Shown here in pieces: positions 1-64,000 of a stretch of DNA of 64,000 nt. The position numbers were made by a program, and so were the translations under genes. The DNA is taken from positions 1,054,001 to 1,118,000 of the forward strand of contig OX104119.1 in assembly GCA_944474755.1 (NCBI GenBank). Reading direction: 5' to 3'. The stretch's first letter is position 1, and the number at the start of each line of letters is the position of its first letter. A model generated the notes under the pieces. It ran no database searches, was not told where the DNA came from, and worked only from the letters and a program-made list of their open reading frames with translations. This DNA comes from Limnoperna fortunei (Eukaryota > Mollusca > Bivalvia > Mytilida > Modiolidae).

Positions 1-330
1 ATGCACACCTCCATTGTGTTCAAATAACCTACCAAATATAAACACTGTAGCTTCAAAAATGAAGGAGAAGATGGGTTGACAATACATGTACCCCAATCTC
101 TTGCAACCTATAAAGTCCAACTAACTCAAATTTATTGAAAATTTAATCAAAATAAAAAAGCTTTGGCCCTGCACATCTTCATTATGTTTATAAACATTCT
201 GCAAAATATAAATGTTGTAGCCCTATAATACTGTAGGAGGAGTTAGCCAGACAAGCAAATCTGGATGAACGGACAGACTGACAAGGATGAATTATTATGC
301 CCCCGACTAATCGTTCCAGGAGCATAAAAA
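1..330 (+). repeat. 3' part of dispersed repeat, family F, with terminal hairpin
   Basis: Non-coding repeat related to 2090-2408 (shared opening atgcacacct and the phrase acctaccaaatat). It runs through a GACGGAC-like stretch (gaacggacagactgac, near 268) into a terminal hairpin at 295-327. The hairpin arms are TTATGC and GCATAA, with inner CCCCCG opposite CCAGG, and A's follow. The 5' end lies outside the window or is truncated. Confidence 0.6.
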
Positions 331-425
331 GGTAAGGCTACGATTATTCGTTCTAAACTGATATACGGCTGGCAAATTTACACAATATATATTGATGACT
401 TAAAATTTTTTAAACAAGTACTTAC

Positions 426-668
426 CACCAATATTGTCATAGCCACCTTCAGTATTCATCTTTTTCACATCTTTCGTTATATCAGCAACCAGTAGATGTA
501 AAGCACTTGGACTGAGGAAAATTTGATGTGTTGGATAGAAACACCTTGATCCAGAGAAGTCCCAAATTCTACAATTCACCAAGAATTCACTTTTCTCAAT
601 AAACATCTGTTCAAGTCTTGTTGTTATTCTCGTCTTTATCCGTGAGATAGTATCCATTTCTGTGGGCC
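426..668 (-). CDS. Exon encoding second half of Roc GTPase domain (partial gene)
   Basis: This minus-strand exon encodes about 81 residues ending the GTP-binding core of a Roc-type (Ras of complex proteins, ROCO) domain. The segment CRIWDFSG supplies the DxxG (G3/Walker B) motif. It is followed by YPTHQIFLS and a beta strand ALHLLVADIT, both typical of animal Roc domains. The acceptor is atgacag before base 668 and the donor is gtaagt after base 426. Both are phase 1, and the exon is open throughout. Phase and domain order match the P-loop exon at 20076-20324, so the intron between them would be 19.4 kb and is filled with repeats. The next exon, expected to hold the rest of Roc and possibly COR, lies to the left of the window. 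Family assignment is confident; membership of the same transcript as the distal exons is inference. Confidence 0.85.
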
Positions 669-730
669 CTGTCATATATAAGTTGTGATTAGAAAATTTT
701 AGAACAAATGTTAACATAAGCCTTAAAATT

Positions 731-1290
731 CTGTAAATGTATTTAATTTTGTGTGTACCTAGTTAAAGCTTGGACATCATTATATGCTATTATATGCAAT
801 TTGACCTTGAGGTCAAAGGTCACCAACCCATGGTACACAACATGTCGCCTTTAAATTATCTATCCTTATGCAAAATAATAATAATAAATCCACATTTATA
901 TATCACCTATCTAAAACTAGTTACCTGTGAGCTACTGCTCACTCAGTATATACTACTATATCACTAAATTGACCAAGTTGGTAAACAGAAAGTAGATATG
1001 CAACAGACCTGAAATCAGTACTCGAAATATTGGACCATATGGTAAGGTAACATATTAAATTTCAAGTAATTGTGATAAGTAGTTGCTGAGAAAACTGTTA
1101 CGAAATTTATATTGCCGACAGAATATTGAAGTGACTGACAGCGGTTAACCAGTATACGAAAGTTATGTTGCGGACGGAAGGTCAAAGGGACTGACAGGGG
1201 TCTTATAATTTGGTCTTGAATCTTTCAGTTTATGGCAAGTTGTCAATGAAATAAAGAAACAACTAATCCCAGATCCCCCAACTCCACTGG
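731..1290. other. Intronic AT-rich sequence with short repeat fragments
   Basis: No gene seen. Bases 800-860 (ttgaggtcaaaggtcacc, catggtacac) resemble the start of family E at 46015-46070. Bases 1090-1200 contain two related segments ending gactgacagcgg and gactgacagggg. Confidence 0.4.
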
Positions 1291-1295
1291 TATTT

Positions 1296-1396
1296 ATTGA
1301 TTGATTGATTGGATGTTTGCTTTATGTCCAGCGAGCAGTATTTCAGCTATATTCAGCACAGGAACAAGTTAACAAACAATAAATCAATCAATTGAA
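1296..1396 (+). repeat. Molluscan dispersed repeat beginning (ATTG)n
   Basis: Starts with attgattgattgattgg, continues with tttatgtccagcgagcag and atttcagctatattcagcac, and closes with aatcaatcaattg, the inverse of the start. This resembles a repeat I know to be widespread in bivalve and gastropod genomes (established knowledge, from memory). Short terminal inverted ATTG repeats are visible. Confidence 0.5.
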
Positions 1397-1399
1397 AAA

Positions 1400-1870
1400 G
1401 GGGTGGGATGGGACAAGGGGAACACATTTTTGACTGCCACTGGAAAAGTATGGAGTATTGGGTAGGGTCGGAGAATTTAGCCTTTTGTAGCGGCTACATT
1501 GAGCCTACTCTTTTTGGAAATCTACAAAAGGGGTCTTTATCACGCAAGGAGCGCGGCACTCTCCAAACACGTTACCCAATACGGTCCGTGGTCAGGCTTT
1601 CCGTATTATGACCTGACAACCCCCCAACAAGAGGGTATCCCCTATCCGCCAACGGGGGACGCGCTGGGCTGCTCTGTGGGTCGATCACTGGGAACCATCC
1701 CTGTATGGTCCCAGCCACTGGTATTTAAGAAATGCCATCAGGGTCAAAATTTGTAATGCTTTATTCATCATTTTTCATCCTTTGTTCATCATGTCGTGCT
1801 TAATTCATTATTCTTCATCCCTCATTCATCATTCTTTATCCTTTATTCATCCTTCGCCACCTCTGAAGTA
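1400..1870 (+). repeat. GC-richer repeat followed by TTCATC-rich simple repeat
   Basis: Bases 1400-1730 are markedly richer in GC than the surroundings and hold short open frames but no domain I recognise. Bases 1735-1860 are an imperfect tandem of ttcatcattc/ttcatcc. Their reverse complement recurs at 18962-19215, including the flank reading gccatcagggtcaaaat here, so this is a dispersed repeat and not a local microsatellite. Confidence 0.5.
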
Positions 1871-2089
1871 TCAAATTGCCTAAGAGGAGTGAGAAACTAA
1901 AAATATGTGAAAAATTAATAAGCATGTAGTATTTGAATCATTTGGGAAAGAGCTAAGCAAATACATGTGCAAACTTTAAAAGCTCGCCTAATTGATAAAA
2001 TTTGCTTTCAATATTGTTTATTTTTGCTAAAATGGTCCAAGTCGCATAACTTTTATAAAAGTTGACGAATCAAAATGATGGTATAGTTA

Positions 2090-2408
2090 AGAGTATATGC
2101 ACACCTATACATCACAACACTTCATCCAATCAAAGCAACCCACTGAATGCTATCAGAGAAGACGTGTCCACAAAATCTACCATTGTATTATACTGCTGAT
2201 ATGGTCCAATAACTCCTTCAAAATTTGGCGAATCAAAATGACCGTGGAGTATGCACATCTACACATCACAATGATTAAGCCTACCAAATATCAAAGCAAT
2301 CCGTCAAGCGGTTTCAGTGGAGATGTGTCCACAATGTGCTGCGGACAGACGAACAGACGATTGGTGAGCAAAATAATGTCCCTCCAATGCAAAGGGGCAG
2401 GGACAAAA
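2090..2408 (+). repeat. Dispersed repeat, family G, with terminal hairpin
   Basis: Contains two diverged modules with cacctatacatcacaac and catctacacatcacaatg, then gcggacagacgaacagacga. It ends in a hairpin at 2377-2405 with arms TGTCCCT and AGGGACA and an A-rich tail. Related to family F at 1-330. Confidence 0.55.
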
Positions 2409-2451
2409 AGAAAACTGTAACTCTGCTAAAACTAGGTCATATTAATGAAAA

Positions 2452-5380
2452 ACTAGAGGCTCCCAGGAGCCTGTAATCGCTCACCTGGAATCCAAATGAC
2501 TTCAACTATATTAAAATTTTTGAAATTAACAGTTTCAGTCTAGCTGTTATAGCTTTTAAGTTACTGTGCAAAAACTAAACATTTCTTCCAAAATTTTGGT
2601 TAAATACAATAACTCCTTTAAGGTGCTATCAGACAATTTCTGAAAATTAAATGGTTTTTAGGCATTGTTCTTTAGGATACTTTAGAAATTTACAGTTTTA
2701 CTCTACTAATAGGTGTAATATAGACTAATTTATAATTCAAAAACTGTTCATTTGTCCAAATTCATAATGAAGGGCAATAACTCCTATAAAGAGTCATCTT
2801 GCAATTCTGGACTAAGCAATCATTTGTAGGGCTTCTATTGTAGATCATTGGTGCAATTTACAGTTTTAATCTACCTTCTATAGTTTTCAAGTTACAGGAC
2901 AAAAATGGAAAATTTTTATAACAAAATTGTCATTTAAGGGCAATAACCCCTAAAAGGAGTCATCTGACAATTTCATACCAATTAAGTGAATTGTAGGGCT
3001 TTTATTCGTGATCAGTTTTGCAATTTATTATTTCACTCTAGCTGTAATGGTTTTTAAGTTACAGGACAAATATGGAAAATTTCATACAAGTGTGGACACA
3101 GAAAAACGTCTCGCCTGCATTCCACATCAGTAACAAAAATAAATTTCCTCATAAGCATTATGTAAATAGCATTAAATATCAGCAGCCACCTGTATACCAA
3201 ATATTGTCACCATACCATGCATAATTACAGAGGAACTGTCCTAATACAAAAACTTTAATGTAGTTGATGGACCGTGAAATTGAGGTCAAGGTCAGGTGAC
3301 ACCTTCCAGACAGTCATGTACTATTCATCAGCAACTTATATACCAAATATTGTCTTCCTACCATGCGTGGTTACAGAGGAACTGTCGTAACCCAAAAACT
3401 TTAATGTAGTTGCTGGACCGTGAAATGGAGGTCAAGGTCAGGTGACACCTACCAGACAGTCATGTACTATTCATCAGCAACCTATATACCAAATATTGTC
3501 ATCCTACCATGCATAGTTACAGAGAAACTGCAGTAACACAAAAACTTTAACGTAGTCGCTGGACCATGACATTGAGGTCAAGTTCAGGTGGCACCTACCA
3601 GACAGTCATGTACTAGTCATCAGCAAATTATATACCAAATATTGTCTTCCTACCATGCCTGGTTACAGAGGAACTGTCGTAACCCAAAAACTTTAGCGTA
3701 GTCGCTGGACCGTGAAATTGAGGTCAAGGTCAGGAGACACCTACCAGACAGTCATGTACTAGTCATCAGCAACCTATATACCAAATATTGTCATCCTACC
3801 ATGCGTGGTAACAGAGGAACTGTCGTAACCCAAAAACTTTAATGTAGTCAGGGGACCATGAAAGTGAGGTCAAAGTCAGGTGACACCTACCAGACAGTCA
3901 TGTACTAGTCATCAGCAACCTATATACCAAATATTGTCATCCTACCATGCGTGGTTACAGAGGAACTGTCGTAACCCAAAAACTTTAACGTAGTCGCTGG
4001 ACCGTGAAATTGAGGTCAAGGTCAGGTGAAAGGTGACTGACTGTCAAGTACTCATCATAAGCTACCTCTGTACCAAATTTGATAGACCTAGGGCTTGGGC
4101 TTGCAAATATATGAAGCAAGATGTCTCCAGTGACTATCGTCGCAGGCGAGACAAAAAAATTGCAATTTAAGGGCAATAACTCCTATAAAGAGTCATCTGA
4201 CAATTTCAGACTTTATAGTAATTTGTAGGGCTTGTATTGCTGATCATTTTTGCTATTAACAGTTTCACTCTAGCTGTTACAGTTTTAAAGTTACAGGACA
4301 AAAACGAAAAATTTCAGAAAAAATTGTCATTTATGGGCAATTACTTATTTAAGGAGTTGTCTGACAATTTCAGACCAATGAAGTGAATTGTAGGGCCTTT
4401 ATTGCTGATCATTTGTACGATTTACAGTTTCAATCTAGCTGCTATAGTGTTCAAGTTACAGGACAAAAACGAAAAATTTCATAAAAAATTGCAATTTAAG
4501 GGCAATAGCTCCTATAAGGAGTCATCGGACAATTTCAGACTTTATAGTAATTTGAAGGGCTTGTATTGCTGATCATTCTCGCTATTTACAGTTTTACTCT
4601 AGCTGTTATAGTTTTAAAGGATACTTTAGAAATTTACAGTTTTACTCTACTAATAGGTGTGTTATAGACTAATTTATCATTCAAAAACTGTTCATTTGTC
4701 AAAATTCATAATGAAGGGCAATAACTCCTCTAAAGAGTCATCTTGCAATTCTGGACTAAGCAATCATTTGAAGGGCTTCTATTGCTGATCATTGGTGCAA
4801 TTTGGTGCTGTTATAGTTTTAAAGTTACAGGACAAAAACGGAAAATTTCATAAATTACCATTTAAGGGCAATAACTCATATAAGGAGTCATCTGACAATT
4901 TCAGACCAATCAAGTCAATTCTAGGGCTTTTATTGCTGATCATTTTTGCCATTTACAGTTTCACTCTATCTCGTATAGTTTTCAAGTTATATTGTAAATA
5001 CCACAAATTTTGTCAAAAATCGTCAATAAAGGGCAATAACTCCTACAAGGAGCCAATACACAACTTCACACTAATAGTAACTATTGTAGACCTTAATGTG
5101 CTGATCAATTTGAAGTAACGGTTTTCTCTATAGCTATTATAATTTTTTAGATAATAATAAAAAACCTGTGTTGACCCACACGTTCTATTTTTAGTAACAG
5201 TGGCCATATTTGTCTGTTGATCAACACCCTGGGTACAAACTTGAAACTAGGAACCCTAAGGATGATTGTGGCCAAGTGGTTTCATAGGAGAAGATTTTTG
5301 AAAAAGTTAACGACGAGGGACGGACGACAGACGATGAACGACAGACGACAGACGCCAAGTGATAAAAAGTATACCTTTAT
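2452..5380 (+). repeat. Long dispersed repeat, family K, interrupted by a family D element
   Basis: Starts with the palindrome GGCTCCCAGGAGCC (2459-2472) followed by the X motif GCTCACCTG. The body is tandem modules of 150-250 bp carrying the phrases aagggcaataactcctataa, gtagggcttttattgctgatc and tttcaagttacaggac. Near 5310-5360 it runs into gacgacagacgccaagtgat but lacks the 3' hairpin seen in the copy at 14076-15500. A complete family D element is inserted at 3090-4152. Short open frames inside (for example 4792-5118) come from the repeat and I do not regard them as genes. Confidence 0.8.
3090..4152 (+). repeat. Family D element with ~145-bp tandem core, copy 1
   Basis: Starts with the small palindrome GTGTGGACAC, then GTCTCGCCTGC. 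It contains about six units of ~145 bp (phrases ccaaatattgtcatcctacc, ctttaacgtagtcgctgg, ttgaggtcaaggtcaggtg). It ends with the complement GCAGGCGAGAC at 4142-4152. In this copy the 3' hairpin is abbreviated to gtctccagtgactatcgtcg. It is nested in a family K repeat, so it is younger than its host. Confidence 0.85.
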
Positions 5381-6409
5381 ATTTATCAATATATAATTTG
5401 TTATGCCAATGGACAACAATGGTGAAACAGTTCAATAAAATTTGCTTACACAAGCAAGTTTAATTGTACATCAAAGTTACAGGGTTTCCACACAGTTTTA
5501 TTTTATTAAAATCTTAAGGAATTAATCATGTTCAATGTCTTTTGAAATGTATGACATTGCCAGTTTCAAAAACTAAAATGAAATAGTATTTTGAAATACT
5601 GTTAATTAAAGTGTTCGAGTTATTTCACAAGTCCTAAATATATATTTCCAGATTTGAAACTTATTTGCCAATTATTTTCCCCCTTTAAAAGTAATACTGG
5701 AACAGCAATACGTTTAATATAAATGGGTAAGGCAATGTGAAATCCAGATCTCTTTTCAATGTAAAAAATTTCCTGGATTTTTCTAGATTTTTATTAATTT
5801 CCTACTATTTCAACAAACTAATTAGTATTAAATCTTTCACTTGCTCAAACCATATGTTCATGTCTTCCATGATGAGACATAACGAAAATGGGGGGGGGGG
5901 GGGCGTGTGAAAGAATTTATTTAAATGAGGGTCATTACTAGGCCAAAATAAAGTATATGTATATATGTATGTTTCGTGACCACATTACCTGTGCTTTAGC
6001 TCAAATTACGAAAATGTTAAGGGTAAGCACAAAAACAATTGGTAGTTGAGGTAGTTACCTCAACAGGAAAAACAAAAATATATGAAAATATTGGCTTTAT
6101 CGAACAACTTGAATGCAAATTTAAGCACAACATTTAGCTGTAATTAAATTAATGTTTTCTTCTTTCTTCCCAGAGTTGTATTGATGTTACAAAGGAACAT
6201 CTGCTCCACCATGAATCTACAAATAAATATAAAATAATACATTCAATTCCAACAATGAAAAATATTATAACTCGTTGATACAAAAATGATCAGTAATTTA
6301 CTGACCTGTACCACAATAGAACCTATATTCTTGTTTTTATAGGAATAAAATATTAGCACTATGACAAGAGGTTTTATTTTTCTATCCATTGATGTCTATC
6401 AATATAAAC
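5381..6409. other. Intronic sequence without recognised genes
   Basis: AT-rich and apparently single-copy. The only landmark is a homopolymer run of G near 5890-5903. No exon with convincing splice sites was found on either strand. Confidence 0.4.
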
Positions 6410-6450
6410 AGAGGCTATTAAGAGCCTGTATCGCTTACCTGATTTTATAG
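6410..6450 (+). repeat. 5' end of family L repeat, cut by transposon M
   Basis: Reads GGCTATTAAGAGCC (imperfect palindrome), then TGTATCGCTTACCTG and gattttatag, as in the copies at 8200 and 25821. It is broken at a TA dinucleotide by the end of transposon M (gtccgagaatcc). Confidence 0.75.
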
Positions 6451-6800
6451 TCCGAGAATCCTCTGCCGCTTTTTTTGTGTGCGTGGGACGTCAGAGAGCT
6501 CTCCATAAGCAAAACAGCAGATTTTGCGACACCGGTCTGGGTGGGCACATTTCAGCGTGTCAAATTTAATAAAACATTTTCATCCAGTTAATCTATATAT
6601 AATTGGCTTCTTTAGATATTTTTCTCTAGGAATATAATCATCTTACCTGCAATCAAGCTTATTTAAGTCCATTTCAAAGCTTATTTACATCGATACCCTT
6701 ACATTCCTACATTTCACTTTCATTTTGAACAAAAACGTCACGTGACAACAATGTGACTTAAATCCGGTGCTTAAATTAGCTTAATTGAAGGTAAGATGAT
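6451..6800 (+). mobile_element. Partial copy of TIR DNA transposon M
   Basis: Begins GTCCGAGAATCCTCTGCCG directly after a TA, like the full copy at 13343-15534. It continues with gcgtgggacgtcagagagct, ttttgcgacaccggtctggg and tcttacctgcaatcaagctt. Bases 6760-6800 contain the beginning of an inverted arm (gaaggtaagatgat), after which the sequence switches to repeat N. No transposase is encoded. Confidence 0.65.
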
Positions 6801-7290
6801 AGTTATTGCCATTTTTAATAACCCGCTGTGCGTTGTGTATTAATTGACATTCGTGTCTCCTTTTAATTACGTTTACTTCACGAAAAACATTGAGAAACCT
6901 GAAACTAAATGGCGTGTTGCATCTTGGGTAATACATATATAAATTTCTGGATTCTTACTACAGAATGGTTGTTATATATGCAAATTAGCATGTTTATAAT
7001 ACAATTAGGTCACATTATCCATATACGAAAAAATGATCAACATAGCATTTTCCACGTGCATCTTCAAAGACAAAAAGAGAAATTTCTTCAATAAAGAGTG
7101 TTTCCCATTAGTTTAACAATGTCTAAAGCTTTAATAACGTAAAGAATATGAATATTATGTTTGAATTTTGTATAAATAAACCGAAGTTAGAATTTTTTAT
7201 TTGCTACATTACGAGAAATAGGACTGAATTCTGCCGTTAATCCGAAAAATCACAAAACTAACTTTGGATTATAACGGCAGTAAAATTCGG
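6797..7290 (+). repeat. Dispersed repeat N, copy 1
   Basis: About 490 bp, clearly homologous to 32326-32812. Shared phrases are taataacccgctgtg, acattgagaaaccygaaa, ttgtataaata and ggattataacggyagtaaaa. The end contains an inverted pair (aacttcggattataacgg and ctgccgttaatccgaa). No coding capacity is seen. Confidence 0.75.
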
Positions 7291-7515
7291 CCTATAAGAC
7301 AGGCAGCAGGGTCTTTATGGCTCACATGTGAATCCATGACAACTCTTAAAGGAAATGCAATTTATTTATTATTGATAACCAAGAAAAAAATAACAACAGT
7401 ACCAAGTATATATGGCTTGTTCATGACACCGTTACCAGCAGAAAGGACCCAGCCACCCTACTTGGTATCCCAGTATCTATAAATCCTGAATGTTTTAGTA
7501 TATTTTTGTTAATTA

Positions 7516-7870
7516 TGTCTCTCAAACGAAGTTTTGGGAGACATATTGTTATTGTCCGGTTTCTTATTATTATTCTTCTTTCTTTTTTCTTTCCGTTCAA
7601 TCTTGTCCGCACATTTTCTATAAGATGTAATGTCCAATCAATTTGAAACTTTGGGAACCTGTTAAGGGTGACCTTTAGTTTTGCAGTCAACTTTTGGAAA
7701 TTTCAAAATGGCTGTCGTTTCCATGGAAATTGGGTCATTATATAAGACATTGCATTATCTTGGTAAAAATTTGTATTTGGTGGAGGGTGGTTTTCAACAT
7801 GATGAAAATTATAGTGGCAATGGGGGTTCGTTTGGGAGACATTCTGTGTTGGCATCCCAACACAAGCAGC
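7516..7870 (-). repeat. Family H element, minus orientation
   Basis: Read on the minus strand. The 5' palindrome is TGTGTTGG, loop GATG, CCAACACA (about 7841-7862). It is followed by the X motif TGTCTCCCAAACGAA. The body contains tttcaaaatggctgtcg on the plus strand. The 3' end is a hairpin at 7516-7543 whose arms are TGTCTC and GAGACA, with inner CAAAAC and GTTTG around TTC. Immediately before the hairpin is an aataataagaaacc-type run, very similar to the end of family C (49870-49927). The open frames here are artefacts of the repeat. Confidence 0.7.
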
Positions 7871-8199
7871 ACTAGTTACCTTTCTAGTTGTCAGATTTAT
7901 GGCGTATTTCACTACTTTTTTTATACATGTTTATGATTTTTAGGGATGCAGGACGCCACCTGCTACTTTTTGTGAAAATCTTGAAATATCGCCTTTAATT
8001 AAAAATTTCTTTCATTATTTACTCTTGATTTCCATAAATTTATAAAATTAAAAATAAAAATGAAACATTTATACCTGTAGGCTATACTAATTCAATAATT
8101 TATTAATGGTTTAAATACAAAGTTTTCGCTCTAAAGAATTTGGTAAAGGCAAAAATAATGAAATTGATATTCTGACACCCCCTTCCCCTAAACAAAACC
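7871..8199. other. Short intronic gap
   Basis: AT-rich, no gene or recognised repeat. Confidence 0.4.
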
Positions 8200-9245
8200 A
8201 GGGGCTCTTGCAAGCCTGTATCGCTCACCTGATTTTATAGGCAATGAACATGGCATTTTCCTGATGTTAAACTAAGTCCAGTTATTTATAATAAACTTCA
8301 AAGAGGACCATCCAAATAATATTGCCAATAAGGTCTTAGCTATCTTAAGCTGAGTCCTGCGGTGACAACCATTTTGAAATTCCATTTGGCAATAAAAAAC
8401 ATCAACTTTAAAGAAGACCATCCAAACATTGCCAGTAAGTCTTGTTTCCATTGGTTAATCTGTTTCAGGGGATAAGCCTATTAAAAGTTTTTCCCATAGG
8501 ATCCTATCTTAAACTAAGTCCTGCGGTGGTGGCCATTTTGATTTTCCACTCGGCATAAAAAACATAACCTTCATAAAGGACTATCCAAACAATATTGGTA
8601 GTAAGTTTTGTTTCGATTGGTTATTCAGTTTCAGAGAAGAAGGCTTTTAAAACTTTTTCTCATAGGATCCTATATGTTAAACTAAGTCCTGCTGTAATGG
8701 CCATCTTAATTTTCTAATTGGCATAACAACATAAACTTTATAGAAGACCATCCAAACAATATTGCCAGTAAGTTTTGTTTCGATTGGCTAACCGGTTTCA
8801 GAGGAGAAGTCTTTTAAATTTTTTTTCCATAGGGTCCTTTGTTAAACTAAGTCCTGCGGTGGCAGCAATTTTGAATTTCCAATTGTCATAAAAAACACAA
8901 ATTTTATAGAGAACAATCCAAACACTATTGCTTGTAAGTTTTGTGTCCATTGGTTAACCAGTTTCAGAGAAGAAACCTTTTTAAACTTTTTCCCCATTGG
9001 GTCCTTTGTTAAACTAAGTCTTGCGATGGCAGCCATATTAGTTTTCCAATCCAAATAAAAAACACAAACTCTGTACAGGTCCATCGGCATGCAATAAACA
9101 TTATGGCCCAATTTGGTTTCAACTGGCCAAGAGGTTTAAGAGAAGAAGATTAAAATGTAAAAAGTTTACAGTTGCCGCCGACAAAGCCAACCGCAACTAC
9201 GCCGACGGACGCAAAGTGATAACAATTTGGGTCGGGTGAGCTAAA
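8200..9245 (+). repeat. Family L repeat, tandem ~175-bp modules
   Basis: Opens with GGCTCTTGCAAGCC and TGTATCGCTCACCTG. It contains about five modules built from ttaaactaagtcctgcggtgg, cagccattttgaatttcc, ggaccatccaaacaatattg and ggtttcagagaagaagcc. It ends gccgacggacgcaaagtgat and gggtcgggtgagctaaaaaa. The 3' hairpin is incomplete because the left arm is missing. No gene is encoded. Confidence 0.8.
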
Positions 9246-9599
9246 AAAAAGAAAAAAAAACAATTTGCCGGTCGACTGTCAGAAACATAGTATTCTCGTG
9301 GAATGTTTTATAATTTCATTAGAAATGAATAAAACAAAGAGCAAAATATAATTTAAGACTTATTAAAGATTTCTTACAAGAAGAGAATACAACTATAGGC
9401 TCCCAGGAGCAGGTATCGCTCACCTGAACCTGAAACCAAACAACCCTTTTTTATCCAGCTTTTCGTTGCTATAAGGAATTGCCCAGCACTTCTGCAAAAA
9501 TCTTAATTTTGACCTTTTATGGGAAATAACTCCTATAAGGAGGAGCTTTTGATGCTAGAGGGAGAAGGGAGGTTCACTTCAAATTTGCTGTACCTGTTA

Positions 9600-10240
9600 T
9601 TATACATTTATTGACTTTGATATAGGTTAATATCTGGTTTTATCAACCCTGAAAAAATTATCCACAGAGCCAACGGCGAGTTTGGATATTATTTTTGAAG
9701 GTTGATAAAACCAGGTATTAACCTATATAAAAGTCGAATGTTTTATTATATGACTATTTTTACTTTTACACTGGAAGTCTTTAATAAAAAAGGATAACAA
9801 TAAAAATTTATTTCAACATAACAACAGTAGGCTGTCACATTTTAAATTGAAATATTCACATTTTCCAATTAAAATTTATAGTAATATTAGAGAAATTATG
9901 AAAAATTGGCAAAAACAGTTATGTTCATTGACAGTTGCAGAACTTGTCTGCTGCTCGTCAGCCATTTTGAACCAATGTCCACAAAAAGAATGTTTTAAAA
10001 GAATGATTTTGATTGGCTAATCTTTTCAATTTAACCAATCAAGTTAATGCTTGTTTCTCCACTGTTGAATTCTATTGTTAGCTACTGAAAAGTGATAAAT
10101 ATTCTATTTTTAGCTACTCAAAAGTCAAAACTTTTATATCAGTCTATTTTTATCTACTTTGAGGTTAACACACTGTCTGCATAATACTTTTCATGATACC
10201 CTGGGCCAATCAAAATTAAGATAAATGTTAGTCATATAAT
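9600..10240. mobile_element. AT-rich insertion with foldback, non-autonomous
   Basis: Interrupts the B phrase cctgttatacttttttaact. Bases 9612-9740 fold back: gatataggttaatatctgg pairs with ccaggtattaacctatat. Ends read ttattata at both borders in inverse orientation. It carries no open frame and its class is unknown. Confidence 0.5.
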
Positions 10241-10956
10241 AAACTTTTTTAACTATCAGTCGAAAACTCTCGACTACCACACCACCCCCTTTTTTCTTTT
10301 TTTCTATTTTAAGCCAACGTAGCTATGTAGGTAGTCAGGTGTCATGATTTGAAAAATTTTGGTAGATTACGCCCTAAAGATGATGTGTGCAATGTTTCAA
10401 AGCAGTCCTTTCATTGGTTAATGAGGAGAAAAATTTTTTAAATCAAGTAAAATTGATAAAAAAAATGTTCAAGGAGAATAATTCCTAAACAGTTCATCAG
10501 ACAATCTTGACCCTAAGTCATTGTTGTAGCCCTCATAGAGCAGAACAATTAAGCAATGCTAACTTTTCCTCTAGTTCTAATAATTTTTAAGATTTTGAGG
10601 CAAAAATGTCAAAAATAATCAATTTTGACAATTAAAGGGCAATAACTCCTATAAGGAGTCATCACACAACTTCGACCCAATGGAGTGTTTCGTAGAGCTT
10701 TTGATGCAGATGAAGGCATGTTTCTTCGGTTTTCCTGTATCTGTTACACTTTTTTAAATATAAGCCAAAAACTGTATTTTACCTCCCCCCCTCAGTCCTA
10801 CTTTTAGCCATGGTGGCCATGTTGGTTAATCTGCAGCCATAATTGGTACAAACTGGGTTGAGGGCATTTGACGGATGATGTGTACAAAGTTTCAAAGCAG
10901 TACTTTCAGTTGTTTCAGAGGAGAAGATTTAAAAAACTCAATTAAAACCGATTAAA

Positions 10957-11872
10957 CTAGACAAAGTCGATCTAGCGATCGCTGATACCCCCGCTTTTGT
11001 GAAAATTTCTAACGTTTTTCGTGGATTGTGACCTTGAAATTGGATGGATTTCCACCAAAATCAATAGGCTTCTTACCAACAAAATATATAAGAATATTTT
11101 ACAGTTTCATTAAAATCGGATGAAAACTTTTTGAGTTATTTTCCGGAAACAACTTTTTGTAAAAATTTCTAACATTTTTCGTGGACTGTGACCTTGAAAT
11201 TTGATGGATTTCCCCCAAAATCAAAAGGCTGTTTACCAACCTGATATATAACAATATCCCAAAGTTTCATTCAAATCGGAAGCAAAGTTTTTGAGTTATT
11301 GTCCGGAAACAACTTTTATGTTAAAATTTCTTACGTTTTTCGTGGACTGCGACCTTGAAATTTGATGGATTTCCCCCAAAATCAAAAGGCTTTTTACCAA
11401 CCTGATATATAACAATATCCCAAAGTTTCATTAAAATCGGATGCAAACTTTTTGAGTTATTGTGCGGAAACAATTTTTATGTTAAAATTTCTAAAGTTTT
11501 TCGTGGACTGTGACCTTGAAATTTGACGGATTTCCATCAAAATCAAAAGGCTTTTTACCAACCTGATATATAACAATATCCCAAAGTTTCATTTAAATCG
11601 GATGTAAACTTTTTGAGTTATTGTCCGAAAACAACTTTTTTGTTAAAATTTCTAACGTTTTTCGTGGATTGTGACCTTGAAATTTGATGGATTTCCCCCA
11701 AAGTCGATAGGCTTCTTACCAACCTGATATATAACAATATCCCAAAGTTTCATTCAAATCGGATATAAACTTTTTGAATTATCATCCGGAAACCAAATGT
11801 GGACGGACGAACGGACGGATGGACATGAGGACCACTATATACCCCCGACTCTGTCGAGCGGGGGTATAAAAA
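10957..11872 (+). repeat. Family A element, copy 1, with ~160-bp tandem core
   Basis: Begins GACAAAGTCGATCT and the 10-bp palindrome AGCGATCGCT, then ATACCCCCGC. It contains about five units of ~160 bp (ctaacgtttttcgtggactg, gaccttgaaatttgatgg, caacctgatatataacaata). It runs through ggacggacgaacggacgg to a 3' hairpin with arms TACCCCCG and CGGGGGTA near 11839-11868, then A's. It is inserted in an A-rich stretch of family B. Confidence 0.85.
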
Positions 11873-12223
11873 AACAGTTCAAGGGGAATAACTCTTAAAC
11901 GGTTAATCAGACAATCTTGACCCTTAGGTCATTTTTGTAGCCCTCATAGAGCAGAACAATTAAGCAATGCTAACTTTTTCTCTAGTTCTAATAATTTTCA
12001 AGATTTTGAAGCAAATATGGCAAAAATCATCAATTTTTACAATTAAAGGGCAATAACTCCAACAAGGAGTCATCATACAACTTTGTCCGCTGAAGTGTTT
12101 TGTTGAGCTTTAGATGCTGAAGAAGGAAGGTCTGTTCGGTTTTCCTGTATCTGTTATATTTTTTGAACTATAAGCAAAAAACTGTATTTTGACCCCATTG
12201 TTCTATTTTTAGCCATGGCAGTC

Positions 12224-12895
12224 TTCACGAAATGCGTCGGTCCGACGGACAAAACCGATATAATAAAGCTTGGACCGGTTAAAAATTGTGTTTCGTCGGT
12301 CTGAAAGTTCGACATTGTTATGATCGAAGTTCAAGTTGCCCTGATGGTTCATTCACAGAAAATACTTATATATCGGTAGTACTGATTCACACAGACTTCC
12401 AACTTTTGAGTAAATATGTAAAACCAATAAAAATTGCAGATCCTGCGTAACTAACTCATTTTTTAAACATTTTAGTGTGGCAAATGGATTAAGCGCCATT
12501 TGTTTATTTCCGGGATACGTCTTATTACCAACAGCGAGAAATGAGAAAAAGGCAGACTACAACGGCCTTTAATGAAAAATCGTAACTGTTTGATAAACAA
12601 ACTCTTTAAAATGGGGTTGAAACTCAAACGTTTGTTTAAAACATATTTTATTTTAATCATTGGCTTTGATAATATATAAAATCTAGTAAGCTGAAATTGA
12701 AGGAATAAAAATAACTAGTCATCAATAACCTCATGATAATTTCTGTAAATGGTTGTCCCATGGAGCAGTTGCGGTCAGCTTTGTGAATTATTTCTGTGTA
12801 TAATAAAATGTTATTTATATTCTTTTGAATTTTGTCTGTGGAAGTTGGTGGACCGAATGTCCACCATTCTTTGGAAAGATTTCGTGAAGACTGCC
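12224..12895. mobile_element. TIR DNA transposon O, non-autonomous
   Basis: Terminal inverted repeats AGTCTTCACGAAAT (left, ~12224) and its complement (right, ~12895) split the B phrase agccatggcggccatg. The flanking GCCATGGC occurs on both sides, consistent with an 8-bp target duplication. Because that octamer is palindromic, the exact duplication length cannot be settled. The octamer length fits hAT-like elements (inference). No transposase frame is present. Confidence 0.65.
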
Positions 12896-13342
12896 ATGGC
12901 GGCCATGTTGGTTGGTCTGAGGCCATGATTTGAGCAAAATTGGTAGAGGACATTTTACTGATGATGTGTGCAAAGTTTCAAAGCAATCCCTTCAGTGGTT
13001 TTGGAGAAGATTTTTGAAGAAAAGTTAACGACGACGACGACGGACGCCAAGTGATGGCAAAATGGGGGTCCTGTCTGCGAGTACCTCTGGCTTCCCACAA
13101 CTAATTCTTTGTGATTTCCAACAGATGATTTTATTAGATTTTTTTTTAAGATAAAGTGACTGTAATGTTGTATGAAATCAATGTACGTACCTTGTTAGTA
13201 ACATGTCTGCCCATTCCATTGTCATTGATATCCGATTGGCTTCGTCCATCTTAATACGTAAATGTGTCTTGGAGATAGGGAGAATAAAACATTCATATGC
13301 ACAATCAACTTTGCTTTAGGAGAAATTTTCTCATTATTTGTA

Positions 13343-15534
13343 GTCCGAGAATCCTCTGCCGTCCAAGGCTTTTATTTATTTTTTTTTTGCGTGGGACGTC
13401 AGAGAGCTCTCTATAAGCAAAACAGTGGATTTTGCGACACTGGTCTGGGTAGGCAAATCTCATCTTTCCATATGTTAACAAACATTTTCGTACAGTTAAA
13501 CTAATATAAATCGCTTCTTTAGACATTTGTCTCTATGAATATAATCATCATACCTTCAATCAAGCTACCATATAAGTGGTTTTTGCCGGGTGATTTAATT
13601 TTCGCTATATTCGAAAATAAAAACACGCGAAGTATTAAGACAAATGATAGAGTTATTCATTTTGAATATGGACTGCAAAAATTACATTGTGCCAAAATAA
13701 ACTCACACAGTTTTTTAACAAAAATCCTAAATTTTCCCCACGCGAAAAAAAAACACTTAAGTTATACAGTAATTTAAGCACTGGACTTCTCACATTGGTG
13801 TCACGTGACTTTTTGTTCAAAATAAAAGTGAAATGTCCAGATGTAAGAGTATCGATGGAAATTAGAAATAGTCTCAGAAATAGACTTAAATCATCTTGAT
13901 TAAAGGTATGATTATTATATTCATAGATGAAAAAAAAAGAAGTGAATTATATCTGGTTTAACTGGACAAAAATGTTTGTTTACATCTGGAAAAGATGAAA
14001 TTTGCAGACCCAGACGGGTGTCGCAAAATCTGCTGATTTGCTTATGGAGAGCTCACTGACGTCCGATGCAAAACCTGGAATCCAAATGACTTAAACTAAA
14101 TTAAAATTTTTGAAATTAACAGTGTCAGTCTAGTTGTTATAGCTTTTAAGTTTCTGTGCAAAAAATTAAACATTTCTTCAAAAAATTTGTTAAATACAAT
14201 AACTCCTATAAGGTGCCATCGACAATTTCTGAAAATTAAATGGTTTTTAGGCATTGTCCTTTAGGGTACTTTAGAAATTTACAGTTTTACTCTACTAATA
14301 GGTGTGTTATAGACTAATTTATAATTAAAAAACTGTTTATTTGTCCAAATTCATAATGAAAGGGCAATAACTCCTATGAAGAGTCATCTTGCAATTTTGG
14401 ACTAAGCAATCATTTGTAGGGCTTCTATTGCTGATCATTTGTGCAATTTACAGTTTTAATCTAGCTACTAAAGTTTTCAAGTTACATGACAAAAATCGAA
14501 AATTTCTGAACAAAATTGTCATTTAAGGGCAATAACCCTTTTAAGGAGTCATCTGACAATTTCAGACCAATTAAATGAATTGTAGGGCTTTTTTTGCTGA
14601 TCATTTTTGCAATTTATTATTTCACTCTTGAGCTTTTATGGTTTTATTACAGGACAAAAACATAAAATTTCATAAAAATTGCAATTTAAGGGCAATAACT
14701 CCTATAATGAGTCATCTGACAGTTTCAGACTTAAATAGTAATTTCTAGGGCTTGTATTGCTGATTATTTTTGCTATTAACAGTTTCACTCTAGCTGTTAC
14801 AGTTTTTAAGTTATAGGACAAAAACGGAAAATTTCATAAAAAATTGTCATTTATGGGCAATAACTTATTTAAGGAGTTGTCTGACAATTTCAGACCAATC
14901 AAGTGAATTGTAGGGTCTTTATTGCTGATCATTTGTGCAATTGACAGTTTCAATCTAGCTGCTATAGTTTTCAAGTTACAGGACAAAAACGGAAAATTTC
15001 ATAAAAAAGTGAATTGTAGGGCTTTTATTGCTGATAATTTTTGCCATTTACAGTTTCACTCTACCTCGTATAGTTTCAGGTTATATTGTAAATACCAAAA
15101 AAATTGTCAAAAATCTTCAAAAAAGGGCAATAACTCCTACAAGACCCCAATACACAACTTCGCACTAATCGTAACTATTGTAGACCTTAATGTGCTGATC
15201 AATTTGAAGTAACGGTTTTCTCTATAGCTATTATAGTTTTTTAGATAATGATCAAAAACCTGTGTTGACCCCCCATTTTCTATTTTTAGTAACAGCGGCC
15301 ATATTTGTCTGTTGATCAACACCCTGGGTACAAACTTGAAACTAGGAACCCTAAGGATGATTGTGGCCAAGTTTGAAAAAAATAGCCCAGTGGTTTCAGA
15401 GGAGAAGATTTTTGAACAGGTTTACGACGGATGACAGACGACGAACGCCAAGTGATAGCAAAAGCTCACATGGACCTTCGGTCCAGGTGAGCTACAAAAA
15501 GAAAAAAAATGTTGGACCGCAGAGGATTCTCGGA
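13343..15534. mobile_element. TIR DNA transposon M with a K repeat nested inside
   Basis: Left end GTCCGAGAATCCTCTGCCG (13343). The right end is its near-complement, ending attctcgg at 15534. TA lies outside both ends (left tta/gt, right aa/tac), suggesting a Tc1/mariner-like TA target. The inverted arms extend inward for several hundred bases: ttttgcgacactggtctggg near 13430 pairs with cagacgggtgtcgcaaaat near 14010, and atcataccttcaatcaag pairs with cttgattaaaggtatgat. A family K element (14076-15500) splits the right arm. No transposase recognised. Confidence 0.7.
14076..15500 (+). repeat. Family K repeat, copy 2, with intact 3' hairpin
   Basis: Homologous to 2470-5380 from cctggaatccaaatgactt onward; the 5' palindrome is missing. 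It ends in a hairpin at 15463-15493. Outer arms are AGCTCAC and GTGAGCT, inner arms TGGACC and GGTCCA, around TTC, followed by acaaaaag. Internal frames are not genes. Confidence 0.8.
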
Positions 15535-15539
15535 ATACA

Positions 15540-17249
15540 TTATTCGTAGCTTATTTGTAATAGTTTTTCATTATTCGTAGTAGTTAATCAATATGAATTG
15601 TGGTTGGTCATTATGCGTAGTAGTTGATCATGATGCCTAGATCATTATGCATAGAAGTAGGTCATTATTCTTCGTCAGGGACTCCAACGTCATGACGTTA
15701 TATATTGGAAATGGGAAATTTTAGAACTGGGACAGTGCTTTCTACACTGAATATCTCCAAAAATTTTAATAATTGAGCTTTCAAACTTATATCAGAATGT
15801 TCCTTATATTTTTCTCTTTAATATTATATATTTTCTATAATAATCGTCGATATTTTCCGTGAACAAAAATAATTGAAAATGGACCGCCCGAGTCGCGACG
15901 TCGCAATGCGGTATTTTTCGGCACTGGAATTTTTGAATGAATGCGTGATTCACTCGTGATCGAAACGATGAGCCAATCATTTCGCCGCTTTAAAATACCA
16001 ACCAATGAAAAGCTGGGATTCTCTAGTTTCTAAAAATATTAGTTTCTTTTTGGTGTGACTTTGGAAAGCACCTTTATCGATCGATTTTTTGGAAATTACG
16101 CATTTTATGTCAAGTAAACAGTAAGTTTTAACGAAGAAAATGTCATCCCCTGAAAATTCATATATTGTTCTCTGTTCCTTTTTAATTACAAAACCGTAGG
16201 TGACCTGGCTCATCGTTTTTTTAACGAATTAAATACGATAACCTTCACAATATTTTACGTTCAAATATTTTCATGTCGGACGTCGTGATGTTGACAGTAA
16301 ACAATGACGTTCGTTTGATTTTAATGACTTCTAAGGACCATATCGCCTATCTTTGGACAATTCAACAGTATTGGCGACCTCTTTAAATAAAAGATTACAT
16401 GATCATGACCTCATTTTTGATTTTCACCACGATGTAGCCATATATTATTTAGTAAACAAGGTAAATAAAATAAAAATAAACCAGGAAGTTTGAATTCTGT
16501 CTAACTTTTTTGTTTTTACATCTACATGTACTTAAACTTTACTTAATAAACAAATTATAATGGAACTATCAATTTCATATAAGAATTTGAAAAAAAAAAT
16601 GGGTGAAAGGGAAGATTATGTCTTCCAAAAGTTGAAAAAGAAATAATTTGTTTTTGCTAGGAATGGCAAGAAGGGCAATTTTTATAAAAAATCTAATTTG
16701 TCTCATGAAAACGGCCAGGTTTCTCTACTTTGTTTTTGTTTTGTTTCATTTGGAAATATTTTAAGTTAATATTCAAGTTTGATGTTAATTCTTGTACAGT
16801 TTAGTTGAAATGTATGAAGATGAGAATAAGGGAAGTATTGTTTCTTATTATTAAGAAATTTTAGCTATTAATGGAAATGTCAGTTAGAAAATATGTCAGA
16901 TATAAAATTTAAAAGTGATCGAGTACAAACGTTATTAAAGTTTTAATTATATTATAAATGAAAAATTAAGAAAAAATAAGATACCAAAAATTTCTTTCTC
17001 TTTATATTTATGTAATTAATTTAGTACAAAACATTATAAATGTCAAACTTGTCCTATGTTTAATATCAAATATTTTCCTTTTTTGATGTCGCCTCTATAA
17101 TTGTCTGTTAATGTCTCGCAAAAAATCTCTGTCACAGTTTCTCAGCATCTACATGTACATGTATTTTATTTTAGCATTTACATATCATTGATATTGTCAT
17201 TGAACATGTTGAAGAACCATATGTACTTTGTGTTTAATTTATTTTGTAG
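15540..17249 (+). promoter_or_regulatory. CpG-richer, possibly promoter/5' region of the plus-strand gene ending at 17359
   Basis: Bases 15880-16330 hold many CpG sites (cgcccgagtcgcgacgtcgc, gacgtcgtgatg) in an otherwise CpG-poor neighbourhood. A possible donor ACAAG before gtaaat occurs at 16459. This would suit a first exon, but I cannot connect a coding exon in phase to 17250. Bases 16460-17240 look like intron. An acceptor-like ttttattttag lies at about 17174. Confidence 0.3.
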
Positions 17250-17359
17250 TGGATGAAACTGAATCTACAGTTCTTCAGGCATTAGACAACCTTCTGCCTG
17301 TGTCCAATGGAAGGTTATTTGAAGTACAGGAGCAATCTAAAGTAGACAAATTGTTTTAA
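17250..17359 (+). CDS. Terminal coding exon of an unidentified small gene
   Basis: A strong acceptor (taatttattttgtag) precedes an open stretch of 35 codons ending in TAA. Its residues begin DETESTVLQALDNLLP and end with QSKVDKLF. The composition is acidic/amphipathic with no cysteine or membrane segment. An AATAAA signal lies 140 bp downstream. The incoming phase is 1 (two bases before GAT). I do not recognise the family. The exon sits on the strand opposite to, and inside the largest intron of, the Roc gene. Supporting evidence is the splice site, codon pattern and polyA signal. Upstream exons were not identified, so it could also be a processed or isolated exon. Confidence 0.55.
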
Positions 17360-17498
17360 ACTCCTCCATATTGTTTAATATATTGTTTAATATATTCAAC
17401 TGTTAATGTATTACTTGTGAGGTTGTGAGCAGCTTTACAGTGTAATTTTTAAAATAATGTACATATATTAGCTAATTAATATATATCATTTACTGATA

Positions 17499-17504
17499 AA
17501 TAAA
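17499..17504 (+). promoter_or_regulatory. Polyadenylation signal AATAAA
   Basis: Canonical AATAAA 140 bp after the stop codon at 17359, in an AT-rich 3' UTR-like stretch. It supports a plus-strand transcript end near 17520. Confidence 0.5.
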
Positions 17505-17589
17505 TTATAGTTTAAATTTAGAAAGCTGTTTGTTTTAATGATATACTGGTTTCTGATTTTGGAAAAAAAAACGAATTATGTTATTTTAA

Positions 17590-18400
17590 AATGGATATAG
17601 GACTATTTATGGTGGCCATATTTTATTCCACTGATATATATATGCTGGAATCTTGTTTTGTTAATATAAGGAGTACATAAAGTATATTCGAAATAACCTT
17701 TGCTTGCAGTTCCAAGTGTCCACGACAACTTCTCCATTATATATTTTATATTTTACATATGCCTGAATGACCATGATTCCTGAGAAAAATTGTTTTTTTT
17801 TCTATTTCAAAGTGGCCGCCAGCAGCCACTTTGGGTGGCTATATTTCTTTCCATTTGGTATGATGAACTCTCTTTTTGTTAAGAGATATACTGTCACAGC
17901 ATATCCTCACATTTCTGATAGTTTTAGGACGGTTCATATTATAATTTTCAAATACCCGACCATTATTTTTTGACATAAATGGTCAATTTCAGATTTCAAA
18001 ATGGCCGCCGGCAGCAACTTTGGGTGGCCATATTTAATTTTCAATGGTATGCTGGACTCTATTTTGTTAAGAGATTTACTTTACACATCACATACTTACA
18101 TTCCTGATAGTTTTATGACGGTTCATATTATAGTTTTTAAATACCTGACCATTATTCTTGACATAAATGGTCATTTTTAGATTTCAAAATGGCCGCCAGC
18201 AGCCATTTTGGGTGGCCATATTTAATTCTTTATGGTATGCTGAACTTTTTTTAGTTCAGAACGCTACTCACAACAGCACACACTTACAACACAGCAAGTT
18301 TCATTACAATTGAAACAATAGTTTTTAGACTGATGGCATTACAAATTTGGTCAGGACAGCTTTTTTGCTTATATTTTCACTGTGCCATTGAAAAAAAGTC
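17590..18400 (+). repeat. Tandem array, ~188-bp unit, 3 to 4 copies
   Basis: Units begin near 17804, 17992 and 18181, with a degenerate one before. Each contains tttcaaaatggccgccagc, agccactttgggtggcc, gttaagagatatact and ggacggttcatatta. Copies drift, and the outer ones are most degenerate. The GCCATTTT/AATGGC core occurs in each unit. Confidence 0.75.
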
Positions 18401-18961
18401 CAACACCTTAGATGCCATTTTTGGAGGCATATGTTGTAGCTATAAATTTAAATATATAGTAACTAAGAGTTTTATCCAGTAATATCCATAATGGTTAGTA
18501 GAAATTAGCAATATTAATACTTCATTCCATTTGAAATTTATTTTCTACCATTTTATACACCAAGACCTACAAGTTCAGTCAGCCTTTTTTCAAGTTTTTC
18601 CAAATGCAACCCTGAAATTAGCAATTTTAAATATGCGTAACTTTTTTATTTGTTTATTTTTGCTATGGGTTAAGTAAAATGAGATCTATCTGTTTTTATA
18701 TTGAAATTTATTATTCCTTATTCCTTATTACACCAGTTTTACCCTGGAGTCCCTATCTTCGTAAATTCTTCCTCGTTCATCCTATGTGTATAATCCTTCA
18801 TTCAATATTCGGAATGCTTTATTCTTACTTCTTTAATTATGCTTCGTTCATTTCTTTCTTCCAAAAAGCTTATTCTAAACAAGTTTTTTTTTTAATTAAG
18901 AAATACAAATACAAACGAAAGAAGAAAGAAATGTGAAAATAAGAATTATGAACTTATAATA

Positions 18962-19215
18962 TGGGATAATGAATTTACAATAAAGAATATATAACTAAGA
19001 ATACAGAATTAATAATAATGAATTAAGCATGACAAACGATGAATTATGGATGAAGAATAATGAATTAATAATGACGAACGATAAATTGATGATAAAGGAT
19101 GATGAATGAAGGATGAAGAATAATGAATTAAGAATGACGAATGATGAACGAAGGATGAAGAAAGATAAATGAAGCATTATGAATTTTGACCCCGATGGCA
19201 TTCCATAGGTATTGG
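18962..19215 (-). repeat. Dispersed repeat with GATGAA-rich core
   Basis: Imperfect tandem of gaagaataatgaatta and aatgacgaatgatg. It is the reverse complement of the repeat at 1735-1860, including the flank tttgaccccgatggcat. No gene. Confidence 0.6.
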
Positions 19216-20075
19216 GCTTGAGGTTTCACCTTTTAACACAATTAACTGACTTCTAGGAATATTATGGAAGAAACTCTTTCGATCCACCTGTTTATTTTGC
19301 CTTCTGTTCCTTAGTGATCCTAATGCTTTGATAGACTATCAAAAGCTTTGCTGAAGTCCACAATTAAGTAAACAATCTGTTTTCCACAATTGAGGTTTCT
19401 TGTTACAGCATCAAAAATCACAACAAGCTTGGTTAAACAGAAAAGTGCCTTCCAAGATCAATGTTGAAATCATGAAAACTACTGTGGTTAAATCCAGGAA
19501 ACAAGTTACTATTAAAGAGATAAGTTCCATTGTCATTCCCACAAGTATGAAAATGGTTGATGTACAATTTTCTAGGGAGGGGGTCTGAAAAAGTGTACAT
19601 TTTCTATATGAAATGGGAAGCTGAGCTATCAAAAACTAACTAGTTAGATTCCAAGTCAGTTCATCTAAATATACAATGACACATGGGAAAATGTATACAG
19701 GACAATATACATCTAAAGAAGGTATATAATTTATAGATTAGAAACAATACATGATTGGTGTTAAAATGCAATAACAACAACAATCTTATAAATCCTATCT
19801 CAGGAGCTAGAGCATTATTCATCGATATTAATGTAAAGACTAATACACATATTCTCCATACTAAGTAAGTGTTCGTTTTTCAGACCTGTTTAGAGTTACT
19901 GTGAATAAGGTTTAACCTTGAGATGGTTTTGGTGACATTTTAAGTGAAATTCAACATAGTTAAAGTAGTGGTAAGTGACACTTCCAATAACATCTTAAAA
20001 AATAAAATTCACTATCAACATAATTATAAATTCAACTTGGAAATTTACAGATTTACATTTCAGCCTCTACAATAC
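19216..20075. other. Intronic sequence
   Basis: No convincing exon, repeat family or RNA gene recognised. It forms the donor side of the 19.4-kb intron of the Roc gene. Confidence 0.4.
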
Positions 20076-20324
20076 CTTTATCAATTATCCACTGTCCATC
20101 ACTAAGCCTGATTTCACACCCGTGAACAACATCTACCCCATCAGTGCTTTCCACATCTTCAATGGATTTTCCAAGCAGTCGCCGCAATAGACATGTTTTA
20201 CCAACTCCCTTTTCTCCAATGATCACAATCCTTATGCAATATCTTGTTTCTGTGCCAGACATAATAATGTCTAAATAAAGTCCTTTATCTTCTTCACTAA
20301 ACTGTTGAATGGCTACAGGGAGTT
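20076..20324 (-). CDS. Exon encoding Roc GTPase P-loop
   Basis: Encodes about 83 residues. The N-terminal linker ELPVAIQQFSEEDKG leads into a beta strand and P-loop, RIVIIGEKGVGKTCLLRRLL (GxxxxGKT). STDGVDV and CEIRLSDGQW follow, typical of the switch region of animal Roc/ROCO domains. The acceptor is tattatttcag before base 20324 and the donor is AAAG before gtattg after 20076. Both are phase 1, matching the exon at 426-668 downstream and the one at 24271-24360 upstream. Reading through the acceptor would give an in-frame ATG at 20376, so an alternative internal start cannot be excluded. Roc domains bind and hydrolyse GTP and signal through COR, kinase or death domains; the effector here lies outside the window. 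Confidence 0.85.
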
Positions 20325-20989
20325 CTGAAATAATATACTGAAATATGTTACCCATCTTTAATTTGTTCCATGACATTTAAAGATTTCAATCATGTCAACA
20401 GCACCTTTAATTAAGGAAAGTCAATTATAACAGTGAATCATTTCAAAAGTCTATTAATTAACTTTATGAGCAAACTTTAGACCGGATATAATTATTACAG
20501 GCATAAAATGACTGTCACAGTAAAAATTATTGTCTGACACAACGTTAGCAGTCTTTTACAAACATTTTTGCAGTCATTTGCATGCAATCTCAGTCAGTGA
20601 CTGGTATTTACAGTAATTTTTTAGCCAGTAGCGAGTACTGCCAGAAAATACATTTTTATTGTATTTGATTAACAACTAGATACTGAAAATGCAAATTAAC
20701 AAACCATACATTTTTCAATTGTGTTTTCCATGACATACAGCTTGTGCACATTTATGTACATATTTACCTTTTCAGAAAAAAAAAAATTTCTGATGTACAT
20801 TGATGTACCATAAATGTACATCCAAAATCGTGTAGGTTACCTCATGTTATGTATCAAAGGGAAAGTCGGTGACATAATATTTTATTATGACATTTATGAC
20901 AAGAAGTTGGGTAGCTTTATTTAGCTAAGGCATATAGCTATCACATGGTTTTTGAATAAAAAGGTCAAATTTTGTTGTCTGCTCATTTA

Positions 20990-21315
20990 ATTTGTGGTGT
21001 AAACAAAGTAGCAAAAGGAAAAAAAGAATTGAGTAGTGACACAAAGGGAGTTATTGTGAGATTACACAGGTCGGGATTGGAGCATTCAGAAATATTAGAT
21101 TGAACATTCCTAGGACAACAGTTTCTGGTGTAGTAAGTCGATTTCAGGAGAGAGATAATGTTACAAACATAGGAGAACAAGGTGCACATGCAAAGTTGAA
21201 GCTACTAAGGCTAGGGGAATTCTAAGGATCGTAAAAGAGAACAGAAAAAGGGTGTTGTCAGATGTGACTGCTCTTTTTGATAAAAGGAATGTTAGTAAAA
21301 CTGTATCTAAATAGA
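20990..21315 (+). pseudogene. Tc1/mariner transposase N-terminal fragment
   Basis: Three overlapping frames read as a Tc1-type helix-turn-helix region: LSSDTKGVIVRLHRSGLEHS, then LNIPRTTVSGVVSRFQER, then ARGILRIVKENRKRVLSDV. At least two frameshifts and a stop separate them. The catalytic DDE part is missing because another retroelement piece begins at 21369. Immobile remnant. Confidence 0.75.
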
Positions 21316-21368
21316 CAATTAATTCAGAGTACTTTGTAAAAACAAATGAAAACTGCCTCAATCTGTGT

Positions 21369-21880
21369 TCATCGACAGCAACATTCCAGCAGCTCCAGCG
21401 TATGGTGTGTACATTTCACAACTTATACGTTATTCTGGACCCTGCGATCGTTATTCAGATTTTCTAGACCGATCACTGCTGTTGACTGCTAAACTACTCA
21501 AACAAGGTTTGTTGTACCTAGGTTGATGTCATCTCTCCAGAAGTTCTATGGTCGGTACCACAACTTATTTGATCGTTACGGGAAATCAGTGTCTCAAATA
21601 CGATCTGACATTTTCGCTGAGTCATAGGTAGTGTTTCCTATTCCTGGATTTGACTTTTCCCTAGACAAGACAATGAGTAACTCGACGGGTGTCTAATTAG
21701 AGGCAGGCACTGCTTACTCGTCCGGAGCACCTGAGTGCACTCATGGTTTTTATTGGGTTCGGGTTACTCTCTTCCTGTGTTTTATGTTGTTGATTTTTGT
21801 GTTGTGTTTGTCTATATCCGGATTTGTAACTGTCCCTTGGTTTTTGGCTCTTGTTGTTCGGTCGGTTTTCTTTGCTACTT
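21369..21880 (+). pseudogene. 3' fragment of an RT-bearing retroelement
   Basis: Frames read SNIPAAPAYGVYISQLIRY and, after a frameshift, LMSSLQKFYGRYHNLFDRY. This resembles a C-terminal tail I recall following the reverse transcriptase in many invertebrate retroelement proteins. The downstream 3' part includes an open stretch at 21735-21917. No RT motifs remain. The class (non-LTR or Penelope-like) is not decidable from the fragment. Confidence 0.55.
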
Positions 21881-22079
21881 CTTTAAAGCCCTTAATCAGA
21901 AAGAGCTGGACATTTAAATTTTAGCTATTCATGCATGACTCAACTTCAAACTTCTAATCTGGAAGATAGTCATATAGTACAATGTAGATGAAACAAGTTA
22001 GAAGTTTAAAATTACCTGAGTCACACATGAGTAGCTGCAATTTAAATGTCCAAGCTATCACTGATAAAGGGCTTTAAAG
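21881..22079. repeat. Foldback (hairpin) repeat ~200 bp
   Basis: The left arm starts CTTTAAAGCCCTTAATCAG and the right arm ends ACTGATAAAGGGCTTTAAAG. Arms of about 75 bp pair imperfectly across a ~45-bp centre. It lies exactly at the end of the retroelement fragment. It may be a small MITE or that element's inverted 3' end. Confidence 0.6.
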
Positions 22080-22403
22080 AAAACAGAATAAAGCAGTTTT
22101 CCAAACAGCTGTTATCTGTATAAAGTAAAGAATTTGTTGACCAATAGGTAGAAAATACCTGACAGGTCATTGTATTTTGAATATAAAACCAATAAAACTT
22201 TATTATCAAGTTTCCTAGAATATTCAGCTTTAAAAAATACCAAATATAATCTGTTAAGCATGTACGGTTCAAAGTCTATTTCAGGCAACAATCAATGGAC
22301 TGGTTTGCCGTATTTGGTGGTCCTACATCTACAAGTCGATACTAGGATGCTGCGTAACTAAGATGCGTGGTTATATAGTGATGAACTACCTTAATTGCAT
22401 TGG

Positions 22404-22770
22404 TTGATTTGATATGTGTAACAGGCTTTAAAGTGCATCACTGAGATTTCGGGAGTGATTTGATATGTGTAACAGGCTTTAAAGTGCATCACTGAGATTT
22501 CGGGAGTGATTTGATATGTATAACAGGCTTTAAAGTGCATCACTGAGATTTCGGGAGTGATTTGATATGTATAACAGGCTTTAAAGTGCATCACTGAGAT
22601 TTCGGGACTGATTTGAAATGTGTAACAGGCTTTAAAGTGCATCACTGAGATTTCGGGAGTGATTTGATATGTGTAACAGGCTTTAAAGTGCATCACTGAG
22701 ATTTCGGGAGTGATTTGATATGTATAACACACTTTTAATTGCATCATGGAGATCCTGGGAGTTGACATGT
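22404..22770. repeat. 51-bp tandem repeat, 7 copies
   Basis: Unit contains gatttgatatgtgtaacagg, ctttaaagtgcatcactgag and atttcggga. Copies start near 22405, 22456, 22507, 22558, 22609, 22660 and 22711 and are nearly identical. Because 51 is divisible by three, the minus strand stays open for 125 codons repeating ISVMHFKACYTYQITPE. I treat this as a satellite and not a gene: it has no upstream coding context and its drift is not synonymous. Confidence 0.85.
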
Positions 22771-23170
22771 GTGTGGGTGTATGCTTTTTACTTGAATTGT
22801 GAAGATCTCATAAGTAAAACATATGTTCAATACAAATTTTAATTGTCTCAGACATGATTTCATATGTATAATATACTTTTTCATTGCATCACTAAGATAT
22901 GTTGTTTTTTATGTGTAAATATGCATGAGGTCTTGGGAATAATTTTTTATGTGTAATATATATTTTAATTTCATCAATAAGGTCTCAAACGTTCTTTTTA
23001 TCTTTAATATGATTTTTTATTGCATCCCTATTATGGTCTCAGGATTGATTTTATATGTGATATATATGTTTTTAATTGCATTTCTTCTGAGGTCTCAGAG
23101 GTGATTTTATATGTGTTGTTTGGTTTGCTATTTAATTGCATTGTTACAGTCTCAGTATGTGTACGAAACT
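22771..23170. repeat. Degenerate continuation of the 51-bp array
   Basis: Phrases such as gatttcatatgtataatata, attgcatcactaag, gattttatatgtgatat and aattgcatt recur at roughly 50-70 bp spacing with heavy decay. They are older copies flanking the homogeneous core. A further isolated relic lies near 23845. Confidence 0.6.
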
Positions 23171-24270
23171 TTAAAAATGTTATCAGCATATAAAGAATGA
23201 AGAAGAGAAGTGCAAGTTGATTGCTCGCAAAAACAATCATTTTCTGTCAATTATGTTATAATAAAAGTATTATGAATACCTGGCTGAACACTTGTCAGCT
23301 GAACAGGTGATCGATCCATGCCTTAACCGACAAAGCGTCTAACTATATTATCTCATTTTCAATTTAAACCTGGCTTCATTCAACATGAACATATTGAATG
23401 TTTGTACCTTTTATTACTCATTGATTCAAAACAAAAGAACCTTTTTTTAACTGAAATCATAATGCTTAGTTAACCATATCCAATACAAAAGCAACAACAT
23501 CTACACATCCGAAACATAGTTTCTCCAGTTTCGATTCTGTACCTTATAAAGCACAATAAACTTCATGCATCAAAATAAAAAAAAAATTAGGTTAAACAAA
23601 ACATGTACAAGCATAACTTATTTCATTTATTTGTAAAAAATGAATGCATTTAACATTGCTTACAGTGTCATTTGAATACATCAGTACACAAGAAAAACCA
23701 TTTTACACATCCGACTTGTTCTGATTCAAGCCTTAGATAAGTCGATTCGGACGATAGGTAGAGGGCAGGACTCTCAAGAAAAAAAATGTTGACTTATAGT
23801 AGAAAAATTCGGTATTATGCTGTTAAATTACACACAAAAGGTACCAGGAGTGATTTTATATGTACACAACAGCTTGGCATTTTCCACAGTTGAATATATA
23901 TAAATTATGACATAATAAGGTTTAACCAATATTTCAACACATTTATGTATTTATTTTATCTGTATATTTTAGTGTGCATTTCTTCCTTTGATTTTTATTG
24001 TTGGTGCTTTATCCATATCTATTTTTAATTCATTTATTTTACACCTAAACTAATGTATACAGTTTCTTTTTTCATTTTTATTTTGATAATAACTACTTAT
24101 TACTTTATCTGCACAGTATGTAACTAATGATAAAATATAAACCAACAACCATCCTTTACTTTCAGAGAATATGGGACAGCCAATGCTTGTTTGTAGGATT
24201 TCAACTAGGTTGCTACACAATGACATTATGTAAAACATAATATGATATATGGTTGACTAAACTCACTCAC
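23171..24270. other. Intronic sequence
   Basis: No repeat family recognised. A hydrophobic minus-strand frame at 24050-24238 was examined as an exon and rejected. Confidence 0.4.
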
Positions 24271-24360
24271 CAGGTTGTTTAATGATGTGTTGTCCTTTTA
24301 GGGCACCCATATCAGAGCTTTTTCTCTTGATGCATGTGATGATGATGATCCAACAAAGAT
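24271..24360 (-). CDS. Candidate membrane-segment exon of the Roc receptor gene
   Basis: A 90-bp minus-strand exon with good signals: acceptor gttcctgcag before base 24360 and donor CCTG before gtgagtgag after 24271. It is phase 1 on both sides and open. It encodes LCWIIIITCIKRK followed by SSDMGALKGQHIIKQP, a short hydrophobic segment with a basic stop-transfer and a hydrophilic juxtamembrane stretch. Joined to 20076 it continues in frame into ELPVAIQQF. Four consecutive isoleucines come from an (ATC)4 run. The hydrophobic stretch alone is short for a helix, so residues from a preceding exon would be needed (possibly 33287-33403). The opposite strand also shows weaker splice-like signals (tccttttag, aaggtaact), so the strand is a judgement. 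Confidence 0.6.
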
Positions 24361-25820
24361 CTGCAGGAACATGAACAAAATGAAGATCATAAGGTAACTG
24401 CATTAACTCTTCACAATTTTATGCATACTGCAATTTATTTATATAACATGCTTTGATTGGCTAAAAACGCCTAAATTATGTCATCTCAGATAATTTATTA
24501 ATTGATATTTCCTCTGAGTGGACGACTTTCTGTATCCAATGTAAACAATTTGCAAGATGGTGTCCTCCTAGCTTATAGTAAGGGATAGGGGACAATGTTT
24601 TGAAATGATTACTAATGTAATTGATTGAGATTTTAAATAAAAATATAATATAAATAAAAAATTGGGCTTCATTTTGTTGTTTTTTCTATTAATATCTACA
24701 GAACCAAGATTCATTTGGTACTATATTTTGCATATTCCTATGCTTTCAGGCCTTGGTGTATTTTTAATTCTAGATGGGTTTCGGTAACTGGTTTTGCAGC
24801 TTTAAAATCGCACTGAATTATTTCAGAGAATTATTAGGATTAAATACTGTGTTTTAGGAAATTATCAATGTGTAAACTCTGTTGACTCAACAAAATGTTT
24901 CAAATGCACCATGAAACAAATATATGCAACCTGAAATGCATTCAACAGTTCCATAACTGAGGAGAGTTTTTTTTAGTCTACACAACACACGTTTCTGACT
25001 TGAAGTTTCAAACAATTTCAATTACACAAAACATTTTAATGTTTGATCTGAGGTACTTGACCAGACCTTACCAAATTAAGTGAACTACTTATAATACTAA
25101 TATTGTCTTGGAATGATGTAATGTACTAATCTACATGTTTTAAATCATTAGTTTTTCCTATTGTCAACTAAAGAGAACAGTGGAACTGAACATTGCTAGC
25201 ATCTGTCAGTCTGTTTATAAGGAGCCAAGTTGTAAGGGGTTCATAGAAAATTTAGGTTGTTGCACTTCAGCCGTATCTGGGAAGGCCGCTACAATATGTT
25301 AGAATTGGGCACATGAATAGAACTATGGCTAAACAATGTTGAATGACAACATATTTAAATGGGAAAACTGTTCTTTATTTTAATACCAAACAAACTAAAA
25401 AGGAAGATAAAATATTTTGCTGATCCCATCATTTATCATTAACTGTAAAAGTAAGCAGTCCGTCAAGTCATAACCCGTGAATAAACAAAAGTAATTGTTT
25501 GACAAAAATTATAGACAATGAATTTCCAGCATGTAAAGTTGTTGAAAAAGTATTACTTATCATTTTTTGCAATTTACAGTTTCACTCCAGCTGTTATAGT
25601 ATTAGCTTATAGGACAAAACAGTAAAATTTCATACAAAATATGAATTAGGTGTTGTAGAAATATCAGTTAAACTTCAAAGACATTAAAAAGTATGAAGCA
25701 ATTGAGGGAAACAGTTTAATAGCTAGCTTATTATATGCATAAAACCCCTGGGTGAGAATCACTCCCGGCTATTACTCCATTGCGAGTTATGGGACGTCTT
25801 TGTAGCTCCATCCAAAACCA
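24361..25820. other. Intronic sequence
   Basis: Mostly AT-rich, single-copy-looking. Bases 25140-25303 hold a cysteine-rich plus-strand open stretch discussed as a finding. No other exon is convincing. Confidence 0.4.
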
Positions 25821-28800
25821 GAGGCTCTTAAGAGCCAAAATCGCTGACCTGATTTTATAAGCAATGAGCATGGCATTTTCCTGATGTTAAACTAAGTCCT
25901 GTAATTTTTAATAAACTGTAAAGAGGACCATCCAAACAATATTGCTTTAAAATTGAATTTCCATTGGTTAACTGGTTTTAGAGAAAAACATTTTTTTTTA
26001 ATTTGCCCTTAGGGTCCTATTTTAAACTAAGTCCTGCGATGGTAGCCATATTGAATTTTAATAAAAACATAAACTTTAGAGAAGACCACCAAAACAATAT
26101 TGTCAGTAAGTTTTGTTTCCAAAATTTGGTTAATTGGTTTCAGAGAAGAAACCTTTTAAAACTGTTACCCATAGGGTCCACTGTTAATCTATGTAATGCT
26201 GTGGTGGCCATTTTGATTTTCCTATTGACATAAAAACAAGTGTGGACACAGAAAAATGTCTCGCCTGAATTCCGCATCAGTAACGAAAATAAATTTTGTC
26301 ATAAGCATTACATAAATAGCATTAAATATCAGCAGCGACCTGTATACAAAATATTGTCACCATACTCTGCATAGTTACAGGGGAACAGCCGTAACCCAAA
26401 AACTTTAACGTAGTCGCTGGACGGTGAAATTGAGGTCAAGGTCAGGTGGAACCTACCAGACCGTCATGTACTATTCATCAGCAACCTATATACCAAATAT
26501 TGTCATCCAACCATGCGTAGTTACAGAGGAACTGTCGTAACCCAAAAACTTTAATGTAGTCGCTGGACCATGAAATTGAGGTCAAGGTCAGGTGATGCCT
26601 ACCAGACAGTCATGTACTAGTCATCAGCAACCTATACACCAAATATTGTCATCCTACCATGCATAGTTACAGAGGAACTGTCGTAACCCAAAAACTTTAA
26701 TGTAGTCGCTGCACCGTGAAATTGAGGTCAAGGTCAGGTGACACCTACCAGACAGTCATGTACTAGTCATCAGCAACCTATACACCAAATATTGTCATCC
26801 TACCATGAGTTGTTACTGAGGAACTGTCGTAACCCAAAAACTGTAACGTAGTCGCTGGACTGTGAAATTGAGGTCAAGGTCGGGTGACACCTACCAGACA
26901 GTCATGTACTAGTCATCAGCAACCTATACACCAAATATTGTCATCCTACCATGCGTAGTTACAGGGGAACTGTCGTAACCCAAAAACTTTAATGTAGTCG
27001 CTGGACCGTGAAATTGAGGTCAAGGTCAGGTGACACCTACCAGACAGTCATTTACTATTCATCAGCAACCTATATACCAAATATTGCCATCCTACCATGC
27101 GTAGTTACAGAGGAACTGTCGTAACCCAAAAACTTTAACGTAGTCGCTGGACCGTGAAATTGAGGTCAAGGTCAGGTGACACCTACCAGACAGTCATGTA
27201 CTAGTCATCAGCAACCTATACACCAAATATTGTCATCCTACCATGCGTAGTTACAGAGGACCTGTCGTAACCCAAAAACTTTAACGTAGTCGCTGGACCG
27301 TGAAATTGAGGTCAAGGTCAGGTGACACCTACCAGACAGTCATGTACTAGTCATCAGCAACCTATACACCAAATATTGTCATCCTACCATGCGTAGTTAC
27401 AGAGGAACTGTCGTAACCCAAAAACTTTAACGTAGTCGCTGGACCGTGAAATTGAGGACAAGGTCGGGTGACACCTACCAGACAGTCATGTACTAGTCAT
27501 CAGCAACCTATACACCAAATATTGTCATCCTACCATGCGTAGTTACAAAGGAACTGTCGTACCCCAAAAACTTCAACGTAGTCGCTGGACCGTGCAATTG
27601 AGGTCAAGGTCGGGTGACACCTACCAGACAGTCATGTACTAGTCATCAGCATCCTATACACCAAATATTGTCATCCTACCATGCGTAGTTACAGAGGAAC
27701 TGTCATAACCCAAAAACTTTAACGTAGTCGCTGGACCGTGACATTGAGGTCAAGGTCAGGTGACAGGTGACTGACTGGCGAGTACTCATCATAAGCTACC
27801 TCTGGACCAAATTTGATGGACCTAGGGCTTGGGCTTACAAAGATATGAAGCAAGATGTCAAGTGTTTACGCCGCCGCCTCCGGATTCCCATACATATGTC
27901 TCGCCTCCAGCGACTTTCGTCGCAGGCGAGACAAAAACCATAAACTTCAAAGAGGACCATCCAAACAATATTGCTAGCAAGTTTTGTTAACATTGGTTAA
28001 CCAGTTTTAGAGAAGAAGCCTTTTAAACCTTTTTCCCATAGGGTCCTATATTAAACTAAGTACTGCATTTTGATTTACCTATTGGAATAAAAAACATAAA
28101 CTTTTTAGATGACAATCCAAACAATATTGGTAGCAAGTTTTGATTCCATTGGTTAATCGGTTTCAGAGAAGCCTTTTTAAACATTTTTTCCATGGGGTTC
28201 AATGTTAAAGCAAGTCCTGCGGTGGCAGTCATTTTGGATTTACTATTGGGAAAAAAAATTAACTTTATAGAGGACCATCAAAACAATATTGCTAGTAAGT
28301 TTTGCTTCGATTGGTTAACTGATTTCTGAGAAGAAGCCTTCTAACTTTTTCCTATAGGGTCCTATGTTAAACTAAGTCCTGGATGGTGGCAATTTTGAAT
28401 TTCCAATTGTCATAAAAACATACACTATATAGGACCATCCAAACAATATTGCTGGTTAGTTTTGTTTACATTGGTTAACAAGTTTCAGAGAAGAAGCCCT
28501 TTTAAACTTTTCCCCTTAGAGTCCAATGTTAAACTAACTCCTGTGGTGGCATCCAAACCATCCAAACAATACTGTATTAAGTTTTGTTTTGATTGGTTAA
28601 CCAGTTTCAGAGAGAAGAAGCCATTTAAAACTTTTTCTCATATGGTCCTATGTTAAACTAAGTCCTGCGGTGGCAAACATTTTGAATTTCCAATTGGCAT
28701 AGAAAACACAAACTTTATAAAGGACCATCCACAATATTTCTAGTAAGTTTTGATTTGATTGGTTAACTGGTTTCAGAGAAGACTCCCTTTACAACTTTTT

Positions 28801-29015
28801 TCCCATAGGGTCCTATGTTAAACTAAGTCTTGTGATGGCAGCCATATTAGTTTTCCAATTCAAATAAAAAACACAAACTTTGTAAAGGTCCACCCAATGA
28901 ACATAATGGTTAAGTTAGATTTCAATTGGCCAAGTGGTTTCAGAGAAGAAAATTTAAATGTAAAAAGTTTACAGACGCAGACGCCGTCGACAACGCGACA
29001 GACGCAATAGCTCAC
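25821..29015 (+). repeat. Family L repeat, copy 2, split by a family D element
   Basis: Starts with the perfect palindrome GGCTCTTAAGAGCC (25823-25836), then the X motif degraded to GCTGACCTG. Modules of ~175-200 bp carry taaactaagtcctgcgatgg, ggaccatccaaacaatattg and ggtttcagagaagaagcc. It ends gacgcagacgccgtcgac and gcaatagctcac, with the hairpin cut short. Family D copy 2 (26240-27932) interrupts it within cataaaaacataaacttt. Confidence 0.8.
26240..27932 (+). repeat. Family D element with ~145-bp core, copy 2 (largest)
   Basis: GTGTGGACAC then TGTCTCGCCTG at the start. About ten units of ~145 bp follow, the inner ones nearly identical. A unique 3' part contains gccgccgcctccggattccc. The complete 3' hairpin is GTCTCGCCT and AGGCGAGAC outside, GCGAC and GTCGC inside, ending at 27932. 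The higher unit number and homogeneity compared with copies 1 and 3 indicate tandem expansion inside a mobile unit. Confidence 0.85.
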
Positions 29016-29067
29016 TATGGGTAGCATTTTTAGGTTACAAGACAAAAATGGAAAGTTTCATAAACAA

Positions 29068-29872
29068 GTGTGGACACAGAAAAACGTCTCGCCTGCATCC
29101 CGCATCAGTAACGAAAATAAATTTCGTCATAAGCATTACATAAATAGCATTAAATATCACCAGGGCCTGTATACGAAATATTGTCACCATACCATTCATA
29201 GTTACAGGGGAACAGCCGTAACCCAAAAACTTTAACGTAGTCGCTGGACCGTGAAATTGAGGTCAAGGTCAGGTGGAACCTACCAGACAGTCATGTACTA
29301 TTCATTAGCAACCTATATACCAAATATTGTCATCCTACCATGCGTGGTTGCAGAGGAACTGTCGTAACCCAAAAACTTTAACGTAGTCACTGGACCGTGA
29401 AATTGAGGTCAAGATCAGGTGACACCTACCAGACAGTCATGTACTAGTCATCAGCAACCTATATACCAAATATTGTCATCCGAGGAACCGTCGTAACCCA
29501 AAAACTTTAATGTAGTCGCTGGACCGGGAAATTGAGGTCAAGGTCAGGTGACACCTACCAGACAGTCATGTACTAGTAATCAGCAACCTATACACCAAAT
29601 ATTGTCATCCTACAATGCGTAGTTACAGAGGAACTGCCGTAACCCAAAAACTTTAACATAGTCGCGGGACCGTGACATTGAGGTCAAGGTCAGGTAACAG
29701 GTGACTGACTGGCAAGTTCTCATCATAAGCTACATCTGTACCAAATTTGATGGACCTAGGGCTTGGGCTTACAAATATATGAAGCAAGATGTCAAGTGTT
29801 TACGCCGCCGCCCGCGCCGCCGGATTCCCATACATATGTCTCGCCTCCAGCGACTATCGTCGCAGGCGAGAC
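29068..29872 (+). repeat. Family D element, copy 3 (shortest)
   Basis: Same ends as copy 2 (hairpin at about 29839-29872) but only about four core units. One unit lacks the segment between gtcatcc and gaggaaccg. It is inserted at a K-like phrase (ggaaagtttcataaa) and joined on the right to a family B fragment. Confidence 0.85.
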
Positions 29873-29875
29873 AAA

Positions 29876-30134
29876 ATCATCAATTTTGACAATTAAATGG
29901 CAATAACTCCTACAAGGAGTCATCATACAACTTTCACCCAATGGAGTGTTTTGTAGAGCTTTCGATGCTGAAGAAGGAAGGTCTGTTCGGTTTTCCTGTA
30001 TCTGTTATACTTTTTGAACTATAAGCAAAAAACTGTATTTTGACCCCCCTGTTCTATTTTTAGCCATGGTGGCCATGTTGGTTGGGCTGAGGCCATGATT
30101 TGGGCAAACTTGGTAGAGGTCAGGTGAGCTAAAA
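29876..30134 (+). repeat. 3' half-module of family B
   Basis: Begins atcaattttgacaattaaatgg, includes tagccatggtggccatgttgg, and jumps from ttggtagagg directly to gtcaggtgagctaaaaagg. The distal hairpin arm is therefore present and the proximal arm deleted. Confidence 0.75.
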
Positions 30135-30140
30135 AGGAAA

Positions 30141-31465
30141 AAGGTAAACGTTCTGTAATATGTCAAGATTTCACCAACGGAGGCTTAAGAATGATTGACA
30201 TAGATAAATATATTGAGACTTTACAACTTAATTGGATAAACAGATTGTTAAATAAAGAAGATGCAAACTGGAAAATTGTAACAAAATACTACTATGATAA
30301 ATTTGGACCAAACTTCCTATTGTTTAAAATGAACATTAAGTCTTTAAATGATATACAAGGTATTAAGAATATCATGCCTTCCTTTTATTTCAAAATATTA
30401 AAGACATGGATTGCCATGAACAACAAAAACAAAACTGAACCAAAAACTTTTAGAGAAATCAATTTATTAAATTTAATGGAGAATGCTTGATCTATAATAA
30501 CTGGATAAAAGATGGAATCATTTTTATTAATGATTTAATATGTCTAAATGGGCAAATTGCACAAAACTATATGTTATCTAAGTTAACTTTAAAGTATAAC
30601 TGGTATTCAGAATACTCAAAACTAATTAAAGCAATCCCAAAACACTGGATTATATCAGTTTAGAGAAACCTCAAAGCATACAAAAGTTAAATGCTGAATG
30701 AATTTATAGATAAGAGACTTATGGAATAAACCATCAGCTTTCAATTTTATCATCCAAAAAAATTTACAACATATTACTATGCAAAAATAAAGAAAAGCCA
30801 ATTGGTTTTTTAAAGTGGGAAAATGAATACCCCCAATTAAATTTTAGAAGCTGTCTCTTTTTTAATTTTAAATGTATCAAAGAATGTAAACTAAAATTGT
30901 TCAAATGGAAACTCTTCCAATATGTTTTGCCATGTAAAAAATTACAAGCACTCTGGAAAATTTCTAATAGCCCTTTGTGCAATATGTGTGAAGTAGTAGA
31001 AGATTATGACCACATGTTTATCACATGTGAATATTTAAGCGAATTCTGGGAGAAAATAAGGGAACTTTTGAAAAAACTAAAAATTTGAAATCATGTTATA
31101 AACCTAAAAAATCTTGTCTTTGGATATAAGATTCAGGATGAGAAACTTTTCTGGTTGAACTTTCTTCTACTTATCATTTTGTTTAGTATAAATAAGATAT
31201 ATTACCTATCATAACAAAAAACTAAGAGAGTAAATGTATTTAATTTGTTTATATATGAATTTTTGAAGAGACTAGAAGTTTGGAGTTTTAGGAAATCTCG
31301 GATTGATCCAAATTTGAACATTATCGAAGAAATTCTCCTACACTCATAATTCGTAATATAATGTAAATGGGCTAATAACAGAAGGTGCTGCCGCATCAGC
31401 TCAATTTAAAATATTAGAGTGCGTCTTTTATCTATAATAAAGTGTATACTTACTTACTTACTTAT
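30141..31465 (+). pseudogene. 5'-truncated LINE, C-terminal region with zf-RVT-like domain
   Basis: Starts mid-ORF with a phrase reading DFTNGGLRMIDIDKYIETL, typical of the region after the reverse transcriptase in L1/Tx1-like LINEs. The frame is open to 30490, then broken by stops and frameshifts. At 30897-31088 a second open segment (FKWKLFQYVLPCKKL, then NSPLCNMCEVVEDYDHMFI) matches the zf-RVT zinc-binding pattern CxxC...HxxxxC. The 3' tail is a (TACT)n run at 31448-31465. It is inserted at the A-rich end of a B repeat. Dead copy; the RT and endonuclease are missing. Confidence 0.8.
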
Positions 31466-32113
31466 ATACAAATGTATTTAATTATTATTTATCCACATGC
31501 GTTAAATATTAAGGTTAAGAACTAGTGTGAAAATCTAAAGTATGATGTAAACACGGAATGATTTCCGGCAACTGTCTTCGTTGATAAGTACCCCGGGCTT
31601 ATCAATATTAATGTTATCACTGTGCTTTTAAGGTAAATGCTGTACCCGTAAAAGATATGTTAAAAGCAATGTGTCCAATAAAATGTTAATTTGTAAAAAA
31701 AAATATAAATACAATACCTATTGTTCTCTCTGTCGTTACGGGCCAGTTATTATTTTTGTAATCAGCCATTGTTTAACGTTTACAGCACACAAGACAGCCA
31801 TGACTTTCTATACTGTGCAAAAAGATCTTTACTTGTTTTCCATTCTTAAGGTACCACATTGTAAATTAATGATAATGCAAACAGCATTGGTATTATCCAT
31901 TAAAATAATACTTACAAATTGCTATAAACAGTATTAAGACTATCTTCACTGTAACATCAACTCTGGATAGTGATCCAATAAATGCTTCAAAATAAAAATT
32001 CAGTGTTATTATTTCTATTATGCATGTTTATGCTCTACAATTTAAATGACAAACAGCTGAGTTTATTAGTTCATCTGCAGTTTTTCATCACAAAAGCTAT
32101 ACTAGAACGAATA
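31466..32113. other. Intronic sequence
   Basis: No gene recognised. A short palindrome (TTGATAAG ... CTTATCAA) lies near 31580-31605. Confidence 0.4.
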
Positions 32114-32115
32114 AT

Positions 32116-32153
32116 CGTACCCTCGAATTTTTTTTTTTTTTTGCGAGGGTACG
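32116..32153. repeat. Hairpin with oligo-T loop
   Basis: Perfect 10-bp arms CGTACCCTCG and CGAGGGTACG around a loop of mostly T. The flank (reverse complement tacgattattcgttcta) also occurs at 336-352, so it is the end of another dispersed element. Confidence 0.6.
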
Positions 32154-32325
32154 AATTTAGTCACATTACTCCTAATGTAGCAGAGCAGGAGTGAATCACT
32201 CCAGGCACTTCGATGTCCAAAAGAAGTTTCATATACAATCAGACGTGGTCGATCTTGATAACTTTCGAGAGTGTCACCATTTTTTCATCGGTTTCGTGTT
32301 TAAAATCAATCATTATTGAAACGTA

Positions 32326-32812
32326 ATGATAGTTATTGTCGATTTTTAATAACCCGCTGTGCTTTGTGTATTAATTGACATTTTTGTCTCTTTTTAATTA
32401 CGTTTAATACTTGAACAACATTGAGAAACCCGAAAATGAATGGCCAGTTGCAACTTAGGTAATACATATGTAAATTACTGAATTCTTACTATGGAATGGT
32501 TGTTAAAGTATGCAAATTAGCATGTTTATAACAAAATTAGGTCACTTTATCCATATACGGAAAAATGATCAGCATAGCATTTTCTATTTGCATCTTTAAA
32601 GACGAAAAAAGAAATTTCTTCAATAAAGTTCATTTCCCTTTAGTTTTGCAATGTCTAAAGCTTTAATAATATAAAGAAGATGAATATTATATTTGAATTT
32701 TGTATAAATAGACTAAAGTTAGAATTTTTTTTGCTACATTACGAGCAATTTGACTGAATTCTGCCATTTTCAAATCTAACTTCGGATTATAACGGTAGTA
32801 AAATTTGGCCTA
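32326..32812 (+). repeat. Dispersed repeat N, copy 2
   Basis: Co-linear with 6797-7290 over about 490 bp (taataacccgctgtg, caacattgagaaaccc, cttcggattataacgg). No coding capacity. Confidence 0.75.
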
Positions 32813-33835
32813 GTATAGATGTGTTGGATACATCTATTAGTGACTAATGGTATATGATACCCATCTGTTTTAATCAATTAACAAACTCACATTCTACAGT
32901 AATGGACGCGGGAGGCTTGGCATGCCATAAAACCTGGTTTTACCCACCATTTCTTTTGAAATTTTTGTACCCAAACAGGACCATTACTGTAGTTACTATA
33001 TTTTCAGTTGGTGATTCTGGAGTTTGCCTGTTTCTCAGACTTTGATTTGTGGATTGTCTTTTTTTACGATTTCATTAGAGTTTGGTATTTTGTTATTACC
33101 TTCCTTGTTGATACAATGCAGAGATAATTTTGGGTGGCACCATTGCACCATAGTTGGGTAAAAATGGCCCATTTAGAACCTTTCTTGTGCCAGTATGGTG
33201 CAAACAATTAAAGACTGCCTGGTAAAAGATCAATAATGATGTCATCGATAGTAATTTAGATTTACTGTTGATTGGTATCCTTTTACATAAATAAGCACAA
33301 GTCGTGCCTTTTCGTTTCTGAAGGTAATTAGTGTATCTGAGTGTATCTGTGACAGTTATCACCCTATTTATCAATACAGGTAAAAAAGCTATTAATGGCT
33401 GTCCTGTGAAAAGGAAAAACACGAAATGTTTTCTCAACTTGATTAAGATAAGACATAATGCCCAATGTGCAATGACATCAGACCACCTTGCATAGACTGG
33501 TTATCTCCGAAGGGAAAAAAACATGAATTAGGTCTGTAGTTGTTTGATGCTCAGAGAGTCATGCTTGAACAGGAAGGAAATTTTTTTTCTTTCTAAATGA
33601 AGTAGCATTTAATGTTATTAAATGAATCCTAATGTGTCTGACATACAATAAGTCCACTTTAGATAAGTATGGGGCCTTAATTGGTTCCTAGTTGGCCTAC
33701 TAATCCTCTGTTATGGTCCCTTGCATTTCATACTGATACAGAAGGCTGATTGCTCATTGTTACAAGCTTATTCAAGCGGAATTAAATTTAAGAAATTCCA
33801 TCTAAAAATAATGGCATAATTGACCTAAACAAAAA
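32813..33835. other. Intronic sequence with one tentative exon
   Basis: Single-copy-looking. It contains the tentative minus-strand exon 33287-33403; nothing else was recognised. Confidence 0.4.
33287..33403 (-). CDS. Tentative exon of the Roc receptor gene (weak)
   Basis: A strong acceptor (tgtttttccttttcacag) before base 33403 is followed by 117 open bases and a moderate donor (TTAT before gtaaaagg). It is phase 1 on both sides, so it can be inserted between 43654 and 24360 without breaking the frame. It encodes QPLIAFLPVLINRVIT and, at the end, GTTCAYL. With the next exon, CAYLYLCWIIIITCI would make a membrane helix of normal length. There is no homology support. It could be a chance open stretch. 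Confidence 0.22.
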
Positions 33836-34970
33836 CTAGAGGCTCCTGGGAGCCTGTATCGCTCACCTGAACCTGAAACCAAACAACCCTTTTTTATCCA
33901 GCTTTTCTTTGCTATAAGGAATTGCCCAACACTTCTGCAAAAGTCATTTTGACCTTTTAAGGGAAATAACTCCTATAAAGAGGAGCTTTTGATGCTCAGA
34001 GGGAGAAGGGAGTTTCACTTCAAATTTGCTGTACCTGTTATACTTTTTTAACTATCAGTCGAAAACTCTCTTGACTCCCCCCCCCCCCATTTTCTATTTT
34101 AAGCCAACGTAGCTATGTAGGTAGTCAAGTATCATGATTTGCACAATTTTGGTAGAGGACGTCCTAAAGATGATGTGTGCAATGTTTCAAAGCAGTCTTT
34201 TAATGGGTTAAAGAGGAGAAGATTTTTTAAAATCAAGTAAAATTGATTAACAAAATGTTCAAGGAGAATAATTCCTAAACGGTTCATTAGACAATCTTGA
34301 CCCTAAGTCATTTTTGTAGCCCTCATAGAGCAGAACAATTAAGCAATGCTAACTTTTTCTCTAGTTCTAATAATTTTCAAGATTTGGAGGCAAAAATGTC
34401 AAAAATAATCACCTTTGACAATTAAAGGGCAATAACTCCTATAAGGAGTCCTCACTTCAACCCAATGGAGTGTTTCGTAGAGCTTTTGATGCAGATGAAG
34501 GCATGTCTCTTTGGTTTTCCTGTATCTGTTACACTTTTTTAAATATTAGCCAAAAATTGATTTTAACCCCCCCCCCCTCCATTCTAATTTTCGCCATGGC
34601 AGCAATGTTTGTTAATCTGCAGCCATGGTTGGTGCAAACTTGGTTGAGGACATTTGACAGATGATGTGTACAAAGTTTCAAAGCAGTACTTTCAGTGGTT
34701 TCAGAGGAGAAGATTTATAAAAAATCAATTTAATCCCGAAAAAAAAACAGTTCAAGGGGAATAACTCTTAAACGGTTAATTAGACAATCTTGACCCTTAG
34801 TCATTTTTGTAGCCCTTATAGAGCAGAACAATTAAGCAATGCTAATTTTTTCTCTAGTTCTAATAATTTTCAAGATTTTGAGGCAAAAATGGCAAAAATC
34901 ATCAATTTTGACAATTAAAGGGCAATAACTCCTACAAGGATTCATTCTTTTACATTCGCCTTCGTTCTTC

Positions 34971-35110
34971 AAGGGTATCATATTGCATAATAATTTGAGG
35001 TATGCGGCAAGACATACCGTACACATCTCGGTTCACCGAGGTCAAAATACTGACCCATAACAATGACCTTCGCTGGGTATAAAACCACTTGTCCACGTGG
35101 AAATCGCCAT
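34971..35110 (+). repeat. Left inverted terminal repeat of DIRS element 1
   Basis: 140 bp starting AAGGGTATCATATTGCAT. It is complementary to 41109-41248 with about two mismatches (ataaaacc against agaaaacc; accgagg against acagagg). It carries TATAAAA near 35080 and is the likely promoter end. Confidence 0.92.
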
Positions 35111-35454
35111 TTATTATATTTGAGACGGCAAGACGTACTGTGTTAAAGTTGTTTCTTGTGTTTATTTAGGACTACTTATCTATTTCACTGATATAGTAGC
35201 ATATGGTTTGTTTTATATTTCACTCGTTATATTTGACAACATGGCTGACTGAAATAGCCACTGTTTCGTAATTTGTTTGGTAATTTAAAATTTTAAAATT
35301 TGTTTGGCTGACTGAAAAAGCCATTTTTTGTTGGACCACCTGAAAGGGTCCATTCTTTATGTCTAGACGTGGGCTAGACTATAAATTGTGTATTACCCCT
35401 TGTGGTTATTTTTAGAATACGGGAAATTTTGTGACCTAATTATAGTTGGTAAAT

Positions 35455-37776
35455 ATGTCGGATGTGAATTCCGACGCTGTCTTATCTTGTACCTCGGAGG
35501 ATGAGGGTGATATTTTAAAGGATCAAGGTGAATCTATTAATCAAAAAATTTATTGTGATAAAATGAGTACTAGATCATGTGCTCAGGGTTCTGAAAATGT
35601 TAATGCTGCAGCATGTAAAAGCAGAGTAATTAAGGGTACTGCTATGAAACACAAGTTACCGGCAAGTAAAGTTGTTAATAAAAATAAAGGTCCAAAAAAG
35701 AGCAAAAAATCTAATTCTTTTCAGGACATTGAGGCCTTAAAATCTACACTAGGCATTGATACTATTGTTAATAGTATTACATCCTTAACAGGTCTTGTAA
35801 AGAATTTTCAAGCATCATCAGTAAAAATGAATGCTAAAACCCCTGCTTTTAGTACTGGTCGCCCACGTTCCTCCACAAATGCTCGCACTACTCCATCTGC
35901 AACTGTCACTCGACCAACCCCATCTGCTACTGTTAGTCGCCCCCCTGTAGATGAGGTTGCTTCAACTGAATATATAACTTCATTGGTTGATGTTCCAATT
36001 GATGAGAATAGTAATTATTACCCTTTTGTTAATATTCCTGAAAACTCTAGGTATGACCTTGATGATTTTGACCTTGAGTATTTTGACAATCAAGATGATG
36101 CAAGTTCTGAAGGGGTAAATCCTCAATTAGCTTTTCAGCAAGCATTTGATAAATTGAGTGAAATTGATACAGAGGTAGTTAATGACCCTGTAAATGTTCA
36201 AATTCCTACATTGTCTGGCAATGTTCCCAATTCTGATGATAATGAAGCTATCGATGAGCAGGTATGGAATATTCCCCAGTTGAATATGGAGGAAAAAACT
36301 AAAACTAAAATAGGGACAGGCTTGGCTAAAGCAGTAAATGCAGCTCTTACAATCAAATCAGACAAAGATAGTATTTCAGATATTGCTAAAAAGTATGTTC
36401 GCCCTGAAAATGCGACTTATCTTTGTGCACCAAAATGCAACAAAGAAATATGGAACCCTTTGGGTTCAGTACCGCATGCAAAAGATCTCTCATTACAAGA
36501 AGTACAGCAATATATGGCTTTGGGTTTAGTTCCTATAATATATATGATGGACAATTTGTCCAAGAAAAAAGAGCTTGATATAGTTTCTGCTAGAAATGGC
36601 TTGATTGATGCCATAAGTCTATTTGGCCATGCTTTTTATTTGTTGTCCAATAAAAGACGTCAGAGTTTGCGAAAGTTTTTAAATGATAGATATGCTAAAA
36701 TCTGTGGCAATGACGTCCCAATACCGTATAACTGGTAATTTTTGCGGTAATTTAATTTTTGCGTTATTTTGCGGTTGACACTCGACCGCAAAATTTAAAA
36801 TCGCATAAAAAAGTATGAAGTATTCCTATCCGCAAGTAACGGTAAAGTTTCACAAACTTGTGTCGATCGATATTTTGTTACCACTTCGGGATATTAATTA
36901 TCTCGGTGGTAAATAACAATCATCAAAGCGAAGTGAATAGTTTTCTCGTTTTCTGAGTTTTAATAAAACATTCAACCGAAATCATTCACTATAAAAACAC
37001 CAATAATTTTTCCGACTCAGTCGGTATTATATTCACTTTTTACCCTTTGACCTCATGACAATTTTTCTTTATTGTTATTGTCTACCGGTATAAAACAAAG
37101 GATGTTTATACACGAAACTGTGAATAATCCGTTATTTAACCGTTATTATTACCCGTAAATATCGATTTCCAATTAAAACACCTACCTGTCATTTGTCCGC
37201 GTGAAGAAATTGATTGTTATTGCAATACCAATTAATAAAAAACTCATTGTTTTTTAATGCTTTTAAGATTTTAATGTATAGAAAAAATGTGTACTTTTGA
37301 TTCACCCTATCTACTTCCAGTAAATATAAACGACAACAGAAATAAAAACTCGACATTTTTTTGTTAAAGATGTAAAACCGCAAAAATTAAAATCAGCAAA
37401 AATAAAATATCAGAATTTCAATCCCAATCCACAAAAATTTCACACCGCAAAAAATACCGGCTATACGGTAACTAACCAGTTGTTTGGGGACAACTGTCTT
37501 TCAAAATTAAAAGAAATGGGGGATATCACTAGAATACCTATAGCCAAATCTTTTTATAGACCAACCCCTTATTTTTCTCGTTCTGGGAATTTTCCCTCTG
37601 GTAATTTAAATTTCAAAGGCCCTGTCCTTAGACGAGGAGGACAGGGCTTCAGAGGCAATGTTCAAAAGCGAGGCTTCCTGAATCGCCAAATGCCCATAGG
37701 CAGACAACCAAGACCCTTCATGTCACAGGGCTCACCACAAATCCTTTCAGGAAAGGACCAGAGACGTCGCTTTTAG
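35455..37776 (+). pseudogene. gag-like ORF of DIRS element 1, split by a DNA transposon
   Basis: First ATG at 35455. The open frame reaches the inserted transposon (36724-37468) and resumes in the same frame at 37471, ending at TAG 37776. The insertion plus its TA duplication is 747 bp, a multiple of three, but it carries stops. The product would be about 520 residues: an acidic Ser/Thr-rich N-terminus, a Lys-rich stretch, a conserved central part (GTGLAKAVNAALTIKSDK) and a Gly/Arg-rich tail (RRGGQGFRGN) suited to nucleic-acid binding. It aligns along its length with the gag of element 2 (GPKVSAGLAKAVDAAVTIRS). The assignment as gag rests on position and composition. Confidence 0.8.
36724..37468. 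mobile_element. 745-bp TIR DNA transposon (MITE-like) in gag
   Basis: Ends are CCGTATAACTGGTAATTTTT (left) and the complement of CCGTATAGCCGGTATTTTTT (right), both followed inward by GCGG. TA flanks each side (36722-36723 and 37469-37470), as for Tc1/mariner-type insertion. The AT-rich interior has no transposase. Comparing the gag of element 2 across the junction shows no residues lost, so insertion was precise and later than the DIRS. Confidence 0.85.
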
Positions 37777-37796
37777 ATAAAGGGACAATTTCTAAG

Positions 37797-39785
37797 GTGA
37801 GGTGTTTGAATTATGATTACTGGCGTAAATACACTTCTGATGAGTGGATTCTTGAGACTATATCTGGGTATAAAATTGAGTTTACTCAGCTCTCTTGTCA
37901 GAACAAAATACCAAACGAGATCCCCTTTTCTGATGAACAGGCTAGTATTGTCAATGAAGAGGTCTCAAAGTTACTGCAGAAAGGAGCTATTAAGCTGGTT
38001 GAGAAATCAGATGATCAATTTATTTCTACCATTTTTATTGTATCTAAGAAAGATGGAACAAATAGACCTGTAATTAACTTGAGGTATTTGAATGAGTTTG
38101 TGGAATATCACCACTTTAAACAAGAAAATTTGTCATTTGCTCTTGACTATATTCAGAGAAATGATTTCCTTACAAAGCTCGACCTAAAGGACGCGTACTT
38201 CCACATTTTAATCCATCCTGATTACAGAAAGTACTTGTGTTTTTCCTGGAAGGGTAATATATACAATTTTCGCGTTTTTTTCCTTTTGGATTGTCTTCAT
38301 CCCCTAGAGTTTTTACTAAGGTGTTAAAACCCATATATGCAACATTAAGGCAGAATGGAATAAGATGTTGCTATTATATAGATGATTCTTTGATCATGAA
38401 TCAAGATCATTTGATATGCAAACAACAAACTCAGTTAATTGTCAATGAAATGGATTCCCTTGGATTTTCTATTAATGAGTCAAAGTCAATACTCATTCCT
38501 TCTCAAAGATTAGAGTTTTTTGGTGTTATTATAGATACAGTTCAATTTAAAGTGTTCCTTACAACCGAGAAAATTGAAAAACTGAAAGCTTTATCAGTTT
38601 GTCTGCTAAATGTTCAAAGGATAACTGTTAGAGAGTTATCTTCCTTGATAGGATTATGTGTGCATGCTTTCAATGCAGTAACTTTGGGTCCTTTACATTA
38701 CAGGGCCTTAGAAAGGGACAAAGTAAAGAGTTTAGCTAACTCAGACAACAATTATGACTCCTTAATGGTTCTCTCTTCTGACTCTGTTAAAGAGATTAAA
38801 TGGTGGTTGGATAATGTAGAAAAACTAAATGGAAAACTTATTAGACCAAATTCAGTTGATGCATGGGTAGAAACAGATGCATCCAGTATTGGCTGGGGTG
38901 CAAATATGAAAACATCTTATGCTGGGGGTAGATGGTCAGCTCTAGAATCCACTATTGGCAGTTTTTCTGGCACTGAAATCTTTTTTCTCCTTAAATACAA
39001 AAGCTATTCATATTGGAATTAATTCATCTGCTGTTGCTTACATAAATAATATGGGTGGTATGACATCTATTTCTATGGATGGTTTAGCAATAAAGATATG
39101 GAACTGGTGCACAGATCACAATATCTTTTTAACTGCACAATATATTCCTGGCTTATTGAATACTGATGCAGATTTTATGTCTAGACAGTTTAGAGATTCT
39201 TGTGAGTGGTCATTAAAAAGTGACATTTTTCAGAGAATATGTAAACACTTTTTTGCACCAGATATAGATTTGTTTGCATCAAGGCTTAACAATAAATTAC
39301 CATTATTTGTTTCCTGGTTCTTCGACCCAGAAGCAAAATTTACAGATGCTTTCTCTTTTTCATGGACAGAGTTTGAACCATATATTTTTCCACCTTTTTG
39401 TTTAATAGGAAAAGTACTAAACAAAATTGAATTAGATCAAGTACAAAGAGCTATACTTGTTGTTCCTTTTTGGCCTACTCAATCATGGTTTGCTGTATTA
39501 ATTTCAGCACTGATTTCTCTTCCAACTAGAATACCCAGACACAAAGATCTACTGGTGTTACCACACACAGGAGAGAATCATCCGTTGAAAAAACTGTCCA
39601 TGATCGCTTGTTGTGTATCGGGACTTTCCTCCAGGAGAGAGGAATTTTACAACAGGATGCCTGCATCATCACTAATTCATGGTGAAAGTCAACCAATAAA
39701 CAATATCAGTTATGTTGGAAAAGATGGATTTTTTGGTGCTCTAAATGGAAAGTTTATTTTTTTAGACTGTCTGAGACAAATGTAA
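37797..39785 (+). pseudogene. RT/RNase H polyprotein of DIRS element 1 (two frameshifts)
   Basis: Reverse transcriptase motifs in order: KKDGTNRPVINLRYLN, FLTKLDLKDAYFHILIHPD, SSSPRVFTKVLKP and the catalytic CYYIDDSLIMN. A frameshift at the T7 run near 38274-38280 separates the second and third motifs. RNase H follows (AWVETDASSIGWGA) and is frameshifted near 38950. It resumes with LALKSFFSLNTKAIHIGINS and the DIRS-typical downstream region (PDIDLFASRLNNKLP, IFPPFCLIGKVLNKIE, VPFWPTQSWF). Both frameshifts could be real decay; the first, in a homopolymer, could also be a sequencing error. Confidence 0.9.
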
Positions 39786-40550
39786 TTTGTTATCTGTCTT
39801 CTTTAATAAATCAGAGATTATCATACTCTGTTATTAATACACATAAAGCAATGTTGTACCATACTTTACCATTTTCTGGAATAAAGTGGACTTTAGACTC
39901 AGTTTTGATTCCTAGGCTATTAAAAGGTTATTTCAACTCTAACCCGTGAGACCCAAGCTTTTGTTTACTTGGGATGTATCTGTGGTATTAAATTATCTGT
40001 CCACCCTTTATCCACTTTCAGATTTGTCATTGAAATTACTTACCTATAAGCTTATAGCTTTAATTGCATTGACCACAGCTTCTAGAGCCCAGACTATTTC
40101 AGCTATGGACTTGCAATATCTCACAAATTTTATGGATAAGTATGTTTTTCAAATTAATCAACTTTTAAAAACCTCAAAGCCAGGAGTTTCTCCACCAAAT
40201 GTTACTTTGTATAAGTTTACCAGGAAAAAATTGTGTGTGATTCATACTTTAGATGGGTATTTAAATCGTACTTCCAACATCAGAAAGAGTACAAAATTGT
40301 TTATATCTTTTAAAACATTTAATTCAGTAACAACATGTACATTAGAGCAAGTTCTTATGTTATCAGGTATTAATATATCAAATTTCTCAGCACATTCCGT
40401 AGTGCTACATCAAAAGCTTTACAAGCTGGTGCATCACTTAAAGATATACTTGAAACAGCCAACTGGACTAGTGCTCAGAATTTTTATCATTTTTATTTCA
40501 AAGAGGTGGTTCCACTAAACACTTTTTCAAATACAGTTTTACGAAGTTAG
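39760..40550 (+). pseudogene. Tyrosine recombinase of DIRS element 1 (inactivated)
   Basis: The reading continues from LSETNVICYLSSLINQRL in the frame next to the RNase H end. An in-frame TGA lies at about 39947. The core follows: LLTYKLIALIALTTASRAQT contains the first catalytic Arg. A frameshift near 40398 follows NFSAHS. In the shifted frame the HxxR-box arginine, DILETANWTSAQNF and the terminal FYHFYFKE, which holds the likely nucleophilic tyrosine, are visible. Tyrosine recombinases cut and rejoin the circular DNA intermediate; this copy cannot. Confidence 0.88.
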
Positions 40551-40910
40551 TTTATTGTACTTGGACAGAAACTATTTGCCTTTTGTTTTAAAGCCCTTAT
40601 ATGACTGTATTGTTTTGACATTAAGAATTGACAAGAAAGTGATTTTTGGGACTATTTTTACTTGATATCATATTCTATTATATTTTATCGTTGAATTGAC
40701 ATTATTGTTGAATTGACATTATTGCTGAATTGTCATTATGGTTGAATTGATAATGATGTATATTTATTGTCTTTTTGCTATACTTTTTCCAGTGGGATTA
40801 TAATTATTGTAAACTATTATATTGATGATTGATTACAAATCATTTTGTTACTATATCTTTCTTGTAAGATTGGATAGTCTTGCCTTAAAGTTTGTACCAA
40901 CTCTTTAAAC

Positions 40911-41041
40911 ATGCAATATGATACCCTTGAAGAACGAAGGCGAATGTAAAAGAATGTTCCCTCATCCAAGCATACCTGTAAGGATGTGAAGGATGAGGAG
41001 CATTCTTATAATGAGCCTGAGGCTCAAAAGGGTATCATATT
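40911..41041 (+). repeat. Internal complementary region of DIRS element 1
   Basis: Bases 40929-40956 are complementary to the left extension (34943-34970). Bases 40957-41025 are complementary to the right extension (41249-41310), apart from a 9-base insertion (gtgaaggat). The two halves are joined back to back. In DIRS elements this region templates the ends during circle formation. Confidence 0.9.
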
Positions 41042-41108
41042 CCCTCCCAGTGGATGGTGTTTGGCCCACCCCACTTCATAACATGTTGGTACAAACAGTC
41101 TTTGAATT

Positions 41109-41248
41109 ATGGCGATTTCCACGTGGACAAGTGGTTTTCTACCCAGCGAAGGTCATTGTTATGGGTCAGTATTTTGACCTCTGTGAACCGAGATGTGTAC
41201 GGTATGTCTTGCCGCATACCTCAAATTATTATGCAATATGATACCCTT
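41109..41248 (+). repeat. Right inverted terminal repeat of DIRS element 1
   Basis: 140 bp beginning ATGGCGATTTCCACGTGG and ending CAATATGATACCCTT, the inverse complement of 34971-35110. It is followed by the extension gagcctcaggctcattat to about 41310. Confidence 0.92.
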
Positions 41249-42044
41249 TTGAGCCTCAGGCTCATTATAAGAATGCTCCTCATCCTTACTGGTATGCTTG
41301 GATGAGGATACATCATACAACTTTAACCCAATGGAGTGTTTCGTTGAGCTTTTGATGCCGATGAAGGTATGTCTCTTCGGTTTTCCTGTATCTGTTATTC
41401 TTTTTGAACTATAAGCCAAAAATTGTATTTCGACCCCTATGTTCTATTTGACTGATGATGTGTTCAAAGTTTCAAAGCAGTACTTTCGGTGGTTTCAGAG
41501 GAGAAGATTTTAAAATATCAATTAAAACCGATTAAAATAAACAGTTCAAGGGGAATAACTCTTAAACGGTTAATCAGACAATCTTGACTCTAAAGCCAAT
41601 TTTGTAGCCCTCATAGAGCAGAACAATTAAGCAATGCTAATTTTTTCTCTAGTTCTAATAATTTTCAAGATTTTGAGGCAATAACTCCTACAAGGAGTCG
41701 TCATACAACTTTGACCCAATGGTGTGTTTTGTAGAGCTTTTGATGCTGAAGAAGGAAAGTCTCTTTGGTTTTCCTGAATCTGTTATACTTTTTGAACTAT
41801 AAGCCAAAAACTGTATTTTGACCCACCTGTTCTATTTTTAGCCATGGTGGCTATGTTGGTTGGTATGAGGCCATGATTTGTGCAAACTTGGCAGAGGACA
41901 TTTTACTGATGATTTGTGCAAAGTTTCAAAGAAATCCCTTCAGTGGTTTTGGAGGAGAAGATTTTTAAAGAAAAGTTAGCGACGACGACGACGGACGCCA
42001 AGTGATGGCAATAGCTCACGTGACCCTTCGGGTCAGGTGAGCTA

Positions 42045-43653
42045 AAAAATGTGTTGACACACTATCATCAAATGAGCATACAGTGACATTTACCTGAAAT
42101 TAAACAAAAAAATCCTAACCAAACAGATTATTCTTGCAATTTTAAAATGAATTACACTTTGTAGATCCAGGAGATTATGTCAATTTCACCTAATCAGAAG
42201 TAAGATTTTCCTGGTATATTTCAACCTATTAAGACAAAATCTTTGTAGAGGTCTCCAAAAACATCTGCACCAAGATGCAAAATATTAAAGAAGAGTTAAA
42301 AAACTGATTGGCCATGGCAGTAATATCCCTGATCAGATCTAAGTAAACTTAGAATACATCTTCCAGTCATATTTGTACCAAGTTCTTACACATCTGAACT
42401 TGTAGTTTCAGAAAACCGTCTTCATGAAAGTTGCAAGTGATGGCCTGAATTTGGTCCGGCCACACAAATCCAACCGCCTGACGGAACACAATTGCGCCAG
42501 ACAGAAATTTTTTAATAAAACAATACTCGTTATAAAAATTTAATTATTAAGTCTTTGTTTTACAGATCACAAATAATTGATTAAATTACTGCTTGATTTT
42601 AATAATTAGGTATAGATTACTGATTTTTACCAGAAGCTCAATATAGTAACATTTAAGTTTAATAGCAAAATTATAAGAAAGTCAATGTTTCAATTTTTGA
42701 TCAAGACCATTTTACTTCTATCAATTAAGATTTTTCACATATAAAACAGTTAAAAAAATCAATTAAAACATAAGGTATATGTAAAAATAAATATAATCAA
42801 CTAAGGTAAATATATTAAGAATTTCTAAGTAAGATAAGAATAATGTCCACTATATTCAATTTTTTTTTAATTCAAAAACTCTTTTAAAATCTGAATAGCC
42901 TTCTTAATCTTTATTTTATTTGTTGATCAAAAGCTGAATCCAGTCCTGATTTTGTATGACACAGATTTATATATTAAGAAACAATGTTTTGACAAATCAA
43001 AATGTGCCATCAGAATTAAAGGGGAATAACCATGGGATACCTATGTCAAGTAAAATTAACACTTTTTTTGGGGAGTGGGGGGGGGTAAATTTCGATAAAG
43101 TTAAGTAAATAAAGATGACCAAAATGTCAACCGACTGTGAGGCAGAAAACAAACATTCATTCCGCAGCGTCTCATGAAATTTATCTGCCGGTCATTTGGT
43201 TACACACAAATAAATAGACTGCCAGTCCAAACTCAATTTTACCAAACGGCAGACCTGCATACTGAGAAAAAAAACTTGCATTAAATTCAGGCAAAAAACA
43301 GAAACAAGACTAGCCATTGTGGCCATGTTTTTTCCCCAATCAAGTTGAAATTCATGCCAAGTTTTGTAGAGAATCAAAGTGATATTACTAGTGTCATTGT
43401 CTTGTTTTGTAAAAAGTTCAAAGAAGCAAGAAATATAGGGACATTTGTTTTCCTTTAAAAGGAGCATGAGGAATCTTTATAGAGCAACCAAAATGCATAA
43501 TTTAAATGTGGCTTAATTTCAGAGGAAATGATTAAATTATGGAAATTTATGAAGGCAAAAAAAGATTTCTGCCTAAATGGAATAAAACATAAAATATTGA
43601 CATAGTTGGTCAAAAACAAAACCTGGCCCTGACTGATACCTAGTGTTAATAAC
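42045..43653. other. Intronic sequence
   Basis: AT-rich. A strong acceptor-like site (tttttgtttaatttcag, minus strand, near 42092) was examined, but the phase needed by the chain gives an early stop. Otherwise nothing recognised; a G-run lies near 43075-43085. Confidence 0.4.
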
Positions 43654-43703
43654 CTGTTGAATCTGTTCTAACTGAGGTTGTACTTGTGGTTTTGAATTTT
43701 TGT
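43654..43703 (-). CDS. Candidate stalk exon of the Roc receptor gene
   Basis: A 50-bp minus-strand exon. The acceptor is tttttttcag before base 43703; the donor ACAG before gttatt after 43654 is weak. Incoming phase 2 joins the GA left by the exon at 46509. Outgoing phase 1 joins 24271-24360 (or 33287-33403). It encodes QKFKTTSTTSVRTDST, a Ser/Thr-rich linker as expected between an ectodomain and a membrane helix. Support is phase, splice signals and composition only. Confidence 0.5.
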
Positions 43704-43998
43704 CTGAAAAAAAATTACTATTATTACAGAGCGAGCAGAATGTTCGAAAATTAGGTACTTACACAATGTTTCATGGTGAAAATACATGGCACCAGGCCTA
43801 AATCACAGATAAATGGAAAATTTTTCATCCTCAGTGGTAAAACGTGAAAGGATTAAAATTGTGTCGAACCGACGTGGAAGGGATTAAAGTTCACAACAGA
43901 CAGCATGAAAAAGATTATAAATTCGTCTGTTTTATCAGTTGTCTTTCAATGTATTCTAAAATATCAGAACGTATCTAGCTTAGACATTTGAAGAAATA

Positions 43999-45968
43999 AA
44001 CTAGAGGCTCATAGGAGCCTGTATCGCTCACCTGAACCTGAAACCAAACAACGCTTTTCTACCCAGCTTTTCTTTGCTATAAGGAATTGCCCAACACTTC
44101 TGCAAAAGTCATAATAATTCCTATAAGGAGGAGCTTTTGATGCTTAGAGGGAGAAGGGAGGTTCACTTCAAATTTGCTGTACCTGTTATACTTTTTTAAC
44201 TATCAGTCGAAAACTCTCTTGACTCCCCCCTCCCCCCATTTTCTATTTTAAGCTAACGTAGCTATATAGGTAGTCAGGTGTCATGATTTGCACAATTTTG
44301 GTAGAGGACGTCTTAAAGATGATGTGTGCAATGTTTCAAAGCAGTCCTTAAATGGGTTAAATAGGAGAAGAGTTTATAAAATCAAGTAAAATTGATTAAG
44401 AAATGTTCAAGGAGAACAATTCCTAAACGGTTCATCAGACAATCTTGACCCTAAGTCATTTTTGTAGCCCTCATATAGCAGAACAATTAAGCCATGCTAA
44501 CTTTTTCTCTAGTTCTAATAATTTTCAAGATTTTGAGGCACAAATGTCAAAAATAATCAATTTTGACAATTAAAGGGCAATAACTCCTATAAGGAGTCCT
44601 TATACAACTTCAACCCAATGGAGTGTTTCCTAGAGCTTTTGATGCAGATGAAGGCATGTCTCTTCGGTTTTCCTGTATCTGTTACACTTTTTTAAATATA
44701 AGCCAAAAACTGTATTTTACCCACCCCCCTCCATTCTATTTTTAGCCATGGCGGCCATGTTGGTTAATCTGCAGCCATGGTTGGTGCAAACCTGGTTGAG
44801 GACATTCGACGGATGATGTGTACAAAGTTTCAAAGCAGTACTTTCAGTGGTTTCAGAGGAGAAGATTTTTAAAAAATCAATTAAAACCGATTAAAAAAAC
44901 AGTTCAAGGGGAATAACTCTTAAATGGTTCATCAGACAATCTTAACACTAAAGTCATTTTTGTAGCCCTCATAGAGCAGAACAATTAAGCAATGCTAACT
45001 TTTTCTCTAGTTCTAATAATTTTCAAGATTTTGAGGCAAAAATGTCAAAAATAATCAATTTTGACAATTAAAGGGCAATAACTCCTATAAGGGGTCATCC
45101 TACTACTTTGACCCAATGGAGTGTTTCGTAGAGCTTTTGATGCCGATGAAGGCATGTCATTTCGGTCTTCCTGCATCTGTTATACTTTTTGAACTATAAA
45201 GTATAAGCCAAAAATTGTATTTTGACCCCCCCGTTCTTTTTTTAGCCATGGCGGCCACGTTGGTTAATCTGCGGCCATGGTTGGTGCAAACTTGGTTGAG
45301 GACATTTGATGGATGATGTGTACAAAGTTTCAAAGCAGTACTTTCAGTGGTTTCAGAGGAGATGATTTTAAAAAATCAATTAAAACCTATTAAAATAAAC
45401 AGTTCAAGGGGAATAACTCTTAAACGGTTAATCAGACATCTTGACTCTCAGGCCAATTTTGTAGCCCTTATAGAGCAGAACAATTAAGCAATGCTTACTT
45501 TTTCTCTAGTTCTAATAATTTTCAAGATTGTGATGCAAAAATGGCAAAAATCATCAATTTCGACAATTAAAGGGCAATAACTCCTACAAGGAGTAGTCAT
45601 ACAACTTTGACCCAATGGAGTGTTTTGTAGAGCTTTTGATGCTGAAGAAGGAAGGTCTGTTTGGTTTTCATGTATCTGTTATACTTTTTGAACTATAAGC
45701 CAAAAACTGTATTTTGACCCCCCTGTTCTATTTTTAGCCATGGCGGCCATGTTGGTTGGTCTGAGGCCATGATTTGTGCAAAATTGGCAGAGGACATTTT
45801 ACTGATGATGTGTGCAAAGTTTCAAAGCAATCCCTTCAGTGGTTTTGGAGAAGAAGACTTTTAAAGAAAAGTTAGCGACGACGACGACAACGACGACGAC
45901 GACGACGGACGACGACGGACGCCAAGTGATGGCAATAGCTCACATGACCCTTCGGGTCAGGTGAGCTA
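43999..45968 (+). repeat. Family B repeat, copy 4, uninterrupted
   Basis: Complete: 5' palindrome GGCTCATAGGAGCC, TGTATC, GCTCACCTGAACC. A unique ~350-bp leader follows, then three ~480-bp modules with the phrases aaacagttcaaggggaataa, gtagccctcatagagcagaa, gtgttttgtagagcttttga and gccatggcggccatgttgg. An expanded gacgacgacgac run leads to the 3' hairpin at 45936-45968 and A's. This is the reference copy for the family. Confidence 0.85.
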
Positions 45969-45974
45969 AAAAGT

Positions 45975-46228
45975 TAAAGTGCGGACATGAATTTGTCATG
46001 CAGAAAGCAATAATGTGACCTAAGGTCAAAGTTCAAGGTCAAAGGTCAACAACCATGGTATGTGACACATCGCCTTGATATTATCTACCAACAATCCAAA
46101 TATCAAAAGCCTACCTCAAAAGATAAAAAAGTTACAGCCCAGCCATAATTAGTTTTGAACGGATGGAGGAACACGGACGGACAGACTGATCGCTATAGGG
46201 CGTCCGCCACAAAGTGGCGGGGCGCTAA
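45975..46228 (+). repeat. Family E repeat with terminal hairpin
   Basis: Contains aaggtcaaagttcaaggtc, ccatggtatgtgacacatcg and ggaacacggacggacagact. It ends with a hairpin near 46197-46228: outer arms TAG(G)GCG and GCGCTA, inner CCGCCAC and GTGGCGG, loop AAA. The 5' end is not defined. Confidence 0.6.
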
Positions 46229-46374
46229 CTAGGAACCCTAAGGATGATTGTGGCCAAATTTAAAAAATTGAGATTTTTTTTTAAATTTTATAACACTAAA
46301 CAGACAACGGACTATGGACGATGGATGGCAAGTGATGGCAAAAAGCTCATATGGACCTTTTGTCCGGGTGAGCT
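46229..46374 (+). repeat. 3' fragment of family K
   Basis: Homologous to the end of 14076-15500 (ctaggaaccctaaggatgat). It terminates in a variant hairpin at 46344-46374 with outer arms AGCTCA and TGAGCT and inner GGAC and GTCC around a TTTT loop. Confidence 0.7.
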
Positions 46375-46508
46375 AAAAATGAAGCCTGTTGTTGTCAAGC
46401 AAAATGTCTAGCAATTTTTCACTTTAATGCAAATAGAGTAATAAATTGATTGTCATGTTTACTGCTTACAACTATTTTCATTAACCCCAACCTGAAATTA
46501 TAACTTAC

Positions 46509-46575
46509 TCAGACTTGTGAATTGTATCACATCTGGTCACACATGGTGCATTATTTCTTTGAAAACATTCATAAT
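46509..46575 (-). CDS. Exon of the Roc receptor gene, end of cysteine-rich ectodomain
   Basis: A 67-bp minus-strand exon between acceptor tttctctttcag (before 46575) and a strong donor TCTGA before gtaagtta (after 46509). Incoming phase 1, outgoing phase 2. Joined to the exon at 61207 it completes LLSA plus DYECFQRNNAPCVTRCDTIH, adding three cysteines to the module. The junction LLSADYEC resembles the end of a cysteine-rich module I recall from uncharacterised bivalve proteins. Two good splice sites, correct phase and sensible sequence make this a convincing small exon. Confidence 0.72.
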
Positions 46576-46579
46576 CTGA

Positions 46580-47215
46580 AAGAGAAACACACACATAAAA
46601 TATGTCACTTTCTAGGCAGTCAACAAGTGAATTAAGTAAACCATTTTAATTACATAGTTGTCCACACAGAGCATTTGATTAAATCAACACTTCCAATATT
46701 TTAAAAAACATAAATTTGTGGTTATGAATATGTGAGGTGTATGTGGTGTAAACACCATTTTCAGTTATTTTCAGCAATATAATATCATCATGTTTTTACC
46801 GAGAAAGAAATAGTACCGAAAGCTCCCGAATCACAGTAGCAGGAAAACTGACAATCATTTCATTTATTTTAAAATGGCTACTGGGCATTACACAGCATTC
46901 CAATGTTCCCAGCAATATTTTTAGTTATTATCATCTGGGAGATTTGATTGTACAGACATGTTCTCTTTTTGTAGCTGAAGGAAAATTAAAGCTGCTCATT
47001 TTTAAAGATATAAATTTGCTAAAATTCTATTCATTTATTTAAAATTTAAAAAATAGCAGCTATCTGGTAGTTAGCAGATAGGGCAAAATTGTTTTTATTT
47101 TTTGTAAATAATTTATGTGACTTGCTTTTCAAGTACACATAAAAGACACTGCTTACTAAGTTTGCACATCATAACAAATTTTACCAAAAGTTCAGCTTTA
47201 TTAGAATAAAAAAAA
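46580..47215. other. Intronic sequence
   Basis: No repeat or exon recognised. Confidence 0.4.
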
Positions 47216-49930
47216 TTAAAATTTACGTTTCCCGAAACGTTGAAGTCGCCTCCCGTTCCGCACTTTTGACCGAGTAGTGGGAACTAAAAGTCAAGAACAC
47301 AACTTCATAACATGAGCTTTTAGTTGGCCAAGTTTCATTTCGATCGGTTAAAAGATGAGCGAGAAAACGAGCAAACTTTAAAACGGCCGCCATTTTGAAA
47401 CCGGAAGTCGGACAAAAAATTTTTTTTGCAAAAATGCTCAGGATAGTTAGCTGTATCAGTATACCAATTTTCATTGAAATTGCTCTGGCCATAACTGAGA
47501 TCTGACAACGGCCGCCATTTTGTAAAACTTTAAAACGGCCGCCATTTTGAAACCGGAAGTCGAACAAAACATTTTTAAATAGTGGCACACTTAGGGTATC
47601 ATAAGCTACCTGTATACCAAATTTCGTTTAAATCGGATGTCGTTTAAATTTTTACATTTTTAGGGGGGTGGTGTTCGGATGGCGGCCATTTTGAAATGTC
47701 GGCCGCGTCAAATTTTTTTTTGCAAAAATGCTCGGGATAGTTAGCTGTATCAGTATACCAATTTTCATTGAAATTGCTTTGGCAATTACTGAGATCTGAC
47801 AACAACCGTCATTTTTTTCAACGGCGGCCATTTTGAAAATGGCGGCCATTTTTAAAAATTTCAAAAGTGGATTGCACAACTTCAGGTCACCCTTAACATG
47901 TTCCCAAAGTTTCATTTCGATCGGTTAAAAGATGAGCGAGAAAACGAGCGGACAACATTGCGAGGGGAAAACATAAGAATTATGAAAATAATTAAAATTT
48001 ACGTTTCCCGAAACGTTGAAGTCGCCTCCCGTTCCGCACTTTTGACCGTCAAGAGCACAACTTCATAACATGAGCTTTCATTTGGCCAAGTTTCATTTCG
48101 ATCGGTTAAAAGATGAGCGAGAAAACGAGCGGACAACATTGCGAGGGGAAAACATAAGAAATATGAAAATAATAATAATAATAATAAAATTTACGTTTCC
48201 CGAAACGTTGAAGTCGCCTCCCGTTCCGCACTTTTGACCGAGTAGAGGGAACTAAAAGTCAAGAGCACAACTTCATAACATGAGCTTTCAGTTGGCCAAG
48301 TTTCATTTCGATCGGTTAAAAGATGAGCGAGAAAACGAGCAAACTTTAAAACGGCCGCCATTTTGAAACCAGAAGTCGGACAAAAAATTTTTTTTGCAAA
48401 AATGCTCAGGATAGTTAGCTGTATCAGTATACCAATTTTCATTGAAATTGCTCTGGCCATAACTGAGATCTGACAACGGCCGCCATTTTGTAAAACTTTA
48501 AAACGGCCGCCATTTTGAAACCGGAAGTCGGACAAAAATTTTGAAAATAGTGGCACACTCAGGGTATCATAAGCTACCTGTATACCAAATTTCGTTTAAA
48601 TCGGATGACGTTTAAATTTTTACAGTTTTAGGGGGGTGGTGTTCGGATGGCGGCCATTTTGAAATGTCGGCCGCGTCAAATTTTTTTTTGCAAAAATGCT
48701 CGGGATAGGGAGCTGTATCAGTATACCAATTTTCATTGAAATTGCTTTGGCAATTACTGAGATCTGACAACGGCCGTCATTTTTTTTCAACGGCGGCCAT
48801 TTTGAAAATGGCGGCCATTTTGAAAATTTCAAAAGTGGATTGCACAACTTCAGGTCACCCTTAACATGTTCCCAAAGTTTCATTTCGATCGGTTAAAAGA
48901 TGAGCGAGAAAACGAGCGGACAACATTGCGAGGGGAAAAAGGAAAACATAATAATAATAATAAGAAACGGAGTAAAAACAATAAGTCGCCCGACACTTCG
49001 TGGTCGGCGACTTAATAATAATAAGAAACGGAGTAAAAACAATAAGTCGCCCGACACTTCGTGGTCGGCGACTTAATAATAATAATTAAAATTTACGTTT
49101 CCCGAAACGTTGAAGTCGCCTCCCGTTCCGCACTTTTGACCGAGTAGAGGGAACTAAAAGTCAAGAGCACAACTTCATAACATGAGCTTTCAGTTGGCCA
49201 AGTTTCATTTCGATCGGTTAAAAGATGAGCGAGAAAACGAGCAAACTTTAAAACGGCCGCCATTTTGAAACCGGAAGTCGGACAAAAAATTTTTTTTGCA
49301 AAAATGCTCAGGATAGTTAGCTGTATCAGTATACCAATTTTCATTGAAATTGCTCTGGCCATAACTGAGATCTGACAACGGCCGCCATTTTGTAAAACTT
49401 TAAAACGGCCGCCATTTTGAAACCGGAAGTCGGACAAAACATTTTTAAATAGTGGCTCACTTAGGGTATCATAAGCTACCTGTATACCAAATTTCGTCTA
49501 AATCGGATGACGTTTAAATTTTTACATTTTTAGGGGGGTGGTGTTCGGATGGCGGCCATTTTGAAATGTCGGCCGCGTCAAATTTTTTTTTGCAAAAATG
49601 CTCGGAATAGTTAGCTGTACCAGTATACCAATTTTCATTGAAATTGCTTTGGCAATTACTGAGATCTGACAACGGCCGTTTTTTTTTTCAACGGCGGCCA
49701 TTTTGAAAATGGCGGCCATTTTGAAAATTTCAAAAGTGGATTGCACAACTTCAGGTCACCCTTAACATGTTCCCAAAGTTTCATTTCGATCGGTTAAAAG
49801 ATGAGCGAGAAAACGAGCGGACAACATTGCAAGGGGAAAACATAAGAAATATGAAAATAATAATAATAATAATAAGAAACGGAGTAAAAACAATAAGTCG
49901 CCCGACACTTCGTGGTCGGCGACTTAACTA
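47216..49930 (+). repeat. Family C repeats in tandem: three full copies, one short copy, extra end hairpins
   Basis: Full copies start near 47219, 48187 and 49088, with a 175-bp short form at 47995-48170. Each begins with the palindrome ACGTTTCCCGAAACGT, then tg and AAGTCGCC. Each contains several cggccgccattttgaaa boxes and ends gagcggacaacattgcgagg. The terminal hairpin (AAGTCGCC and GGCGACTT outside, CGAC and GTCG inside, around ACTTCGTG) occurs near 48983-49014, 49042-49074 and 49893-49925, each after aagaaacggagtaaaaacaa. Long minus-strand frames (121, 87 and 114 codons) are conserved only because the DNA is repeated. I do not call them genes. Confidence 0.85.
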
Positions 49931-50743
49931 GTGCAGAAAAACAACTACATGTATTAACCCACAGTAGGCAATACAAAAACAGATAACACTCCAACTGGTA
50001 GATAAATCTTGTTAAATGCAAGTAGGGAATAATATGATAATTAATGCATATATTTAATTTAATGTGTCAAAACAATTCACACTCTTTCCAAAAAGGTCCT
50101 ATTATTAGAGATAATTCATGCCTTAATTATAGTGAGCACAAAATCTGCTTGATCGCATAATAATAATCTGCTTAATGATGATTTGGATTTTTTTTTGTCC
50201 GGAAGTTGGTACTGTAAAAAAAACTGTCCCAATGTGTATTGAAAGGGGCACTAAAATTTGCAACATTCAATAAAAAATAATTTTTTTGTTTAAAAAAATA
50301 ACCCAAAAAAAGTTAGACATTTTTTTTCAATCTTGGTAGAAAACACATAGCACTTAATAAAAGTCACATAAGGACTATATACTTGATTTACTGTATAAGC
50401 ATGATAATGCCATTGACAGTTACAATTTTACATGGAATACACTGTACATGCCCCGGGAATTTTAATTTCTCTGCGCATCCACGTGGAGGAAACTGAGATC
50501 TCCGCGGTCATCTCCAGTGTGACTCAGAATCACGAATTGCTGGTGGAGAGTCGGTATCGGGTGGAGAGCCCAAGACTCCATTGTGTATTCATGGTGTATC
50601 CACTTTGTAAACATTTGGGGATATATTGGCACATTTGGTAACTATTTACATTATCACATAAATAATGGGAATTTATCACAAGCATACCTGTAACCATCAG
50701 GGGTTCGACGGGTTCGGATTACCCCCCCCCCCCCCCCCCATTG
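49931..50743. other. Intronic sequence with a small diverged repeat
   Basis: Bases 50430-50600 (gggaattttaatttctc, cacgtggaggaaactgaga) are an inverse relative of 60763-60975. A poly-C run lies near 50723-50740, just before a family A copy. No gene. Confidence 0.4.
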
Positions 50744-52740
50744 AAAAGTAGACAAAGTCGATCTAGCGATCGCTGATACCCCCGCTTTTGTGAAAATTTC
50801 TAATGTTTTTCGTGGACTGCGACCTTGAAATTTGATGGTTTTCCCCCAAAATCAAAAGGCTTTTTACCAACCTGATATATAACAATATCCCAAAGTTTCA
50901 TTCAAATCGGATGCAAACTTTTTGAGTTATTGTCCGAAAACAACTTTTATGTTAAAATTTCTAACGTTTTTCATGGACTGTGACCTTGAAATTTGACGGA
51001 TTTCCCCCCAAAATCGATAGGCTTCTTACCAACCTGATATATGACAATATCCCAAAGTTTCATTCAAATCGGATGTAAACATTTTATACCCCCGCTCGAC
51101 AGAGTCGGGGGTATATAGTGGTCCTCATGTCGTCCGTCCGTCCGTTCGTCCGTCCACATTTGGTTTCCGGATGATAATTCAAAAAGTTTACATCCGATTT
51201 GAATGAAACTTTGGGATATTGTTATATATCAGGTTGGTAAGAAGCCTATCGATTTTGGGGGAAATCCGTCAAATTTCAAGGTCACAGTCCACGAAAAACG
51301 TTAGAAATTTTAACAAAAAAGTTGTTTCCGGACAATAACTCAAAAAGTTTACATCCGATTTGAATGAAACTTTGGGATATTGTCATATATCAGGTTGGTA
51401 AGAACCCTATCGATTTTGGGGGAAATCCGTCAAATTTCAAGGTCACAGTCCACGAAAAACGTTAGAAATTTTAACATAAAAGTTGTTTCCAGACAATAAC
51501 TCAAAAAGTTTGCATCCGATTTGAATGAAACTTTGGGACATTGTTATATATCAGGTTGGTAAAAAGCCTTTTGATTTTGGGGGAAATCCATCAAATTTCA
51601 AGGTCACAGTCCACAAAAACGTTAGAAATTTTTACAAAAAAGTTGTTTCCGGACAATAACTCAAAAAGTTTACATCCGATTTGAATGAAACTTTGGGATA
51701 TTGTCATATATCAGGTTGGTAATAAGCCTATCGATTTTGGGGGAAATCCGTCAAATTTCAAGGTCACAGTCCACGAAAAACGTTAGAAATTTTTACAAAA
51801 AAGTTGTTTCCGGATGATAACTCAAAAAGTTTGCATGTGATTTGAACGAAACTTTGAGATATTGTTATATATCAGGTTGGTAAGAAGCCTATCGATTTTG
51901 GGGGAAATCTGTCAAATTTCAAGGTCACAGTCTACGAAAAATGTTAGAAATTTTTACAAAAAGTTGTTTCGGAAAATGACTCAAAAAGTTTTCATCCGAT
52001 TTTAATGAAACTGTAAAATATTCTTATATATCTTGTTGGTAAGAAGCCTATTGATTTTGGTGGAAATCCATCCAATTGTAAGGTCACAATCCACGAAAAA
52101 CGTTAGAAATTTTCACAAAAGCGGGGGTATCAGCGATCGCTAGATCGACTTTGTCCAGTTGAGTTATTGTCCGGAAACAACTTTTTTGTTAAAATTTCTA
52201 ACGTTTTTCGTGGACTGTGACCTTGAAATTTGACGGATTTCCCCCAAAATCAATAGGCTTCTTACCAACCTGATATATAACAATATCCCAAAGTTTCATG
52301 CAAATCGGATGCAAACTTTTTGAGTTATTGTCCGGAAACAACTTTTTTGTAAACATTTCTAACGTTTTTCGTGGACTGTGACCTTGAAATTTGACGGATT
52401 TCCCCCAAAATCGATAGGCTTCTTACCAACCTGATATATGACAATATCTTAAAGTTTCATTCAAATCGGATGTAAACTTTTTGAGTTATTGTCCGGAAAC
52501 AACTTTTTTGTTAAAATTTCTAACGTTTTTCGTGGACTGTGACCTTGAAATTTGACGGATTTCCCCCAAAATCGATAGGCTTCTTACCAACCTGAAATAT
52601 AACAATATCCCAAAGTTTCATTCAAATCGGATGTAAACTTTGTGAATTATCATCCGGAAACCAAATGTGGACGGACGAACGGACGGACGGACGACATGAG
52701 GACCACTATATACCCCCGACTCTGTCGAGCGGGGGTATAA
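50744..52740. repeat. Family A element interrupted by a second, inverted family A element
   Basis: The host copy is plus-oriented and occupies 50744-51085 and 52158-52740. The guest, minus-oriented, is complete at about 51086-52157, from TATACCCCCGCTCGAC to CGACTTTGTCCA. Both share ~160-bp core units (caacctgatatataacaata and complements). The host ends with the normal hairpin at about 52709-52737. The arrangement forms an approximately 1-kb inverted repeat of high identity. Confidence 0.85.
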
Positions 52741-53142
52741 CAATGAATCACTATTAAAATAGGCATTCACTATTTAAACCTAGGATCACAATCAATATAA
52801 ACGCTTATGACCAGTTTAAATTATTTATGCTTTGAAGGTAAACAAAAATGCTGAAACTGCTTCTGATCGTCTCTTTTTTTCCAAAACCTTCCTCCTCGCC
52901 ACTGAAACAGCACAGATTTCCGTCATTGTTTCTATTTTACATAGCATAATCCATTTCTGCGTTATTTTTCACAAGCAGATCACACAAATAAAGTGACATT
53001 ATTTTGCCGCATCAAAGTGAATAAATAGTAAATAGAAAATTTCATAACTGTATATAAGTGTAACATGATGTTCTGTATATGTGACTCTCTGAAACAAGTG
53101 CGGGAGGTTCAAAATGAAAATGACACGTCTTTAAAAATACGA
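52741..53142. other. Intronic sequence
   Basis: No gene or repeat recognised. Confidence 0.4.
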
Positions 53143-54285
53143 GTGTGGACACAGAAAAACGTCTTGCCTGAATTCCGCATCAGTAACGAAAAAAAATTAC
53201 GTCATAAGCATTAAGTAAATAGCATTAAATTGTTATCATTTAAAATATACAATGCATGGTTACAGAGAAACGGACCTAATCCAAAAACTTAAACTTAGTC
53301 ACTTAGTCACTGAGGTCATGGTCAGTGGAAACCTTCAAGACACTAATGATTACACTAATGTACTAATCATTAGAAATCTTAAATACTTTCATCCTACCAG
53401 GCATGGTTACAGAGGAAATTGCCCTAATCCAAAAACGTTAACGTAGTTGCTGGACCGTGAAATTGAGGTCAAGGTCAGGTGAAACGTACCAGACAATCAT
53501 GTACTACTCATCAGCAACCTATATCCCAAATATTGTCATCCTTTCATGCATGGTTACAGATGAACTGCCGTAACCCAAAAACATTAATGTAGTTGCTAGA
53601 CCGTGAAATTGAGGTCAAGGTCAGTTGAAACCTATCAGACAGTCATGTACTAGTCATCAGCACCCTATATACCAAATATTGTCATCCTTCCATGCATGGT
53701 TACAGAGGAACCGCCATAACCCAAAAACTTTAACGTAGTTGCTAGACCGTGAAATTGAGGTCAAGGTCAGGTGAAACCTACCAGACAGTCATGTACTACT
53801 CATCAGAATCCTATATACCAAATATTGTCATCCTTTCATGCATGGTTACAGAGGAACTGCCGTCACCCAAAAACTTTAACGTAGTTGCTGGACCGTGAAA
53901 TTGAGGTCAAGGTTAGGCGACACCTACCAGACAGTCATGTACTACTCATCAGCAACCTATATACCAAATATTGTCACCCTTTCATGCATGGTTACAGAAG
54001 AACTGCCGTCACCCAAAAACTTTAACGTAGTTGCTGGACCCTGAAATTGAGGTCAAGGTCAGGCGAAACCTACCAGACAGTCATGGTCTACTCATCAGCA
54101 ACCTATATACCAAATATTGTCATCCTTCCATTCATGGTTACAGAGGAACTGCCATAACCCAAAAACTTTAACGTAGTTGCTGGATCGTGAAATTGAGGTC
54201 AAGGTTAGGTGAAACCTACCAGACAGTCATGTACTACTCATCAGCAACCTATATACCAAATATTGTCATCCTTCCATGCATGGTA
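53143..54285 (+). repeat. Family D element, copy 4, 3' truncated
   Basis: Start GTGTGGACAC and GTCTTGCCTG, then about seven ~148-bp units. The first is strongly diverged and the later ones carry catgcatggttacagaggaa instead of the catgcgtag variant of copies 2 and 3. It stops after ccttccatgcatggtaat, without the 3' part or hairpin. Confidence 0.8.
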
Positions 54286-54289
54286 ATAT

Positions 54290-54634
54290 CCATCAAGTAC
54301 AAAAAACATATATCCTAAGCATAATTTTGAAAAAAAATACTTCCAATAAATGTGTGACAACAAAATATTTTGTGAACTTATTATGACATGATGTACATTT
54401 AGGTACCAGTATAATTGTTGGCATCCATTCAGGTTTGCACAGTAAATTTAATTCAAGTCAATAAGTTCAATAAGTGCTTCTTTTTATGTAAATTTCTAAG
54501 CAATATGTTATCATCCTCGTGAATGAATATGTTTCATAACATTGTGAATGAAATTATCTAGAGAAAGCTGATATAATAAAGGGGCTCGTTTGTAATTTTA
54601 ACATACTGTGTAAATTGTATTTTTCATAGTATAA
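54290..54634. other. Intronic sequence
   Basis: AT-rich, nothing recognised. Confidence 0.4.
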
Positions 54635-54710
54635 TGTTCCCTCATCCAAGCATACCCCTAAGGATGTGAAGGATGAGGATCATTCTTGTAATTGAGCCTG
54701 AGGCTCAAGA

Positions 54711-54852
54711 GGGTATCACATAGCTATCATTTCCAGTGTATCGGCGAGATGCACAAAACTCAGTTTAAAGAGTTAAAAATAACTCTGTATAATTAGTAAC
54801 ATGTCACATGACATCCAGTATATAACCTAACCTCGTAACAAAATTGTCATCC
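54711..54852 (-). repeat. Inverted terminal repeat of DIRS element 2 (3' side)
   Basis: GGGTATCACATAGCTATC to CAAAATTGTCATCC, complementary to 60277-60423 with several substitutions near tcggcgagatgcacaaa. The outer extension 54635-54710 carries the module shared with element 1 (ccctcatccaagcatacc, gagcctgaggctca). Confidence 0.9.
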
Positions 54853-54943
54853 TTTAAAGTAAAATTTGTGACAAACACATAAATATCACATCAAAGAGCT
54901 GGGCACAAACCAAATTATTATCCAACAAAAAAAGGGTGGGTAT

Positions 54944-55075
54944 ATGATACCCTCTTGAGCCTCAGGCTCAATTGCAAGAATGACCCTCATCCTTCACATC
55001 CTTAGGGGTATGCTTGGATGAGGGAACATTCTTATACATTTTCACCTTTCTGCTCATTCGGGTATCACATAGCTT
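54944..55075 (-). repeat. Internal complementary region of DIRS element 2
   Basis: Bases 54944-55030 are complementary to the outer extension 54635-54715. Bases 55026-55075 are complementary to the right extension and repeat edge (60410-60455). The two halves join at gggaacattctt. Confidence 0.88.
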
Positions 55076-55160
55076 GTTTAAAGCTCTGGCACAAACCAGA
55101 AGTTTTTTGGCCCAAAAAAACCAGTAAAGTTTACAGAAAACTTTATATAACAAATCAAAA

Positions 55161-56610
55161 TTATTTCAATACATAATCAGCATAAGACAATGAACTATTG
55201 CAGTTCCTGTAATAAAACTTTCTGAAAGTTTTTGAGTTTGACCAGTTGGCTGTTGCTAAAATGTCTTTCATAGAACATCCAGAATTAAATGCTGCAGATG
55301 TTGAAGCTCCACGATAAGAGTGAGCCTTAAAAAATTTAATGTCTATTCCTGCTAACTGAAGAACATCCTTCAGCCACCGGGCTAAAGTACAAGTTGTAAC
55401 CACTTTGAATGTGGATAACGATACTAGTAAGGAAGAAGACTTTCTTAATTCCTTAACTTTTTCCAAATAACATAAAGTTCCAAAAACACATAGTTCTGGT
55501 TGACTAAACCTTTTCAATGTAATCGGACGATTAGAAAAACCTAGCTTAGAGATCTCAAACACAGCTGAATCTTCCAAAATATGCATATGTCTAATATCCA
55601 AAAACGATAAAATCTGAGCTCTAGCAGCAGTAGTAAGAGCAATTAAATGATCATGTCTGAGCTCTAGCAGCAGTAGTAAGAGCAATTAAACGATAAAGTC
55701 CGAGCTCTAGCAGTAGTAGTAAGAGCAAATAAAAACGATAAAGTCTGAGCTCTAGCAGCAGTAGTAAGAGCAATTAAACAATAAAGTCTGAGCTATAGCA
55801 GCAGTTGTAAGAGCAATTAAACGATAAAGTCAGAGCTCTAGCAGCAGTAGTAAGAGCAATTAAATGATAAAGTCTGAGCTCTAGCAGCAGTAGTAAGAGC
55901 AATTAAACGATAAAGTCTGAGCTCTAGCAGCAGTAGTAAGAGCAATTAAACGATAAAGTCTGAGCTCTAGCAGCAGTAGTAAGAGCAATTAAATGATAAA
56001 GTCTGAGCTCTAGCAGCAGTAGTAAGAGCAATTAAACAACAAAGTATGAGCTCTAGCAGCAGTAGTAAGAGCAATTAAATGATAAAGTCTGAGCTATAGC
56101 AGCAGTAGTAAGAGCAATTAAACGATAAAGTCTGAGCTCTAACAGCAGTAGTAAGAGCAATTAAACAACAAAGTATGAGCTCTAGCAGCAGTAGTAAGAG
56201 CAATTAAACAATAAAGTCTGAGCTCTAGCAGCAGTAGTAAGAGCAATTAAACGATAAAGTCTGAGCTCTAGCAGCAGTAGTAAGAGCAATTAAACGATAA
56301 AGTCTGAGCTCTAGCAGCAGTAGTAAGAGCAATTAAAGCAACAAGTTTATAAGTTAACATTTTCAATAATAACCTCCAATGGATACAAAGTAGATAAAAA
56401 GTCTAATACAGCAGAAACATCCCATGTCAAAGTATATCTTACTTTAGGTGGATTCATGTTAAAACATCTTTTCAAAAAAATTTTGTAATGATACAAAATT
56501 GTCAAAATTAATTCCAAAATACACTAAAGTCTGGGACAACATAGAACGATGACAGTTTATAACTGAATACGAAACACCAGCCTGTTGAAGTTCTAATAAA
56601 TATTCAATGA
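55161..56610 (-). pseudogene. Tyrosine recombinase of DIRS element 2, broken by a minisatellite
   Basis: The N-terminal half is visible on the minus strand at 56340-56610 (VSYSVINCHRSML; MNPPKVRYTLTWDVSAVLDF; MLTYKLVALIAL). The C-terminal half is open at 55161-55685, with the catalytic region LIALTTAARAQ, AHSYRGASTSAAF (the HxxR box) and FRKFYYRNC containing the likely catalytic tyrosine. Between them the segment coding for the catalytic arginine has been multiplied about 17-fold as a 43-bp tandem repeat, which destroys the frame. Otherwise it aligns with the recombinase of element 1. Confidence 0.88.
55616..56335. repeat. 43-bp minisatellite inside the recombinase gene, ~17 copies
   Basis: Unit (plus strand) gagctctagcagcagtagta, agagcaattaaacgataa, agtct. 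Copy starts are regularly spaced by 43 bp from 55616, with single-base variants (agctatagc, aacaacaaagta). On the coding strand each unit spells the residues LIALTTAARAQT, that is, the first catalytic-arginine box of the tyrosine recombinase. Confidence 0.93.
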
Positions 56611-56613
56611 TGT

Positions 56614-58691
56614 TTATTTCAACCGGACGAAAGGTATTAACCTGCCGTCTACCACACCAAAGAACCCACTTTTTCCAATATAATTCATATTGTTTGTTGG
56701 TTGCATTTCTCCATGAGGCGAGAATTGTATTAACAGCGTTTTTCGAAAATCCTGAACTAGCAAGTCTTTGCCGGATACAACACAGGCGATAAAATTTAAT
56801 GTCCTTCTGAGTGGATGACTTTCTTTGGAATGGGGCATGAATAAAAGGTCTCTGTGTCTTGGCAATCTAACTGGCAAAGAAACGAGAACTAAAATTGACA
56901 AAGAGAACCAACTCAGAAAGGCACAACTTAACCTTATCTCTAATAATTTTATCAATTATTTTGCCAATCAAACTGAATGGTGGGAAAACATATGGTTACA
57001 AAACTGACCATTAAAAGGTAAATGCATCAATGAAAGATGCCTCTGGATCATAAATCCAAGAAGCATAGTTTTTAATCTGGAAATTTAATCGAGATGCAAA
57101 TAAGTCAATATTTGGTTTGAAAAAATGAGTGCAACTTCTTTCAAAAATCACAGGTTTTAATTTTCATTCAGTAGAATCTGAGATATTTCTAGACAAGAAA
57201 TCAAGTGTAAAATTTTCAGCACCTGGGATGTACTGAGCTGTAAGTAAAAAATCCCTAAACTGACACCACTTCCAAATTTCTTTTGCAAGTTTATCCATAG
57301 ACAATGAAGTCATGGCACTCATATCATTTATGTAAGCAATTGCTGTGATATTGTCTGATCTAATACCAATATGTTTATGTTTATGTACTGAAAAATGATT
57401 TCAAAGCAAAGAATATGGCCAATAATTCCAGAAAATTAATATGATGTAGTGATTCTAAGACTGACCTGATCTACCACCAGCCTTTTTATTACCAAAATGA
57501 GCACCCCAGACTTCATTGCTGGCATCACATTTAATCCTACAGCAAATATCTTTTTGTCTTATAGGTTTACCATTTTGATTTTCAACATTAGGAAATCCAC
57601 CACAAAATTTGAGTTTTTGATGATTCGGAAAGCTTAAAGAAAGCATCATAGTTATCATCAAACCTTTGCAAATAATAATTTTTTTCTCTTTCTAATTTTC
57701 TGTAATGAAATGAATTATCAGACCAATAAAAGAGGCAAGTAATCTAATCATGATTAACCTGTCTTCTAACAACAGTTTCCCAGTTGATAAAATTTTTTGT
57801 ATCTTCTCAATCGTTAAAAACACCATAAAAAGCACTGTGTCTATAATAAGACCAAAAAATATTAACTTTCTTGTAGGAACAAGAACAGACTTTTTATAGT
57901 TTATACCATATCCAAGTTTGTCTAAAGTTTGAACAATGAAACTGGTATTAGAAATACTTTCTGAATAAACCTGATTCATAACTAAGGAATCATCAATATA
58001 ATAAATGCATCTTATACCATATTGTCGAAATAAGGCATAGACTGGTTTTAAAACTTTGGTAAAAATCCTTGGAGCAGATGCTAAACCGAAACATAAAACT
58101 TTTAACTCGTAAAGAATATTCCGCCATGAAAACCTCAAATATTTTGTAAATTCTCTATTGATGGAAATACTAAAATACGCATCTGTCAGATCAATGGATG
58201 TCAGATAATCATTTCTTTGAATAATATCCAAGAGCAAAATTCAAGTTTTCTTGTTTGAAATGTTGATATTTCACATAATTATTCAAATTCCTCAAATCTC
58301 AAATTTATAACTGGTCTCAGAGAGCCATCTCTTTTTGGAACTACAAAAATTGTAGAGATAAATTGACCAGATATAGGTTTAACTGCTTCAATAACACCCT
58401 TTTTTTAAGTAAGTTATCAACTTCTAGATCAATTTATTTTGCCTTATCTTCTGTAAACATAACCTCACGATATGATGAGTATTCTGGAGGATCTTGATCA
58501 AACTCTATATTATAACCATCTTTTACCAAATCTAAAATCCATTGATCTGAGGTAATCTTTTCCCATTCAGGGAAAACTAATTCTCTCACCTTAGTGACAT
58601 CATTTACTTTCGTCTGTTTGACTGATAGTAATAGCCTCTTTGAGACTGTTGTTGAGGTCGATTTTGATAACCTCGTCTTTTGTAGTTGCAT
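56614..58691 (-). pseudogene. RT/RNase H polyprotein of DIRS element 2 (several frameshifts)
   Basis: From right to left. The N-terminal part at 58434-58691 contains FPEWEKITSDQWILDLVKD, matching the start of the element 1 pol. Damaged sequence follows, then an open RT core at 57692-58237 with DYLTSIDLTDAYFSISI, FGLASAPRIFTKVLKP and the catalytic YYIDDSLVMNQ. RNase H residues lie at 57455-57661 (CDASNEVWGAHFG). The downstream DIRS region is at 56614-56955 (VRLPRHRDLLFMPH, NMNYIGKSGFFG). At least three frameshifts. Confidence 0.88.
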
Positions 58692-58700
58692 GGACTGGGG

Positions 58701-60020
58701 TTAATAAGAACTGTTGGTTCTCTGAACCTCTGAGTTGCCCTGTATAGCAGGGCTTTTGTAGTTTAAAGTTTTATTGTATGAATACTTAGAAAACTTGGGA
58801 TTACCCAATGGACATTTCAATGGGTCACATAATTCCTTCATCCGTTTCATAAAATCATCTCCAAAGAGTAGCTTAGTAACAAGCAATTCAGATGTACAAA
58901 TAGGTGTATATCTATTGTGAAGATACTGCTTAAGATTGTATCTCCTTCTGTGTGACAACTTAAGGAAACTATTGCCAATAAGGCTGATACTGTCCGCTAA
59001 CAAAGACCTTGTCTTAACAGGATCAAGGTGTTCCTTATTCTTAATACACTGGTCAGCAAGCTGAACTATGGGAACAAGACCAGAGGCCATAGACTTTTGA
59101 ATCTCTTGCAAGAAGAGATCTTGCTCATGTGCAGGTTTAGGGATAGCCCTCCATATTTCTGCATTAACTGAGGGTAAAACAAGATAATTGCAGTTTTCCG
59201 GCCTATGATATCTTTCCTCAATATTTTTAATACTCTCTTTATTAGAGCGAATAGTAACAGCAGCATCTACTGCTTTTGCAAGACCTGCAGAGACTTTAGG
59301 CCCAGTCTTTTGATCAGTCTTAAGTTGCGGGATAACTGGTACCCACTCTCCTTCATCTGAAATAATACTAGTAACTTGGTTATCAACCTTATCTGAACTA
59401 GAGTTTCTACCAACTGATAAGTTACACAAGCTAGGAGTATCAAAAGCATCCTGAAATACTGAATTAGGGTCAGCCCCTTGATCAGGACTATCAGTGTCTG
59501 GCCTCTCCAACTAAGTAGGTCGAAACAAATTCATTTCAAAATCTCTGACTGATTCCTCATAACTTTCAAAATTAGGTGAACGAGGCAGAGTATTACGAGG
59601 TCTTAACATGCTAGCATTACCCTGGTCCAACACTGTAGAAGGGTGGGTAACCGTAGCAGTAGGTTGCTGAAAAGAAGCAGCACTTTGTTGAGTGATCAAA
59701 TTTGTACAACCGAAGTCAAACTCGAAATGGACTGCATGACCTCAGAAAAGCCAATCTGCTGTTTCAGATCTGATATTTCGGCTAAATTACTAAATTTTCT
59801 GCTAAACTTTGCAGGGGTGCCATCACCATCTTTAGACGCTTTCTGTGAAGTTTTTCTCTTAGGTTTTTTCATAGAGCTACCCTTAATAACACGACCCACA
59901 GTCTTATCGGGCGAATTACAAAAAGACAAGGCTGAACCAGCTCTTGTTTTAACCAACAAAAACGAGCTGGTCATCATTTTTCTCAGAAAGATAAAGAATG
60001 TCTTCATTAACAACCGACAT
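58701..60020 (-). pseudogene. gag-like ORF of DIRS element 2 (frameshifts and one stop)
   Basis: A likely start ATG at 60020 begins MSVVNEDILYLSEK, comparable to MSDVNSDAVLSC of element 1. At least two frameshifts (near 59955 and 59698) and an in-frame TAG (59511-59513) break it. The conserved middle part GPKVSAGLAKAVDAAVTIRS and the stretch KLLFGDDFMKRMKELCD match element 1. This comparison shows that no residues are missing around the DNA transposon in element 1. Confidence 0.8.
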
Positions 60021-60276
60021 AGCGTATAAACATACAAACCTGTTCTATGTTGACAACAACACAGGCCGGACTACTACTCACTTTTTTTGTAAACAAAGTG
60101 AAGAACGGTAAGATATACCTAAAACCTGGAAACTAGACATGGATACGACTGATAAATATAAAAAATATTTATCAAAGCAACATTATTCCTGGACAACGTC
60201 CTAGGAAAGATAAAAAATATAAATTTTATTAATCCAGGTGTTCATAAACATATAACACCTCGCCCTCTCTGAAAAT

Positions 60277-60423
60277 GGATGACAATTTTGTCACGAGGTT
60301 GGGTTATATACTGGATGTCATGTGACATGTTACTTATTATACGGAGTTATTTTTAACTCTTTAAACTGAGACAAGTTTCCTGCCTCTCGCAGATACACTG
60401 GAAATGATAGCTATGTGATACCC
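60277..60423 (-). repeat. Inverted terminal repeat of DIRS element 2 (5' side)
   Basis: Starts GGATGACAATTTTGTCACGA and ends AGCTATGTGATACCC, the complement of 54711-54852. The extension gaatgagccgaaaggtga reaches about 60455. Confidence 0.9.
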
Positions 60424-60593
60424 GAATGAGCCGAAAGGTGAAAATGTATAAGAATACATGTATGTTGATCGTTACTTCATTATTATAACTTGTAATCTAC
60501 GAAAATAAAACGTATTTCATACTTGAGTATGCATTACATATATAACTGAGTGAACAAGTAAACAAATCATCTCGCTCATGTGAAACACAATTA

Positions 60594-60762
60594 ACATCCT
60601 TTATCCAAGATCTATCAAAAGCCTCAAACAACAACATACAGACAGGTATTATAATTATGGACTTTGCGAAGGCTTTCGATAAAGTTTCACATCGACATCT
60701 TCTTTACAAAATCAAACATTATGGAATCAACACAAATGCATACCATTGGATAAAGGACTTAA
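60594..60762 (+). pseudogene. Fragment of LINE reverse transcriptase
   Basis: An open stretch reads IIIMDFAKAFDKVSHRHLLY and continues KIKHYGINTNAYHWIKDL. This is the RT motif A region of CR1/Jockey-like LINEs, in which the D of MDFAKAFD is a catalytic residue. It is cut on both sides after about 55 codons. Confidence 0.8.
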
Positions 60763-60975
60763 CATGCATTGCAATTGTTCTGATGTGATTTTACGATCTT
60801 TTGGTCGACTATCCACCACGATTGTGTGATTGTCACTCCATGGCGAAAACACCACAACTCCACCAAGGAGACTTGATTTACAGTGGAGGAAACTGTCCCT
60901 CTACTCTCCTCCAACCTCAGCGCGATAGGTGGAGAAATTAAAATTCGAGGGGCCTGCATAGTAAGCCTCCAAAAA
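60763..60975 (-). repeat. Diverged repeat related to 50430-50600
   Basis: On the minus strand: gaattttaatttctccacc and cagtttcctccactg. Resembles 50455-50520 in inverse orientation. Low identity; no known class. Confidence 0.4.
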
Positions 60976-61206
60976 AAATAAAACTTGTAGGCTATTTCAA
61001 AATCTGACATTAATGTGTGTTAGACAATGATGGAGAAATTCATGTCTTTTATGAATTTTCCAAGATTCTTTGATCCATATGAAAATTGTATTTTATACAT
61101 TCAGAGTAAATGTCTTGAGTAAAAAGACCCCAGTCTGATCTGAACTGTTAAAATACATATATTACATTACATACGTAAATTACAGCATATAATTGATATT
61201 ATGTAC

Positions 61207-61509
61207 CTGCTGAAAGAAGTTGGTTTTCTGGACACAGTTTTTCATAACAAGAACACTCCTCCTCTGAAAGCACACAGTTACAAGTATTACCAGGCTCGGT
61301 TACATATGCATATCCTTCTGTATAGTCACAAATGCAGGTTGCGTCAGATAAACTTGGACCATTACTTGCTACCAGCTGTCCAACTTCATTGCATGTGGAT
61401 TTCAAAAATAAGCACATGGCGCCTGATGATTTATAAAATGGTACTGGTTGATACCTTTCTGCAGAACATTCCCTGCTTGTAGCCAGTCCTATATAAACAT
61501 ATTTCCTAC
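61207..61509 (-). CDS. Exon encoding a cysteine-rich extracellular module of the Roc receptor gene
   Basis: A 303-bp minus-strand exon. The acceptor is tattttttctacag before base 61509 and the donor GCAG before gtacat after 61207. It is phase 1 on both sides, typical of shuffled extracellular domains, and open for 101 codons. The sequence runs YVYIGLATSRECSAERYQPV, then SGAMCLFLKSTCNEVGQL, CICDYTEGYAYVTEPGNTCN and CVLSEEECSCYEKLCPENQL. Nine or more cysteines are arranged as in TNFR/EGF-like small disulfide modules. I recall related modules in uncharacterised bivalve transmembrane proteins but cannot name a family. It lies 41 kb upstream of the P-loop exon on the same strand. The link is supported by phase continuity through 46509-46575, not by a transcript. 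Confidence 0.78.
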
Positions 61510-61700
61510 CTGTAGAAAAAATACAAATCTAAACTATCACACAAGCCTTTACCATTGACCTAGTTTTAAATTTAGTAATTATACATGGTTGCCAATATTT
61601 ATTTATGGATAGACATTTAATATTCATGTTGTGCCATACAAACATCATGATGTAAAAACATCATTAATACTAGAAGCACTCAAGTTCATGCAACACTTAC

Positions 61701-61735
61701 CACACTTACTATAAACAACTTTCAAGCAGACATAA
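61701..61735 (-). CDS. Tentative small exon upstream of the cysteine-rich exon
   Basis: 35 bp between a weak acceptor (tttaatattaaatag) and a strong donor (AGTGTG before gtaagtgttg). It encodes YVCLKVVYSKC and joins in phase to G-RKYVYIG of 61509. Support is the donor and phase only. Confidence 0.3.
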
Positions 61736-61849
61736 CTATTTAATATTAAATTAAATGAGATTGTTTATGAGAAGACGATTTTCGATTAACTATGTTGCCA
61801 TGTTCATGTTGGAATTTCAATTAGCAGCAAAAGCTGAAATTAAAAAAAC

Positions 61850-62700
61850 TATCTGGTCATTATTTCTGCACAATTTGGTTTTAATGCAAAGGACAGTTTC
61901 AGAGACTAACAGTTAGTAGATGACCATTTGAGGTACTTTTCTACAAAATTATAATTCCTTTTGCCAAGCACTCTGTCGGGAAACTAATTTGGAAATTTCA
62001 GCCAATCAGAGTGCATTAGCCACCATGTTAAATTTTCTGATTTGACAGAAAACTCATAAATAATAAGATAAATTTCCATGCTTCATTTCTGCATTAGGTT
62101 CAATTGTGCAAAACACATTCAAAGTTTCACAGAAGAGACTGTTTAAGTGTTCTTTCCCTTAGGATTATGTGTTAAGATATGTTCCAAAGTGGTAGCCATC
62201 TTGGATTTTGATTGGCGCAAGAAACCCAAAACTTTGTAAAGGGCAATCGAAGGTACATTTCTACAATATTTTTAATCAATCTGTCAAGTGGTTTGTGATG
62301 ATCATATTTCTGAAATTCAGACACTCAAATGAATTTATTGTCTAGGCAGTCATGAGGGAATTTCCAATTGGCTCAAAAAAAATAAATATAATAAAATAAC
62401 TAACGAAGCTTCATTTCTGTAAAATTTGCTTAATTGTGCTGAATGGTTTCTGAAAAGAAGCTGTTTGTTTGTTTTTCCTATTGGTTCCGATGTTAAACTG
62501 TGTTCCACAGAAGCAGCCATCTTGGATTTTGTATTAGCAAAAAAAAACTTAAATTATGTAAGAACATTTCTGAAATATTTCTAAATAAATAACCAAGCAG
62601 TTTGTGAGAAAAAGATTTTTGGAATTCAGCTGATCAGAATGCATTAATGTCCCTGCCAGCCATTTTGAATACTTGAGGCCACTATTAAAAAATTGTTAGT
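61850..62700 (+). repeat. Degenerate tandem of L-like modules
   Basis: Three diverged modules of about 260-300 bp with cttcatttctg(ca/ta)aa, tttctgaaaagaagctgttt, ccgatgttaaactgtgttcc and gcagccatcttggattttg. Distant relatives of family L. No gene. Confidence 0.5.
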
Positions 62701-63044
62701 TTGGTGTTTGACTACCCTACCCGTTTTGTAATGGGTAGGTAAGTAGGCATTTTTTTTTGGTGGATCCATTTCAAAATGTATTAAGTATATTTTGTATCAT
62801 AATTGCAATGGTTGCATTCTAAACCTTCAATATACGGTAGACTGCTTGGTAGTTGGTTACATAAAATGTCAGATAAAAATATTTTATTTCACAGATATCT
62901 GATTTGACGGTCATCGTATATTTTGATGACAAGCGGTCAAAACTGTTGTGTCAAAGACAGGACTAGTAACTGAATGATATCTTCGTAACTACCATTGATA
63001 TTGACCACATTTCATGAAAGATATGTTTGACATTATACAATTAA

Positions 63045-63201
63045 TTACTGCTTTAGTGGTCAACAGCAGGAAATAATGGTACCCAAGACCTGGACTTGAG
63101 GTGACCTGACCTGACCGAGGCCAACTGCCAAGTCAGGTCAGGTCGGCGACAGCCCAGGTCGATGGTCCATTATTTCCTGCTGTTGACCACTAAAGCAGTA
63201 A
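63045..63201. repeat. Long hairpin with perfect 35-bp arms
   Basis: 63045-63079 and 63167-63201 are perfect complements (TTACTGCTTTAGTGGTCAAC and onward). Inside, gtgacctgacctgacc faces aagtcaggtcaggtcgg. A recent foldback element or hairpin RNA source. Confidence 0.8.
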
Positions 63202-63400
63202 TCAATCGTTTTATAAAACCGAATAAAATAGTTTCTTTTTTGAGGGCAGGCGGTAGATGGTCAATAAGGCAAATTCATTTTAAGATTAATTTTTTAAACC
63301 ATAAAAAGCAACAATTTAGCAATTAACAAATAAACTGTTTTAACATGTCTGAATATAATATCCATTTGTCCACAATTAGTTGTAGACATGAAATGAACTT

Positions 63401-63478
63401 CTCCAAAAGTCAACATATGTCATGTGATAAATATTGACAAGTCAACATTAGTCACGTGACAAATGTTGACTTTTGGAG
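63401..63478. repeat. Inverted repeat with 38-bp arms and 2-base centre
   Basis: CTCCAAAAGTCAACATATGT onward pairs with ...ATGTTGACTTTTGGAG with a few mismatches, including GTCATGTGA against TCACGTGAC. Almost no loop. Confidence 0.75.
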
Positions 63479-64000
63479 CAGTGTTGGTGGTCATGTAGTG
63501 GAAAATGAATTGAAATCGCATGTTCAAAAATAACCAATAGAAATTTACTTTATTGTAATAAATATTCACATGGTATAATAATATTTGATATTGCTCTCTG
63601 TGCAGGGAAATATGGCATTTGTGTTACATGTGTTATCACACTATTTCAGATGTAGGTGTCTGCTGTTTATCAATAAAGTTGTAAGTTTCTTTATGTTGGT
63701 TTGAGTATCTGCTTTCTTTCTTAATGTTAACATGTTATTTTCCTTCACAATTCTGTAAATGGTGAGTGTTACAGTAAAACCTTCATACAGAATATCCTCG
63801 AGACATGTGTTTTAAGCAATGTTAAATTTGCATACAAATCTCTAAATTAATTTTACAAAGCTGACTAAACCATTTATTACAAATTTTAACTACCTGATTA
63901 AATTTGGAATAATTTGCAACTTTTAAAAATGATACATCCTTAATGTAAACATATAATAAATATGAAGTGTTCCCATAACATTTTCTTTACTGTATTCAAT
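63479..64000. other. AT-rich sequence without recognised features
   Basis: No exon with convincing splice sites was found; the upstream exons of the minus-strand receptor gene are expected beyond the window. Confidence 0.4.

What the first reader, a model, noticed from the sequence alone, without database searches (positions are those of the whole stretch)
7516..52740. At least five unrelated-looking repeat families share one terminal plan: palindrome, X ... hairpin X-Y-loop-Y'-X'
Each family starts with a palindrome followed within about 7 bases by a motif X, and ends in a hairpin whose outer stem is X with its complement and whose inner stem Y is family-specific. A: AGCGATCGCT then ATACCCCCGC. 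B/K/L: GGCTCCTGGGAGCC then GCTCACCTG. C: ACGTTTCCCGAAACGT then AAGTCGCC. D: GTGTGGACAC then GTCTCGCCTGC. H: TGTGTTGG/CCAACACA then TGTCTCCCAAACGAA. E, F and G show the same kind of 3' hairpin. Most have GACGGACG-like runs just before the hairpin, A's after it, and tandem cores. Since 5' X can also pair with 3' X', the ends could switch between local and long-range pairing. This resembles asymmetric terminal inverted repeats of Helentron/HINE elements, and tandem cores are known from bivalve pearl/CvE elements, but this systematic two-hairpin plan across families is striking.
Basis: partly seen in the sequence, partly recalled or inferred. Interest (0 to 1): 0.85.

Follow-up and report, generated by a model that had tools for sequence, protein, structure and literature searches.

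The report
Helentron mobile elements, read backwards
The repeats are short, gene-less copies of a known class of rolling-circle jumping genes (Helentrons); their shared two-hairpin ends are that class's standard end structure seen in reverse, and a full-length relative of one family was found elsewhere in the same genome.

Summary
Families A, B, C, D and H carry palindrome-X at one end and an X-Y-loop-Y'-X' hairpin at the other. A strict scan finds 8 complete plans in the window; 200 simulated windows average 0.335, maximum 3. Read on the other strand this is the published Helitron2/Helentron layout: a 5' inverted repeat folding into a 5' hairpin, and its 3' partner just upstream of a 3' palindrome. 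Empty sites in the window support the ends of copies A1, D1 and, less exactly, D2. Family H (7515-7875) matches the ends of a Rep-bearing element at C7: 89% over 213 bp, 90% over 94 bp. A relative at C5 has OTU, Rep, PIF1 helicase and endonuclease domains in one open frame. C copies lie in arrays split at a (TTA)n tract behind the 5' hairpin; I infer insertion of copies into each other, but exchange between tracts is not excluded. In 6 of 9 element kinds the contiguous X:X' match is longer than the local stem, in 3 equal. Known kind, useful detail.

The parts
7515..7875 (+). Family H: non-autonomous Helentron (HINE). 5' hairpin with X 7515-7544, 3' X' 7827-7842, palindrome 7845-7864, terminus CACTAG|TT (inferred, no empty site)
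   Evidence: 89% over 213 bp and 90% over 94 bp to the ends of the C7 element
10957..11867 (-). Family A copy A1: 5' hairpin 11839-11867, 3' X' 10985-10994, palindrome 10974-10983, terminus CTAG; 161-bp core repeats
   Evidence: empty sites at 44818, 41460, 45318, 34666 (90-91%)
50748..52738 (-). Family A copy (outer), interrupted by an opposite-strand A copy; terminus CTAC
   Evidence: 5' hairpin 52710-52738, 3' end 50748-50785
51086..52158 (+). Family A copy inside the core array of the outer A copy: 5' hairpin 51086-51114, 3' X' and palindrome 52121-52141, terminus CCAG
   Evidence: core sequence continues across the insertion by eye
44001..45967 (-). Family B copy with 499-bp core repeats: 5' hairpin 45937-45967, 3' X' 44026-44034, palindrome 44006-44019, terminus CTAG (inferred)
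33836..33869 (-). Family B 3' end (X' + palindrome + CTAG|TTTT)
47216..49925 (-). Family C array (low end approximate): hairpins ending at 49925, 49074, 49013; 3' palindromes at 49095, 48193, 48001, 47225; order ( ) ( ( ) ) )
48952..49085 (-). Tandem 61-bp units (2.2 copies, 100% matches): 5' hairpin module plus (TTA)n
3087..4152 (-). Family D copy D1 (5' hairpin damaged)
   Evidence: Empty sites at 14598 and 4406 (85-86%)
26237..27932 (-). Family D copy D2 with 146-bp core repeats
   Evidence: diverged empty sites at 8484 and 28343 (78%)
29065..29872 (-). Family D copy D3
53140..53180 (-). Family D 3' end (copy D4, high end approximate)

Best explanation
The repeats are HINEs, non-autonomous Helentrons. 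On its own strand each begins after T's with X, the 5' subterminal inverted repeat, which folds with nearby bases into a 5' hairpin. A microsatellite and often tandem core repeats follow. The element ends with X', a palindrome and a short tail, CTAG or a near variant, before T. A Rep-helicase-endonuclease protein from an autonomous Helentron moves them by rolling-circle transposition (inferred from domains and class). For family H a Rep-bearing element with matching ends was found. Inferred, about 0.5: at the end of a round X pairs with X' instead of its own hairpin arm and marks the stop. Inferred, about 0.6, for C, H and related elements: Helentrons insert at TT, so their own (TTA)n tract is a preferred target; copies insert into each other behind the 5' hairpin and build arrays. 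The confidence below is for HINE identity.
For: Plan matches the published layout. Empty sites for A1 and D1, and less exactly D2, show no clear target duplication. PF14214: 147 matches, 150 of 180 first-look candidates scored, many in frames over 2000 aa; a lower bound. The C5 element has a 2468-aa frame with OTU, DUF6570, Helitron_like_N, PIF1 and Exo_endo_phos, HIH and Y...Y motifs, and ends of the same plan. Window H is 89-90% identical to the ends of the C7 element, which has a full PF14214 match in a 2292-aa frame. 36 of 36 adjacent 5'/3' units listed agree in type; shuffles average 15.3, maximum 26. Core-only array pieces start at C reference positions 59-65 and hairpin-only pieces end at 64-73 at C5, C7 and C12. 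At C7 the Rep-bearing element (about 9.8 kb by coordinates) and an H copy lie between a C hairpin and a C core. Contiguous X:X' match exceeds the outer local stem in 6 of 9 element kinds, equal in 3, shorter in none.
Against: No autonomous partner was found for A, B or D. The middle of the C7 element could not be fetched, so its helicase and endonuclease are unchecked, and its coding part was not compared with C5. Bracket order does not show nesting: 52 matched pairs against a shuffled mean of 47.6, reached by 2629 of 20000 shuffles; 62 opening against 73 closing ends. Exchange between (TTA)n tracts could make some of the same pieces. For the switch: with interruptions bridged, local hairpins are often as long as X:X' or longer; 2 of 36 units go the other way, local 16 against long 9 and local 8 against long 2; C, G and window H tie. 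At C9 the 5' hairpin was not seen.
Confidence: 0.9

Rival explanations
1. The C-family arrays arose by unequal exchange or slippage between (TTA)n tracts, not by nested insertion.
For: Cut points lie in or beside (TTA)n; some array blocks look duplicated, such as the two (() blocks at 11523 and 13261 of the C1 array; bracket order is not better nested than chance.
Against: A Rep-bearing element and an H copy lie at this place between a C hairpin and a C core at C7, which exchange alone does not give; types C, H, S and 5 are mixed within single arrays.
Confidence: 0.3
2. The arrays are rolling-circle concatemers made when replication runs past the end.
For: Tandem Helitron arrays with many 5' ends and one 3' end are reported in plants (review PMC12628747, passages).
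Against: Runs of 3' ends without 5' hairpins between them are common)) 38, ((31)(26 in ten regions; run-through should give complete head-to-tail units.
Confidence: 0.1
3. The shared plan is chance or selective reading of low-complexity sequence.
For: Loose rules give many spurious hits; the strict rule gives at least one hit in 57 of 200 simulated windows.
Against: 8 hits against a maximum of 3 in 200 simulations; 4223 exact copies of one palindrome against 1 for its reversal; empty sites.
Confidence: 0.01

Closest known systems
Helentron / HINE (Thomas et al. 2014, PMC4067079; passages read)
   Same: Rep-helicase-endonuclease (C5 element), subterminal inverted repeats, palindrome near the 3' end, microsatellite and tandem cores, insertion in T-rich sites without target change
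   Different: Several copies here end in CTAG|T, like the CTRR end described for Helitron1
Cg_HINE elements of Crassostrea gigas (PMC7492417; section 7 and passages read)
   Same: subTIR with a complementary IR and GTCC/GTCY microsatellite on the left, subTIR plus palindrome on the right, satellite-like central repeats
   Different: That study could not relate its HINEs to autonomous elements from Repbase; here H is linked to a Rep-bearing element. Some families here carry (TTA)n instead
Helitron2 (Bao and Jurka 2013, PMC3627910; passages read)
   Same: ATIRs, 5' hairpin, 3' ATIR upstream of the 3' hairpin, proposed ATIR:ATIR pairing at the replication end
   Different: The C5 element carries an endonuclease domain, so it is of the Helentron type
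FoHeli of Fusarium oxysporum (PMC5148889; passages read)
   Same: ATIR ends; self-insertion proposed to give several 5' ends with one 3' end
   Different: Here clustered 5' hairpins and clustered 3' ends both occur, cut at one microsatellite

Membership tests
Helentron/HINE | Autonomous partner encodes Rep, helicase and AP-type endonuclease | tested here: inconclusive
   Met in the C5 element (PF14214, PF05970, PF03372), whose ends resemble H only in part (82% over 67 bp, 92% over 38 bp). The closer C7 partner of H was checked for Rep only. No partner found for A, B or D
Helentron/HINE | Subterminal inverted repeats at both ends | tested here: met
   Same-element contiguous X:X' matches: A 11, B 10, C 8, D 10 and 11, window H 7 (14 of 15 with one mismatch by eye)
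Helentron/HINE | Palindrome or stem-loop near the 3' end | tested here: met
   present in A, B, C, D and H
Helentron/HINE | Insertion in T-rich site without target duplication | tested here: met
   for A1 and D1, less exactly D2; not tested by empty sites for B, and for C and H only their own flanks matched
Helentron/HINE | Rolling-circle transposition | not testable with these tools
   Inferred from the Rep domain
Canonical Helitron (Helitron1) | 5' TC and 3' CTRR, with no 5' hairpin or ATIR | tested here: not met
   3' CTAG occurs in A 1 of 3, B 3 of 5 and H 1 of 1 window copies, but 5' TC is absent and ATIR plus 5' hairpin are present

The most novel reading that the evidence does not exclude
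The 3' inverted repeat is complementary to the 5' hairpin's arm plus its loop (16 bases in the H-type element at C7, 19 in S types), while the local stem is shorter or carries a mismatch or bulge, so the ends form a strand-invasion switch that sets the replication end; and these Helentrons carry their own landing pad, a (TTA)n tract just inside the 5' hairpin, which makes them build satellite-like arrays by inserting into each other.
Probability: 0.35. Interest if true: 0.62.

Novelty: new member of a known kind. Interest (0 to 1): 0.4.

Why it matters
It ties a HINE to a Rep-bearing element by sequence of both ends within one genome, a link the oyster study left open (passage). It offers material to test the proposal that the two inverted repeats pair to end replication, and a route from transposon to satellite-like arrays.

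Tried and rejected
Loose plan scan: 67 groups, mostly tandem-core or low-complexity matches by eye; replaced by the strict scan. Free family search in 363,700 bases held: dominated by GGCCGCCAT and TGACCTTGA repeats; only family-like rows were used, chosen by eye. The second Rep element studied (C12, L039+L040; copies at C5 and C10) was examined for ends: unresolved; B-type and P/Q-type ends lie beside it. One search was run on the wrong strand and found nothing; redone. A permutation with miscounted types was redone. In one search the three H rows show long contig 0 because my X' offset was one base off, and the C7 hairpin was cut one base late (local 1, long 15); the C7 values used (12 and 16) are. 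P and Q rows join ends from neighbouring units, not one proven element, and were dropped from the 9 kinds. In the 36 units, type A hairpins were split into H and S by hand from their X. One opposite-strand 3' module in C1_34.01 was left out of the bracket counts.

Papers: passages only of PMC3627910, PMC4067079, PMC5148889, PMC12628747, PMC9741609; section 7 and passages of PMC7492417. Literature searches: (open-access text only).

Full report
Observation. The motifs named for A, B, C, D and H are in the window. A strict rule finds 16 TT-flanked hairpins, 8 with a downstream X' plus palindrome; 200 Markov-1 simulations in 2-kb blocks give 3.69 and 0.335 on average, maxima 10 and 3, with at least one full plan in 57 of 200. 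The C palindrome has 2050 and 2173 exact copies on the two strands against 1 for its letters read backwards. E, F and G were not located.

Reading direction. On the other strand, palindrome-X...X-Y-loop-Y'-X' becomes X-hairpin ... X'-palindrome. Bao and Jurka describe Helitron2 so: a 5' ATIR 0-2 bp from the 5' end, pairing with downstream bases into a 5' hairpin, and a 3' ATIR about 20-30 bp from the 3' end just upstream of the hairpin. Oyster HINEs have subTIR, complementary IR and microsatellite (GTCY, GTCC, GTCK in several) on the left, subTIR and palindrome on the right. A-D lie on the minus strand except one A copy; H lies on the plus strand.

Ends. Joined 80-bp flanks of seven window elements were searched in the held sequences. 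Uninterrupted counterparts spanning the joint were found for A1 (best four 90-91%), D1 (85-86%), D2 (78%). For the A outer copy, the C block and H only their own flanks matched. D3 gave no match clearly spanning the joint at comparable identity. The alignments place A1 between GATTAAA and an A-run with no clear duplication. The tail after the palindrome reads CTAG in A 1 of 3, B 3 of 5 and H 1 of 1 window copies (others CTAC, CCAG, CTGG, ATAG), CTTG in D 3 of 4. One A copy sits in opposite orientation inside the core array of another (50748-52738).

Rep-bearing elements. PF14214 gave 147 matches, 150 of 180 first-look candidates scored. At C5:36858500-36878400 a 2468-aa frame holds OTU, DUF6570, Helitron_like_N, PIF1 and Exo_endo_phos, with HIH and Y...Y motifs; its 5' hairpin is at 860 and its 3' X' and palindrome near 14800 of L041+L042. 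At C7, C9 and C12, frames of 2292, 2292 and 2358 aa with full PF14214 matches are followed by 3' ends like window H; 5' hairpins like H were seen at C7 and C12, not at C9. Window H matches C7 at 89% over 213 bp and 90% over 94 bp, C12 at 84% over 225 bp and 90% over 94 bp, and C5 only at 82% over 67 bp and 92% over 38 bp at its tips. So H looks like an internally deleted relative of the C7/C12 kind. Another Rep element (L039+L040) has OTU, a Herpes_teg_N-type domain, Rep, PIF1 and endonuclease; Helentrons with such domains are reported, also in molluscs (PMC9741609, passages). Its ends stayed unresolved.

Arrays. The four Rep loci examined of this kind (C5, C7, C9, C12) lie among C-family copies. 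In ten regions (window C block and nine stretches of C1, chosen for exact C palindromes) there are 62 five-prime and 73 three-prime modules, with neighbours ((31)) 38 and )(26. Core-only pieces begin at positions 59-65 and hairpin-only pieces end at 64-73 of an 854-bp C reference, in its (TTA)n tract (C5, C7, C12; one core after the H copy at C7 matches only from 183, with the tract and some core bases visible before it, and one piece is cut by a stretch end). At C7 the order is C hairpin, Rep-bearing element, H copy, C core; at C5 three C hairpins, the Rep element, a complete C, then core-only units. I infer repeated insertion into the element's own (TTA)n tract. Against it, bracket order is no better nested than shuffles (52 against mean 47.6; 2629 of 20000 reach it), and exchange between tracts remains possible. 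Self-insertion is proposed for Fusarium Helitron2 elements.

Pairing. For nine element kinds with both ends from one element (A, B, C, D, window H, C7, C5, S, G) the contiguous X:X' match exceeds the contiguous outer local stem in 6 (A 11/9, B 10/7, D 10-11/9, C7 16/12, C5 12/5, S 19/8), equals it in 3 (C 8/8, window H 7/7, G 10/10) and is shorter in none (C7). S and G were found by requiring 9 matching long-range bases, which favours the result. Counted with interruptions bridged, local hairpins are often longer. Among 36 adjacent units, apart from three H rows with a one-base offset error, 8 have longer long-range match, 23 tie and 2 go the other way. In all 36 the 5' and 3' types agree (shuffled mean 15.3, maximum 26 in 100000), which common descent alone can give. 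The C5 X and X' both differ from the H type at two positions; at one of them the hairpin arm has stayed H-like. That is expected if X:X' is the pairing under selection, but recombination with C-type ends could also do it.

Verdict. A confirmed observation of a known class with the direction reversed; the tie of H to a Rep-bearing element and the array anatomy add detail.

Noticed in passing
10957, 44001, 33836, 2458, 7875: Several 3' termini read CTAG|T, fitting the CTRR end described for canonical Helitron1, in elements with Helentron-type ends.
   Followed up: partly
L039:4726-10000: A second Rep-bearing open frame of 2832 aa carries both an OTU domain and a herpes-tegument-like domain (PF04843).
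   Followed up: partly
L043 about 600-664, L045 about 655-718: An A-type X' with a different palindrome (GTGAGCATTGCTCAC) and CTCTAG|TTTT end sits where the otherwise similar L039 locus has unrelated sequence.
   Followed up: no
L040, L044, L046: Two further end types (P: AAGGTCTTTCCC, Q: GGCTTTCCAC) with hairpins and (TTA)n tracts, in places next to C copies.
   Followed up: partly
window 54600-55030 and 41000-41260: Repeats with TTGAGCCTCAGGCTCAA-like palindromes, not assigned to any family.
   Followed up: no
window 30121-30129: A B-type 5' X (TTTTAGCTCACCTGACC) whose hairpin arm is missing.
   Followed up: no
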